Assembly (NCBI RefSeq): GCF_036373705.1
Contig: NW_027102733.1
Coordinates: 28,501 to 92,500, forward strand
Direction: 5' to 3'
Origin: Amia ocellicauda
Taxonomy: Eukaryota > Chordata > Actinopteri > Amiiformes > Amiidae
Length of the DNA: 64,000 bases
Shown here: positions 1-64,000 of the stretch, piece by piece
Layout of the letters: each line of letters opens with the position of its first letter
Position numbering within the stretch: the stretch's first letter is position 1
Made by a program: the position numbers and the translations under genes
Notes under the pieces: model-generated
What the model saw: only the letters and a program-made list of their open reading frames with translations
What the model was told of the DNA's origin: nothing
Database searches by the model: none

Positions 1-568
1 TAACTAGGGTACATTCATAAATAAATTGAGCATCATGGCTAGAAGTGACTAAATGTTGCCTAATCTTTCTCATCGAGAAATGACACAATTACAGCAACAC
101 AAAAAGGAACTCCACCGGACAAAGTTCAGTGCTCACAAGGAGCCTCATTCAACACACACGGTTCCATTCCCATTCATGCAAAGCACGAAAGTGTAAAACT
201 TGGGAACATACTTGAGAGCAAAGATCACATTCAATCTCATTCAAGGCACGGATGTGAATGCAACGGGATGAAATTACTGAAATGATGCCTGCCCTCGAAC
301 TGTGATGATGGACTACCTGATTCGCCAATAATATTGGGTTCTGGTGTATTGAAATACAGGAGCTGCTGGATTTGTGTGTTTTCTTACCCCCTCACCATAG
401 TTTGTCAAATGTTTAAACAACTGAACTTATATTCAAGGTTTGTTTCTCTTCATATGTTTTACTGGTTTACATTTGTCTCAGCAACCTGTTGAATGATTCT
501 TCTGCTTTCAAAACAAAATGACAACAGGATGAATGCACACACTTGAAAATACAATACATGCAATGTTA

Positions 569-585
569 TGCATCATAGTGATGCA
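569..585. repeat. Perfect 7-bp-stem palindrome in the spacer
   Basis: TGCATCA, TAG, TGATGCA: a perfect inverted repeat with a 3-base loop, about 345 bp before the gene. I see it intact in the units I read apart from unit 52, where one arm base is changed. Function unknown. Confidence 0.75.
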
Positions 586-749
586 ACCTCCTTTCAGTTT
601 CATACTGCATGTCAATTGAAATCCTTACTGAAATGCACACCTTCTCAAGATTGCGCTTGACTGGCGTGTCAGGCACTCAATTACAGCTGTTTTATCAAGA
701 CAATGTGTTCGTTTTGTAAAATATAGTTCCGGTCTGGTGTGGCACCCCA

Positions 750-786
750 GCTAACGCACAACGTTGCCACAACGTGGCGTGTTAGC
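750..786. repeat. Nested hairpin around the 11-mer
   Basis: Outer arms GCTAAC (750-755) and GTTAGC (781-786) enclose an inner perfect repeat ACGTTG, CCA, CAACGT (761-775). The 11-mer CAACGTTGCCA (759-769) lies inside and is duplicated in longer units. Class variants just right of it (GGCGTG, TTCGTG, GGCATA) shorten the outer stem only in the last case, to 5 bp. Confidence 0.65.
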
Positions 787-882
787 AGGGACTGTCTGCG
801 GCGCGCTGGTGTGTCCCGGGCTTTAGAGTAGAGAGACAGTTCAACTGTAAGTATGAATGGCAGAAACGGATATTGCCTTCCC

Positions 883-890
883 TTTAAATA
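883..890 (+). promoter_or_regulatory. TATA-like element of gene 1 (-31 to -24)
   Basis: TTTAAATA at -31 to -24 from the gene start. A TATA-like box near -30 is known to aid Pol III transcription of several 5S families. The same slot holds TTTAAGTA in most units, TTTAAATA in units 1, 11, 27 and 37, TTTAACTA in 9, 10, 35 and 36, and TTTAAGAA in 7 and 33. Function is inferred from position. Confidence 0.6.
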
Positions 891-896
891 GAGCGT

Positions 897-913
897 CAGG
901 GACAGCCTCCCTG
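897..913. promoter_or_regulatory. 17-bp dyad next to the 5S start
   Basis: CAGGGA, five bases, then TCCCTG: a perfect 6-bp inverted repeat filling -17 to -1. The stem is intact in most units; loop changes occur in units 3/29 (GAGCC), 20/45 (CGGCC) and 23/24/48/49 (CACCC). The stem is altered only in units 2/12/28/38 (CAGGAA) and 8/34 (TTCCTG). A role is unproven; it may be a promoter part or chance. Confidence 0.5.
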
Positions 914-1033
914 GCTTACGGCCATACTAGCCTGAATACGCCCGATCTCGTCCGATCTCGGAAGCCAAGCAGGCTCGGGCCTGGTCAGTACTTGGATGGG
1001 AGACCGCCTGGGAATACCAGGTGCTGTAAGCTT
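914..1033 (+). rRNA. rn5s: 5S ribosomal RNA, gene 1
   Basis: 5S rRNA is the small RNA of the large ribosomal subunit; it binds uL18 (RPL5) and uL5 (RPL11), and its gene is transcribed by Pol III with TFIIIA. Evidence: 120 nt starting GCTTACGGCC and ending GTAAGCTT; positions 1-9 pair with 110-118 in helix I (one G-U, 7-112); A box, intermediate element and C box are all present; T4 follows at 119-122. Against the vertebrate consensus I recall, pair 3-116 is U-A for C-G, a compensated change, and T15, C61 and C73 differ. C53 distinguishes it from the majority (T53). Unit 1-1174, 1174 bp, single 11-mer, TATA-like TTTAAATA. Confidence 0.97.
963..1010 (+). promoter_or_regulatory. Internal control region of gene 1 (A box, IE, C box)
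   Basis: The known vertebrate 5S internal promoter bound by TFIIIA: A box at gene positions 50-64 (963-977), intermediate element 67-72 (980-985) and C box 80-97 (993-1010, TGGATGGGAGACCGCCTG). Against the vertebrate consensus I recall, the array has C61 for G and C73 for T; the C box is unchanged in most units. The same offsets apply to every gene in the window. Confidence 0.85.
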
Positions 1034-1044
1034 TTGCACCTTTT
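1032..1044 (+). terminator. Twin Pol III T4 terminators of gene 1
   Basis: TTTT at 1032-1035 (gene positions 119-122), then GCACC and a second TTTT at 1041-1044 (positions 128-131). Four or more T on the coding strand stop vertebrate Pol III. Nearly all units keep both runs, usually as TTTTGCATCTTTT; the second looks like a fail-safe. Confidence 0.85.
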
Positions 1045-2087
1045 ACACACCAGAGGGCGACAAATCACGAGTTTTAACTTTGGATACACACAATTTCATC
1101 ATTATTTCAGATTTTACTTCCCCAAATACACAGGCATACAATAGATCTTGTTCTCCAACGTAAACGGTCCCTAGTAACTAGGGTACATTCGTAAATAAAT
1201 TGAGCATCATGGCTAGAAGTGACTAAATGTTGCCTAATCTTTCTCATCAAGAAATGACACAATTACAGCAACACAAAAAGGAACTCCACCGGACAAAGTT
1301 CAGTGCTCACAAGGAGCCTCATTCAACACACACGGTTCCATTCCCATTCATGCAAAGCACGAAAGTGTAAAACTTGGGAACGTACTTGAGAGCAAAGATC
1401 ACATTCAATCTCATTCAAGGCACGGATGTGAATGCAACGGGATGAAATTACTGAAATGATGCCTGCCCTCGAACTGTGATGATGGACTACCCGACTCGCC
1501 AATAATATTGGGTTCTGGTGTATTGAAATACAGGAGCTGCTGGATTTGTGTGTTTTCTTACCCCCTCACCATAGTTTGTCAAATGTTTAAACAACTGAAC
1601 TTATATTCAAGGTTTGTTTCTCTTCATATGTTTTACTGGTTTACATTTGTCTCAGCAACCTGTTGAATGATTCATCTGCTTTCAAAACAAAATGACAACA
1701 GGATGAATGCACACACTTGAAAATACACTACATGCAATGTTATGCATCATAGTGATGCAACCTCCTTTCAGTTTCATACTGCATGTCAATTGAAATCCTT
1801 ACTGAAATGCACACCTTCTCAAGATTGCGCTTGACTGGCGTGACAGGCACTCAATTACAGCTGTTTTATCAAGACAATGTGTTCGTTTTGTAAAATATAG
1901 TTCCGGTCTGGTGTGGCACCCCAGCTAACGCACAACGTTGCCACAACGTGGCGTGTTAGCAGGGACAGTCTGCGGCGCGCTGGTGTGTCCCGGGCTTTAG
2001 AGTAGAGAGACAGTTCAACTGTAAGTATGAACGGCAGAAACGGATATTGCCTTCCCTTTAAGTAGAGCGTCAGGAACAGCCTCCCTG
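1034..2087 (+). other. Representative intergenic spacer between genes 1 and 2
   Basis: About 1.05 kb between the end of one gene and the start of the next, the pattern repeated through the window. After the T4 signals come about 130 bp with ACACACCAGAGGGCGAC and ending CGGTCCC, then the unit start at 1175. I recognise no gene, transposon or microsatellite in it. Sequence conservation from unit to unit is as high in the spacer as in the gene, as expected from concerted evolution rather than from a coding role. Confidence 0.85.
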
Positions 2088-2207
2088 GCTTATGGCCATT
2101 CTAGCCTGAATACGCCCGATCTCGTCCGATCTCGGAAGCCAAGCAGGCTCGGGCCTGGTCAGCACTTGGATGGGAGACTGCCTGGGAATACCAGGTGCTG
2201 TAAGCTT
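2088..2207 (+). rRNA. rn5s: 5S ribosomal RNA, gene 2 (variant)
   Basis: Unit 1175-2348, 1174 bp, single 11-mer. Differs from the majority at C6T (keeps helix I as U-G with G113), A13T, T53C, T76C and C92T; the last is inside the C box. The dyad at -17 to -1 is imperfect (CAGGAA). Among the most diverged genes here; expression uncertain. Confidence 0.95.
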
Positions 2208-3106
2208 TTGCACCTTTTACACACCAGAGGGCGACAAATCACGAGTTTTAACTTTGGATACACACAATTTCATCATTATTTCAGATTTGACTTCCCCAAA
2301 TACACAGGCATACAATAGATCTTGTTCTCCAACGTAAACGGTCCCTAGTAACTAGGGTACATTCGTAACTAAATTGAGCATCATGGCTAGAAGTGACTAA
2401 ATGTTGCCTAATCTTTCTCATCAAGAAATGACACAATTACAGCAACACAAAAAGGAACTCCACCGGACAAAGTTCAGTGCTCACAAGGAGCCTCATTCAA
2501 CACACACGGTTCCATTCCCATTCATGCAAAGCAAGAAAGTGTAAAACTTGGGAACATACTTGAGAGCAAAGATCACATTCAATCTCATTCAAGGCACGGA
2601 TGTGAATGCAACGGGATGAAATTACTGAAATGATGCCTGCCCTCGAACTGTGATGATGGACTACCCGACTCGCCAATCATGTTGGGTTCTGGTGTATTGA
2701 AATACAGGAGCTGCTGGATTTGTATGTTTTCTTACCCCCTCACCATAGTTTGTCAAATGTTTAAACAACTGAACTTATATTCAAGGTTTGTTTCTCTTCA
2801 TATGTTTTACTGGTTTACATTTGTCTCAGCAACCTGTTGAATGATTCTTCTGCTTTCAAAACAAAATGACAACAGGATGAATGCACACACTTGAAAATAC
2901 AATACATGCAATGTTATGCATCATAGTGATGCAACCTCCTTTCAGTTTCATACTGCATGTCAATTGAAATCCTTACTGAAATGCACACCTTGTCAAGATT
3001 GCGCTTGACTCGCGTGTCAGGCACTCAATTACAGCTGTTTTATCAAGACAATGTGTTCGTTTTGTAATATATAGTTCCGGTCTGGTGTGGCACCCCAGCT
3101 AACGCA

Positions 3107-3128
3107 CAACGTTGCCACAATGTTGCCA
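3107..3128 (+). repeat. Double 11-mer, imperfect type (unit 3)
   Basis: CAACGTTGCCA followed by CAATGTTGCCA. This doubling accounts for the 11-bp longer units 3, 4, 5, 8, 13, 19-21 and 26 and their copy B counterparts. Confidence 0.85.
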
Positions 3129-3272
3129 CAACGTGGCGTGTTAGCAGGGACTGTCTGCGGCGCGCTGGTGTGTCCCGGGCTTTAGAGTAGAGAGACAGTT
3201 CAACTGTAAGTATGAACGGCAGAAACGGATATTGCCTTCCCTTTAAGTAGAGCGTCAGGGAGAGCCTCCCTG

Positions 3273-3392
3273 GCTTACGGCCATACTAGCCTGAATACGC
3301 CCGATCTCGTCCGATCTCGGAAGCTAAGCAGGCTCGGGCCTGGTCAGTACTTGGATGGGAGACCGCCTGGGAATACCAGGTGCTGTAAGCTT
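3273..3392 (+). rRNA. rn5s: 5S ribosomal RNA, gene 3 (majority)
   Basis: Majority sequence with intact internal promoter and both T4 runs. Unit 2349-3533, 1185 bp, double 11-mer (CAACG/CAATG). The unit opens with TTCGTAACTAAATTG, a mark shared only with units 13, 29 and 39. Confidence 0.97.
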
Positions 3393-4457
3393 TTGCATCT
3401 TTTACACACCAGAGGGCGACAAATCACGAGTTTTAACTTTGGATACACGCAATTTCATCATTATTTCAGATTTGACTTCCCCAAATACACAGGCATACAA
3501 TAGATCTTGTTCTCCAACGTAAACGGTCCCTAGTAACTAGGGTACATTCGTAAATAAATTGAGCATCATGGCTAGAAGTGACTAAATGTTGCCTAATCTT
3601 TCTCATCGAGAAATGACACAATTACAGCAACACAAAAAGGAACTCCACCGGACAAAGTTCAGTGCTCACAAGGAGCCTCATTCAACACATACGGTTCCAT
3701 TCCCATTCATGCAAAGCACGAAAGTGTAAAACTTGGGAACATACTTGAGAGCAAAGATCACATTCAATCTCATTCAAGGCACGGATGTGAATGCAACGGG
3801 ATGAAATTACTGAAATGATGCCTGCCCTCGAACTGTGATGATGGACTACCCGACTCGCCAATAATATTGGGTTCTGGTGTATTGAAATACAGGAGCTGCT
3901 GGATTTGTGTGTTTTCTTACCCCCTCACCATAGTTTGTCAAATGTTTAAACAACTGAACTTATATTCAAGGTTTGTTTCTCTTCATATGTTTTACTGGTT
4001 TACATTTGTCTCAGCAACCTGTTGAATGATTCTTCTGCTTTCAAAACAAAATGACAACAGGATGAATGCAAACACTTGAAAATACAATACATGCAATGTT
4101 ATGCATCATAGTGATGCAACCTCCTTTCAGTTTCATACTGCATGTCAATTGAAATCCTTACTGAAATGCACACCTTCTCAAGATTGCGCTTGACTGGCGT
4201 GTCAGGCACTCAATTACAGCTGTTTTATCAAGACAATGTGTTCGTTTTGTAATATATAGTTCCGGTCTGGTGTGGCACCCCAGCTAACGCACAACGTTGC
4301 CACAATGTTGCCACAACGTGGCGTGTTAGCAGGGACTGTCTGCGGCGCGCTGGTGTGTCCCGGGCTTTAGAGTAGAGAGACAGTTCAACTGTAAGTATGA
4401 ACGGCAGAAACGGATATTGCCTTCCCTTTAAGTAGAGCGTCAGGGACAGCCTCCCTG

Positions 4458-4577
4458 GCTTACGGCCATACTAGCCTGAATACGCCCAATCTCGTCCGAT
4501 CTCGGAAGCTAAGCAGGCTCGGGCCTGGTCAGTATTTGGATGGGAGACCGCCTGGGAATACCAGGTGCTGTAAGCTT
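4458..4577 (+). rRNA. rn5s: 5S ribosomal RNA, gene 4 (variant)
   Basis: Unit 3534-4718, 1185 bp, double 11-mer. G31A and C78T against the majority. The downstream flank has CAAAGGGCGACAAATCACAAG, linking it to units 18-21. Confidence 0.95.
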
Positions 4578-5642
4578 TTGCATCTTTTACACACCAAAGG
4601 GCGACAAATCACAAGTTTTAACTTTGGATACACGCAATTTCATCATTATTTCAGATTTGACTTCCCCAAATACACAGGCATACAATAGATCTTGTTCTCC
4701 AACGTAAACGGTCCCTAGTAACTAGTGTACATTTGTAAATAAATTGAGCATCATGGCTAGAAGTGACTAAATGTTGCCTAATCTTTCTCATCGAGAAATG
4801 ACACAATTACAGCAACACAAAAAGGAACTCCACCGGACAAAGTTCAGTGCTCACAAGGAGCCTCATTCAACACACACGGTTCCATTCCCATTCATGCAAA
4901 GCACGAAAGTGTAAAACTTGGGAACATACTTGAGAGCAAAGATCACATTGAATCTCATTCAAGGCACGGATGTGAATGCAACGGGATGAAATTACTGAAA
5001 TGATGCCTGCCCTCGAACTGTGATGATGGACTACCCGACTCGCCAATAATATTGGGTTCTGGTGTATTGAAATACAGGAGCTGCTGGATTTGTGTGTTTT
5101 CTTACCCCCTCACCATAGTTTGTCAAATGTTTAAACAACTGAACTTATATTCAAGGTTTGTTTCTCTTCATATGTTTTACTGGTTTACATTTGTCTCAGC
5201 AACCTGTTGAATGATTCTTCTGCTTTCAAAACAAAATGACAACAGGATGAATGCACACACTTGAAAATACAATACATGCAATGTTATGCATCATAGTGAT
5301 GCAACCTCCTTTCAGTTTCATACTGCATGTCAATTGAAATCCTTACTGAAATGCACACCTTCTCAAGATTGCGCTTGACTGGCGTGTCAGGCACTCAATT
5401 ACAGCTGTTTTATCAAGACAATGTGTTCGTTTTGTAATATATAGTTCCGGTCTGGTGTGGCACCCCAGCTAACGCACAACGTTGCCACAATGTTGCCACA
5501 ACGTTTCGTGTTAGCAGGGACTGTCTGCGGCGCGCTGGTGTGTCCCGGGCTTTAGAGTAGAGAGACAGTTCAACTGTAAGTATGAACGGCAGAAACGGAT
5601 ATTGCCTTCCCTTTAAGTAGAGCGTCAGGGACAGCCTCCCTG

Positions 5643-5762
5643 GCTTACGGCCATACTAGCCTGAATACGCCCGATCTCGTCCGATCTCGGAAGCTAAGCA
5701 GGCTCGGGCCTGGTCAGTACTTGGATGGGAGACTGCCTGGGAATACCAGGTGCTGTAAGCTT
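5643..5762 (+). rRNA. rn5s: 5S ribosomal RNA, gene 5 (variant)
   Basis: Unit 4719-5903, 1185 bp, double 11-mer followed by TTCGTG. C92T in the C box is its only gene change; the copy B counterpart (gene 31) has C92. The unit opens TAACTAGTGTACATTTG, as units 19-22 do. Confidence 0.95.
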
Positions 5763-6817
5763 TTGCATCTTTTACACACCAGAGGGCGACAAATCACGAG
5801 TTTTAACTTTGGATACACGCAATTTCATCATTATTTCAGATTTGACTTCCCCAAATACACAGGCATACAATAGATCTTGTTCTCCAACGTAAACGGTCCC
5901 TAGTAACTAGGGTACATTCGTAAATAAATTGAGCATCATGGCTAGAAGTGACTAAATGTTGCCTAATCTTTCTCATCGAGAAATGACACAATTACAGCAA
6001 CACAAAAAGGAACTCCACCGGACAAAGTTCAGTGCTCACAAGGAGCCTCATTCAACACACACGGTTCCATTCCCATTCATGCAAAGCACGAAAGTGTAAA
6101 ACTTGGGAACATACTTGAGAGCAAAGATCACATTCAATCTCATTCAAGGCACGGATGTGAATGCAACGGGATGAAATTACTGAAATGATGCCTGCCCTCG
6201 AACTGTGATGATGGACTACCCGACTCGCCAATAATATTGGGTTCTGGTGTATTGAAATACAGGAGCTGCTGGATTTGTGTGTTTTCTTACCCCCTCACCA
6301 TAGTTTGTCAAATGTTTAAACAACTGAACTTATATTCAAGGTTTGTTTCTCTTCATATGTTTTACTGGTTTACATTTGTCTCAGCAACCTGTTGAATGAT
6401 TCTTCTGCTTTCAAAACAAAATGACAACAGGATGAATGCACACACTTGAAAATACAAAACATGCAATGTTATGCATCATAGTGATGCAACCTCCTTTCAG
6501 TTTCATACTGCATGTCAATTGAAATCCTTACTGAAATGCACACCTTCTCAAGATTGCGCTTGACTGGCGTGTCAGGCACTCAATTACAGCTGTTTTATCA
6601 AGACAAATGTGTTCGTTTTGTAAAATATAGTTCCGGTCTGGTGTGGCACCCCAGCTAACGCACAACGTTGCCACAACGTGGCATATTAGCAGGGACTGTC
6701 TGCGGCGCGCTGGTGTGTCCCGGGCTTTAGAGTAGAGAGACAGTTCAACTGTAAGTATGAACGGCAGAAACGGATATTGCCATCCCTTTAAGTAGAGCGT
6801 CAGGGACAGCCTCCCTG

Positions 6818-6937
6818 GCTTACGGCCATACTAGCCTGAATACGCCCGATCTCGTCCGATCTCGGAAGCTAAGCAGGCTCGGGCCTGGTCAGTACTTGGA
6901 TGGGAGACCGCCTGGGAATACCAGGTGCTGTAAGCTT
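6818..6937 (+). rRNA. rn5s: 5S ribosomal RNA, gene 6 (majority)
   Basis: Unit 5904-7078, 1175 bp: single 11-mer plus the extra A (GACAAATG), with GGCATATTAGC and GCCATCCC before the gene and AGAGCGCGAC after it. First member of the 1175-bp class in the window. Confidence 0.97.
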
Positions 6938-7961
6938 TTGCATCTTTTACACACCAGAGCGCGACAAATCACGAGTTTTAACTTTGGATACACGCAATTT
7001 CATCATTATTTCAGATTTGACTTCCCCAAATACACAGGCATACAATAGATCTTGTTCTCCAACGTAAACGGTCCCTAGTAACTAGGGTACATTCGTAAAT
7101 AAATTGAGCATCATGGCTAGAAGTGACTAAATGTTGCCTAATCTTTCTCATCGAGAAATGACACAATTACAGCAACACAAAAAGGAACTCCACCGGACAA
7201 AGATCAGTGCTCACAAGGAGCCTCATTCAACACACACGGTTCCATTCCCATTCATGCAAAGCACGAAAGTGTAAAACTTGGGAACATACTTGAGAGCAAA
7301 GATCACATTCAATCTCATTCAAGGCACGGATGTGAATGCAACGGGGTGAAATTACTGAAATGATGCCTGCCCTCGAACTGTGAAGATGGACTACCCGACT
7401 CGCCAATAATATTGGGTTCTGGTGTATTGAAATACAGGAGCTGCTGGATTTGTGTGTTTTCTTACCCCCTCACCATAGTTTGTCAAATGTTTAAACAACT
7501 GAACTTATATTCAAGGTTTGTTTCTCTTCATATGTTTTACTGGTTTACATTTGTCTCAGCAACCTGTTGAATGATTCTTCTGCTTTCAAAACAAAATGAC
7601 AACAGGATGAATGCACACACTTGAAAATATAATACATGCAATGTTATGCATCATAGTGATGCAACCTCCTTTCAGTTTCATACTGCATGTCAATTGAAAT
7701 CCTTACTGAAATGCACACCTTCTCAAGATTGCGCTTGACTGGCGTGTCAGGCACTCAATTACAGCTGTTTTATCAAGACAAATGTGTTCGTTTTGTAAAA
7801 TATAGTTCCGGTCTGGTGTGGCACCCCAGCTAACGCACAACGTTGCCACAACGTTTCGTGTTAGCAGGGACTGTCTGCGGCGCGCTGGTGTGTCCCGGAC
7901 TTTAGAGTAGAGAGACAGTTCAACTGCAAGCATGAGCGGCAGAAACGGATATTGCCTTCCC

Positions 7962-7969
7962 TTTAAGAA
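7962..7969 (+). promoter_or_regulatory. Variant TATA-like element of gene 7
   Basis: TTTAAGAA at -31 to -24, also before gene 33 (38614-38621). The T of the usual AAGTA is lost, and the gene itself has a change in the A box, so this unit may be weaker. Confidence 0.5.
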
Positions 7970-7992
7970 GAGCGTCAGGGACAGCCTCCCTG

Positions 7993-8112
7993 GCTTACGG
8001 CCATACTAGCCTGAATACGCCCGATCTCGTCCGATCTCGGAAGCTAAGCTGGCTCGGGCCTGGTCAGTACTTGGATGGGAGACCGCCTGGGAATACCAGG
8101 TGCTGTAAGCTT
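7993..8112 (+). rRNA. rn5s: 5S ribosomal RNA, gene 7 (A-box variant)
   Basis: Unit 7079-8253, 1175 bp. A58T inside the A box (AAGCTGG for AAGCAGG), with TTTAAGAA in place of the usual TATA-like element, and ACTGCAAGCATGAGCGG upstream. Both promoter parts are altered, so this gene may be poorly used; that is inference. Confidence 0.94.
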
Positions 8113-9177
8113 TTGCATATTTTACACACCAGAGGGCGACAAATCACGAGTTTTAACTTTGGATACACACAATTTCATCATTATTTCAGGTTTTACTTCC
8201 CCAAATACACAGGCATACAATAGATCTTGTTCTCCAACGTAAAAGGTCCCTAGTAACTAGGGTACATTCATAAATAAATTGAGCATCATGGCTAGAAGTG
8301 TCTAAATGTTGCCTAATCTTTCTCATCGAGAAATGACACAATTACAGCAACACAAAAAGGAACTCCACCGGACAAAGTTCAGTGCTCACAAGGAGCCTCA
8401 TTCAACACACACGGTTCCATTCCCATTCATGCAAAGCACGAAAGTGTAAAACTTGGGAACATACTTGAGAGCAAAGATCACATTCAATCTCATTCAAGGC
8501 ACGGATGTGAATGCAACGGGATGAAATTACTGAAATGATGCCTGCCCTCGAACTGTGATGATGGACTACCCGACTCGCCAATAATATTGGGTTCTGGTGT
8601 ATTGAAATACAGGAGCTGCTGGATTTGTGTGTTTTCTTACCCCCTCACCATAGTTTGTCAAATGTTTAAACAACTGAACTTATATTCAAGGTTTATTTTT
8701 CTTCATATGTTTTACTGGTTTACATTTGTCTCAGCAACCTGTTGAATGATTCTTCTGCTTTCAAAACAAAATGACAACAGGATGAATGCACACACTTGAA
8801 AATACAATACATGCAATGTTATGCATCATAGTGATGCAACCTCCTTTCAGTTTCATACTGCATGTCAATTGAAATCCTTACTGAAATGCACACCTTCTCA
8901 AGATTGCGCTTGACTGGCGTGTCAGGCACTCAATTACAGCTGTTTTATCAAAACAATGTGTTCGTTTTGTAATATATACTTCCGGTCTGGTGTGGCACCC
9001 CAGCTAACGCACAACGTTGCCACAATGTTGCCACAACGTGGCGTGTTAGCAGGGACTGTCTGCGGCGCGCTGGTGTGTCCCGGGCTTTAGAGTAGAGAGA
9101 CAGTTCAACTGTAAGTATGAACGGCAGAAACGGATATTGCCTTCCCTTTAAGTAGAGCGTCAGGGACAGCCTTCCTG

Positions 9178-9297
9178 GCTTACGGCCATACTAGCCTGAA
9201 TACGCTCGATCTCGTCCGATCTCGGAAGCTAAGCAGGCTCGGGCCTGGTCAGTACTTGAATGGGAGACCGCCTGGGAATACCAGGTGCTGTAAGCTT
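9178..9297 (+). rRNA. rn5s: 5S ribosomal RNA, gene 8 (variant)
   Basis: Unit 8254-9438, 1185 bp, double 11-mer. C29T, and G82A in the C box. The dyad arm is TTCCTG. The spacer has GTTTATTTTTCTTC and AAAACAATG; the latter recurs in unit 26. Confidence 0.94.
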
Positions 9298-10196
9298 TTG
9301 CATCTTTTACACACCAGAGGGCGACAAATCACGAGTTTTAACTTTGGATACACGCAATTTCATCATTATTTCAGATTTGACTTCCCCAAATACACAGGCA
9401 TACAATAGATCTTGTTCTCCAACGTAAACGGTCCCTAGTAACTAGGGTACATTCATAAATAAATTGAGCATCATGGCTAGAAGTGACTAAATGTTGCCTA
9501 ATCTTTCTCATCGAGAAATGACACAATTACAGCAACACAAAAAGGAACTCCACCGGACAAAGTTCAGTGCTCACAAGGAGCCTCATTCAACACACACGGT
9601 TCCATTCCCATTCATGCAAAGCACGAAAGTGTAAAACTTGGGAACATACTTGAGAGCAAAGATCACATTCAATCTCATTCAAGGCACGGATGTGAATGCA
9701 ACGGGATGAAATTACTGAAATGATGCCTGCCCTCGAACTGTGATGATGGACTACCTGATTCGCCAATAATATTGGGTTCTGGTGTATTGAAATACAGGAG
9801 CTGCTGGATTTGTGTGTTTTCTTACCCCCTCACCATAGTTTGTCAAATGTTTAAACAACTGAACTTATATTCAAGGTTTGTTTCTCTTCATATGTTTTAC
9901 TGGTTTACATTTGTCTCAGCAACCTGTTGAATGATTCTTCTGCTTTCAAAACAAAATGACAACAGGATGAATGCACACACTTGAAAATACAATACATGCA
10001 ATGTTATGCATCATAGTGATGCAACCTCCTTTCAGTTTCATACTGCATGTCAATTGAAATCCTTACTGAAATGCACACCTTCTCAAGATTGCGCTTGACT
10101 GGCGTGTCAGGCACTCAATTACAGCTGTTTTATCAAGACAATGTGTTCGTTTTGTAAAATATAGTTCCGGTCTGGTGTGGCACCCCAGCTAACGCA

Positions 10197-10218
10197 CAAC
10201 GTTGCCACAACGTTGCCA
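10197..10218 (+). repeat. Double 11-mer, perfect type (unit 9)
   Basis: CAACGTTGCCA twice without change, found only in units 9, 10, 35 and 36. It is either a younger duplication than the CAACG/CAATG type or a corrected form of it. Confidence 0.8.
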
Positions 10219-10331
10219 CAACGTGGCGTGTTAGCAGGGACTGTCTGCGGCGCGCTGGTGTGTCCCGGGCTTTAGAGTAGAGAGACAGTTCAACTGTAAG
10301 TATGAACGGCAGAAACGGATATTGCCTTCCC

Positions 10332-10339
10332 TTTAACTA
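10332..10339 (+). promoter_or_regulatory. Variant TATA-like element of gene 9
   Basis: TTTAACTA at -31 to -24, found only upstream of the four genes that lack the first terminator (also 11516-11523, 40984-40991 and 42168-42175). Confidence 0.5.
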
Positions 10340-10362
10340 GAGCGTCAGGGACAGCCTCCCTG

Positions 10363-10482
10363 GCTTACGGCCATATTAGCCTGAATACGCCCGATCTCGT
10401 CCGATCTCGGAAGCCAAGCAGGCTCGGGTCTGGTCAGTACTTGGATGGGAGACCGCCTGGGAATACCAGGTGCTGTAAGCTT
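10363..10482 (+). rRNA. rn5s: 5S ribosomal RNA, gene 9 (first terminator lost)
   Basis: Unit 9439-10623, 1185 bp, perfect double 11-mer. C14T, T53C and C67T (in the intermediate element). Positions 119-124 read TTCTTC, so the first T4 is gone and only the T4 at 10490 remains. TATA-like TTTAACTA. The left part of this unit matches unit 1. Confidence 0.94.
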
Positions 10483-10489
10483 CTTCACC

Positions 10490-10493
10490 TTTT
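10490..10493 (+). terminator. Sole T4 terminator of gene 9
   Basis: The first run is broken to CTTCTTC, so the first T4 lies at gene positions 128-131. If transcribed, the primary RNA would carry about 9-10 extra 3' bases. Confidence 0.7.
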
Positions 10494-11546
10494 ACACACC
10501 AGAGGGCGACAAATCACGAGTTTTAACTTTGGATACACACAATTTCATCATTATTTCAGATTTTACTTCCCCAAATACACAGGCATACAATAGATCTTGT
10601 TCTCCAACGTAAACGGTCCCTAGTAACTAGGGTACATTCGTAAATAAATTGAGCATCATGGCTAGAAGTGACTAAATGTTGCCTAATCTTTCTCATCGAG
10701 AAATGACACAATTACAGCAACACAAAAAGAACTCCACCGGACAAAGTTCAGTGCTCACAAGGAGCCTCATTCAACACACACGGTTCCATTCCCATTCATG
10801 CAAAGCACGAAAGTGTAAAACTTGGGAACATACTTGAGAGCAAAGATCACATTCAATCTCATTCAAGGCACGGATGTGAATGCAACGGGATGAAATTACT
10901 GAAATGATGCCTGCCCTCGAACTGTGATGATGGACTACCCGACTCGCCAATAATATTGGCTTCTGGTGTATTGAAATACAGGAGCTGCTGGATTTGTGTC
11001 ATTTCTTACCCCCTCACCATAGTTTGTCAAATGTTTAAACAACTGAACTTATATTGAAGGTTTGTTTCTCTTCATATGTTTTACTGGTTTACATTTGTCT
11101 CAGCAACCTGTTGAATGATTCTTCTGCTTTCAAAACAAAATGACAACAGGATGAATGCACACACTTGAAAATACAATACATGCAATGTTATGCATCATAG
11201 TGATGCAACCTCCTTTCAGTTTCATACTGCATGTCAATTGAAATCCTTACTGAAATGCACACCTTCTCAAGATTGCGCTTGACTGGCGTGTCAGGCACTC
11301 AATTACAGCTGTTTTATCAAGACAATGTGTTCGTTTTGTAAAATATAGTTCCGGTCTGGTGTGGCACCCCAGCTAACGCACAACGTTGCCACAACGTTGC
11401 CACAACGTGGCGTGTTAGCAGGGACTGTCTGCGGCGCGCTGGTGTGTCCCGGGCTTTAGAGTAGAGAGACAGTTCAACTGTAAGTATGAACGGCAGAAAC
11501 GGATATTGCCTTCCCTTTAACTAGAGCGTCAGGGACAGCCTCCCTG

Positions 11547-11666
11547 GCTTACGGCCATATTAGCCTGAATACGCCCGATCTCGTCCGATCTCGGAAGCCA
11601 AGCAGGCTCGGGTCTGGTCAGTACTTGGATGGGAGACCGCCTGGGAATACCAGGTGCTGTAAGCTT
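11547..11666 (+). rRNA. rn5s: 5S ribosomal RNA, gene 10 (first terminator lost)
   Basis: Unit 10624-11807, 1184 bp: perfect double 11-mer, minus one G in AAAAAGAACTCC. Same gene as gene 9 (C14T, T53C, C67T, TTCTTC end). The spacer has private marks TTGGCTTCTGG, TGTGTCATTTC and TATTGAAGG. Confidence 0.94.
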
Positions 11667-11673
11667 CTTCACC

Positions 11674-11677
11674 TTTT
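11674..11677 (+). terminator. Sole T4 terminator of gene 10
   Basis: Same loss of the first T run (CTTCTTC) as in gene 9; the fail-safe T4 remains at gene positions 128-131. Confidence 0.7.
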
Positions 11678-12719
11678 ACACACCAGAGGGCGACAAATCA
11701 CGAGTTTTAACTTTGGATACACACAATTTCATCATTATTTCAGATTTTACTTCCCCAAATACACAGGCATACAATAGATCTTGTTCTCCAACGTAAACGG
11801 TCCCTAGTAACTAGGGTACATTCGTAAATAAATTGAGCATCATGGCTAGAAGTGACTAAATGTTGCCTAATCTTTCTCATCGAGAAATGACACAATTACA
11901 GCAACACAAAAAGAACTCCACCGGACAAAGTTCAGTGCTCACAAGGAGCCTCATTCAACACACACGGTTCCATTCCCATTCATGCAAAGCACGAAAGTGT
12001 AAAACTTGGGAACATACTTGAGAGCAAAGATCACATTCAATCTCATTCAAGGCACGGATGTGAATGCAACGGGATGAAATTACTGAAATGATGCCTGCCC
12101 TCGAACTGTGATGATGGACTACCCGACTCGCCAATAATATTGGCTTCTGGTGTATTGAAATACAGGAGCTGCTGGATTTGTGTCATTTCTTACCCCCTCA
12201 CCATAGTTTGTCAAATGTTTAAACAACTGAACTTATATTGAAGGTTTGTTTCTCTTCATATGTTTTACTGGTTTACATTTGTCTCAGCAACCTGTTGAAT
12301 GATTCTTCTGCTTTCAAAACAAAATGACAACAGGATGAATGCACACACTTGAAAATACAATACATGCAATGTTATGCATCATAGTGATGCAACCTCCTTT
12401 CAGTTTCATACTGCATGTCAATTGAAATCCTTACTGAAATGCACACCTTCTCAAGATTGCGCTTGACTGGCGTGTCAGGCACTCAATTACAGCTGTTTTA
12501 TCAAGACAATGTGTTCGTTTTGTAAAATATAGTTCCGGTCTGGTGTGGCACCCCAGCTAACGCACAACGTTGCCACAACGTGGCGTGTTAGCAGGGACTG
12601 TCTGTGGCGCGCTGGTGTGTCCCGGGCTTTAGAGTAGAGAGACAGTTCAACTGTAAGTATGAATGGCAGAAACGGATATTGCCTTCCCTTTAAATAGAGC
12701 GTCAGGGACAGCCTCCCTG

Positions 12720-12839
12720 GCTTACGGCCATACTAGCCTGAATACGCCCGATCTCGTCCGATCTCGGAAGCCAAGCAGGCTCGGGCCTGGTTAGTACTTG
12801 GATGGGAGACCGCCTGGGAATACCAGGTGCTGTAAGCTT
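12720..12839 (+). rRNA. rn5s: 5S ribosomal RNA, gene 11 (chimeric unit)
   Basis: Unit 11808-12980, 1173 bp. The left half carries the unit 10 marks (missing G, CTTCTGG, GTCATTTC, TTGAAGG); the right half, from near the 11-mer on, matches unit 1 (TTTAAATA, CTTTTGCACC). Gene changes are T53C and C73T; T73 is the base I recall in the vertebrate consensus. Confidence 0.95.
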
Positions 12840-13893
12840 TTGCACCTTTTACACACCAGAGGGCGACAAATCACGAGTTTTAACTTTGGATACACACAAT
12901 TTCATCATTATTTCAGATTTTACTTCCCCAAATACACAGGCATACAATAGATCTTGTTCTCCAACGTAAACGGTCCCTAGTAACTAGGGTACATTCGTAA
13001 ATAAATTGAGCATCATGGCTAGAAGTGACTAAATGTTGCCTAATCTTTCTCATCAAGAAATGACACAATTACAGCAACACAAAAAGGAACTCCACCGGAC
13101 AAAGTTCAGTGCTCACAAGGAGCCTCATTCAACACACACGGTTCCATTCCCATTCATGCAAAGCACGAAAGTGTAAAACTTGGGAACGTACTTGAGAGCA
13201 AAGATCACATTCAATCTCATTCAAGGCACGGATGTGAATGCAACGGGATGAAATTACTGAAATGATGCCTGCCCTCGAACTGTGATGATGGACTACCCGA
13301 CTCGCCAATAATATTGGGTTCTGGTGTATTGAAATACAGGAGCTGCTGGATTTGTGTGTTTTCTTACCGCCTCACCATAGTTTGTCAAATGTTTAAACAA
13401 CTGAACTTATATTCAAGGTTTGTTTCTCTTCATATGTTTTACTGGTTTACATTTGTCTCAGCAACCTGTTGAATGATTCATCTGCTTTCAAAACAAAATG
13501 ACAACAGGATGAATGCACACACTTGAAAATACACTACATGCAATGTTATGCATCATAGTGATGCAACCTCCTTTCAGTTTCATACTGCATGTCAATTGAA
13601 ATCCTTACTGAAATGCACACCTTCTCAAGATTGCGCTTGACTGGCGTGTCAGGCACTCAATTACAGCTGTTTTATCAAGACAATGTGTTCGTTTTGTAAA
13701 ATATAGTTCCGGTCTGGTGTGGCACCCCAGCTAACGCACAACGTTGCCACAACGTGGCGTGTTAGCAGGGACAGTCTGCGGCGCGCTGGTGTGTCCCGGG
13801 CTTTAGAGTAGAGAGACAGTTCAACTGTAAGTATGAACGGCAGAAACGGATATTGCCTTCCCTTTAAGTAGAGCGTCAGGAACAGCCTCCCTG

Positions 13894-14013
13894 GCTTATG
13901 GCCATTCTAGCCTGAATACGCCCGATCTCGTCCGATCTCGGAAGCCAAGCAGGCTCGGGCCTGGTCAGCACTTGGATGGGAGACCGCCTGGGAATACCAG
14001 GTGCTGTAAGCTT
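13894..14013 (+). rRNA. rn5s: 5S ribosomal RNA, gene 12 (variant)
   Basis: Unit 12981-14154, 1174 bp, single 11-mer. Close relative of gene 2 with C6T, A13T, T53C and T76C, but C92 is kept. The dyad has CAGGAA. The unit lies 11,806 bp after unit 2. Confidence 0.95.
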
Positions 14014-15078
14014 TTGCACCTTTTACACACCAGAGGGCGACAAATCACGAGTTTTAACTTTGGATACACACAATTTCATCATTATTTCAGATTTTACTTC
14101 CCCAAATACACAGGCATACAATAGATCTTGTTCTCCAACGTAAACGGTCCCTAGTAACTAGGGTACATTCGTAACTAAATTGAGCATCATGGCTAGAAGT
14201 GACTAAATGTTGCCTAATCTTTCTCATCGAGAAATGACACAATTACAGCAACACAAAAAGGAACTCCACCGGACAAAGTTCAGTGCTCACAAGGAGCCTC
14301 ATTCAACACACACGGTTCCATTCCCATTCATGCAAAGCAAGAAAGTGTAAAACTTGGGAACATACTTGAGAGCAAAGATCACATTCAATCTCATTCAAGG
14401 CACGGATGTGAATGCAACGGGATGAAATTACTGAAATGATGCCTGCCCTCGAACTGTGATGATGGACTACCCGACTCGCCAATCATGTTGGGTTCTGGTG
14501 TATTGAAATACAGGAGCTGCTGGATTTGTATGTTTTCTTACCCCCTCACCATAGTTTGTCAAATGTTTAAACAACTGAACTTATATTCAAGGTTTGTTTC
14601 TCTTCATATGTTTTACTGGTTTACATTTGTCTCAGCAACCTGTTGAATGATTCTTCTGCTTTCAAAACAAAATGACAACAGGATGAATGCACACACTTGA
14701 AAATACAATACATGCAATGTTATGCATCATAGTGATGCAACCTCCTTTCAGTTTCATACTGCATGTCAATTGAAATCCTTACTGAAATGCACACCTTGTC
14801 AAGATTGCGCTTGACTGGCGTGTCAGGCACTCAATTACAGCTGTTTTATCAAGACAATGTGTTCGTTTTGTAATATATAGTTCCGGTCTGGTGTGGCACC
14901 CCAGCTAACGCACAACGTTGCCACAATGTTGCCACAACGTGGCGTGTTAGCAGGGACTGTCTGCGGCGCGCTGGTGTGTCCCGGGCTTTAGAGTAGAGAG
15001 ACAGTTCAACTGTAAGTATGAACGGCAGAAACGGATATTGCCTTCCCTTTAAGTAGAGCGTCAGGGACAGCCTCCCTG

Positions 15079-15198
15079 GCTTACGGCCATACTAGCCTGA
15101 ATACGCCCGATCTCGTCCGATCTCGGAAGCTAAGCAGGCTCGGGCCTGGTCAGTACTTGGATGGGAGACCGCCTGGGAATACCAGGTGCTGTAAGCTT
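15079..15198 (+). rRNA. rn5s: 5S ribosomal RNA, gene 13 (majority)
   Basis: Unit 14155-15339, 1185 bp, double 11-mer; sister of unit 3 at an offset of 11,806 bp, with the shared TTCGTAACTAAATTG start. CATACATTAGATC after the gene is private to units 13 and 39. Confidence 0.97.
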
Positions 15199-16253
15199 TT
15201 GCATCTTTTACACACCAGAGGGCGACAAATCACGAGTTTTAACTTTGGATACACGCAATTTCATCATTATTTCAGATTTGACTTCCCCAAATACACAGGC
15301 ATACATTAGATCTTGTTCTCCAACGTAAACGGTCCCTAGTAACTAGGGTACATTCGTAAATAAATTGAGCATCATGGCTAGAAGTGACTAAATGTTGCCT
15401 AATCTTTCTCATCGAGAAATGACACAATTACAGCAACACAAAAAGGAACTCCACCGGACAAAGTTCAGTGCTCACAAGGAGCCTCATTCAACACACACGG
15501 TTCCATTCCCATTCATGCAAAGCACGAAAGTGTAAAACTTGGGAACATACTTGAGAGCAAAGATCACATTCAATCTCATTCAAGGCACGGATGTGAATGC
15601 AACGGGATGAAATTACTGAAATGATGCCTGCCCTCGAACTGTGATGATGGACTACCCGACTCGCCAATAATATTGGGTTCTGGTGTATTGAAATACAGGA
15701 GCTGCTGGATTTGTGTGTTTTCTTACCCCCTCACCATAGTTTGTCAAATGTTTAAACAACTGAACTTATATTCAAGGTTTGTTTCTCTTCATATGTTTTA
15801 CTGGTTTACATTTGTCTCAGCAACCTGTTGAATGATTCTTCTGCTTTCAAAACAAAATGACAACAGGATGAATGCACACACTTGAAAATACAATACATGC
15901 AATGTTATGCATCATAGTGATGCAACCTCCTTTCAGTTTCATACTGCATGTCAATTGAAATCCTTACTGAAATGCACACCTTCTCAAGATTGCGCTTGAC
16001 TGGCGTGTCAGGCACTCAATTACAGCTGTTTTATCAAGACAAATGTGTTCGTTTTGTAAAATATAGTTCCGGTCTGGTGTGGCACCCCAGCTATCGCACA
16101 ACGTTGCCACAACGTGGCATATTAGCAGGGACTGTCTGCGGCGCGCTGGTGTGTCCCGGGCTTTAGAGTAGAGAGACAGTTCAACTGTAAGTATGAACGG
16201 CAGAAACGGATATTGCCATCCCTTTAAGTAGAGCGTCAGGGACAGCCTCCCTG

Positions 16254-16373
16254 GCTTACGGCCATACTAGCCTGAATACGCCCGATCTCGTCCGATCTCG
16301 GAAGCTAAGCAGGCTCGGGCCTGGTCAGTACTTGGATGGGAGACCGCCTGGGAATACCAGGTGCTGTAAGCTT
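16254..16373 (+). rRNA. rn5s: 5S ribosomal RNA, gene 14 (majority)
   Basis: Unit 15340-16514, 1175 bp class with extra A. GCTATCGCAC in the left hairpin arm (usually GCTAACGCAC) is private to units 14 and 40 and breaks a base of the outer stem. Confidence 0.97.
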
Positions 16374-17428
16374 TTGCATCTTTTACACACCAGAGCGCGA
16401 CAAATCACGAGTTTTAACTTTGGATACACGCAATTTCATCATTATTTCAGATTTGACTTCCCCAAATACACAGGCATACAATAGATCTTGTTCTCCAACG
16501 TAAACGGTCCCTAGTAACTAGGGTACATTCGTAAATAAATTGAGCATCATGGCTAGAAGTGACTAAATGTTGCCTAATCTTTCTCATCGAGAAATGACAC
16601 AATTACAGCAACACAAAAAGGAACTCCACCGGACAAAGATCAGTGCTCACAAGGAGCCTCATTCAACACACACGGTTCCATTCCCATTCATGCAAAGCAC
16701 GAAAGTGTAAAACTTGGGAACATACTTGAGAGCAAAGATCACATTCAATCTCATTCAAGGCACGGATGTGAATGCAACGGGGTGAAATTACTGAAATGAT
16801 GCCTGCCCTCGAACTGTGATGATGGACTACCCGACTCGCCAATAATATTGGGTTCTGGTGTATTGAAATACAGGAGCTGCTGGATTTGTGTGTTTTCTTA
16901 CCCCCTCACCATAGTTTGTCAAATGTTTAAACAACTGAACTTATATTCAAGGTTTGTTTCTCTTCATATGTTTTACTGGTTTACATTTGTCTCAGCAACC
17001 TGTTGAATGATTCTTCTGCTTTCAAAACAAAATGACAACAGGATGAATGCACACACTTGAAAATACAATACATGCAATGTTATGCATCATAGTGATGCAA
17101 CCTCCTTTCAGTTTCATACTGCATGTCAATTGAAATCCTTACTGAAATGCACACCTTCTCAAGATTGCGCTTGACTGGCGTGTCAGGCACTCAATTACAG
17201 CTGTTTTATCAAGACAAATGTGTTCGTTTTGTAAAATATAGTTCCGGTCTGGTGTGGCACCCCAGCTAACGCACAACGTTGCCACAACGTGGCATATTAG
17301 CAGGGACTGTCTGCGGCGCGCTGGTGTGTCCCGGGCTTTAGAGTAGAGAGACAGTTCAACTGTAAGTATGAACGGCAGAAACGGATATTGCCATCCCTTT
17401 AAGTAGAGCGTCAGGGACAGCCTCCCTG

Positions 17429-17548
17429 GCTTACGGCCATACTAGCCTGAATACGCCCGATCTCGTCCGATCTCGGAAGCTAAGCAGGCTCGGGCCTGGT
17501 CAGTACTTGAATGGGAGACCCCCTGGGAATACCAGGTGCTGTAAGCTT
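17429..17548 (+). rRNA. rn5s: 5S ribosomal RNA, gene 15 (C-box double variant)
   Basis: Unit 16515-17689, 1175 bp. G82A and G93C both lie in the C box (TTGAATGGGAGACCCCCTG), the main TFIIIA contact. Likely weakened; this is inferred from known TFIIIA binding, not measured. Confidence 0.93.
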
Positions 17549-18603
17549 TTGCATCTTTTACACACCAGAGCGCGACAAATCACGAGTTTTAACTTTGGAT
17601 ACACGCAATTTCATCATTATTTCAGATTTGACTTCCCCAAATACACAGGCATACAATAGATCTTGTTCTCCAACGTAAACGGTCCCTAGTAACAAGGGTA
17701 CATTCGTAAATAAATTGAGCATCATGGCTAGAAGTGACTAAATGTTGCCTAATCTTTCTCATCGAGAAATGACACAATTACAGCAACACAAAAAGGAACT
17801 CCACCGGACAAAGATCAGTGCTCACAAGGAGCCTCATTCAACACACACGGTTCCATTCCCATTCATGCAAAGCACGAAAGTGTAAAACTTGGGAACATAC
17901 TTGAGAGCAAAGATCACATTCAATCTCATTCAAGGCACGGATGTGAATGCAACGGGGTGAAATTACTGAAATGATGCCTGCCCTCGAACTGTGATGATGG
18001 ACTACCCGACTCGCCAATAATATTGGGTTCTGGTGTATTGAAATACAGGAGCTGCTGGATTTGTGTGTTTTCTTACCCCCTCACCATAGTTTGTCAAATG
18101 TTTAAACAACTGAACTTATATTCAAGGTTTGTTTCTCTTCATATGTTTTACTGGTTTACATTTGTCTCAGCAACCTGTTGAATGATTCTTCTGCTTTCAA
18201 AACAAAATGACAACAGGATGAATGCACACACTTGAAAATACAATACATGCAATGTTATGCATCATAGTGATGCAACCTCCTTTCAGTTTCATACTGCATG
18301 TCAATTGAAATCCTTACTGAAATGCACACCTTCTCAAGATTGCGCTTGACTGGCGTGTCAGGCACTCAATTACAGCTGTTTTATCAAGACAAATGTGTTC
18401 GTTTTGTAAAATATAGATCCGGTCTGGTGTGGCACCCCAGCTAACGCACAACGTTGCCACAACGTGGCATATTAGCAGGGACTGTCTGCGGCGCGCTGGT
18501 GTGTCCCGGGCTTTAGAGTAGAGAGACAGTTCAACTGTAAGTATGAACGGCAGAAACGGATATTGCCATCCCTTTAAGTAGAGCGTCAGGGACAGCCTCC
18601 CTG

Positions 18604-18723
18604 GCTTACGGCCATACTAGCCTGAATACGCCCGATCTCGTCCGATCTCGGAAGCTAAGCAGGCTCGGGCCTGGTCAGTACTTGGATGGGAGACCGCCTG
18701 GGAATACCAGGTGCTGTAAGCTT
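18604..18723 (+). rRNA. rn5s: 5S ribosomal RNA, gene 16 (majority)
   Basis: Unit 17690-18864, 1175 bp. The unit opens TAACAAGGG rather than TAACTAGGG, and has ATATAGATCCGG before the hairpin; both marks recur in unit 42. Confidence 0.97.
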
Positions 18724-19778
18724 TTGCATCTTTTACACACCAGAGCGCGACAAATCACGAGTTTTAACTTTGGATACACGCAATTTCATCATTATTTCAG
18801 ATTTGACTTCCCCAAATACACAGGCATACAATAGATCTTGTTCTCCAACGTAAACGGTCCCTAGTAACTAGGGTACATTCGTAAATAAATTGAGCATCAT
18901 GGCTAGAAGTGACTAAATGTTGCCTAATCTTTCTCATCGAGAAATGACACAATTACAGCAACACAAAAAGGAACTCCACCGGACAAAGATCAGTGCTCAC
19001 AAGGAGCCTCATTCAACACACACAGTTCCATTCCCATTCATGCAAAGCACGAAAGTGTAAAACTTGGGAACATACTTGAGAGCAAAGATCACATTCAATC
19101 TCATTCAAGGCACGGATGTGAATGCAACGGGATGAAATTACTGAAATGATGCCTGCCCTCGAACTGTGATGATGGACTACCCGACTCGCCAATAATATTG
19201 GGTTCTGGTGTATTGAAATACAGGAGCTGCTGGATTTGTGTGTTTTCTTACCCCCTCACCATAGTTTGTCAAATGTTTAAACAACTGAACTTATATTCAA
19301 GGTTTGTTTCTCTTCATATGTTTTACTGGTTTACATTTGTCTCAGCAACCTGTTGAATGATTCTTCTGCTTTCAAAACAAAATGACAACAGGATGAATGC
19401 ACACACTTGAAAATACAATACATGCAATGTTATGCATCATAGTGATGCAACCTCCTTTCAGTTTCATACTGCATGTCAATTGAAATCCTTACTGAAATGC
19501 ACACCTTCTCAAGATTGCGCTTGACTGGCGTGTCAGGCACTCAATTACAGCTGTTTTATCAAGACAAATGTGTTCGTTTTGTAAAATATAGTTCCGGTCT
19601 GGTGTGGCACCCCAGCTAACGCACAACGTTGCCACAACGTGGCATATTAGCAGGGACTGTCTGCGGCGCGCTGGTGTGTCCCGGGCTTTAGAGTAGAGAG
19701 ACAGTTCAACTGTAAGTATGAACGGCAGAAACGGATATTGCCATCCCTTTAAGTAGAGCGTCAGGGACAGCCTCCCTG

Positions 19779-19898
19779 GCTTACGGCCATACTAGCCTGA
19801 ATACGCCCGATCTCGTCCGATCTCGGAAGCTAAGCAGGCTCGGGCCTGGTCAGTACTTGGATGGGAGACCGCCTGGGAATACCAGGTGCTGTAAGCTT
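19779..19898 (+). rRNA. rn5s: 5S ribosomal RNA, gene 17 (majority)
   Basis: Unit 18865-20039, 1175 bp. Spacer mark CACACAGTTCC; the downstream flank is CAAAGGGCGAC, not the AGAGCGCGAC of its class. Confidence 0.97.
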
Positions 19899-20952
19899 TT
19901 GCATCTTTTACACACCAAAGGGCGACAAATCACGAGTTTTAACTTTGGATACACGCAATTTCATCATTATTTCAGATTTGACTTCCCCAAATACACAGGC
20001 ATACAATAGATCTTGTTCTCCAACGTAAACGGTCCCTAGTAACTAGGGTACATTCGTAAATAAATTGAGCATCATGGCTAGAAGTGACTAAATGTTGCCT
20101 AATCTTTCTCATCGAGAAATGACACAATTACAGCAACACAAAAAGGAACTCCACCGGACAAAGATCAGTGCTCACAAGGAGCCTCATTCAACACACACGG
20201 TTCCATTCCCATTCATGCAAAGCACGAAAGTGTAAAACTTGGGAACATACTTGAGAGCAAAGATCACATTCAATCTCATTCAAGGCACGGATGTGAATGC
20301 AACGGGATGAAATTACTGAAATGATGCCTGCCCTCGAACTGTGATGATGGACTACCCGACTCGCCAATAATATTGGGTTCTGGTGTATTGAAATACAGGA
20401 GCTGCTGGATTTGTGTGTTTTCTTACCCCCTCACCATAGTTTGTCAAATGTTTAAACAACTGAACTTATATTCAAGGTTTGTTTCTCTTCATATGTTTTA
20501 CTGGTTTACATTTGTCTCAGCAACCTGTTGAATGATTCTTCTGCTTTCAAAACAAAATGACAACAGGATGAATGCACACACTTGAAAATACAATACATGC
20601 AATGTTATGCATCATAGTGATGCAACCTCCTTTCAGTTTCATACTGCATGTCAATTGAAATCCTTACTGAAATGCACACCTTCTCAAGATTGCGCTTGAC
20701 TGGCGTGTCAGGCACTCAATTACAGCTGTATTATCAAGACAATGTGTTCGTTTTGTAAAATATAGTTCCGGTCTGGTGTGGCACCCCAGCTAACGCACAA
20801 CGTTGCCACAACGTTTCGTGTTAGCAGGGACTGGCTGCGGCGCGCTGGTGTGTCCCGGGCTTTAGAGTAGAGAGACAGTTCAACTGCAAGTATGAGCGGC
20901 AGAAACGGATATTGCCTTCCCTTTAAGTAGAGCGTCAGGGACAGCCTCCCTG

Positions 20953-21072
20953 GCTTACGGCCATACTAGCCTGAATACGCCCGATCTCGTCCGATCTCGG
21001 AAGCTAAGCAGGCTCGGGCCTGGTCAGTACTTGGATGGGAGACCGCCTGGGAATACCAGGTGCTGTAAGCTT
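20953..21072 (+). rRNA. rn5s: 5S ribosomal RNA, gene 18 (majority, chimeric unit)
   Basis: Unit 20040-21213, 1174 bp, no extra A. The left part is 1175-class (AAAGATCAG); the right part is like unit 7 (TTCGTG, CTGCAAGTATGAGCGG), with private ACTGGCTGCGG and GTATTATC; the flank after the gene is like unit 4. Confidence 0.96.
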
Positions 21073-22137
21073 TTGCATCTTTTACACACCAAAGGGCGAC
21101 AAATCACAAGTTTTAACTTTGGATACACGCAATTTCATCATTATTTCAGATTTGACTTCCCCAAATACACAGGCATACAATAGATCTTGTTCTCCAACGT
21201 AAACGGTCCCTAGTAACTAGTGTACATTTGTAAATAAATTGAGCATCATGGCTAGAAGTGACTAAATGTTGCCTAATCTTTCTCATCGAGAAATGACACA
21301 ATTATAGCAACACAAAAAGGAACTCCACCGGACAAAGTTCAGTGCTCACAAGGAGCCTCATTCAACACACACGGTTCCATTCCCATTCATGCAAAGCACG
21401 AAAGTGTAAAACTTGGGAACATACTTGAGAGCAAAGATCATATTCAATCTCATTCAAGGCACGGATGTGAATGCAACGGGATGAAATTACTGAAATGATG
21501 CCTGCCCTCGAACTGTGATGATGGACTACCCGACTCGCCAATAATATTGGGTTCTGGTGTATTGAAATACAGGAGCTGCTGGATTTGTGTGTTTTCTTAC
21601 CCCCTCACCATAGTTTGTCAAATGTTTAAACAACTGAACTTATATTCAAGGTTTGTTTCTCTTCATATGTTTTACTGGTTTACATTTGTCTCAGCAACCT
21701 GTTGAATGATTCTTCTGCTTTCAAAACAAAATGACAAAAGGATGAATGCACACACTTGAAAATACAATACATGCAATGTTATGCATCATAGTGATGCAAC
21801 CTCCTTTCAGTTTCATACTGCATGTCAATTGAAATCCTTACTGAAATGCACACCTTCTCAAGATTGCGCTTGACTGGCGTGTCAGGCACTCAATTACAGC
21901 TGTTTTATCAAGACAATGTGTTCGTTTTGTAATATATAGTTCCGGTCTGGTGTGGCACCCCAGCTAACGCACAACGTTGCCACAATGTTGCCACAACGTG
22001 GCGTGTTAGCAGGGACTGTCTGCGGCGCGCTGGTGTGTCCCGGGCTTTAGAGTAGAGAGACAGTTCAACTGTAAGTATGAATGGCAGAAACGGATATTGC
22101 CTTCCCTTTAAGTAGAGCGTCAGGGACAGCCTCCCTG

Positions 22138-22257
22138 GCTTATGGCCATACTAGCCTGAATACGCCCGATCTCGTCCGATCTCGGAAGCTAAGCAGGCTC
22201 GGGCCTGGTCAGTACTTGGATGGGAGACCGCCTGGGAATACCAGGTGCTGTAAGCTT
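22138..22257 (+). rRNA. rn5s: 5S ribosomal RNA, gene 19 (C6T)
   Basis: Unit 21214-22398, 1185 bp, double 11-mer. C6T (GCTTATGG) turns pair 6-113 into U-G, so helix I still forms. Spacer marks CAATTATAGC, ATCATATTC and ATGACAAAAGG are shared with units 20 and 45. Confidence 0.95.
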
Positions 22258-23322
22258 TTGCATCTTTTACACACCAAAGGGCGACAAATCACAAGTTTTA
22301 ACTTTGGATACACGCAATTTCATCATTATTTCAGATTTGACTTCCCCAAATACACAGGCATACAATAGATCTTGTTCTCCAACGTAAACGGTCCCTAGTA
22401 ACTAGTGTACATTTGTAAATAAATTGAGCATCATGGCTAGAAGTGACTAAATGTTGCCTAATCTTTCTCATCGAGAAATGACACAATTATAGCAACACAA
22501 AAAGGAACTCCACCGGACAAAGTTCAGTGCTCACAAGGAGCCTCATTCAACACACACGGTTCCATTCCCATTCATGCAAAGCACGAAAGTGTAAAACTTG
22601 GGAACATACTTGAGAGCAAAGATCATATTCAATCTCATTCAAGGCACGGATGTGAATGCAACGGGATGAAATTACTGAAATGATGCCTGCCCTCGAACTG
22701 TGATGATGGACTACCCGACTCGCCAATAATATTGGGTTCTGGTGTATTGAAATACAGGAGCTGCTGGATTTGTGTGTTTTCTTACCCCCTCACCATAGTT
22801 TGTCAAATGTTTAAACAACTGAACTTATATTCAAGGTTTGTTTCTCTTCATATGTTTTACTGGTTTACATTTGTCTCAGCAACCTGTTGAATGATTCTTC
22901 TGCTTTCAAAACAAAATGACAAAAGGATGAATGCACACACTTGAAAATACAATACATGCAATGTTATGCATCATAGTGATGCAACCTCCTTTCAGTTTCA
23001 TACTGCATGTCAATTGAAATCCTTACTGAAATGCACACCTTCTCAAGATTGCGCTTGACTGGCGTGTCAGGCACTCAATTACAGCTGTTTTATCAAGACA
23101 ATGTGTTCGTTTTGTAATATATAGTTCCGGTCTGGTGTGGCACCCCAGCTAACGCACAACGTTGCCACAATGTTGCCACAACATGGCGTGTTAGCAGGGA
23201 CTGTCTGCGGCGCGCTGGTGTGTCCCGGGCTTTAGAGTAGAGAGACAGTTCAACTGTAAGTATGAATGGCAGAAACGGATATTGCCTTCCCTTTAAGTAG
23301 AGCGTCAGGGACGGCCTCCCTG

Positions 23323-23442
23323 GCTTATGGCCATACTAGCCTGAATACGCCCGATCTCGTCCGATCTCGGAAGCTAAGCAGGCTCAGGCCTGGTCAGTAC
23401 TTGGATGGGAGACCGCCTGGGAATACCAGGTGCTGTAAGCTT
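23323..23442 (+). rRNA. rn5s: 5S ribosomal RNA, gene 20 (C6T, G64A)
   Basis: Unit 22399-23583, 1185 bp. Tandem sister of unit 19, with G64A at the end of the A box, CGGCC in the dyad loop, and CAACATGG after the 11-mer. One of units 19/20 has no counterpart in copy B. Confidence 0.95.
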
Positions 23443-24507
23443 TTGCATCTTTTACACACCAAAGGGCGACAAATCACAAGTTTTAACTTTGGATACACGC
23501 AATTTCATCATTATTTCAGATTTGACTTCCCCAAATACACAGGCATACAATAGATCTTGTTCTCCAACGTAAACGGTCCCTAGTAACTAGTGTACATTTG
23601 TAAATAAATTGAGCATCATGGCTAGAAGTGACTAGATGTTGCCTAATCTTTCTCATCGAGAAATGACACAATTACAGCAACACAAAAAGGAACTCCACCG
23701 GACAAAGTTCAGTGCTCACAAGGAGCCTCATTCAACACACACGGTTCCATTCCCATTCATGCAAAGCACGAAAGTGTAAAACTTGGGAACATACTTGAGA
23801 GCAAAGATCACATTGAATCTCATTCAAGGCACGGATGTGAATGCAACGGGATGAAATTACTGAAATGATGCCTGCCCTCGAACTGTGATGATGGACTACC
23901 CGACTCGCCAATAATATTGGCTTCTGGTGTATTGAAATACAGGAGCTGCTGGATTTGTGTGTTTTCTTACCCCCTCACCATAGTTTGTCAAATGTTTAAA
24001 CAACTGAACTTATATTCAAGGTTTGTTTCTCTTCATATGTTTTACTGGTTTACATTTGTCTCAGCAACCTGTTGAATGATTCTTCTGCTTTCAAAACAAA
24101 ATGACAACAGGATGAATGCACACACTTGAAAATACAATACATGCAATGTTATGCATCATAGTGATGCAACCTCCTTTCAGTTTCATACTGCATGTCAATT
24201 GAAATCCTTACTGAAATGCACACCTTCTCAAGATTGCGCTTGACTGGCGTGTCAGGCACTCAATTACAGCTGTTTTATCAAGACAATGTGTTCGTTTTGT
24301 AATATATAGTTCCGGTCTGGTGTGGCACCCCAGCTAACGCACAACGTTGCCACAATGTTGCCACAACGTTTCGTGTTAGCAGGGACTGTCTGCGGCGCGC
24401 TGGTGTGTCCCGGGCTTTAGAGTAGAGAGACAGTTCAACTGTAAGTATGAACGGCAGAAACGGATATTGCCTTCCCTTTAAGTAGAGCGTCAGGGACAGC
24501 CTCCCTG

Positions 24508-24627
24508 GCTTACGGCCATACTAGCCTGAATACGCCCGATCTCGTCCGATCTCGGAAGCTAAGCAGGCTCGGGCCTTGTCAGTACTTGGATGGGAGACCG
24601 CCTGGGAATACCAGGTGCTGTAAGCTT
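24508..24627 (+). rRNA. rn5s: 5S ribosomal RNA, gene 21 (G70T)
   Basis: Unit 23584-24768, 1185 bp. G70T in the intermediate element (CCTTGTC). The spacer has GACTAGATG, CATTGAATC and TTGGCTTCTGG; the last is shared with unit 10. Confidence 0.95.
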
Positions 24628-25682
24628 TTGCATCTTTTACACACCAAAGGGCGACAAATCACAAGTTTTAACTTTGGATACACGCAATTTCATCATTATT
24701 TCAGATTTGACTTCCCCAAATACACAGGCATACAATAGATCTTGTTCTCCAACGTAAACGGTCCCTAGTAACTAGTGTACATTTGTAAATAAATTGAGCA
24801 TCATGGCTAGAAGTGACTAAATGTTGCCTAATCTTTCTCATCGAGAAATGACACAATTACAGCAACACAAAAAGGAACTCCACCGGACAAAGTTCAGTGC
24901 TCACAAGGAGCCTCATTCAACACACACGGTTCCATTCCCATTCATGCAAAGCACGAAAGTGTAAAACTTGGGAACATACTTGAGAGCAAAGATCACATTG
25001 AATCTCATTCAAGGCACGGATGTGAATGCAACGGGATGAAATTACTGAAATGATGCCTGCCCTCGAACTGTGATGATGGACTACCCGACTCGCCAATAAT
25101 ATTGGGTTCTGGTGTATTGAAATACAGGAGCTGCTGGATTTGTGTGTTTTCTTACCCCCTCACCATAGTTTGTCAAATGTTTAAACAACTGAACTTATAT
25201 TCAAGGTTTGTTTCTCTTCATATGTTTTACTGGTTTACATTTGTCTCAGCAACCTGTTGAATGATTCTTCTGCTTTCAAAACAAAATGACAACAGGATGA
25301 ATGCACACACTTGAAAATACAAAACATGCAATGTTATGCATCATAGTGATGCAACCTCCTTTCAGTTTCATACTGCATGTCAATTGAAATCCTTACTGAA
25401 ATGCACACCTTCTCAAGATTGCGCTTGACTGGCGTGTCAGGCACTCAATTACAGCTGTTTTATCAAGACAAATGTGTTCGTTTTGTAAAATATAGTTCCG
25501 GTCTGGTGTGGCACCCCAGCTAACGCACAACGTTGCCACAACGTGGCATATTAGCAGGGACTGTCTGCGGCGCGCTGGTGTGTCCCGGGCTTTAGAGTAG
25601 AGAGACAGTTCAACTGTAAGTATGAACGGCAGAAACGGATATTGCCATCCCTTTAAGTAGAGCGTCAGGGACAGCCTCCCTG

Positions 25683-25802
25683 GCTTACGGCCATACTAGC
25701 CTGAATACGCCCGATCTCGTCCGATCTCGGAAGCTAAGCAGGCTCGGGCCTGGTCAGTACTTGGATGGGAGACCGCCTGGGAATACCAGGTGCTGTAAGC
25801 TT
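25683..25802 (+). rRNA. rn5s: 5S ribosomal RNA, gene 22 (majority, chimeric unit)
   Basis: Unit 24769-25943, 1175 bp. The left part is like unit 5 (TAACTAGTGTACATTTG, CATTGAATC); the right part is like unit 6 (ACAAAACATGC, extra A, GGCATATT). The switch lies between about 25.00 and 25.32 kb. Confidence 0.96.
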
Positions 25803-26857
25803 TTGCATCTTTTACACACCAGAGCGCGACAAATCACGAGTTTTAACTTTGGATACACGCAATTTCATCATTATTTCAGATTTGACTTCCCCAAATACAC
25901 AGGCATACAATAGATCTTGTTCTCCAACGTAAACGGTCCCTAGTAACTAGGGTACATTCGTAAATAAATTGAGCATCATGGCTAGAAGTGACTAAATGTT
26001 GCCTAATCTTTCTCATCGAGAAATGACACAATTACAGCAACACAAAAAGGAACTCCACCGGACAAAGATCAGTGCTCACAAGGAGCCTCATTCAACACAC
26101 ACGGTTCCATTCCCATTCATGCAAAGCACGAAAGTGTAAAACTTGGGAACATACTTGATAGCAAAGATCACATTCAATCTCATTCAAGGCACGGATGTGA
26201 ATGCAACGGGGTGAAATTACTGAAATGATGCCTGCCCTCGAACTGTGATGATGGACTACCCGACTCGCCAATAATATTGGGTTCTGGTGTATTGAAATAC
26301 AGGAGCTGCTGGATTTGTGTGTTTTCTTACCCCCTCACCATAGTTTGTCAAATGTTTAAACAACTGAACTTATATTCAAGGTTTGTTTCTCTTCATATGT
26401 TTTACTGGTTTACATTTGTCTCAGCAACCTGTTGAATGATTCTTCTGCTTTCAAAACAAAATGACAACAGGATGAATGCACACACTTGAAAATACAATAC
26501 ATGCAATGTTATGCATCATAGTGATGCAACCTCCTTTCAGTTTCATACTGCATGTCAATTGAAATCCTTACTGAAATGCACACCTTCTCAAGATTGCGCT
26601 TGACTGGCGTGTCAGGCACTCAATTACAGCTGTTTTATCAAGACAAATGTGTTCGTTTTGTAAAATATAGTTCCGGTCTGGTGTGGCACCCCAGCTAACG
26701 CACAACGTTGCCACAACGTGGCATATTAGCAGGGACTGTCTGCGGCGCGCTGGTGTGTCCCGGGCTTTAGAGTAGAGAGACAGTTCAACTGTAAGTATGA
26801 ACGGCAGAAACGGATATTGCCATCCCTTTAAGTAGAGCGTCAGGGACACCCTCCCTG

Positions 26858-26977
26858 GCTTACGGCCATACTAGCCTGAATACGCCCGATCTCGTCCGAT
26901 CTCGGAAGCTAAGCAGGCTCGGGCCTGGTCAGTACTTGGATGGGAGACCGCCTGGGAATACCAGGTGCTGTAAGCTT
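26858..26977 (+). rRNA. rn5s: 5S ribosomal RNA, gene 23 (majority)
   Basis: Unit 25944-27118, 1175 bp. The dyad loop is CACCC (stem intact). The spacer has ACTTGATAGC, shared with unit 48. Confidence 0.97.
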
Positions 26978-28032
26978 TTGCATCTTTTACACACCAGAGC
27001 GCGACAAATCACGAGTTTTAACTTTGGATACACGCAATTTCATCATTATTTCAGATTTGACTTCCCCAAATACACAGGCATACAATAGATCTTGTTCTCC
27101 AACGTAAACGGTCCCTAGTAACTAGGGTACATTCGTAAATAAATTGAGCATCATGGCTAGAAGTGACTAAATGTTGCCTAATCTTTCTCATCGAGAAATG
27201 ACACAATCACAGCAACACAAAAAGGAACTCCACCGGACAAAGATCAGTGCTCACAAGGAGCCTCATTCAACACACACGGTTCCATTCCCATTCATGCAAA
27301 GCACGAAAGTGTAAAACTTGGGAACATACTTGAGAGCAAAGATCACATTGAATCTCATTCAAGGCACGGATGTGAATGCAACGGGATGAAATTACTGAAA
27401 TGATGCCTGCCCTCGAACTGTGATGATGGACTACCCGACTCGCCAATAATATTGGGTTCTGGTGTATTGAAATACAGGAGCTGCTGGATTTGTGTGTTTT
27501 CTTACCCCCTCACCATAGTTTGTCAAATGTTTAAACAACTGAACTTATATTCAAGGTTTGTTTCTCTTCATATGTTTTACTGGTTTACATTTGTCTCAGC
27601 AACCTGTTGAATGATTCTTCTGCTTTCAAAACAAAATGACAACAGGATGAATGCACACACTTGAAAATACAATACATGCAATGTTATGCATCATAGTGAT
27701 GCAACCTCCTTTCAGTTTCATACTGCATGTCAATTGAAATCCTTACTGAAATGCACACCTTCTCAAGATTGCGCTTGACTGGCGTGTCAGGCACTCAATT
27801 ACAGCTGTTTTATCAAGACAAATGTGTTCGTTTTGTAAAATATAGTTCCGGTCTGGTGTGGCACCCCAGCTAACGCACAACGTTGCCACAACGTGGCATA
27901 TTAGCAGGGACTGTCTGCGGCGCGCTGGTGTGTCCCGGGCTTTAGAGTAGAGAGACAGTTCAACTGTAAGTATGAACGGCAGAAACGGATATTGCCATCC
28001 CTTTAAGTAGAGCGTCAGGGACACCCTCCCTG

Positions 28033-28152
28033 GCTTACGGCCATACTAGCCTGAATACGCCCGATCTCGTCCGATCTCGGAAGCTAAGCAGGCTCGGGCC
28101 TGGTCAGTACTTGGATGGGAGACCGCCTGGGAATACCAGGTGCTGTAAGCTT
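28033..28152 (+). rRNA. rn5s: 5S ribosomal RNA, gene 24 (majority)
   Basis: Unit 27119-28293, 1175 bp. Dyad loop CACCC, as in unit 23. The spacer has CACAATCACAGC, which is CACAATTACAGC in the copy B counterpart. Last unit shared by both higher-order copies. Confidence 0.97.
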
Positions 28153-29206
28153 TTGCATCTTTTACACACCAGAGCGCGACAAATCACGAGTTTTAACTTT
28201 GGATACACGCAATTTCATCATTATTTCAGATTTGACTTCCCCAAATACACAGGCATACAATAGATCTTGTTCTCCAACGTAAACGGTCCCTAGTAACTAG
28301 GGTACATTCGTAAATAAATTGAGCATCATGGCTAGAAGTGACTAAATGTTGCCTAATCTTTCTCATCGAGAAATGACACAATTACAGCAACACAAAAAGG
28401 AACTCCACCGGACAAAGTTCAGTGCTCACAAGGAGCCTCATTCAACACACACGGTTCCATTCCCATTCATGCAAAGCACGAAAGTGTAAAACTTGGGAAC
28501 ATACTTGAGAGCAAAGATCACATTCAATCTCATTCAAGGCACGGATGTGAATGCAACGGGATGAAATTACTGAAATGATGCCTGCCCTCGAACTGTGATG
28601 ATGGACTACCCGACTCGCCAATAATATTGGGTTCTGGTGTATTGAAATACAGGAGCTGCTGGATTTGTGTGTTTTCTTACCCCCTCACCATAGTTTGTCA
28701 AATGTTTAAACAACTGAACTTATATTCAAGGTTTGTTTCTCTTCATATGTTTTACTGGTTTACATTTGTCTCAGCAACCTGTTGAATGATTCTTCTGCTT
28801 TCAAAACAAAATGACAACAGGATGAATGCACACACTTGAAAATACAATACATGCAATGTTATGCATCATAGTGATGCAACCTCCTTTCAGTTTCATACTG
28901 CATGTCAATTGAAATCCTTACTGAAATGCACACCTTCTCAAGATTGCGCTTGACTGGCGTGTCAGGCACTCAATTACAGCTGTTTTATCAAGACAATGTG
29001 TTAGTTTTGTAAAATATAGTTCCGGTCTGGTTTGGCACCCCAGCTAACGCACAACGTTGCCACAACGTTTCGTGTTAGCAGGGACTGTCTGCGGCGCGCT
29101 GGTGTGTCCCGGACTTTAGAGTAGAGAGACAGTTCAACTGTAAGTATGAACGGCAGAAACGGATATTGCCTTCCCTTTAAGTAGAGCGTCAGGGACAGCC
29201 TCCCTG

Positions 29207-29326
29207 GCTTACGGCCATACTAGCCTGAATACGCCCGATCTCGTCAGATCTCGGAAGCTAAGCAGGCTCGGGCCTGGTCAGTACTTGGATGGGAGACCGC
29301 CTGGGAATACCAGGTGCTGTTAGCTT
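29207..29326 (+). rRNA. rn5s: 5S ribosomal RNA, gene 25 (helix I mismatch)
   Basis: Unit 28294-29467, 1174 bp. C40A, and A115T, which gives a U-U mismatch with U4 in helix I and is uncompensated. GTTAGTTTTG and CTGGTTTGGC are private spacer changes; TTCGTG and CCGGACTTT link it to unit 7. A possible decaying copy. Confidence 0.93.
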
Positions 29327-30391
29327 TTGCATCTTTTACACACCAGAGGGCGACAAATCACGAGTTTTAACTTTGGATACACACAATTTCATCATTATTT
29401 CAGATTTGACTTCCCCAAATACACAGGCATACAATAGATCTTGTTCTCCAACGTAAACTGTCCCTAGTAACTAGGGTATATTCGTAAATAAATTGAGCAT
29501 CATGGCTAGAAGTGACTAAATGTTGCCTAATCTTTCTCATCGAGAAATGACACAATTACAGCAACACAAAAAGGAACTCCACCGGACAAAGTTCAGTGCT
29601 CACAAGGAGCCTCATTCAACACACACGGTTCCATTCCCATTCATGCAAAGCACGAAAGTGTAAAACTTGGGAACATACTTGAGAGCAAAGATCACATTCA
29701 ATCTCATTCAAGGCACGGATGTGAATGCAACGGGATGAAATTACTGAAATGATGCCTGCCCTCGAACTGTGATGATGGACTCCCCGACTCGCCAATAATA
29801 TTGGGTTCTGGTGTATTGAAATACAGGAGCTGCTGGATTTGTGTGTTTTCTTACCCCCTCACCATAGTTTGTCAAATGTTTAAACAACTGAACTTATATT
29901 CAAGGTTTGTTTCTCTTCATATGTTTTACTGGTTTACATTTGTCTCAGCAACCTGTTGAATGATTCTTCTGCTTTCAAAACAAAATGACAACAGGATGAA
30001 TGCACACACTTGAAAATACAATACATGCAATGTTATGCATCATAGTGATGCAACCTCCTTTCAGTTTCATACTGCATGTCAATTGAAATCCTTACTGAAA
30101 TGCACACCTTCTCAAGATTGCGCTTGACTGGTGTGTCAGGCACTCAATTACAGCTGTTTTATCAAAACAATGTGTTCGTTTTGTAATATATACTTCCGGT
30201 CTGGTGTGGCACCCCAGCTAACGCACAACGTTGCCACAATGTTGCCACAACGTGGCGTGTTAGCAGGGACTGTCTGCGGCGCGCTGGTGTGTCCCGGGCT
30301 TTAGAGTAGAGAGACAGTTCAACTGTAAGTATGAACGGCAGAAACGGATATTGCCTTCCCTTTAAGTAGAGCGTCAGGGACAGCCTCCCTG

Positions 30392-30511
30392 GCTTACGGC
30401 CATACTAGCCTGAATACGCTCGATCTCGTCCGATCTCGGAAGCTAAGCAGGCTCGGGCCTGGTCAGTACTTGAATGGGAGACCGCCTGGGAATACCAGGT
30501 GCTGTAAGCTT
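30392..30511 (+). rRNA. rn5s: 5S ribosomal RNA, gene 26 (variant)
   Basis: Unit 29468-30652, 1185 bp, double 11-mer. C29T and G82A, as in gene 8, with the shared AAAACAATG and ATATACTTCC spacer marks; the dyad is intact (TCCCTG). Last unit of copy A. Confidence 0.94.
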
Positions 30512-31565
30512 TTGCATCTTTTACACACCAGAGGGCGACAAATCACGAGTTTTAACTTTGGATACACGCAATTTCATCATTATTTCAGATTTGACTTCCC
30601 CAAATACACAGGCATACAATAGATCTTGTTCTCCAACGTAAACGGTCCCTAGTAACTAGGGTACATTCATAAATAAATTGAGCATCATGGCTAGAAGTGA
30701 CTAAATGTTGCCTAATCTTTCTCATCGAGAAATGACACAATTACAGCAACACAAAAAGGAACTCCACCGGACAAAGTTCAGTGCTCACAAGGAGCCTCAT
30801 TCAACACACACGGTTCCATTCCCATTCATGCAAAGCACGAAAGTGTAAAACTTGAGAACATACTTGAGAGCAAAGATCACATTCAATCTCATTCAAGGCA
30901 CGGATGTGAATGCAACGGGATGAAATTACTGAAATGATGCCTGCCCTCGAACTGTGATGATGGACTACCTGATTCGCCAATAATATTGGGTTCTGGTGTA
31001 TTGAAATACAGGAGCTGCTGGATTTGTGTGTTTTCTTACCCCCTCACCATAGTTTGTCAAATGTTTAAACAACTGAACTTATATTCAAGGTTTGTTTCTC
31101 TTCATATGTTTTACTGGTTTACATTTGTCTCAGCAACCTGTTGAATGATTCTTCTGCTTTCAAAACAAAATGACAACAGGATGAATGCACACACTTGAAA
31201 ATACAATACATGCAATGTTATGCATCATAGTGATGCAACCTCCTTTCAGTTTCATACTGCATGTCAATTGAAATCCTTACTGAAATGCACACCTTCTCAA
31301 GATTGCGCTTGACTGGCGTGTCAGGCACTCAATTACAGCTGTTTTATCAAGACAATGTGTTCGATTTGTAAAATATAGTTCCGGTCTGGTGTGGCACCCC
31401 AGCTAACGCACAACGTTGCCACAACGTGGCGTGTTAGCAGGGACTGTCTGCGGCGCGCTGGTGTGTCCCGGGCTTTAGAGTAGAGAGACAGTTCAACTGT
31501 AAGTATGAATGGCAGAAACGGATATTGCCTTCCCTTTAAATAGAGCGTCAGGGACAGCCTCCCTG

Positions 31566-31685
31566 GCTTACGGCCATACTAGCCTGAATACGCCCGATCT
31601 CGTCCGATCTCGGAAGCCAAGCAGGCTCGGGCCTGGTCAGTACTTGGATGGGAGACCGCCTGGGAATACCAGGTGCTGTAAGCTT
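31566..31685 (+). rRNA. rn5s: 5S ribosomal RNA, gene 27 (= gene 1)
   Basis: Unit 30653-31826, 1174 bp. First unit of copy B; gene identical to gene 1 (C53). The spacer differs at A30855 and A31364. Confidence 0.97.
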
Positions 31686-32739
31686 TTGCACCTTTTACAC
31701 ACCAGAGGGCGACAAATCACGAGTTTTAACTTTGGATACACACAATTTCATCATTATTTCAGATTTTACTTCCCCAAATACACAGGCATACAATAGATCT
31801 TGTTCTCCAACGTAAACGGTCCCTAGTAACTAGGGTACATTCGTAAATAAATTGAGCATCATGGCTAGAAGTGACTAAATGTTGCCTAATCTTTCTCATC
31901 AAGAAATGACACAATTACAGCAACACAAAAAGGAACTCCACCGGACAAAGTTCAGTGCTCACAAGGAGCCTCATTCAACACACACGGTTCCATTCCCATT
32001 CATGCAAAGCACGAAAGTGTAAAACTTGGGAACGTACTTGAGAGCAAAGATCACATTCAATCTCATTCAAGGCACGGATGTGAATGCAACGGGATGAAAT
32101 TACTGAAATGATGCCTGCCATCGAACTGTGATGATGGACTACCCGACTCGCCAATAATATTGGGTTCTGGTGTATTGAAATACAGGAGCTGCTGGATTTG
32201 TGTGTTTTCTTACCCCCTCACCATAGTTTGTCAAATGTTTAAACAACTGAACTTATATTCAAGGTTTGTTTCTCTTCATATGTTTTACTGGTTTACATTT
32301 GTCTCAGCAACCTGTTGAATGATTCATCTGCTTTCAAAACAAAATGACAACAGGATGAATGCACACACTTGAAAATACACTACATGCAATGTTATGCATC
32401 ATAGTGATGCAACCTCCTTTCAGTTTCATACTGCATGTCAATTGAAATCCTTACTGAAATGCACACCTTCTCAAGATTGCGCTTGACTGGCGTGACAGGC
32501 ACTCAATTACAGCTGTTTTATCAAGACAATGTGTTCGTTTTGTAAAATATAGTTCCGGTCTGGTGTGGCACCCCAGCTAACGCACAACGTTGCCACAACG
32601 TGGCGTGTTAGCAGGGACAGTCTGCGGCGCGCTGGTGTGTCCCGGGCTTTAGAGTAGAGAGACAGTTCAACTGTAAGTATGAACGGCAGAAACGGATATT
32701 GCCTTCCCTTTAAGTAGAGCGTCAGGAACAGCCTCCCTG

Positions 32740-32859
32740 GCTTATGGCCATTCTAGCCTGAATACGCCCGATCTCGTCCGATCTCGGAAGCCAAGCAGGC
32801 TCGGGCCTGGTCAGCACTTGGATGGGAGACTGCCTGGGAATACCAGGTGCTGTAAGCTT
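32740..32859 (+). rRNA. rn5s: 5S ribosomal RNA, gene 28 (= gene 2)
   Basis: Unit 31827-33000. Carries the same C6T, A13T, T53C, T76C and C92T as gene 2. Spacer difference A32120. Confidence 0.95.
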
Positions 32860-33924
32860 TTGCACCTTTTACACACCAGAGGGCGACAAATCACGAGTTT
32901 TAACTTTGGATACACACAATTTCATCATTATTTCAGATTTGACTTCCCCAAATACACAGGCATACAATAGATCTTGTTCTCCAACGTAAACGGTCCCTAG
33001 TAACTAGGGTACATTCGTAACTAAATTGAGCATCATGGCTAGAAGTGACTAAATGTTGCCTAATCTTTCTCATCAAGAAATGACACAATTACAGCAACAC
33101 AAAAAGGAACTCCACCGGACAAAGTTCAGTGCTCACAAGGAGCCTCATTCAACACACACGGTTCCATTCCCATTCATGCAAAGCAAGAAAGTGTAAAACT
33201 TGGGAACATACTTGAGAGCAAAGATCACATTCAATCTCATTCAAGGCACGGATGTGAATGCAACGGGATGAAATTACTGAAATGATGCCTGCCCTCGAAC
33301 TGTGATGATGGACTACCCGACTCGCCAATCATGTTGGGTTCTGGTGTATTGAAATACAGGAGCTGCTGGATTTGTATGTTTTCTTACCCCCTCACCATAG
33401 TTTGTCAAATGTTTAAACAACTGAACTTATATTCAAGGTTTGTTTCTCTTCATATGTTTTACTGGTTTACATTTGTCTCAGCAACCTGTTGAATGATTCT
33501 TCTGCTTTCAAAACAAAATGACAACAGGATGAATGCACACACTTGAAAATACAATACATGCAATGTTATGCATCATAGTGATGCAACCTCCTTTCAGTTT
33601 CATACTGCATGTCAATTGAAATCCTTACTGAAATGCACACCTTGTCAAGATTGCGCTTGACTCGCGTGTCAGGCACTCAATTACAGCTGTTTTATCAAGA
33701 CAATGTGTTCGTTTTGTAATATATAGTTCCGGTCTGGTGTGGCACCCCAGCTAACGCACAACGTTGCCACAATGTTGCCACAACGTGGCGTGTTAGCAGG
33801 GACTGTCTGCGGCGCGCTGGTGTGTCCCGGGCTTTAGAGTAGAGAGACAGTTCAACTGTAAGTATGAACGGCAGAAACGGATATTGCCTTCCCTTTAAGT
33901 AGAGCGTCAGGGAGAGCCTCCCTG

Positions 33925-34044
33925 GCTTACGGCCATACTAGCCTGAATACGCCCGATCTCGTCCGATCTCGGAAGCTAAGCAGGCTCGGGCCTGGTCAGT
34001 ACTTGGATGGGAGACCGCCTGGGAATACCAGGTGCTGTAAGCTT
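33925..34044 (+). rRNA. rn5s: 5S ribosomal RNA, gene 29 (= gene 3, majority)
   Basis: Unit 33001-34185, double 11-mer, dyad loop GAGCC as in unit 3. Confidence 0.97.
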
Positions 34045-35109
34045 TTGCATCTTTTACACACCAGAGGGCGACAAATCACGAGTTTTAACTTTGGATACAC
34101 GCAATTTCATCATTATTTCAGATTTGACTTCCCCAAATACACAGGCATACAATAGATCTTGTTCTCCAACGTAAACGGTCCCTAGTAACTAGGGTACATT
34201 CGTAAATAAATTGAGCATCATGGCTAGAAGTGACTAAATGTTGCCTAATCTTTCTCATCGAGAAATGACACAATTACAGCAACACAAAAAGGAACTCCAC
34301 CGGACAAAGTTCAGTGCTCACAAGGAGCCTCATTCAACACACACGGTTCCATTCCCATTCATGCAAAGCACGAAAGTGTAAAACTTGGGAACATACTTGA
34401 GAGCAAAGATCACATTCAATCTCATTCAAGGCACGGATGTGAATGCAACGGGATGAAATTACTGAAATGATGCCTGCCCTCGAACTGTGATGATGGACTA
34501 CCCGACTCGCCAATAATATTGGGTTCTGGTGTATTGAAATACAGGAGCTGCTGGATTTGTGTGTTTTCTTACCCCCTCACCATAGTTTGTCAAATGTTTA
34601 AACAACTGAACTTATATTCAAGGTTTGTTTCTCTTCATATGTTTTACTGGTTTACATTTGTCTCAGCAACCTGTTGAATGATTCTTCTGCTTTCAAAACA
34701 AAATGACAACAGGATGAATGCAAACACTTGAAAATACAATACATGCAATGTTATGCATCATAGTGATGCAACCTCCTTTCAGTTTCATACTGCATGTCAA
34801 TTGAAATCCTTACTGAAATGCACACCTTCTCAAGATTGCGCTTGACTGGCGTGTCAGGCACTCAATTACAGCTGTTTTATCAAGACAATGTGTTCGTTTT
34901 GTAATATATAGTTCCGGTCTGGTGTGGCACCCCAGCTAACGCACAACGTTGCCACAATGTTGCCACAACGTGGCGTGTTAGCAGGGACTGTCTGCGGCGC
35001 GCTGGTGTGTCCCGGGCTTTAGAGTAGAGAGACAGTTCAACTGTAAGTATGAACGGCAGAAACGGATATTGCCTTCCCTTTAAGTAGAGCGTCAGGGACA
35101 GCCTCCCTG

Positions 35110-35229
35110 GCTTACGGCCATACTAGCCTGAATACGCCCAATCTCGTCCGATCTCGGAAGCTAAGCAGGCTCGGGCCTGGTCAGTATTTGGATGGGAGAC
35201 CGCCTGGGAATACCAGGTGCTGTAAGCTT
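35110..35229 (+). rRNA. rn5s: 5S ribosomal RNA, gene 30 (= gene 4)
   Basis: Unit 34186-35370. G31A and C78T, as in gene 4. Spacer C34342 replaces T3690. Confidence 0.95.
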
Positions 35230-36294
35230 TTGCATCTTTTACACACCAAAGGGCGACAAATCACAAGTTTTAACTTTGGATACACGCAATTTCATCATTA
35301 TTTCAGATTTGACTTCCCCAAATACACAGGCATACAATAGATCTTGTTCTCCAACGTAAACGGTCCCTAGTAACTAGTGTACATTTGTAAATAAATTGAG
35401 CATCATGGCTAGAAGTGACTAAATGTTGCCTAATCTTTCTCATCGAGAAATGACACAATTACAGCAACACAAAAAGGAACTCCACCGGACAAAGTTCAGT
35501 GCTCACAAGGAGCCTCATTCAACACACACGGTTCCATTCCCATTCATGCAAAGCACGAAAGTGTAAAACTTGGGAACATACTTGAGAGCAAAGATCACAT
35601 TGAATCTCATTCAAGGCACGGATGTGAATGCAACGGGATGAAATTACTGAAATGATGCCTGCCCTCGAACTGTGATGATGGACTACCCGACTCGCCAATA
35701 ATATTGGGTTCTGGTGTATTGAAATACAGGAGCTGCTGGATTTGTGTGTTTTCTTACCCCCTCACCATAGTTTGTCAAATGTTTAAACAACTGAACTTAT
35801 ATTCAAGGTTTGTTTCTCTTCATATGTTTTACTGGTTTACATTTGTCTCAGCAACCTGTTGAATGATTCTTCTGCTTTCAAAACAAAATGACAACAGGAT
35901 GAATGCACACACTTGAAAATACAATACATGCAATGTTATGCATCATAGTGATGCAACCTCCTTTCAGTTTCATACTGCATGTCAATTGAAATCCTTACTG
36001 AAATGCACACCTTCTCAAGATTGCGCTTGACTGGCGTGTCAGGCACTCAATTACAGCTGTTTTATCAAGACAATGTGTTCGTTTTGTAATATATAGTTCC
36101 GGTCTGGTGTGGCACCCCAGCTAACGCACAACGTTGCCACAATGTTGCCACAACGTTTCGTGTTAGCAGGGACTGTCTGCGGCGCGCTGGTGTGTCCCGG
36201 GCTTTAGAGTAGAGAGACAGTTCAACTGTAAGTATGAACGGCAGAAACGGATATTGCCTTCCCTTTAAGTAGAGCGTCAGGGACAGCCTCCCTG

Positions 36295-36414
36295 GCTTAC
36301 GGCCATACTAGCCTGAATACGCCCGATCTCGTCCGATCTCGGAAGCTAAGCAGGCTCGGGCCTGGTCAGTACTTGGATGGGAGACCGCCTGGGAATACCA
36401 GGTGCTGTAAGCTT
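36295..36414 (+). rRNA. rn5s: 5S ribosomal RNA, gene 31 (majority)
   Basis: Unit 35371-36555. Counterpart of gene 5, but with C92 (36386), so the C box is the majority form. One of the few gene-body differences between the two higher-order copies. Confidence 0.97.
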
Positions 36415-37469
36415 TTGCATCTTTTACACACCAGAGGGCGACAAATCACGAGTTTTAACTTTGGATACACGCAATTTCATCATTATTTCAGATTTGACTT
36501 CCCCAAATACACAGGCATACAATAGATCTTGTTCTCCAACGTAAACGGTCCCTAGTAACTAGGGTACATTCGTAAATAAATTGAGCATCATGGCTAGAAG
36601 TGACTAAATGTTGCCTAATCTTTCTCATCGAGAAATGACACAATTACAGCAACACAAAAAGGAACTCCACCGGACAAAGTTCAGTGCTCACAAGGAGCCT
36701 CATTCAACACACACGGTTCCATTCCCATTCATGCAAAGCACGAAAGTGTAAAACTTGGGAACATACTTGAGAGCAAAGATCACATTCAATCTCATTCAAG
36801 GCACGGATGTGAATGCAACGGGATGAAATTACTGAAATGATGCCTGCCCTCGAACTGTGATGATGGACTACCCGACTCGCCAATAATATTGGGTTCTGGT
36901 GTATTGAAATACAGGAGCTGCTGGATTTGTGTGTTTTCTTACCCCCTCACCATAGTTTGTCAAATGTTTAAACAACTGAACTTATATTCAAGGTTTGTTT
37001 CTCTTCATATGTTTTACTGGTTTACATTTGTCTCAGCAACCTGTTGAATGATTCTTCTGCTTTCAAAACAAAATGACAACAGGATGAATGCACACACTTG
37101 AAAATACAAAACATGCAATGTTATGCATCATAGTGATGCAACCTCCTTTCAGTTTCATACTGCATGTCAATTGAAATCCTTACTGAAATGCACACCTTCT
37201 CAAGATTGCGCTTGACTGGCGTGTCAGGCACTCAATTACAGCTGTTTTATCAAGACAAATGTGTTCGTTTTGTAAAATATAGTTCCGGTCTGGTGTGGCA
37301 CCCCAGCTAACGCACAACGTTGCCACAACGTGGCATATTAGCAGGGACTGTCTGCGGCGCGCTGGTGTGTCCCGGGCTTTAGAGTAGAGAGACAGTTCAA
37401 CTGTAAGTATGAACGGCAGAAACGGATATTGCCATCCCTTTAAGTAGAGCGTCAGGGACAGCCTCCCTG

Positions 37470-37589
37470 GCTTACGGCCATACTAGCCTGAATACGCCCG
37501 ATCTCGTCCGATCTCGGAAGCTAAGCAGGCTCGGGCCTGGTCAGTACTTGGATGGGAGACCGCCTGGGAATACCAGGTGCTGTAAGCTT
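37470..37589 (+). rRNA. rn5s: 5S ribosomal RNA, gene 32 (= gene 6, majority)
   Basis: Unit 36556-37730, 1175 bp class, with the ACAAAACATGC mark of unit 6. Confidence 0.97.
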
Positions 37590-38644
37590 TTGCATCTTTT
37601 ACACACCAGAGCGCGACAAATCACGAGTTTTAACTTTGGATACACGCAATTTCATCATTATTTCAGATTTGACTTCCCCAAATACACAGGCATACAATAG
37701 ATCTTGTTCTCCAACGTAAACGGTCCCTAGTAACTAGGGTACATTCGTAAATAAATTGAGCATCATGGCTAGAAGTGACTAAATGTTGCCTAATCTTTCT
37801 CATCGAGAAATGACACAATTACAGCAACACAAAAAGGAACTCCACCGGACAAAGATCAGTGCTCACAAGGAGCCTCATTCAACACACACGGTTCCATTCC
37901 CATTCATGCAAAGCACGAAAGTGTAAAACTTGGGAACATACTTGAGAGCAAAGATCACATTCAATCTCATTCAAGGCACGGATGTGAATGCAACGGGGTG
38001 AAATTACTGAAATGATGCCTGCCCTCGAACTGTGAAGATGGACTACCCGACTCGCCAATAATATTGGGTTCTGGTGTATTGAAATACAGGAGCTGCTGGA
38101 TTTGTGTGTTTTCTTACCCCCTCACCATAGTTTGTCAAATGTTTAAACAACTGAACTTATATTCAAGGTTTGTTTCTCTTCATATGTTTTACTGGTTTAC
38201 ATTTGTCTCAGCAACCTGTTGAATGATTCTTCTGCTTTCAAAACAAAATGACAACAGGATGAATGCACACACTTGAAAATATAATACATGCAATGTTATG
38301 CATCATAGTGATGCAACCTCCTTTCAGTTTCATACTGCATGTCAATTGAAATCCTTACTGAAATGCACACCTTCTCAAGATTGCGCTTGACTGGCGTGTC
38401 AGGCACTCAATTACAGCTGTTTTATCAAGACAAATGTGTTCGTTTTGTAAAATATAGTTCCGGTCTGGTGTGGCACCCCAGCTAACGCACAACGTTGCCA
38501 CAACGTTTCGTGTTAGCAGGGACTGTCTGCGGCGCGCTGGTGTGTCCCGGACTTTAGAGTAGAGAGACAGTTCAACTGCAAGCATGAGCGGCAGAAACGG
38601 ATATTGCCTTCCCTTTAAGAAGAGCGTCAGGGACAGCCTCCCTG

Positions 38645-38764
38645 GCTTACGGCCATACTAGCCTGAATACGCCCGATCTCGTCCGATCTCGGAAGCTAAG
38701 CTGGCTCGGGCCTGGTCAGTACTTGGATGGGAGACCGCCTGGGAATACCAGGTGCTGTAAGCTT
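38645..38764 (+). rRNA. rn5s: 5S ribosomal RNA, gene 33 (= gene 7, A-box variant)
   Basis: Unit 37731-38905. A58T and TTTAAGAA, as in gene 7. Confidence 0.94.
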
Positions 38765-39829
38765 TTGCATATTTTACACACCAGAGGGCGACAAATCACG
38801 AGTTTTAACTTTGGATACACACAATTTCATCATTATTTCAGGTTTTACTTCCCCAAATACACAGGCATACAATAGATCTTGTTCTCCAACGTAAAAGGTC
38901 CCTAGTAACTAGGGTACATTCATAAATAAATTGAGCATCATGGCTAGAAGTGTCTAAATGTTGCCTAATCTTTCTCATCGAGAAATGACACAATTACAGC
39001 AACACAAAAAGGAACTCCACCGGACAAAGTTCAGTGCTCACAAGGAGCCTCATTCAACACACACGGTTCCATTCCCATTCATGCAAAGCACGAAAGTGTA
39101 AAACTTGGGAACATACTTGAGAGCAAAGATCACATTCAATCTCATTCAAGGCACGGATGTGAATGCAACGGGATGAAATTACTGAAATGATGCCTGCCCT
39201 CGAACTGTGATGATGGACTACCCGACTCGCCAATAATATTGGGTTCTGGTGTATTGAAATACAGGAGCTGCTGGATTTGTGTGTTTTCTTACCCCCTCAC
39301 CATAGTTTGTCAAATGTTTAAACAACTGAACTTATATTCAAGGTTTATTTTTCTTCATATGTTTTACTGGTTTACATTTGTCTCAGCAACCTGTTGAATG
39401 ATTCTTCTGCTTTCAAAACAAAATGACAACAGGATGAATGCACACACTTGAAAATACAATACATGCAATGTTATGCATCATAGTGATGCAACCTCCTTTC
39501 AGTTTCATACTGCATGTCAATTGAAATCCTTACTGAAATGCACACCTTCTCAAGATTGCGCTTGACTGGCGTGTCAGGCACTCAATTACAGCTGTTTTAT
39601 CAAAACAATGTGTTCGTTTTGTAATATATACTTCCGGTCTGGTGTGGCACCCCAGCTAACGCACAACGTTGCCACAATGTTGCCACAACGTGGCGTGTTA
39701 GCAGGGACTGTCTGCGGCGCGCTGGTGTGTCCCGGGCTTTAGAGTAGAGAGACAGTTCAACTGTAAGTATGAACGGCAGAAACGGATATTGCCTTCCCTT
39801 TAAGTAGAGCGTCAGGGACAGCCTTCCTG

Positions 39830-39949
39830 GCTTACGGCCATACTAGCCTGAATACGCTCGATCTCGTCCGATCTCGGAAGCTAAGCAGGCTCGGGCCTGG
39901 TCAGTACTTGAATGGGAGACCGCCTGGGAATACCAGGTGCTGTAAGCTT
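39830..39949 (+). rRNA. rn5s: 5S ribosomal RNA, gene 34 (= gene 8)
   Basis: Unit 38906-40090. C29T and G82A; dyad arm TTCCTG. Confidence 0.94.
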
Positions 39950-41014
39950 TTGCATCTTTTACACACCAGAGGGCGACAAATCACGAGTTTTAACTTTGGA
40001 TACACGCAATTTCATCATTATTTCAGATTTGACTTCCCCAAATACACAGGCATACAATAGATCTTGTTCTCCAACGTAAACGGTCCCTAGTAACTAGGGT
40101 ACATTCATAAATAAATTGAGCATCATGGCTAGAAGTGACTAAATGTTGCCTAATCTTTCTCATCGAGAAATGACACAATTACAGCAACACAAAAAGGAAC
40201 TCCACCGGACAAAGTTCAGTGCTCACAAGGAGCCTCATTCAACACACACGGTTCCATTCCCATTCATGCAAAGCACGAAAGTGTAAAACTTGGGAACATA
40301 CTTGAGAGCAAAGATCACATTCAATCTCATTCAAGGCACGGATGTGAATGCAACGGGATGAAATTACTGAAATGATGCCTGCCCTCGAACTGTGATGATG
40401 GACTACCTGATTCGCCAATAATATTGGGTTCTGGTGTATTGAAATACAGGAGCTGCTGGATTTGTGTGTTTTCTTACCCCCTCACCATAGTTTGTCAAAT
40501 GTTTAAACAACTGAACTTATATTCAAGGTTTGTTTCTCTTCATATGTTTTACTGGTTTACATTTGTCTCAGCAACCTGTTGAATGATTCTTCTGCTTTCA
40601 AAACAAAATGACAACAGGATGAATGCACACACTTGAAAATACAATACATGCAATGTTATGCATCATAGTGATGCAACCTCCTTTCAGTTTCATACTGCAT
40701 GTCAATTGAAATCCTTACTGAAATGCACACCTTCTCAAGATTGCGCTTGACTGGCGTGTCAGGCACTCAATTACAGCTGTTTTATCAAGACAATGTGTTC
40801 GTTTTGTAAAATATAGTTCCGGTCTGGTGTGGCACCCCAGCTAACGCACAACGTTGCCACAACGTTGCCACAACGTGGCGTGTTAGCAGGGACTGTCTGC
40901 GGCGCGCTGGTGTGTCCCGGGCTTTAGAGTAGAGAGACAGTTCAACTGTAAGTATGAACGGCAGAAACGGATATTGCCTTCCCTTTAACTAGAGCGTCAG
41001 GGACAGCCTCCCTG

Positions 41015-41134
41015 GCTTACGGCCATATTAGCCTGAATACGCCCGATCTCGTCCGATCTCGGAAGCCAAGCAGGCTCGGGTCTGGTCAGTACTTGGATGG
41101 GAGACCGCCTGGGAATACCAGGTGCTGTAAGCTT
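41015..41134 (+). rRNA. rn5s: 5S ribosomal RNA, gene 35 (= gene 9, first terminator lost)
   Basis: Unit 40091-41275. C14T, T53C, C67T and the CTTCTTC end, with TTTAACTA upstream. Confidence 0.94.
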
Positions 41135-41141
41135 CTTCACC

Positions 41142-41145
41142 TTTT
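41142..41145 (+). terminator. Sole T4 terminator of gene 35
   Basis: Copy B counterpart of gene 9; the first T run is CTTCTTC here too. Confidence 0.7.
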
Positions 41146-42198
41146 ACACACCAGAGGGCGACAAATCACGAGTTTTAACTTTGGATACACACAATTTCAT
41201 CATTATTTCAGATTTTACTTCCCCAAATACACAGGCATACAATAGATCTTGTTCTCCAACGTAAACGGTCCCTAGTAACTAGGGTACATTCGTAAATAAA
41301 TTGAGCATCATGGCTAGAAGTGACTAAATGTTGCCTAATCTTTCTCATCGAGAAATGACACAATTACAGCAACACAAAAAGAACTCCACCGGACAAAGTT
41401 CAGTGCTCACAAGGAGCCTCATTCAACACACACGGTTCCATTCCCATTCATGCAAAGCACGAAAGTGTAAAACTTGGGAACATACTTGAGAGCAAAGATC
41501 ACATTCAATCTCATTCAAGGCACGGATGTGAATGCAACGGGATGAAATTACTGAAATGATGCCTGCCCTCGAACTGTGATGATGGACTACCCGACTCGCC
41601 AATAATATTGGCTTCTGGTGTATTGAAATACAGGAGCTGCTGGATTTGTGTCATTTCTTACCCCCTCACCATAGTTTGTCAAATGTTTAAACAACTGAAC
41701 TTATATTGAAGGTTTGTTTCTCTTCATATGTTTTACTGGTTTACATTTGTCTCAGCAACCTGTTGAATGATTCTTCTGCTTTCAAAACAAAATGACAACA
41801 GGATGAATGCACACACTTGAAAATACAATACATGCAATGTTATGCATCATAGTGATGCAACCTCCTTTCAGTTTCATACTGCATGTCAATTGAAATCCTT
41901 ACTGAAATGCACACCTTCTCAAGATTGCGCTTGACTGGCGTGTCAGGCACTCAATTACAGCTGTTTTATCAAGACAATGTGTTCGTTTTGTAAAATATAG
42001 TTCCGGTCTGGTGTGGCACCCCAGCTAACGCACAACGTTGCCACAACGTTGCCACAACGTGGCGTGTTAGCAGGGACTGTCTGCGGCGCGCTGGTGTGTC
42101 CCGGGCTTTAGAGTAGAGAGACAGTTCAACTGTAAGTATGAACGGCAGAAACGGATATTGCCTTCCCTTTAACTAGAGCGTCAGGGACAGCCTCCCTG

Positions 42199-42318
42199 GC
42201 TTACGGCCATATTAGCCTGAATACGCCCGATCTCGTCCGATCTCGGAAGCCAAGCAGGCTCGGGTCTGGTCAGTACTTGGATGGGAGACCGCCTGGGAAT
42301 ACCAGGTGCTGTAAGCTT
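42199..42318 (+). rRNA. rn5s: 5S ribosomal RNA, gene 36 (= gene 10, first terminator lost)
   Basis: Unit 41276-42459, 1184 bp. Same gene changes and broken T run as gene 10. Confidence 0.94.
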
Positions 42319-42325
42319 CTTCACC

Positions 42326-42329
42326 TTTT
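42326..42329 (+). terminator. Sole T4 terminator of gene 36
   Basis: Copy B counterpart of gene 10; the first T run is CTTCTTC here too. Confidence 0.7.
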
Positions 42330-43371
42330 ACACACCAGAGGGCGACAAATCACGAGTTTTAACTTTGGATACACACAATTTCATCATTATTTCAGATTTT
42401 ACTTCCCCAAATACACAGGCATACAATAGATCTTGTTCTCCAACGTAAACGGTCCCTAGTAACTAGGGTACATTCGTAAATAAATTGAGCATCATGGCTA
42501 GAAGTGACTAAATGTTGCCTAATCTTTCTCATCGAGAAATGACACAATTACAGCAACACAAAAAGAACTCCACCGGACAAAGTTCAGTGCTCACAAGGAG
42601 CCTCATTCAACACACACGGTTCCATTCCCATTCATGCAAAGCACGAAAGTGTAAAACTTGGGAACATACTTGAGAGCAAAGATCACATTCAATCTCATTC
42701 AAGGCACGGATGTGAATGCAACGGGATGAAATTACTGAAATGATGCCTGCCCTCGAACTGTGATGATGGACTACCCGACTCGCCAATAATATTGGCTTCT
42801 GGTGTATTGAAATACAGGAGCTGCTGGATTTGTGTCATTTCTTACCCCCTCACCATAGTTTGTCAAATGTTTAAACAACTGAACTTATATTGAAGGTTTG
42901 TTTCTCTTCATATGTTTTACTGGTTTACATTTGTCTCAGCAACCTGTTGAATGATTCTTCTGCTTTCAAAACAAAATGACAACAGGATGAATGCACACAC
43001 TTGAAAATACAATACATGCAATGTTATGCATCATAGTGATGCAACCTCCTTTCAGTTTCATACTGCATGTCAATTGAAATCCTTACTGAAATGCACACCT
43101 TCTCAAGATTGCGCTTGACTGGCGTGTCAGGCACTCAATTACAGCTGTTTTATCAAGACAATGTGTTCGTTTTGTAAAATATAGTTCCGGTCTGGTGTGG
43201 CACCCCAGCTAACGCACAACGTTGCCACAACGTGGCGTGTTAGCAGGGACTGTCTGTGGCGCGCTGGTGTGTCCCGGGCTTTAGAGTAGAGAGACAGTTC
43301 AACTGTAAGTATGAATGGCAGAAACGGATATTGCCTTCCCTTTAAATAGAGCGTCAGGGACAGCCTCCCTG

Positions 43372-43491
43372 GCTTACGGCCATACTAGCCTGAATACGCC
43401 CGATCTCGTCCGATCTCGGAAGCCAAGCAGGCTCGGGCCTGGTTAGTACTTGGATGGGAGACCGCCTGGGAATACCAGGTGCTGTAAGCTT
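43372..43491 (+). rRNA. rn5s: 5S ribosomal RNA, gene 37 (= gene 11, chimeric unit)
   Basis: Unit 42460-43632, 1173 bp. T53C and C73T, with the private TCTGTGGCGCG of unit 11 upstream. Confidence 0.95.
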
Positions 43492-44545
43492 TTGCACCTT
43501 TTACACACCAGAGGGCGACAAATCACGAGTTTTAACTTTGGATACACACAATTTCATCATTATTTCAGATTTTACTTCCCCAAATACACAGGCATACAAT
43601 AGATCTTGTTCTCCAACGTAAACGGTCCCTAGTAACTAGGGTACATTCGTAAATAAATTGAGCATCATGGCTAGAAGTGACTAAATGTTGCCTAATCTTT
43701 CTCATCAAGAAATGACACAATTACAGCAACACAAAAAGGAACTCCACCGGACAAAGTTCAGTGCTCACAAGGAGCCTCATTCAACACACACGGTTCCATT
43801 CCCATTCATGCAAAGCACGAAAGTGTAAAACTTGGGAACGTACTTGAGAGCAAAGATCACATTCAATCTCATTCAAGGCACGGATGTGAATGCAACGGGA
43901 TGAAATTACTGAAATGATGCCTGCCCTCGAACTGTGATGATGGACTACCCGACTCGCCAATAATATTGGGTTCTGGTGTATTGAAATACAGGAGCTGCTG
44001 GATTTGTGTGTTTTCTTACCGCCTCACCATAGTTTGTCAAATGTTTAAACAACTGAACTTATATTCAAGGTTTGTTTCTCTTCATATGTTTTACTGGTTT
44101 ACATTTGTCTCAGCAACCTGTTGAATGATTCATCTGCTTTCAAAACAAAATGACAACAGGATGAATGCACACACTTGAAAATACACTACATGCAATGTTA
44201 TGCATCATAGTGATGCAACCTCCTTTCAGTTTCATACTGCATGTCAATTGAAATCCTTACTGAAATGCACACCTTCTCAAGATTGCGCTTGACTGGCGTG
44301 TCAGGCACTCAATTACAGCTGTTTTATCAAGACAATGTGTTCGTTTTGTAAAATATAGTTCCGGTCTGGTGTGGCACCCCAGCTAACGCACAACGTTGCC
44401 ACAACGTGGCGTGTTAGCAGGGACAGTCTGCGGCGCGCTGGTGTGTCCCGGGCTTTAGAGTAGAGAGACAGTTCAACTGTAAGTATGAACGGCAGAAACG
44501 GATATTGCCTTCCCTTTAAGTAGAGCGTCAGGAACAGCCTCCCTG

Positions 44546-44665
44546 GCTTATGGCCATTCTAGCCTGAATACGCCCGATCTCGTCCGATCTCGGAAGCCAA
44601 GCAGGCTCGGGCCTGGTCAGCACTTGGATGGGAGACCGCCTGGGAATACCAGGTGCTGTAAGCTT
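44546..44665 (+). rRNA. rn5s: 5S ribosomal RNA, gene 38 (= gene 12)
   Basis: Unit 43633-44806. C6T, A13T, T53C and T76C. Spacer mark TTACCGCCTCACC is shared with unit 12 only. Confidence 0.95.
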
Positions 44666-45730
44666 TTGCACCTTTTACACACCAGAGGGCGACAAATCAC
44701 GAGTTTTAACTTTGGATACACACAATTTCATCATTATTTCAGATTTTACTTCCCCAAATACACAGGCATACAATAGATCTTGTTCTCCAACGTAAACGGT
44801 CCCTAGTAACTAGGGTACATTCGTAACTAAATTGAGCATCATGGCTAGAAGTGACTAAATGTTGCCTAATCTTTCTCATCGAGAAATGACACAATTACAG
44901 CAACACAAAAAGGAACTCCACCGGACAAAGTTCAGTGCTCACAAGGAGCCTCATTCAACACACACGGTTCCATTCCCATTCATGCAAAGCAAGAAAGTGT
45001 AAAACTTGGGAACATACTTGAGAGCAAAGATCACATTCAATCTCATTCAAGGCACGGATGTGAATGCAACGGGATGAAATTACTGAAATGATGCCTGCCC
45101 TCGAACTGTGATGATGGACTACCCGACTCGCCAATCATGTTGGGTTCTGGTGTATTGAAATACAGGAGCTGCTGGATTTGTATGTTTTCTTACCCCCTCA
45201 CCATAGTTTGTCAAATGTTTAAACAACTGAACTTATATTCAAGGTTTGTTTCTCTTCATATGTTTTACTGGTTTACATTTGTCTCAGCAACCTGTTGAAT
45301 GATTCTTCTGCTTTCAAAACAAAATGACAACAGGATGAATGCACACACTTGAAAATACAATACATGCAATGTTATGCATCATAGTGATGCAACCTCCTTT
45401 CAGTTTCATACTGCATGTCAATTGAAATCCTTACTGAAATGCACACCTTGTCAAGATTGCGCTTGACTGGCGTGTCAGGCACTCAATTACAGCTGTTTTA
45501 TCAAGACAATGTGTTCGTTTTGTAATATATAGTTCCGGTCTGGTGTGGCACCCCAGCTAACGCACAACGTTGCCACAATGTTGCCACAACGTGGCGTGTT
45601 AGCAGGGACTGTCTGCGGCGCGCTGGTGTGTCCCGGGCTTTAGAGTAGAGAGACAGTTCAACTGTAAGTATGAACGGCAGAAACGGATATTGCCTTCCCT
45701 TTAAGTAGAGCGTCAGGGACAGCCTCCCTG

Positions 45731-45850
45731 GCTTACGGCCATACTAGCCTGAATACGCCCGATCTCGTCCGATCTCGGAAGCTAAGCAGGCTCGGGCCTG
45801 GTCAGTACTTGGATGGGAGACCGCCTGGGAATACCAGGTGCTGTAAGCTT
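45731..45850 (+). rRNA. rn5s: 5S ribosomal RNA, gene 39 (= gene 13, majority)
   Basis: Unit 44807-45991, double 11-mer, with the CATACATTAGATC flank of unit 13. Confidence 0.97.
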
Positions 45851-46905
45851 TTGCATCTTTTACACACCAGAGGGCGACAAATCACGAGTTTTAACTTTGG
45901 ATACACGCAATTTCATCATTATTTCAGATTTGACTTCCCCAAATACACAGGCATACATTAGATCTTGTTCTCCAACGTAAACGGTCCCTAGTAACTAGGG
46001 TACATTCGTAAATAAATTGAGCATCATGGCTAGAAGTGACTAAATGTTGCCTAATCTTTCTCATCGAGAAATGACACAATTACAGCAACACAAAAAGGAA
46101 CTCCACCGGACAAAGTTCAGTGCTCACAAGGAGCCTCATTCAACACACACGGTTCCATTCCCATTCATGCAAAGCACGAAAGTGTAAAACTTGGGAACAT
46201 ACTTGAGAGCAAAGATCACATTCAATCTCATTCAAGGCACGGATGTGAATGCAACGGGATGAAATTACTGAAATGATGCCTGCCCTCGAACTGTGATGAT
46301 GGACTACCCGACTCGCCAATAATATTGGGTTCTGGTGTATTGAAATACAGGAGCTGCTGGATTTGTGTGTTTTCTTACCCCCTCACCATAGTTTGTCAAA
46401 TGTTTAAACAACTGAACTTATATTCAAGGTTTGTTTCTCTTCATATGTTTTACTGGTTTACATTTGTCTCAGCAACCTGTTGAATGATTCTTCTGCTTTC
46501 AAAACAAAATGACAACAGGATGAATGCACACACTTGAAAATACAATACATGCAATGTTATGCATCATAGTGATGCAACCTCCTTTCAGTTTCATACTGCA
46601 TGTCAATTGAAATCCTTACTGAAATGCACACCTTCTCAAGATTGCGCTTGACTGGCGTGTCAGGCACTCAATTACAGCTGTTTTATCAAGACAAATGTGT
46701 TCGTTTTGTAAAATATAGTTCCGGTCTGGTGTGGCACCCCAGCTATCGCACAACGTTGCCACAACGTGGCATATTAGCAGGGACTGTCTGCGGCGCGCTG
46801 GTGTGTCCCGGGCTTTAGAGTAGAGAGACAGTTCAACTGTAAGTATGAACGGCAGAAACGGATATTGCCATCCCTTTAAGTAGAGCGTCAGGGACAGCCT
46901 CCCTG

Positions 46906-47025
46906 GCTTACGGCCATACTAGCCTGAATACGCCCGATCTCGTCCGATCTCGGAAGCTAAGCAGGCTCGGGCCTGGTCAGTACTTGGATGGGAGACCGCC
47001 TGGGAATACCAGGTGCTGTAAGCTT
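46906..47025 (+). rRNA. rn5s: 5S ribosomal RNA, gene 40 (= gene 14, majority)
   Basis: Unit 45992-47166, with the private GCTATCGCAC hairpin arm. Confidence 0.97.
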
Positions 47026-48080
47026 TTGCATCTTTTACACACCAGAGCGCGACAAATCACGAGTTTTAACTTTGGATACACGCAATTTCATCATTATTTC
47101 AGATTTGACTTCCCCAAATACACAGGCATACAATAGATCTTGTTCTCCAACGTAAACGGTCCCTAGTAACTAGGGTACATTCGTAAATAAATTGAGCATC
47201 ATGGCTAGAAGTGACTAAATGTTGCCTAATCTTTCTCATCGAGAAATGACACAATTACAGCAACACAAAAAGGAACTCCACCGGACAAAGATCAGTGCTC
47301 ACAAGGAGCCTCATTCAACACACACGGTTCCATTCCCATTCATGCAAAGCACGAAAGTGTAAAACTTGGGAACATACTTGAGAGCAAAGATCACATTCAA
47401 TCTCATTCAAGGCACGGATGTGAATGCAACGGGGTGAAATTACTGAAATGATGCCTGCCCTCGAACTGTGATGATGGACTACCCGACTCGCCAATAATAT
47501 TGGGTTCTGGTGTATTGAAATACAGGAGCTGCTGGATTTGTGTGTTTTCTTACCCCCTCACCATAGTTTGTCAAATGTTTAAACAACTGAACTTATATTC
47601 AAGGTTTGTTTCTCTTCATATGTTTTACTGGTTTACATTTGTCTCAGCAACCTGTTGAATGATTCTTCTGCTTTCAAAACAAAATGACAACAGGATGAAT
47701 GCACACACTTGAAAATACAATACATGCAATGTTATGCATCATAGTGATGCAACCTCCTTTCAGTTTCATACTGCATGTCAATTGAAATCCTTACTGAAAT
47801 GCACACCTTCTCAAGATTGCGCTTGACTGGCGTGTCAGGCACTCAATTACAGCTGTTTTATCAAGACAAATGTGTTCGTTTTGTAAAATATAGTTCCGGT
47901 CTGGTGTGGCACCCCAGCTAACGCACAACGTTGCCACAACGTGGCATATTAGCAGGGACTGTCTGCGGCGCGCTGGTGTGTCCCGGGCTTTAGAGTAGAG
48001 AGACAGTTCAACTGTAAGTATGAACGGCAGAAACGGATATTGCCATCCCTTTAAGTAGAGCGTCAGGGACAGCCTCCCTG

Positions 48081-48200
48081 GCTTACGGCCATACTAGCCT
48101 GAATACGCCCGATCTCGTCCGATCTCGGAAGCTAAGCAGGCTCGGGCCTGGTCAGTACTTGAATGGGAGACCCCCTGGGAATACCAGGTGCTGTAAGCTT
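48081..48200 (+). rRNA. rn5s: 5S ribosomal RNA, gene 41 (= gene 15, C-box double variant)
   Basis: Unit 47167-48341. G82A and G93C. Confidence 0.93.
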
Positions 48201-49255
48201 TTGCATCTTTTACACACCAGAGCGCGACAAATCACGAGTTTTAACTTTGGATACACGCAATTTCATCATTATTTCAGATTTGACTTCCCCAAATACACAG
48301 GCATACAATAGATCTTGTTCTCCAACGTAAACGGTCCCTAGTAACAAGGGTACATTCGTAAATAAATTGAGCATCATGGCTAGAAGTGACTAAATGTTGC
48401 CTAATCTTTCTCATCGAGAAATGACACAATTACAGCAACACAAAAAGGAACTCCACCGGACAAAGATCAGTGCTCACAAGGAGCCTCATTCAACACACAC
48501 GGTTCCATTCCCATTCATGCAAAGCACGAAAGTGTAAAACTTGGGAACATACTTGAGAGCAAAGATCACATTCAATCTCATTCAAGGCACGGATGTGAAT
48601 GCAACGGGGTGAAATTACTGAAATGATGCCTGCCCTCGAACTGTGATGATGGACTACCCGACTCGCCAATAATATTGGGTTCTGGTGTATTGAAATACAG
48701 GAGCTGCTGGATTTGTGTGTTTTCTTACCCCCTCACCATAGTTTGTCAAATGTTTAAACAACTGAACTTATATTCAAGGTTTGTTTCTCTTCATATGTTT
48801 TACTGGTTTACATTTGTCTCAGCAACCTGTTGAATGATTCTTCTGCTTTCAAAACAAAATGACAACAGGATGAATGCACACACTTGAAAATACAATACAT
48901 GCAATGTTATGCATCATAGTGATGCAACCTCCTTTCAGTTTCATACTGCATGTCAATTGAAATCCTTACTGAAATGCACACCTTCTCAAGATTGCGCTTG
49001 ACTGGCGTGTCAGGCACTCAATTACAGCTGTTTTATCAAGACAAATGTGTTCGTTTTGTAAAATATAGATCCGGTCTGGTGTGGCACCCCAGCTAACGCA
49101 CAACGTTGCCACAACGTGGCATATTAGCAGGGACTGTCTGCGGCGCGCTGGTGTGTCCCGGGCTTTAGAGTAGAGAGACAGTTCAACTGTAAGTATGAAC
49201 GGCAGAAACGGATATTGCCATCCCTTTAAGTAGAGCGTCAGGGACAGCCTCCCTG

Positions 49256-49375
49256 GCTTACGGCCATACTAGCCTGAATACGCCCGATCTCGTCCGATCT
49301 CGGAAGCTAAGCAGGCTCGGGCCTGGTCAGTACTTGGATGGGAGACCGCCTGGGAATACCAGGTGCTGTAAGCTT
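49256..49375 (+). rRNA. rn5s: 5S ribosomal RNA, gene 42 (= gene 16, majority)
   Basis: Unit 48342-49516, opening TAACAAGGG. Confidence 0.97.
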
Positions 49376-50430
49376 TTGCATCTTTTACACACCAGAGCGC
49401 GACAAATCACGAGTTTTAACTTTGGATACACGCAATTTCATCATTATTTCAGATTTGACTTCCCCAAATACACAGGCATACAATAGATCTTGTTCTCCAA
49501 CGTAAACGGTCCCTAGTAACTAGGGTACATTCGTAAATAAATTGAGCATCATGGCTAGAAGTGACTAAATGTTGCCTAATCTTTCTCATCGAGAAATGAC
49601 ACAATTACAGCAACACAAAAAGGAACTCCACCGGACAAAGATCAGTGCTCACAAGGAGCCTCATTCAACACACACAGTTCCATTCCCATTCATGCAAAGC
49701 ACGAAAGTGTAAAACTTGGGAACATACTTGAGAGCAAAGATCACATTCAATCTCATTCAAGGCACGGATGTGAATGCAACGGGATGAAATTACTGAAATG
49801 ATGCCTGCCCTCGAACTGTGATGATGGACTACCCGACTCGCCAATAATATTGGGTTCTGGTGTATTGAAATACAGGAGCTGCTGGATTTGTGTGTTTTCT
49901 TACCCCCTCACCATAGTTTGTCAAATGTTTAAACAACTGAACTTATATTCAAGGTTTGTTTCTCTTCATATGTTTTACTGGTTTACATTTGTCTCAGCAA
50001 CCTGTTGAATGATTCTTCTGCTTTCAAAACAAAATGACAACAGGATGAATGCACACACTTGAAAATACAATACATGCAATGTTATGCATCATAGTGATGC
50101 AACCTCCTTTCAGTTTCATACTGCATGTCAATTGAAATCCTTACTGAAATGCACACCTTCTCAAGATTGCGCTTGACTGGCGTGTCAGGCACTCAATTAC
50201 AGCTGTTTTATCAAGACAAATGTGTTCGTTTTGTAAAATATAGTTCCGGTCTGGTGTGGCACCCCAGCTAACGCACAACGTTGCCACAACGTGGCATATT
50301 AGCAGGGACTGTCTGCGGCGCGCTGGTGTGTCCCGGGCTTTAGAGTAGAGAGACAGTTCAACTGTAAGTATGAACGGCAGAAACGGATATTGCCATCCCT
50401 TTAAGTAGAGCGTCAGGGACAGCCTCCCTG

Positions 50431-50550
50431 GCTTACGGCCATACTAGCCTGAATACGCCCGATCTCGTCCGATCTCGGAAGCTAAGCAGGCTCGGGCCTG
50501 GTCAGTACTTGGATGGGAGACCGCCTGGGAATACCAGGTGCTGTAAGCTT
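50431..50550 (+). rRNA. rn5s: 5S ribosomal RNA, gene 43 (= gene 17, majority)
   Basis: Unit 49517-50691, with CACACAGTTCC in the spacer and CAAAGGGCGAC after the gene. Confidence 0.97.
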
Positions 50551-51604
50551 TTGCATCTTTTACACACCAAAGGGCGACAAATCACGAGTTTTAACTTTGG
50601 ATACACGCAATTTCATCATTATTTCAGATTTGACTTCCCCAAATACACAGGCATACAATAGATCTTGTTCTCCAACGTAAACGGTCCCTAGTAACTAGGG
50701 TACATTCGTAAATAAATTGAGCATCATGGCTAGAAGTGACTAAATGTTGCCTAATCTTTCTCATCGAGAAATGACACAATTACAGCAACACAAAAAGGAA
50801 CTCCACCGGACAAAGATCAGTGCTCACAAGGAGCCTCATTCAACACACACGGTTCCATTCCCATTCATGCAAAGCACGAAAGTGTAAAACTTGGGAACAT
50901 ACTTGAGAGCAAAGATCACATTCAATCTCATTCAAGGCACGGATGTGAATGCAACGGGATGAAATTACTGAAATGATGCCTGCCCTCGAACTGTGATGAT
51001 GGACTACCCGACTCGCCAATAATATTGGGTTCTGGTGTATTGAAATACAGGAGCTGCTGGATTTGTGTGTTTTCTTACCCCCTCACCATAGTTTGTCAAA
51101 TGTTTAAACAACTGAACTTATATTCAAGGTTTGTTTCTCTTCATATGTTTTACTGGTTTACATTTGTCTCAGCAACCTGTTGAATGATTCTTCTGCTTTC
51201 AAAACAAAATGACAACAGGATGAATGCACACACTTGAAAATACAATACATGCAATGTTATGCATCATAGTGATGCAACCTCCTTTCAGTTTCATACTGCA
51301 TGTCAATTGAAATCCTTACTGAAATGCACACCTTCTCAAGATTGCGCTTGACTGGCGTGTCAGGCACTCAATTACAGCTGTATTATCAAGACAATGTGTT
51401 CGTTTTGTAAAATATAGTTCCGGTCTGGTGTGGCACCCCAGCTAACGCACAACGTTGCCACAACGTTTCGTGTTAGCAGGGACTGGCTGCGGCGCGCTGG
51501 TGTGTCCCGGGCTTTAGAGTAGAGAGACAGTTCAACTGCAAGTATGAGCGGCAGAAACGGATATTGCCTTCCCTTTAAGTAGAGCGTCAGGGACAGCCTC
51601 CCTG

Positions 51605-51724
51605 GCTTACGGCCATACTAGCCTGAATACGCCCGATCTCGTCCGATCTCGGAAGCTAAGCAGGCTCGGGCCTGGTCAGTACTTGGATGGGAGACCGCCT
51701 GGGAATACCAGGTGCTGTAAGCTT
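51605..51724 (+). rRNA. rn5s: 5S ribosomal RNA, gene 44 (= gene 18, majority)
   Basis: Unit 50692-51865, with the private ACTGGCTGCGG and GTATTATC of unit 18. Confidence 0.97.
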
Positions 51725-52789
51725 TTGCATCTTTTACACACCAAAGGGCGACAAATCACAAGTTTTAACTTTGGATACACGCAATTTCATCATTATTTCA
51801 GATTTGACTTCCCCAAATACACAGGCATACAATAGATCTTGTTCTCCAACGTAAACGGTCCCTAGTAACTAGTGTACATTTGTAAATAAATTGAGCATCA
51901 TGGCTAGAAGTGACTAAATGTTGCCTAATCTTTCTCATCGAGAAATGACACAATTATAGCAACACAAAAAGGAACTCCACCGGACAAAGTTCAGTGCTCA
52001 CAAGGAGCCTCATTCAACACACACGGTTCCATTCCCATTCATGCAAAGCACGAAAGTGTAAAACTTGGGAACATACTTGAGAGCAAAGATCATATTCAAT
52101 CTCATTCAAGGCACGGATGTGAATGCAACGGGATGAAATTACTGAAATGATGCCTGCCCTCGAACTGTGATGATGGACTACCCGACTCGCCAATAATATT
52201 GGGTTCTGGTGTATTGAAATACAGGAGCTGCTGGATTTGTGTGTTTTCTTACCCCCTCACCATAGTTTGTCAAATGTTTAAACAACTGAACTTATATTCA
52301 AGGTTTGTTTCTCTTCATATGTTTTACTGGTTTACATTTGTCTCAGCAACCTGTTGAATGATTCTTCTGCTTTCAAAACAAAATGACAAAAGGATGAATG
52401 CACACACTTGAAAATACAATACATGCAATGTTATGCATCATAGTGATGCAACCTCCTTTCAGTTTCATACTGCATGTCAATTGAAATCCTTACTGAAATG
52501 CACACCTTCTCAAGATTGCGCTTGACTGGCGTGTCAGGCACTCAATTACAGCTGTTTTATCAAGACAATGTGTTCGTTTTGTAATATATAGTTCCGGTCT
52601 GGTGTGGCACCCCAGCTAACGCACAACGTTGCCACAATGTTGCCACAACGTGGCGTGTTAGCAGGGACTGTCTGCGGCGCGCTGGTGTGTCCCGGGCTTT
52701 AGAGTAGAGAGACAGTTCAACTGTAAGTATGAATGGCAGAAACGGATATTGCCTTCCCTTTAAGTAGAGCGTCAGGGACGGCCTCCCTG

Positions 52790-52909
52790 GCTTATGGCCA
52801 TACTAGCCTGAATACGCCCGATCTCGTCCGATCTCGGAAGCTAAGCAGGCTCGGGCCTGGTCAGTACTTGGATGGGAGACCGCCTGGGAATACCAGGTGC
52901 TGTAAGCTT
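52790..52909 (+). rRNA. rn5s: 5S ribosomal RNA, gene 45 (C6T; stands for genes 19 and 20)
   Basis: Unit 51866-53050, 1185 bp. C6T only. CAACGTGG after the 11-mer and G64 are as in unit 19, while the dyad loop CGGCC is as in unit 20. The next unit matches unit 21, so one unit is absent relative to copy A. Confidence 0.95.
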
Positions 52910-53974
52910 TTGCATCTTTTACACACCAAAGGGCGACAAATCACAAGTTTTAACTTTGGATACACGCAATTTCATCATTATTTCAGATTTGACTTCCCCA
53001 AATACACAGGCATACAATAGATCTTGTTCTCCAACGTAAACGGTCCCTAGTAACTAGTGTACATTTGTAAATAAATTGAGCATCATGGCTAGAAGTGACT
53101 AGATGTTGCCTAATCTTTCTCATCGAGAAATGACACAATTACAGCAACACAAAAAGGAACTCCACCGGACAAAGTTCAGTGCTCACAAGGAGCCTCATTC
53201 AACACACACGGTTCCATTCCCATTCATGCAAAGCACGAAAGTGTAAAACTTGGGAACATACTTGAGAGCAAAGATCACATTGAATCTCATTCAAGGCACG
53301 GATGTGAATGCAACGGGATGAAATTACTGAAATGATGCCTGCCCTCGAACTGTGATGATGGACTACCCGACTCGCCAATAATATTGGCTTCTGGTGTATT
53401 GAAATACAGGAGCTGCTGGATTTGTGTGTTTTCTTACCCCCTCACCATAGTTTGTCAAATGTTTAAACAACTGAACTTATATTCAAGGTTTGTTTCTCTT
53501 CATATGTTTTACTGGTTTACATTTGTCTCAGCAACCTGTTGAATGATTCTTCTGCTTTCAAAACAAAATGACAACAGGATGAATGCACACACTTGAAAAT
53601 ACAATACATGCAATGTTATGCATCATAGTGATGCAACCTCCTTTCAGTTTCATACTGCATGTCAATTGAAATCCTTACTGAAATGCACACCTTCTCAAGA
53701 TTGCGCTTGACTGGCGTGTCAGGCACTCAATTACAGCTGTTTTATCAAGACAATGTGTTCGTTTTGTAATATATAGTTCCGGTCTGGTGTGGCACCCCAG
53801 CTAACGCACAACGTTGCCACAATGTTGCCACAACGTTTCGTGTTAGCAGGGACTGTCTGCGGCGCGCTGGTGTGTCCCGGGCTTTAGAGTAGAGAGACAG
53901 TTCAACTGTAAGTATGAACGGCAGAAACGGATATTGCCTTCCCTTTAAGTAGAGCGTCAGGGACAGCCTCCCTG

Positions 53975-54094
53975 GCTTACGGCCATACTAGCCTGAATAC
54001 GCCCGATCTCGTCCGATCTCGGAAGCTAAGCAGGCTCGGGCCTTGTCAGTACTTGGATGGGAGACCGCCTGGGAATACCAGGTGCTGTAAGCTT
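53975..54094 (+). rRNA. rn5s: 5S ribosomal RNA, gene 46 (= gene 21, G70T)
   Basis: Unit 53051-54235. G70T and the GACTAGATG mark of unit 21; from here the offset to copy A is 29,467 bp. Confidence 0.95.
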
Positions 54095-55149
54095 TTGCAT
54101 CTTTTACACACCAAAGGGCGACAAATCACAAGTTTTAACTTTGGATACACGCAATTTCATCATTATTTCAGATTTGACTTCCCCAAATACACAGGCATAC
54201 AATAGATCTTGTTCTCCAACGTAAACGGTCCCTAGTAACTAGTGTACATTTGTAAATAAATTGAGCATCATGGCTAGAAGTGACTAAATGTTGCCTAATC
54301 TTTCTCATCGAGAAATGACACAATTACAGCAACACAAAAAGGAACTCCACCGGACAAAGTTCAGTGCTCACAAGGAGCCTCATTCAACACACACGGTTCC
54401 ATTCCCATTCATGCAAAGCACGAAAGTGTAAAACTTGGGAACATACTTGAGAGCAAAGATCACATTGAATCTCATTCAAGGCACGGATGTGAATGCAACG
54501 GGATGAAATTACTGAAATGATGCCTGCCCTCGAACTGTGATGATGGACTACCCGACTCGCCAATAATATTGGGTTCTGGTGTATTGAAATACAGGAGCTG
54601 CTGGATTTGTGTGTTTTCTTACCCCCTCACCATAGTTTGTCAAATGTTTAAACAACTGAACTTATATTCAAGGTTTGTTTCTCTTCATATGTTTTACTGG
54701 TTTACATTTGTCTCAGCAACCTGTTGAATGATTCTTCTGCTTTCAAAACAAAATGACAACAGGATGAATGCACACACTTGAAAATACAAAACATGCAATG
54801 TTATGCATCATAGTGATGCAACCTCCTTTCAGTTTCATACTGCATGTCAATTGAAATCCTTACTGAAATGCACACCTTCTCAAGATTGCGCTTGACTGGC
54901 GTGTCAGGCACTCAATTACAGCTGTTTTATCAAGACAAATGTGTTCGTTTTGTAAAATATAGTTCCGGTCTGGTGTGGCACCCCAGCTAACGCACAACGT
55001 TGCCACAACGTGGCATATTAGCAGGGACTGTCTGCGGCGCGCTGGTGTGTCCCGGGCTTTAGAGTAGAGAGACAGTTCAACTGTAAGTATGAACGGCAGA
55101 AACGGATATTGCCATCCCTTTAAGTAGAGCGTCAGGGACAGCCTCCCTG

Positions 55150-55269
55150 GCTTACGGCGATACTAGCCTGAATACGCCCGATCTCGTCCGATCTCGGAAG
55201 CTAAGCAGGCTCGGGCCTGGTCAGTACTTGGATGGGAGACCGCCTGGGAATACCAGGTGCTGTAAGCTT
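55150..55269 (+). rRNA. rn5s: 5S ribosomal RNA, gene 47 (C10G)
   Basis: Unit 54236-55410; counterpart of unit 22. C10G (GGCGATACT), just beyond helix I, is absent from gene 22 and unique in the window, so it is either a recent mutation or a base-call error. Confidence 0.95.
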
Positions 55270-56324
55270 TTGCATCTTTTACACACCAGAGCGCGACAAA
55301 TCACGAGTTTTAACTTTGGATACACGCAATTTCATCATTATTTCAGATTTGACTTCCCCAAATACACAGGCATACAATAGATCTTGTTCTCCAACGTAAA
55401 CGGTCCCTAGTAACTAGGGTACATTCGTAAATAAATTGAGCATCATGGCTAGAAGTGACTAAATGTTGCCTAATCTTTCTCATCGAGAAATGACACAATT
55501 ACAGCAACACAAAAAGGAACTCCACCGGACAAAGATCAGTGCTCACAAGGAGCCTCATTCAACACACACGGTTCCATTCCCATTCATGCAAAGCACGAAA
55601 GTGTAAAACTTGGGAACATACTTGATAGCAAAGATCACATTCAATCTCATTCAAGGCACGGATGTGAATGCAACGGGGTGAAATTACTGAAATGATGCCT
55701 GCCCTCGAACTGTGATGATGGACTACCCGACTCGCCAATAATATTGGGTTCTGGTGTATTGAAATACAGGAGCTGCTGGATTTGTGTGTTTTCTTACCCC
55801 CTCACCATAGTTTGTCAAATGTTTAAACAACTGAACTTATATTCAAGGTTTGTTTCTCTTCATATGTTTTACTGGTTTACATTTGTCTCAGCAACCTGTT
55901 GAATGATTCTTCTGCTTTCAAAACAAAATGACAACAGGATGAATGCACACACTTGAAAATACAATACATGCAATGTTATGCATCATAGTGATGCAACCTC
56001 CTTTCAGTTTCATACTGCATGTCAATTGAAATCCTTACTGAAATGCACACCTTCTCAAGATTGCGCTTGACTGGCGTGTCAGGCACTCAATTACAGCTGT
56101 TTTATCAAGACAAATGTGTTCGTTTTGTAAAATATAGTTCCGGTCTGGTGTGGCACCCCAGCTAACGCACAACGTTGCCACAACGTGGCATATTAGCAGG
56201 GACTGTCTGCGGCGCGCTGGTGTGTCCCGGGCTTTAGAGTAGAGAGACAGTTCAACTGTAAGTATGAACGGCAGAAACGGATATTGCCATCCCTTTAAGT
56301 AGAGCGTCAGGGACACCCTCCCTG

Positions 56325-56444
56325 GCTTACGGCCATACTAGCCTGAATACGCCCGATCTCGTCCGATCTCGGAAGCTAAGCAGGCTCGGGCCTGGTCAGT
56401 ACTTGGATGGGAGACCGCCTGGGAATACCAGGTGCTGTAAGCTT
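56325..56444 (+). rRNA. rn5s: 5S ribosomal RNA, gene 48 (= gene 23, majority)
   Basis: Unit 55411-56585, with ACTTGATAGC in the spacer and CACCC in the dyad loop. Confidence 0.97.
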
Positions 56445-57499
56445 TTGCATCTTTTACACACCAGAGCGCGACAAATCACGAGTTTTAACTTTGGATACAC
56501 GCAATTTCATCATTATTTCAGATTTGACTTCCCCAAATACACAGGCATACAATAGATCTTGTTCTCCAACGTAAACGGTCCCTAGTAACTAGGGTACATT
56601 CGTAAATAAATTGAGCATCATGGCTAGAAGTGACTAAATGTTGCCTAATCTTTCTCATCGAGAAATGACACAATTACAGCAACACAAAAAGGAACTCCAC
56701 CGGACAAAGATCAGTGCTCACAAGGAGCCTCATTCAACACACACGGTTCCATTCCCATTCATGCAAAGCACGAAAGTGTAAAACTTGGGAACATACTTGA
56801 GAGCAAAGATCACATTGAATCTCATTCAAGGCACGGATGTGAATGCAACGGGATGAAATTACTGAAATGATGCCTGCCCTCGAACTGTGATGATGGACTA
56901 CCCGACTCGCCAATAATATTGGGTTCTGGTGTATTGAAATACAGGAGCTGCTGGATTTGTGTGTTTTCTTACCCCCTCACCATAGTTTGTCAAATGTTTA
57001 AACAACTGAACTTATATTCAAGGTTTGTTTCTCTTCATATGTTTTACTGGTTTACATTTGTCTCAGCAACCTGTTGAATGATTCTTCTGCTTTCAAAACA
57101 AAATGACAACAGGATGAATGCACACACTTGAAAATACAATACATGCAATGTTATGCATCATAGTGATGCAACCTCCTTTCAGTTTCATACTGCATGTCAA
57201 TTGAAATCCTTACTGAAATGCACACCTTCTCAAGATTGCGCTTGACTGGCGTGTCAGGCACTCAATTACAGCTGTTTTATCAAGACAAATGTGTTCGTTT
57301 TGTAAAATATAGTTCCGGTCTGGTGTGGCACCCCAGCTAACGCACAACGTTGCCACAACGTGGCATATTAGCAGGGACTGTCTGCGGCGCGCTGGTGTGT
57401 CCCGGGCTTTAGAGTAGAGAGACAGTTCAACTGTAAGTATGAACGGCAGAAACGGATATTGCCATCCCTTTAAGTAGAGCGTCAGGGACACCCTCCCTG

Positions 57500-57619
57500 G
57501 CTTACGGCCATACTAGCCTGAATACGCCCGATCTCGTCCGATCTCGGAAGCTAAGCAGGCTCGGGCCTGGTCAGTACTTGGATGGGAGACCGCCTGGGAA
57601 TACCAGGTGCTGTAAGCTT
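57500..57619 (+). rRNA. rn5s: 5S ribosomal RNA, gene 49 (= gene 24, majority)
   Basis: Unit 56586-57760. Last unit of copy B; T56675 replaces C27208. Confidence 0.97.
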
Positions 57620-58674
57620 TTGCATCTTTTACACACCAGAGCGCGACAAATCACGAGTTTTAACTTTGGATACACGCAATTTCATCATTATTTCAGATTT
57701 GACTTCCCCAAATACACAGGCATACAATAGATCTTGTTCTCCAACGTAAACGGTCCCTAGTAACTAGGGTACATTCGTAAATAAATTGAGCATCATGGCT
57801 AGAAGTGACTAAATGTTGCCTAATCTTTCTCATCGAGAAATGACACAATTACAGCAACACAAAAAGGAACTCCACCGGACAAAGATCAGTGCTCACAAGG
57901 AGCCTCATTCAACACACACGGTTCCATTCCCATTCATGCAAAGCACGAAAGTGTAAAACTTGGGAACATACTTGAGAGCAAAGATCACATTCAATCTCAT
58001 TCAAGGCACGGATGTGAATGCAACGGGATGAAATTACTGAAATGATGCCTGCCCTCGAACTGTGATGATGGACTACCCGACTCGCCAATAATATTGGGTT
58101 CTGGTGTATTGAAATACAGGAGCTGCTGGATTTGTGTGTTTTCTTACCCCCTCACCATAGTTTGTCAAATGTTTAAACAACTGAACTTATATTCAAGGTT
58201 TGTTTCTCTTCATATGTTTTACTGGTTTACATTTGTCTCAGCAACCTGTTGAATGATTCTTCTGCTTTCAAAACAAAATGACAACAGGATGAATGCACAC
58301 ACTTGAAAATACAATACATGCAATGTTATGCATCATAGTGATGCAACCTCCTTTCAGTTTCATACTGCATGTCAATTGAAATCCTTACTGAAATGCACAC
58401 CTTCTCAAGATTGCGCTTGACTGGCGTGTCAGGCACTCAATTACAGCTGTTTTATCAAGACAAATGTGTTCGTTTTGTAAAATATAGTTCCGGTCTGGTG
58501 TGGCACCCCAGCTAACGCACAACGTTGCCACAACGTGGCATATTAGCAGGGACTGTCTGCGGCGCGCTGGTGTGTCCCGGGCTTTAGAGTAGAGAGACAG
58601 TTCAACTGTAAGTATGAACGGCAGAAACGGATATTGCCATCCCTTTAAGTAGAGCGTCAGGGACAGCCTCCCTG

Positions 58675-58794
58675 GCTTACGGCCATACTAGTCTGAATAC
58701 GCCCGATCTCGTCCGATCTCGGAAGCTAAGCAGGCTCGGGCCTGGTCAGTACTTGAATGGGAGACCGCCTGGGAATACCAGGTGCTGTAAGCTT
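58675..58794 (+). rRNA. rn5s: 5S ribosomal RNA, gene 50 (C18T, G82A)
   Basis: Unit 57761-58935, 1175 bp. C18T is unique in the window; G82A in the C box also occurs in genes 8, 15, 26, 34 and 41. First unit past the higher-order match. Confidence 0.94.
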
Positions 58795-59849
58795 TTGCAT
58801 CTTTTACACACCAGAGCGCGACAAATCACGAGTTTTAACTTTGGATACACGCAATTTCATCATTATTTCAGATTTGACTTCCCCAAATACACAGGCATAC
58901 AATAGATCTTGTTCTCCAACGTAAACGGTCCCTAGTAACTAGGGTACATTCGTAAATAAATTGAGCATCATGGCTAGAAGTGACTAAATGTTGCCTAATC
59001 TTTCTCATCGAGAAATGACACAATTACAGCAACACAAAAAGGAACTCCACCGGACAAAGATCAGTGCTCACAAGGAGCCTCATTCAACACACACGGTTCC
59101 ATTCCCATTCATGCAAAGCACGAAAGTGTAAAACTTGGGAACATACTTGAGAGCAAAGATCACATTCAATCTCATTCAAGGCACGGATGTGAATGCAACG
59201 GGGTGAAATTACTGAAATGATGCCTGCCCTCGAACTGTGATGATGGACTACCCGACTCGCCAATAATATTGGGTTCTGGTGTATTGAAATACAGGAGCTG
59301 CTGGATTTGTGTGTTTTCTTACCCCCTCACCATAGTTTGTCAAATGTTTAAACAACTGAACTTATATTCAAGGTTTGTTTCTCTTCATATGTTTTACTGG
59401 TTTACATTTGTCTCAGCAACCTGTTGAATGATTCTTCTGCTTTCAAAACAAAATGACAACAGGATGAATGCACACACTTGAAAATACAATACATGCAATG
59501 TTATGCATCATAGTGATGCAACCTCCTTTCAGTTTCATACTGCATGTCAATTGAAATCCTTACTGAAATGCACACCTTCTCAAGATTGCGCTTGACTGGC
59601 GTGTCAGGCACTCAATTACAGCTGTTTTATCAAGACAAATGTGTTCGTTTTGTAAAATATAGTTCCGGTCTGGTGTGGCACCCCAGCTAACGCACAACGT
59701 TGCCACAACGTGGCATATTAGCAGGGACTGTCTGCGGCGCGCTGGTGTGTCCCGGGCTTTAGAGTAGAGAGACAGTTCAACTGTAAGTATGAACGGCAGA
59801 AACGGATATTGCCATCCCTTTAAGTAGAGCGTCAGGGACAGCCTCCCTG

Positions 59850-59969
59850 GCTTACGGCCATACTAGCCTGAATACGCCCGATCTCGTCCGATCTCGGAAG
59901 CTAAGCAGGCTCGGGCCTGGTCAGTACTTGGATGGGAGACCGCCTGGGAATACCAGGTGCTGTAAGCTT
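59850..59969 (+). rRNA. rn5s: 5S ribosomal RNA, gene 51 (majority)
   Basis: Unit 58936-60110, 1175 bp. The spacer has CGGGGTGAAAT, as in units 7, 15, 16 and 23. Confidence 0.97.
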
Positions 59970-60678
59970 TTGCATCTTTTACACACCAGAGCGCGACAAA
60001 TCACGAGTTTTAACTTTGGATACACGCAATTTCATCATTATTTCAGATTTGACTTCCCCAAATACACAGGCATACAATAGATCTTGTTCTCCAACGTAAA
60101 CGGTCCCTAGTAACTAGGGTACATTCGTAAATAAATTGAGCATCATGGCTAGAAGTGACTAAATGTTGCCTAATCTTTCTCATCGAGAAATGACACAATT
60201 ACAGCAACACAAAAAGGAACTCCACCGGACAAAGATCAGTGCTCACAAGGAGCCTCATTCAACACACACGGTTCCATTCCCATTCATGCAAAGCACGAAA
60301 GTGTAAAACTTGGGAACATACTTGAGAGCAAAGATCACATTCAATCTCATTCAAGGCACGGATGTGAATGCAACGGGATGAAATTACTGAAATGATGCCT
60401 GCCCTCGAACTGTGATGATGGACTACCCGACTCGCCAATAATATTGGGTTCTGGTGTATTGAAATACAGGAGCTGCTGGATTTGTGTGTTTTCTTACCCC
60501 CTCACCATAGTTTGTCAAATGTTTAAACAACTGAACTTATATTCAAGGTTTGTTTCTCTTCATATGTTTTACTGGTTTACATTTGTCTCAGCAACCTGTT
60601 GAATGATTCTTCTGCTTTCAAAACAAAATGACAACAGGATGAATGCACACACTTGAAAATACAATACATGCAATGTTA

Positions 60679-60695
60679 TGCATCATAGTGATGAA
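60679..60695. repeat. Spacer palindrome broken in unit 52
   Basis: Same element as at 569-585, but C to A at 60694 turns the right arm into TGATGAA. This is the only broken copy I noticed. Confidence 0.7.
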
Positions 60696-61024
60696 ACCTC
60701 CTTTCAGTTTCATACTGCATGTCAATTGAAATCCTTACTGAAATGCACACCTTCTCAAGATTGCGCTTGACTGGCGTGTCAGGCACTCAATTACAGCTGT
60801 TTTATCAAGACAAATGTGTTCGTTTTGTAAAATATAGTTCCGGTCTGGTGTGGCACCCCAGCTAACGCACAACGTTGCCACAACGTGGCATATTAGCAGG
60901 GACTGTCTGCGGCGCGCTGGTGTGTCCCGGGCTTTAGAGTAGAGAGACAGTTCAACTGTAAGTATGAACGGCAGAAACGGATATTGCCATCCCTTTAAGT
61001 AGAGCGTCAGGGACAGCCTCCCTG

Positions 61025-61144
61025 GCTTACGGCCATACTAGCCTGAATACGCCCGATCTCGTCCGATCTCGGAAGCTAAGCAGGCTCGGGCCTGGTCAGT
61101 ACTTGGATGGGAGACCGCCTGGGAATACCAGGTGCTGTAAGCTT
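61025..61144 (+). rRNA. rn5s: 5S ribosomal RNA, gene 52 (majority)
   Basis: Unit 60111-61285, 1175 bp. The spacer palindrome is broken at 60694; the gene and its signals are intact. Confidence 0.97.
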
Positions 61145-62199
61145 TTGCATCTTTTACACACCAGAGCGCGACAAATCACGAGTTTTAACTTTGGATACAC
61201 GCAATTTCATCATTATTTCAGATTTGACTTCCCCAAATACACAGGCATACAATAGATCTTGTTCTCCAACGTAAACGGTCCCTAGTAACTAGGGTACATT
61301 CGTAAATAAATTGAGCATCATGGCTAGAAGTGACTAAATGTTGCCTAATCTTTCTCATCGAGAAATGACACAATTACAGCAACACAAAAAGGAACTCCAC
61401 CGGACAAAGATCAGTGCTCACAAGGAGCCTCATTCAACACACACGGTTCCATTCCCATTCATGCAAAGCACGAAAGTGTAAAACTTGGGAACATACTTGA
61501 GAGCAAAGATCACATTCAATCTCATTCAAGGCACGGATGTGAATGCAACGGGATGAAATTACTGAAATGATGCCTGCCCTCGAACTGTGATGATGGACTA
61601 CCCGACTCGCCAATAATATTGGGTTCTGGTGTATTGAAATACAGGAGCTGCTGGATTTGTGTGTTTTCTTACCCCCTCACCATAGTTTGTCAAATGTTTA
61701 AACAACTGAACTTATATTCAAGGTTTGTTTCTCTTCATATGTTTTACTGGTTTACATTTGTCTCAGCAACCTGTTGAATGATTCTTCTGCTTTCAAAACA
61801 AAATGACAACAGGATGAATGCACACACTTGAAAATACAATACATGCAATGTTATGCATCATAGTGATGCAACCTCCTTTCAGTTTCATACTGCATGTCAA
61901 TTGAAATCCTTACTGAAATGCACACCTTCTCAAGATTGCGCTTGACTGGCGTGTCAGGCACTCAATTACAGCTGTTTTATCAAGACAAATGTGTTCGTTT
62001 TGTAAAATATAGTTCCGGTCTGGTGTGGCACCCCAGCTAACGCACAACGTTGCCACAACGTGGCATATTAGCAGGGACTGTCTGCGGCGCGCTGGTGTGT
62101 CCCGGGCTTTAGAGTAGAGAGACAGTTCAACTGTAAGTATGAACGGCAGAAACGGATATTGCCATCCCTTTAAGTAGAGCGTCAGGGACAGCCTCCCTG

Positions 62200-62319
62200 G
62201 CTTACGGCCATACTAGCCTGAATACGCCCGATCTCGTCCGATCTCGGAAGCTAAGCAGGCTCGGGCCTGGTCAGTACTTGGATGGGAGACCGCCTGGGAA
62301 TACCAGGTGCTGTAAGCTT
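62200..62319 (+). rRNA. rn5s: 5S ribosomal RNA, gene 53 (majority)
   Basis: Unit 61286-62460, 1175 bp. The flank after the gene is CAAAGGGCGACAAATCATGAG; CATGAG is private to this unit. Confidence 0.97.
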
Positions 62320-63374
62320 TTGCATCTTTTACACACCAAAGGGCGACAAATCATGAGTTTTAACTTTGGATACACGCAATTTCATCATTATTTCAGATTT
62401 GACTTCCCCAAATACACAGGCATACAATAGATCTTGTTCTCCAACGTAAACGGTCCCTAGTAACTAGGGTACATTCGTAAATAAATTGAGCATCATGGCT
62501 AGAAGTGACTAAATGTTGCCTAATCTTTCTCATCGAGAAATGACACAATTACAGCAACACAAAAAGGAACTCCACCGGACAAAGATCAGTGCTCACAAGG
62601 AGCCTCATTCAACACACACGGTTCCATTCCCATTCATGCAAAGCACGAAAGTGTAAAACTTGGGAACATATTTGAGAGCAAAGATCACATTCAATCTCAT
62701 TCAAGGCACGGATGTGAATGCAACGGGATGAAATTACTGAAATGATGCCTGCCCTCGAACTGTGATGATGGACTACCCGACTCGCCAATAATATTGGGTT
62801 CTGGTGTATTGAAATACAGGAGCTGCTGGATTTGTGTGTTTTCTTACCCCCTCACCATAGTTTGTCAAATGTTTAAACAACTGAACTTATATTCAAGGTT
62901 TGTTTCTCTTCATATGTTTTACTGGTTTACATTTGTCTCAGCAACCTGTTGAATGATTCTTCTGCTTTCAAAACAAAATGACAACAGGATGAATGCACAC
63001 ACTTGAAAATACAATACATGCAATGTTATGCATCATAGTGATGCAACCTCCTTTCAGTTTCATACTGCATGTCAATTGAAATCCTTACTGAAATGCACAC
63101 CTTCTCAAGATTGCGCTTGACTGGCGTGTCAGGCACTCAATTACAGCTGTTTTATCAAGACAAATGTGTTCGTTTTGTAAAATATAGTTCCGGTCTGGTG
63201 TGGCACCCCAGCTAACGCACAACGTTGCCACAACGTGGCATATTAGCAGGGACTGTCTGCGGCGCGCTGGTGTGTCCCGGGCTTTAGAGTAGAGAGACAG
63301 TTCAACTGTAAGTATGAACGGCAGAAACGGATATTGCCATCCCTTTAAGTAGAGCGTCAGGGACAGCCTCCCTG

Positions 63375-63494
63375 GCTTACGGCCATACTAGCCTGAATAC
63401 GCCCGATCTCGTCCGATCTCGGAAGCTAAGCAGGCTCAGGCCTGGTCAGTACTTGGATGGGAGACCGCCTGGGAATACCAGGTGCTGTAAGCTT
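63375..63494 (+). rRNA. rn5s: 5S ribosomal RNA, gene 54 (G64A)
   Basis: Unit 62461-63635, 1175 bp. G64A at the end of the A box, the same change as gene 20 but in a different spacer class. Spacer mark ACATATTTGAG. Confidence 0.95.
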
Positions 63495-64000
63495 TTGCAT
63501 CTTTTACACACCAGAGCGCGACAAATCACGAGTTTTAACTTTGGATACACGCAATTTCATCATTATTTCAGATTTGACTTCCCCAAATACACAGGCATAC
63601 AATAGATCTTGTTCTCCAACGTAAACGGTCCCTAGTAACTAGGGTACATTCGTAAATAAATTGAGCATCATGGCTAGAAGTGACTAAATGTTGCCTAATC
63701 TTTCTCATCGAGAAATGACACAATTACAGCAACACAAAAAGGAACTCCACCGGACAAAGATCAGTGCTCACAAGGAGCCTCATTCAACACACACGGTTCC
63801 ATTCCCATTCATGCAAAGCACGAAAGTGTAAAACTTGGGAACATACTTGAGAGCAAAGATCACATTCAATCTCATTCAAGGCACGGATGTGAATGCAACG
63901 GGATGAAATTACTGAAATGATGCCTGCCCTCGAACTGTGATGATGGACTACCCGACTCGCCAATAATATTGGGTTCTGGTGTATTGAAATACAGGAGCTG
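63495..64000 (+). other. Spacer after gene 54 and start of partial unit 55
   Basis: Unit 55 starts at 63636 and is cut at 64000 by the window edge, in the AT-rich part before its palindrome. It is of the AAAGATCAG class. Its gene would lie about 560 bp beyond the window. Confidence 0.85.

What the first reader, a model, noticed from the sequence alone, without database searches (positions are those of the whole stretch)
1..57760. 30.65-kb higher-order repeat inside a 5S array
Units 1-24 recur in the same order at 30653-57760 with their private mutations, and I spotted only a handful of base differences plus one missing unit. Ordinary concerted evolution by single-unit exchange would not keep 24 units in order, so a block of about 26 units was copied at once and very recently. 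The alternative is an assembly artefact, such as two haplotypes or overlapping reads placed in tandem; the one-unit gap would then be an allelic difference.
Basis: partly seen in the sequence, partly recalled or inferred. Interest (0 to 1): 0.75.

Follow-up and report, generated by a model that had tools for sequence, protein, structure and literature searches.

The report
Block-duplicated 5S ribosomal RNA gene array
A run of 26 tandem 5S rRNA gene units (30.7 kb) appears to have been duplicated as one block, most likely by misaligned recombination; this is a known process, seen here in unusually clear detail.

Summary
The window has 54 full 5S units of 1,173-1,185 bp. Units 1-24 recur in order at 30653-57760 with their private variants, 8-9 substitutions and one unit missing. 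In the rest of the contig (C98) the match starts 2,373 bp left of the window. So the block is exactly 26 units (30,652 bp) and the junction lies at 28,279-28,417, not 30,653. Units 25-26 open the second copy.

Other contigs of the assembly carry other forms of the locus. C357 has one copy of the block between matching flanks. C368 has an overlapping 18-unit tandem duplication. Two sites pair first copy with first and second with second between C98 and C368, and none pairs otherwise, so a C98-only assembly artefact is unlikely. The junction unit carries one variant of the unit it must have mispaired with.

Best reading: homologous unequal exchange of 26 units, probably between non-identical chromosomes, followed by loss of one unit (C98) and eight units (C368). 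No read data were available. It is a good example of a known process, not a new kind of element.

The parts
1..28278 (+). First copy (A) of the block, units 1-24; continues 2,373 bp left of the window (from contig C98 26,127)
28279..28417 (+). Junction interval between copies A and B, in the spacer 3' of the unit-24 5S gene
   Evidence: last left-end mismatch at contig 26,126 (counterpart window 28,278) and first right-end mismatch at 28,418; the interval would widen leftward to about 28,176 if the exchange partner lacked the 1160T variant, as C368 does
28294..30652 (+). Units 25-26, the first two units of copy B; counterparts lie just left of the window with 0 differences
28279..57745 (+). 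Second copy (B), 25 units (one lost); the right end is uncertain up to 57,884
27119..28293 (+). Unit 24 of A, the junction unit; carries 90C (window 27,208), the allele of the unit left of the block (contig 24,968)
21214..22398 (+). Unit 19 of A; its counterpart is missing in B if B unit 45 is read as unit 20 (it is identical to C357's unit 20)
51866..53050 (+). B unit 45, at the site of the lost unit
57761..64000 (+). Right flank: near-uniform units 50-54 and part of 55; 50-54 identical to C357
914..63493 (+). 54 5S rRNA genes at 1,173-1,185 bp spacing (first gene start to last gene end)
   Evidence: Rfam RF00001, 98.5-115.5 bits; spacing

Best explanation
A real segmental tandem duplication inside a 5S rDNA array. 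Two chromatids paired 26 units out of register, unit 24 of one lying against the unit just left of the block on the other. A homologous exchange in the spacer just 3' of the 5S gene joined the end of one copy to the start of the next. Later unequal exchanges removed one unit from copy B in C98 and, in the related contig C368, eight units across the junction. SHOWN: the block, its length, the in-register junction, the single-copy form in C357, the 18-unit two-copy form in C368, and the shared copy-specific alleles. INFERRED: that the C368 form is the C98 form cut back; crossing-over rather than break-induced replication or circle reinsertion; partners being non-identical chromosomes rather than sister chromatids (about 0.55); and the order of events. 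The 0.8 given as confidence is for a real duplication; the replication/circle rival lies inside it.
For: In-register junction without gap. The left end predicted from the tandem-duplication model was then found: 2,373 bp beyond the window with 0 mismatches. C357 holds the flanks and one block: 26 of 26 block units in order, at most 3 differences to the nearer C98 copy, and 5 of 5 right-flank units identical. C368 holds a different, overlapping tandem duplication; in the 17 units where all four copies exist, 713A is in both second copies and 157T in both first copies, and the split count is 2:0:0. The junction unit carries 90C, an allele of the unit it must have paired with; the chance for one random substitution is about 0.5%. 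935G of copy B is found at 2 places in the genome, the other being C357. Of the 12 places of the u25 tag, only the C98 junction is preceded by the exact 262-base junction sequence (52 places; compared); the place at the very start of C133 could not be judged.
Against: No reads were available. Three contigs share the same left flank (C98, C357, C368), more than two alleles of one diploid locus, so at least one is a paralogue or an assembly extra. The pairing of copies rests on two sites, and by raw counts the second copy of C368 is equally near to A and B (3 differences each in 17 units). 157T and 713A each also occur once on C8, in places I could not fetch. A 16.4-kb stretch without any A/B difference, with differences on both sides, is longer than even spacing predicts (P about 0.007, post hoc) and could mean reads of the two copies were mixed there. 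90C occurs at 21 places, so it could be an older variant.
Confidence: 0.8

Rival explanations
1. False duplication: two haplotypes (one with 157T, one with 713A/935G) were joined end to end by the assembler in C98.
For: A and B carry different alleles that also occur on other contigs: 157T with C368's first copy, 713A with its second copy, 935G with C357; B's right flank (5 of 5 units) is identical to C357. A one-unit difference would be a plausible allelic difference.
Against: No N in the window; gaps between the copies on one scaffold are named as a mark of false duplications (PMC9516828, passages). The units that would have to be taken for each other (u-2 and u24) differ at 19 sites. C368 would need a second false join with the same first/second copy alleles at a different unit. 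The isolated 90C patch is not expected from a simple join.
Confidence: 0.15
2. Real duplication made by break-induced replication or by reinsertion of an extrachromosomal circle of 26 units.
For: Array change needing RAD52 and PIF1 is reported for human centromeres (PMC11034957, abstract). The end product would look the same.
Against: Nothing here requires it. Different alleles on A and B do not fit a circle made from one chromatid unless differences arose later.
Confidence: 0.2
3. Two independent unequal exchanges made the duplications of C98 (26 units) and C368 (18 units). This concerns C368 and can be true beside the best explanation.
For: The junctions differ: u24|u-1 in C98, u17|u0 in C368. 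The C368 junction sequence occurs once and the C98 junction next to the u25 tag once. By raw counts C368's second copy is as near to A as to B.
Against: Needs the same pair of parental alleles (157T left, 713A right) twice; no site groups the two copies of C98 against the two of C368 (0 against 2).
Confidence: 0.25
4. Unit-by-unit concerted evolution produced the similar order by chance.
For: Single-unit exchange seems to occur in this array (tags of units 7 and 8 repeated 1,174 bp apart in C343 and C362). The number of runs of 3 or more similar units in the window (2) is not above chance (mean 1.4, maximum 6 in 200 shuffles).
Against: 19 of 28 pairs at 26 units' offset differ by <=2; maximum 6 in 10,000 shuffles. 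Longest run 19 window units against at most 6 in 200 shuffles.
Confidence: 0.01

Closest known systems
Higher-order repeats of alpha and other satellites (recalled; reviews seen in listing only)
   Same: A block of diverged monomers copied as one unit, so copies of the block are far more alike than neighbours inside it.
   Different: Only two copies here, in a gene array with 1.18-kb units; no long regular run of the block was seen in what was fetched.
Drosophila melanogaster histone gene cluster (PMC12400953, passages)
   Different: Here a 26-unit step has base-level ends, and the copies carry different alleles, which points to exchange between non-identical chromosomes.
5S rDNA of pikes, Esox (PMC5437419; abstract, first part of Results and section 19)
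   Same: Highly amplified fish 5S arrays with homogeneous and mixed blocks of spacer variants.
   Different: The pike study sorted 10-30 kb reads by block organisation; ordered multi-unit block duplication is not described in the parts read. There the gene is less variable than the spacer; here it is not.
Maize Mo17 5S array (PMC10335936, passages)
   Same: Completely assembled 5S array (1,387 copies) with many unit genotypes and one end judged younger.
   Different: The passages read describe genotype distribution, not block copying.

Membership tests
5S rDNA tandem array | Repeated 5S rRNA genes in head-to-tail order with a common spacer | tested here: met
   54 Rfam hits, all +, spacing 1,173-1,185 bp
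5S rDNA tandem array | Genes are transcribed and functional | not testable with these tools
   No expression data; 87 of 241 compared units carry the consensus gene, and the gene is not less variable than the spacer
Higher-order repeat | Copies of a multi-unit block far more alike than units within it | tested here: met
   0-2 differences per unit pair against 13.5 between neighbours
Higher-order repeat | Many successive copies of the same block | tested here: not met
   Two copies in C98, one in C357, two shorter ones in C368; among 30 u07 tags a spacing of 30,652 occurs only in C98, though one C8 pair is 30,679 apart with another tag between
Product of unequal homologous exchange | Tandem copies joined in register at a point of homology, match length equal to offset | tested here: met
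   Match begins after contig 26,126 and ends between window 28,279 and 28,417, one offset (30,652) later
Product of unequal homologous exchange | Reciprocal deletion product exists | not tested
   No population data; C357 is single-copy but is not the reciprocal product
Product of unequal homologous exchange | Conversion patch from the mispaired partner near the junction | tested here: inconclusive
   One site, 90C, fits
False assembly duplication | Gap between the copies on the scaffold | tested here: not met
   No N in the window
False assembly duplication | Half read depth over both copies; no read across the join | not testable with these tools
   No reads held

The most novel reading that the evidence does not exclude
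This 5S array turns over mainly in steps of many units, through exchange between non-identical chromosomes. Three structural forms of one locus then preserve a traceable history: a single block (C357), a 26-unit duplication (C98), and the same duplication cut back by eight units (C368), with a conversion patch at the original junction. If so, the exchange partner and the step size of rDNA concerted evolution can be read directly from long-read assemblies.
Probability: 0.4. Interest if true: 0.6.

Novelty: new member of a known kind. Interest (0 to 1): 0.4.

Why it matters
Models of concerted evolution need the step size and the partner of unequal exchange, which are hard to see because array units are usually too alike (general knowledge, not from a call). 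Here 126 variable alignment columns among 54 units make the ends, the partner unit and later losses readable to about 140 bp. If real, it also shows that near-identical 30-kb blocks in such arrays need not be haplotype artefacts and need long reads to settle.

Tried and rejected
Chance order: rejected by shuffles. A 30.65-kb repeat found many times in the genome: not seen with the u07, u08 and u25 tags (30, 30 and 12 places; exact spacing 30,652 only in C98; one C8 pair of u07 tags is 30,679 apart with another tag between). Using the junction sequence as a unique tag: the 262-base junction occurs at 52 places, so it is not unique by itself; only its adjacency to the u25 tag is. The first unit cut by an exact anchor missed variant units (43 instead of 54) and was redone from the 5S starts. 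Older nested block duplications inside the block (units 2-3 like 12-13, 4 differences each; unit 5 like 21, 6) look likely, but short runs occur by chance, so I make no claim. Units that spanned an N stretch were dropped before the unit comparisons (one place in C98, two in C357, two in C133). Species: 'fish-like' 5S is my recall only; not identified. The u18 pattern did not complete. The 5S copy number of the genome was not counted.
Full report
WHAT IS THERE. The window is 5S rDNA from end to end: 54 genes on the + strand (Rfam), spaced 1,173-1,185 bp. Aligned units show 126 variable columns. They differ on average at 17.3 sites, and neighbours at 13.5. The main length difference (1,174/1,175 against 1,185) is an 11-bp insertion of the repeat CACAACGTTGC in the spacer.

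THE REPEAT. At offset 30,652 the sequence from 1 to 22,127 matches with five substitutions: 203, 712, 1468, 3690, 5734. After one unit is missing in the second copy, offset 29,467 continues until 28,418, with differences at 25,692 and 27,208 and, if B unit 45 is taken as unit 20, also at 23,183 and 23,386: nine substitutions in about 29.5 kb (0.03%). If unit 45 is taken as unit 19 there are eight. At 26 units' offset 19 of 28 pairs differ at <=2 sites, against a maximum of 6 in 10,000 shuffles of unit order.

ITS TRUE ENDS. The window is C98:28,501-92,500 of a 988-Mb assembly in 385 contigs. In the fetched rest of C98 (123,831 bp; part of it reads N) the match begins after contig 26,126 and runs without mismatch to window 203. 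A tandem duplication of length P matches itself at offset P over one length P, so the junction must lie where the match ends in copy A. It ends before 28,418, and the left end maps to 28,278. The junction is therefore at 28,279-28,417, in the spacer just 3' of unit 24's 5S gene (28,033-28,151), and the block is 26 units or 30,652 bp. Units 25-26 belong to copy B.

OTHER FORMS OF THE LOCUS. Tags from units 7, 8 and 25 led to other contigs. I fetched 80 kb each of C357 and C368 and 40 kb of C133 (parts of C357 and C133 read N) and compared unit by unit. C357 has the same left flank, one block (26 of 26 units in order) and the same right flank (5 of 5 units, no difference). In the left flank, 19 of 21 C98 units have a one-to-one counterpart with <=3 differences in both C357 and C368; the other two look like a local two-unit gain in C98, and C357 and C368 have one unit without a close counterpart in C98 (my reading). 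C368 has the left flank, then units u-1 to u17, then a return to u0 and onward to u24 and u50: an 18-unit tandem duplication whose second copy lacks unit 5 and has what looks like a u21/u22 fusion. C133 is a more distant version, only partly readable.

COPY-SPECIFIC ALLELES. In the 17 units present in all four copies (C98 A and B, C368 first and second), two sites are shared by two copies: 713A in unit 1, in both second copies, and 157T in unit 4, in both first copies. No site groups the copies in another way (2:0:0). A third site, 1006T in unit 5, is in A, C368's first copy and C357 but not in B; unit 5 is missing from C368's second copy, so it does not count. Raw distances over u0-u17 are less telling: A-B 5, A-C368 first 3, B-C368 first 8, A-C368 second 3, B-C368 second 3. 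Genome-wide, exact patterns put 713A at three places (C98 B, C368 second copy, C8:9,419,699), 157T at three (C98 A, C368 first copy, C8:8,596,712), and 935G of unit 22 at two (C98 B and C357). The shortest history is one duplication, older than the split of C98 and C368, followed in C368 by loss of eight units (u18-u24 and the second u-1) through an exchange between u17 and u25. That C368 junction sequence is found once in the genome. Two independent exchanges between similar parents remain possible.

THE JUNCTION UNIT. Unit 24 of A differs from B's unit 49, and from C357's u24, only by 90C. 90C is the allele of the unit just left of the block (contig 24,968) in C98, C357 and C368 alike, which is the unit that u24 must have faced if the chromatids slipped by 26 units. 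A random substitution would hit one of that unit's alleles with a chance of about 0.5%. This looks like a small conversion patch. It is one site, and 90C occurs at 21 places.

THE MISSING UNIT. B's unit 45 is identical to C357's unit 20, and A's unit 19 is identical to C357's unit 19. So B most simply lost a unit rather than A gaining one. A's unit 20 has two variants that C357's and B's lack.

REAL OR ARTEFACT. For real: no N, in-register junction, a related two-copy form in a second contig with matching copy-specific alleles, and the 90C patch. For published false duplications, gaps between copies and half depth are named as marks (PMC9516828, passages). Against: no reads were held; three contigs share the left flank, which a diploid locus cannot have without a paralogue or an extra; 16.4 kb of A and B show no difference while both sides do (P about 0.007, post hoc); and assemblies of 5S clusters from different data can disagree strongly in copy number (Arabidopsis, PMC9757041, passages). 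I put 0.8 on a real duplication.

MECHANISM. An unequal homologous exchange explains the in-register junction and the match length. Because A and B carry alleles found on other contigs, exchange between non-identical chromosomes (homologues or paralogous arrays) is somewhat more likely than between sisters. Break-induced replication or circle reinsertion give the same product and cannot be told apart here. With a mutation rate of 0.5-1 x 10^-8 per site and generation (recalled, not from a call), 0.03% would mean roughly 15,000-30,000 generations since A and B shared an ancestor, an upper bound for the duplication if the alleles are older.

SETTING. The array is long and spread over C8 (matches from 7.31 to 9.81 Mb) and many smaller contigs. 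The u07 and u08 tags occur at 30 places each, 29 of them as an ordered pair. Spacings of neighbouring u07 tags under 45 kb (1,174, 7,088, 9,437, 11,787, 20,039, 23,591 and 30,652 bp) suggest block steps of several sizes. Unit gain and loss between haplotypes is described for the Drosophila histone cluster (PMC12400953, passages), and local similarity of units for human rDNA (PMC8559705, passages).

NOVELTY. Ten paper searches were made; those naming 5S rDNA or 5S rRNA genes found 5, 2, 44, 0, 21, 109 and 16 papers, listed only in part for 47, 68 and 73. From titles, abstracts' openings and the parts read, none reports a base-resolved multi-unit block duplication in a 5S array; I opened parts of nine papers only, and most subscription papers are not held. 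The process itself is standard, so this is a new member of a known kind.

Noticed in passing
241 units of C98, C357, C368, C133: The 5S gene is not less variable than the spacer (0.0118 against 0.0090 deviations per bp; 44 of 119 gene sites and 237 of 1,056 spacer sites vary), and 87 of 241 units carry the consensus gene. Pike 5S is the opposite (PMC5437419). Suggests weak constraint here; units are related, so counts are not independent.
   Followed up: partly
genome-wide: The tags of units 7 and 8 occur at 30 places each, 29 of them as an ordered pair, over C8 and many small contigs: an ordered module far more widespread than the 26-unit duplication.
   Followed up: partly
C343:406,133-408,098 and C362:426,037-428,002: u07 and u08 tags each repeated 1,174 bp apart imply a u08/u07 hybrid unit, the classical product of single-unit unequal exchange, in two contigs (sequence not fetched).
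   Followed up: no
for example C133:45,286/50,016, C173:1,826/6,556, C343:361,635/366,365: The same unit transition recurs 4,730 bp apart in seven contigs (C8, C74, C133, C173, C343, C358, C362): a widespread four-unit module.
   Followed up: no
C357 and C368: Four tag or hit positions keep an offset of 134,826-134,837 from C357:263,270 to 443,534, so these contigs look like alleles or a very long array duplication.
   Followed up: partly
window 5,735-22,127 against 36,387-52,779: 16.4 kb without a single A/B difference between regions that have them; conversion, mixed reads or chance.
   Followed up: partly
G000:C8:23,038,506-23,038,624: A single 5S hit on the + strand far from the array (112.6 bits, best candidates only); possibly a separate 5S locus, as zebrafish has separate maternal and somatic 5S loci (PMC11075544, passages).
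   Followed up: no
C98:14,348; C357:421,462; C368:286,636: One unit type with about 35 variants against the reference unit, more than the other units listed, kept in three contigs.
   Followed up: no
C8 about 9,593,906-9,634,022: Four u07 tags within 40 kb, spaced 9,437, 23,591 and 7,088 bp; two of them, with another between, are 30,679 bp apart, close to but not equal to the C98 step.
   Followed up: no
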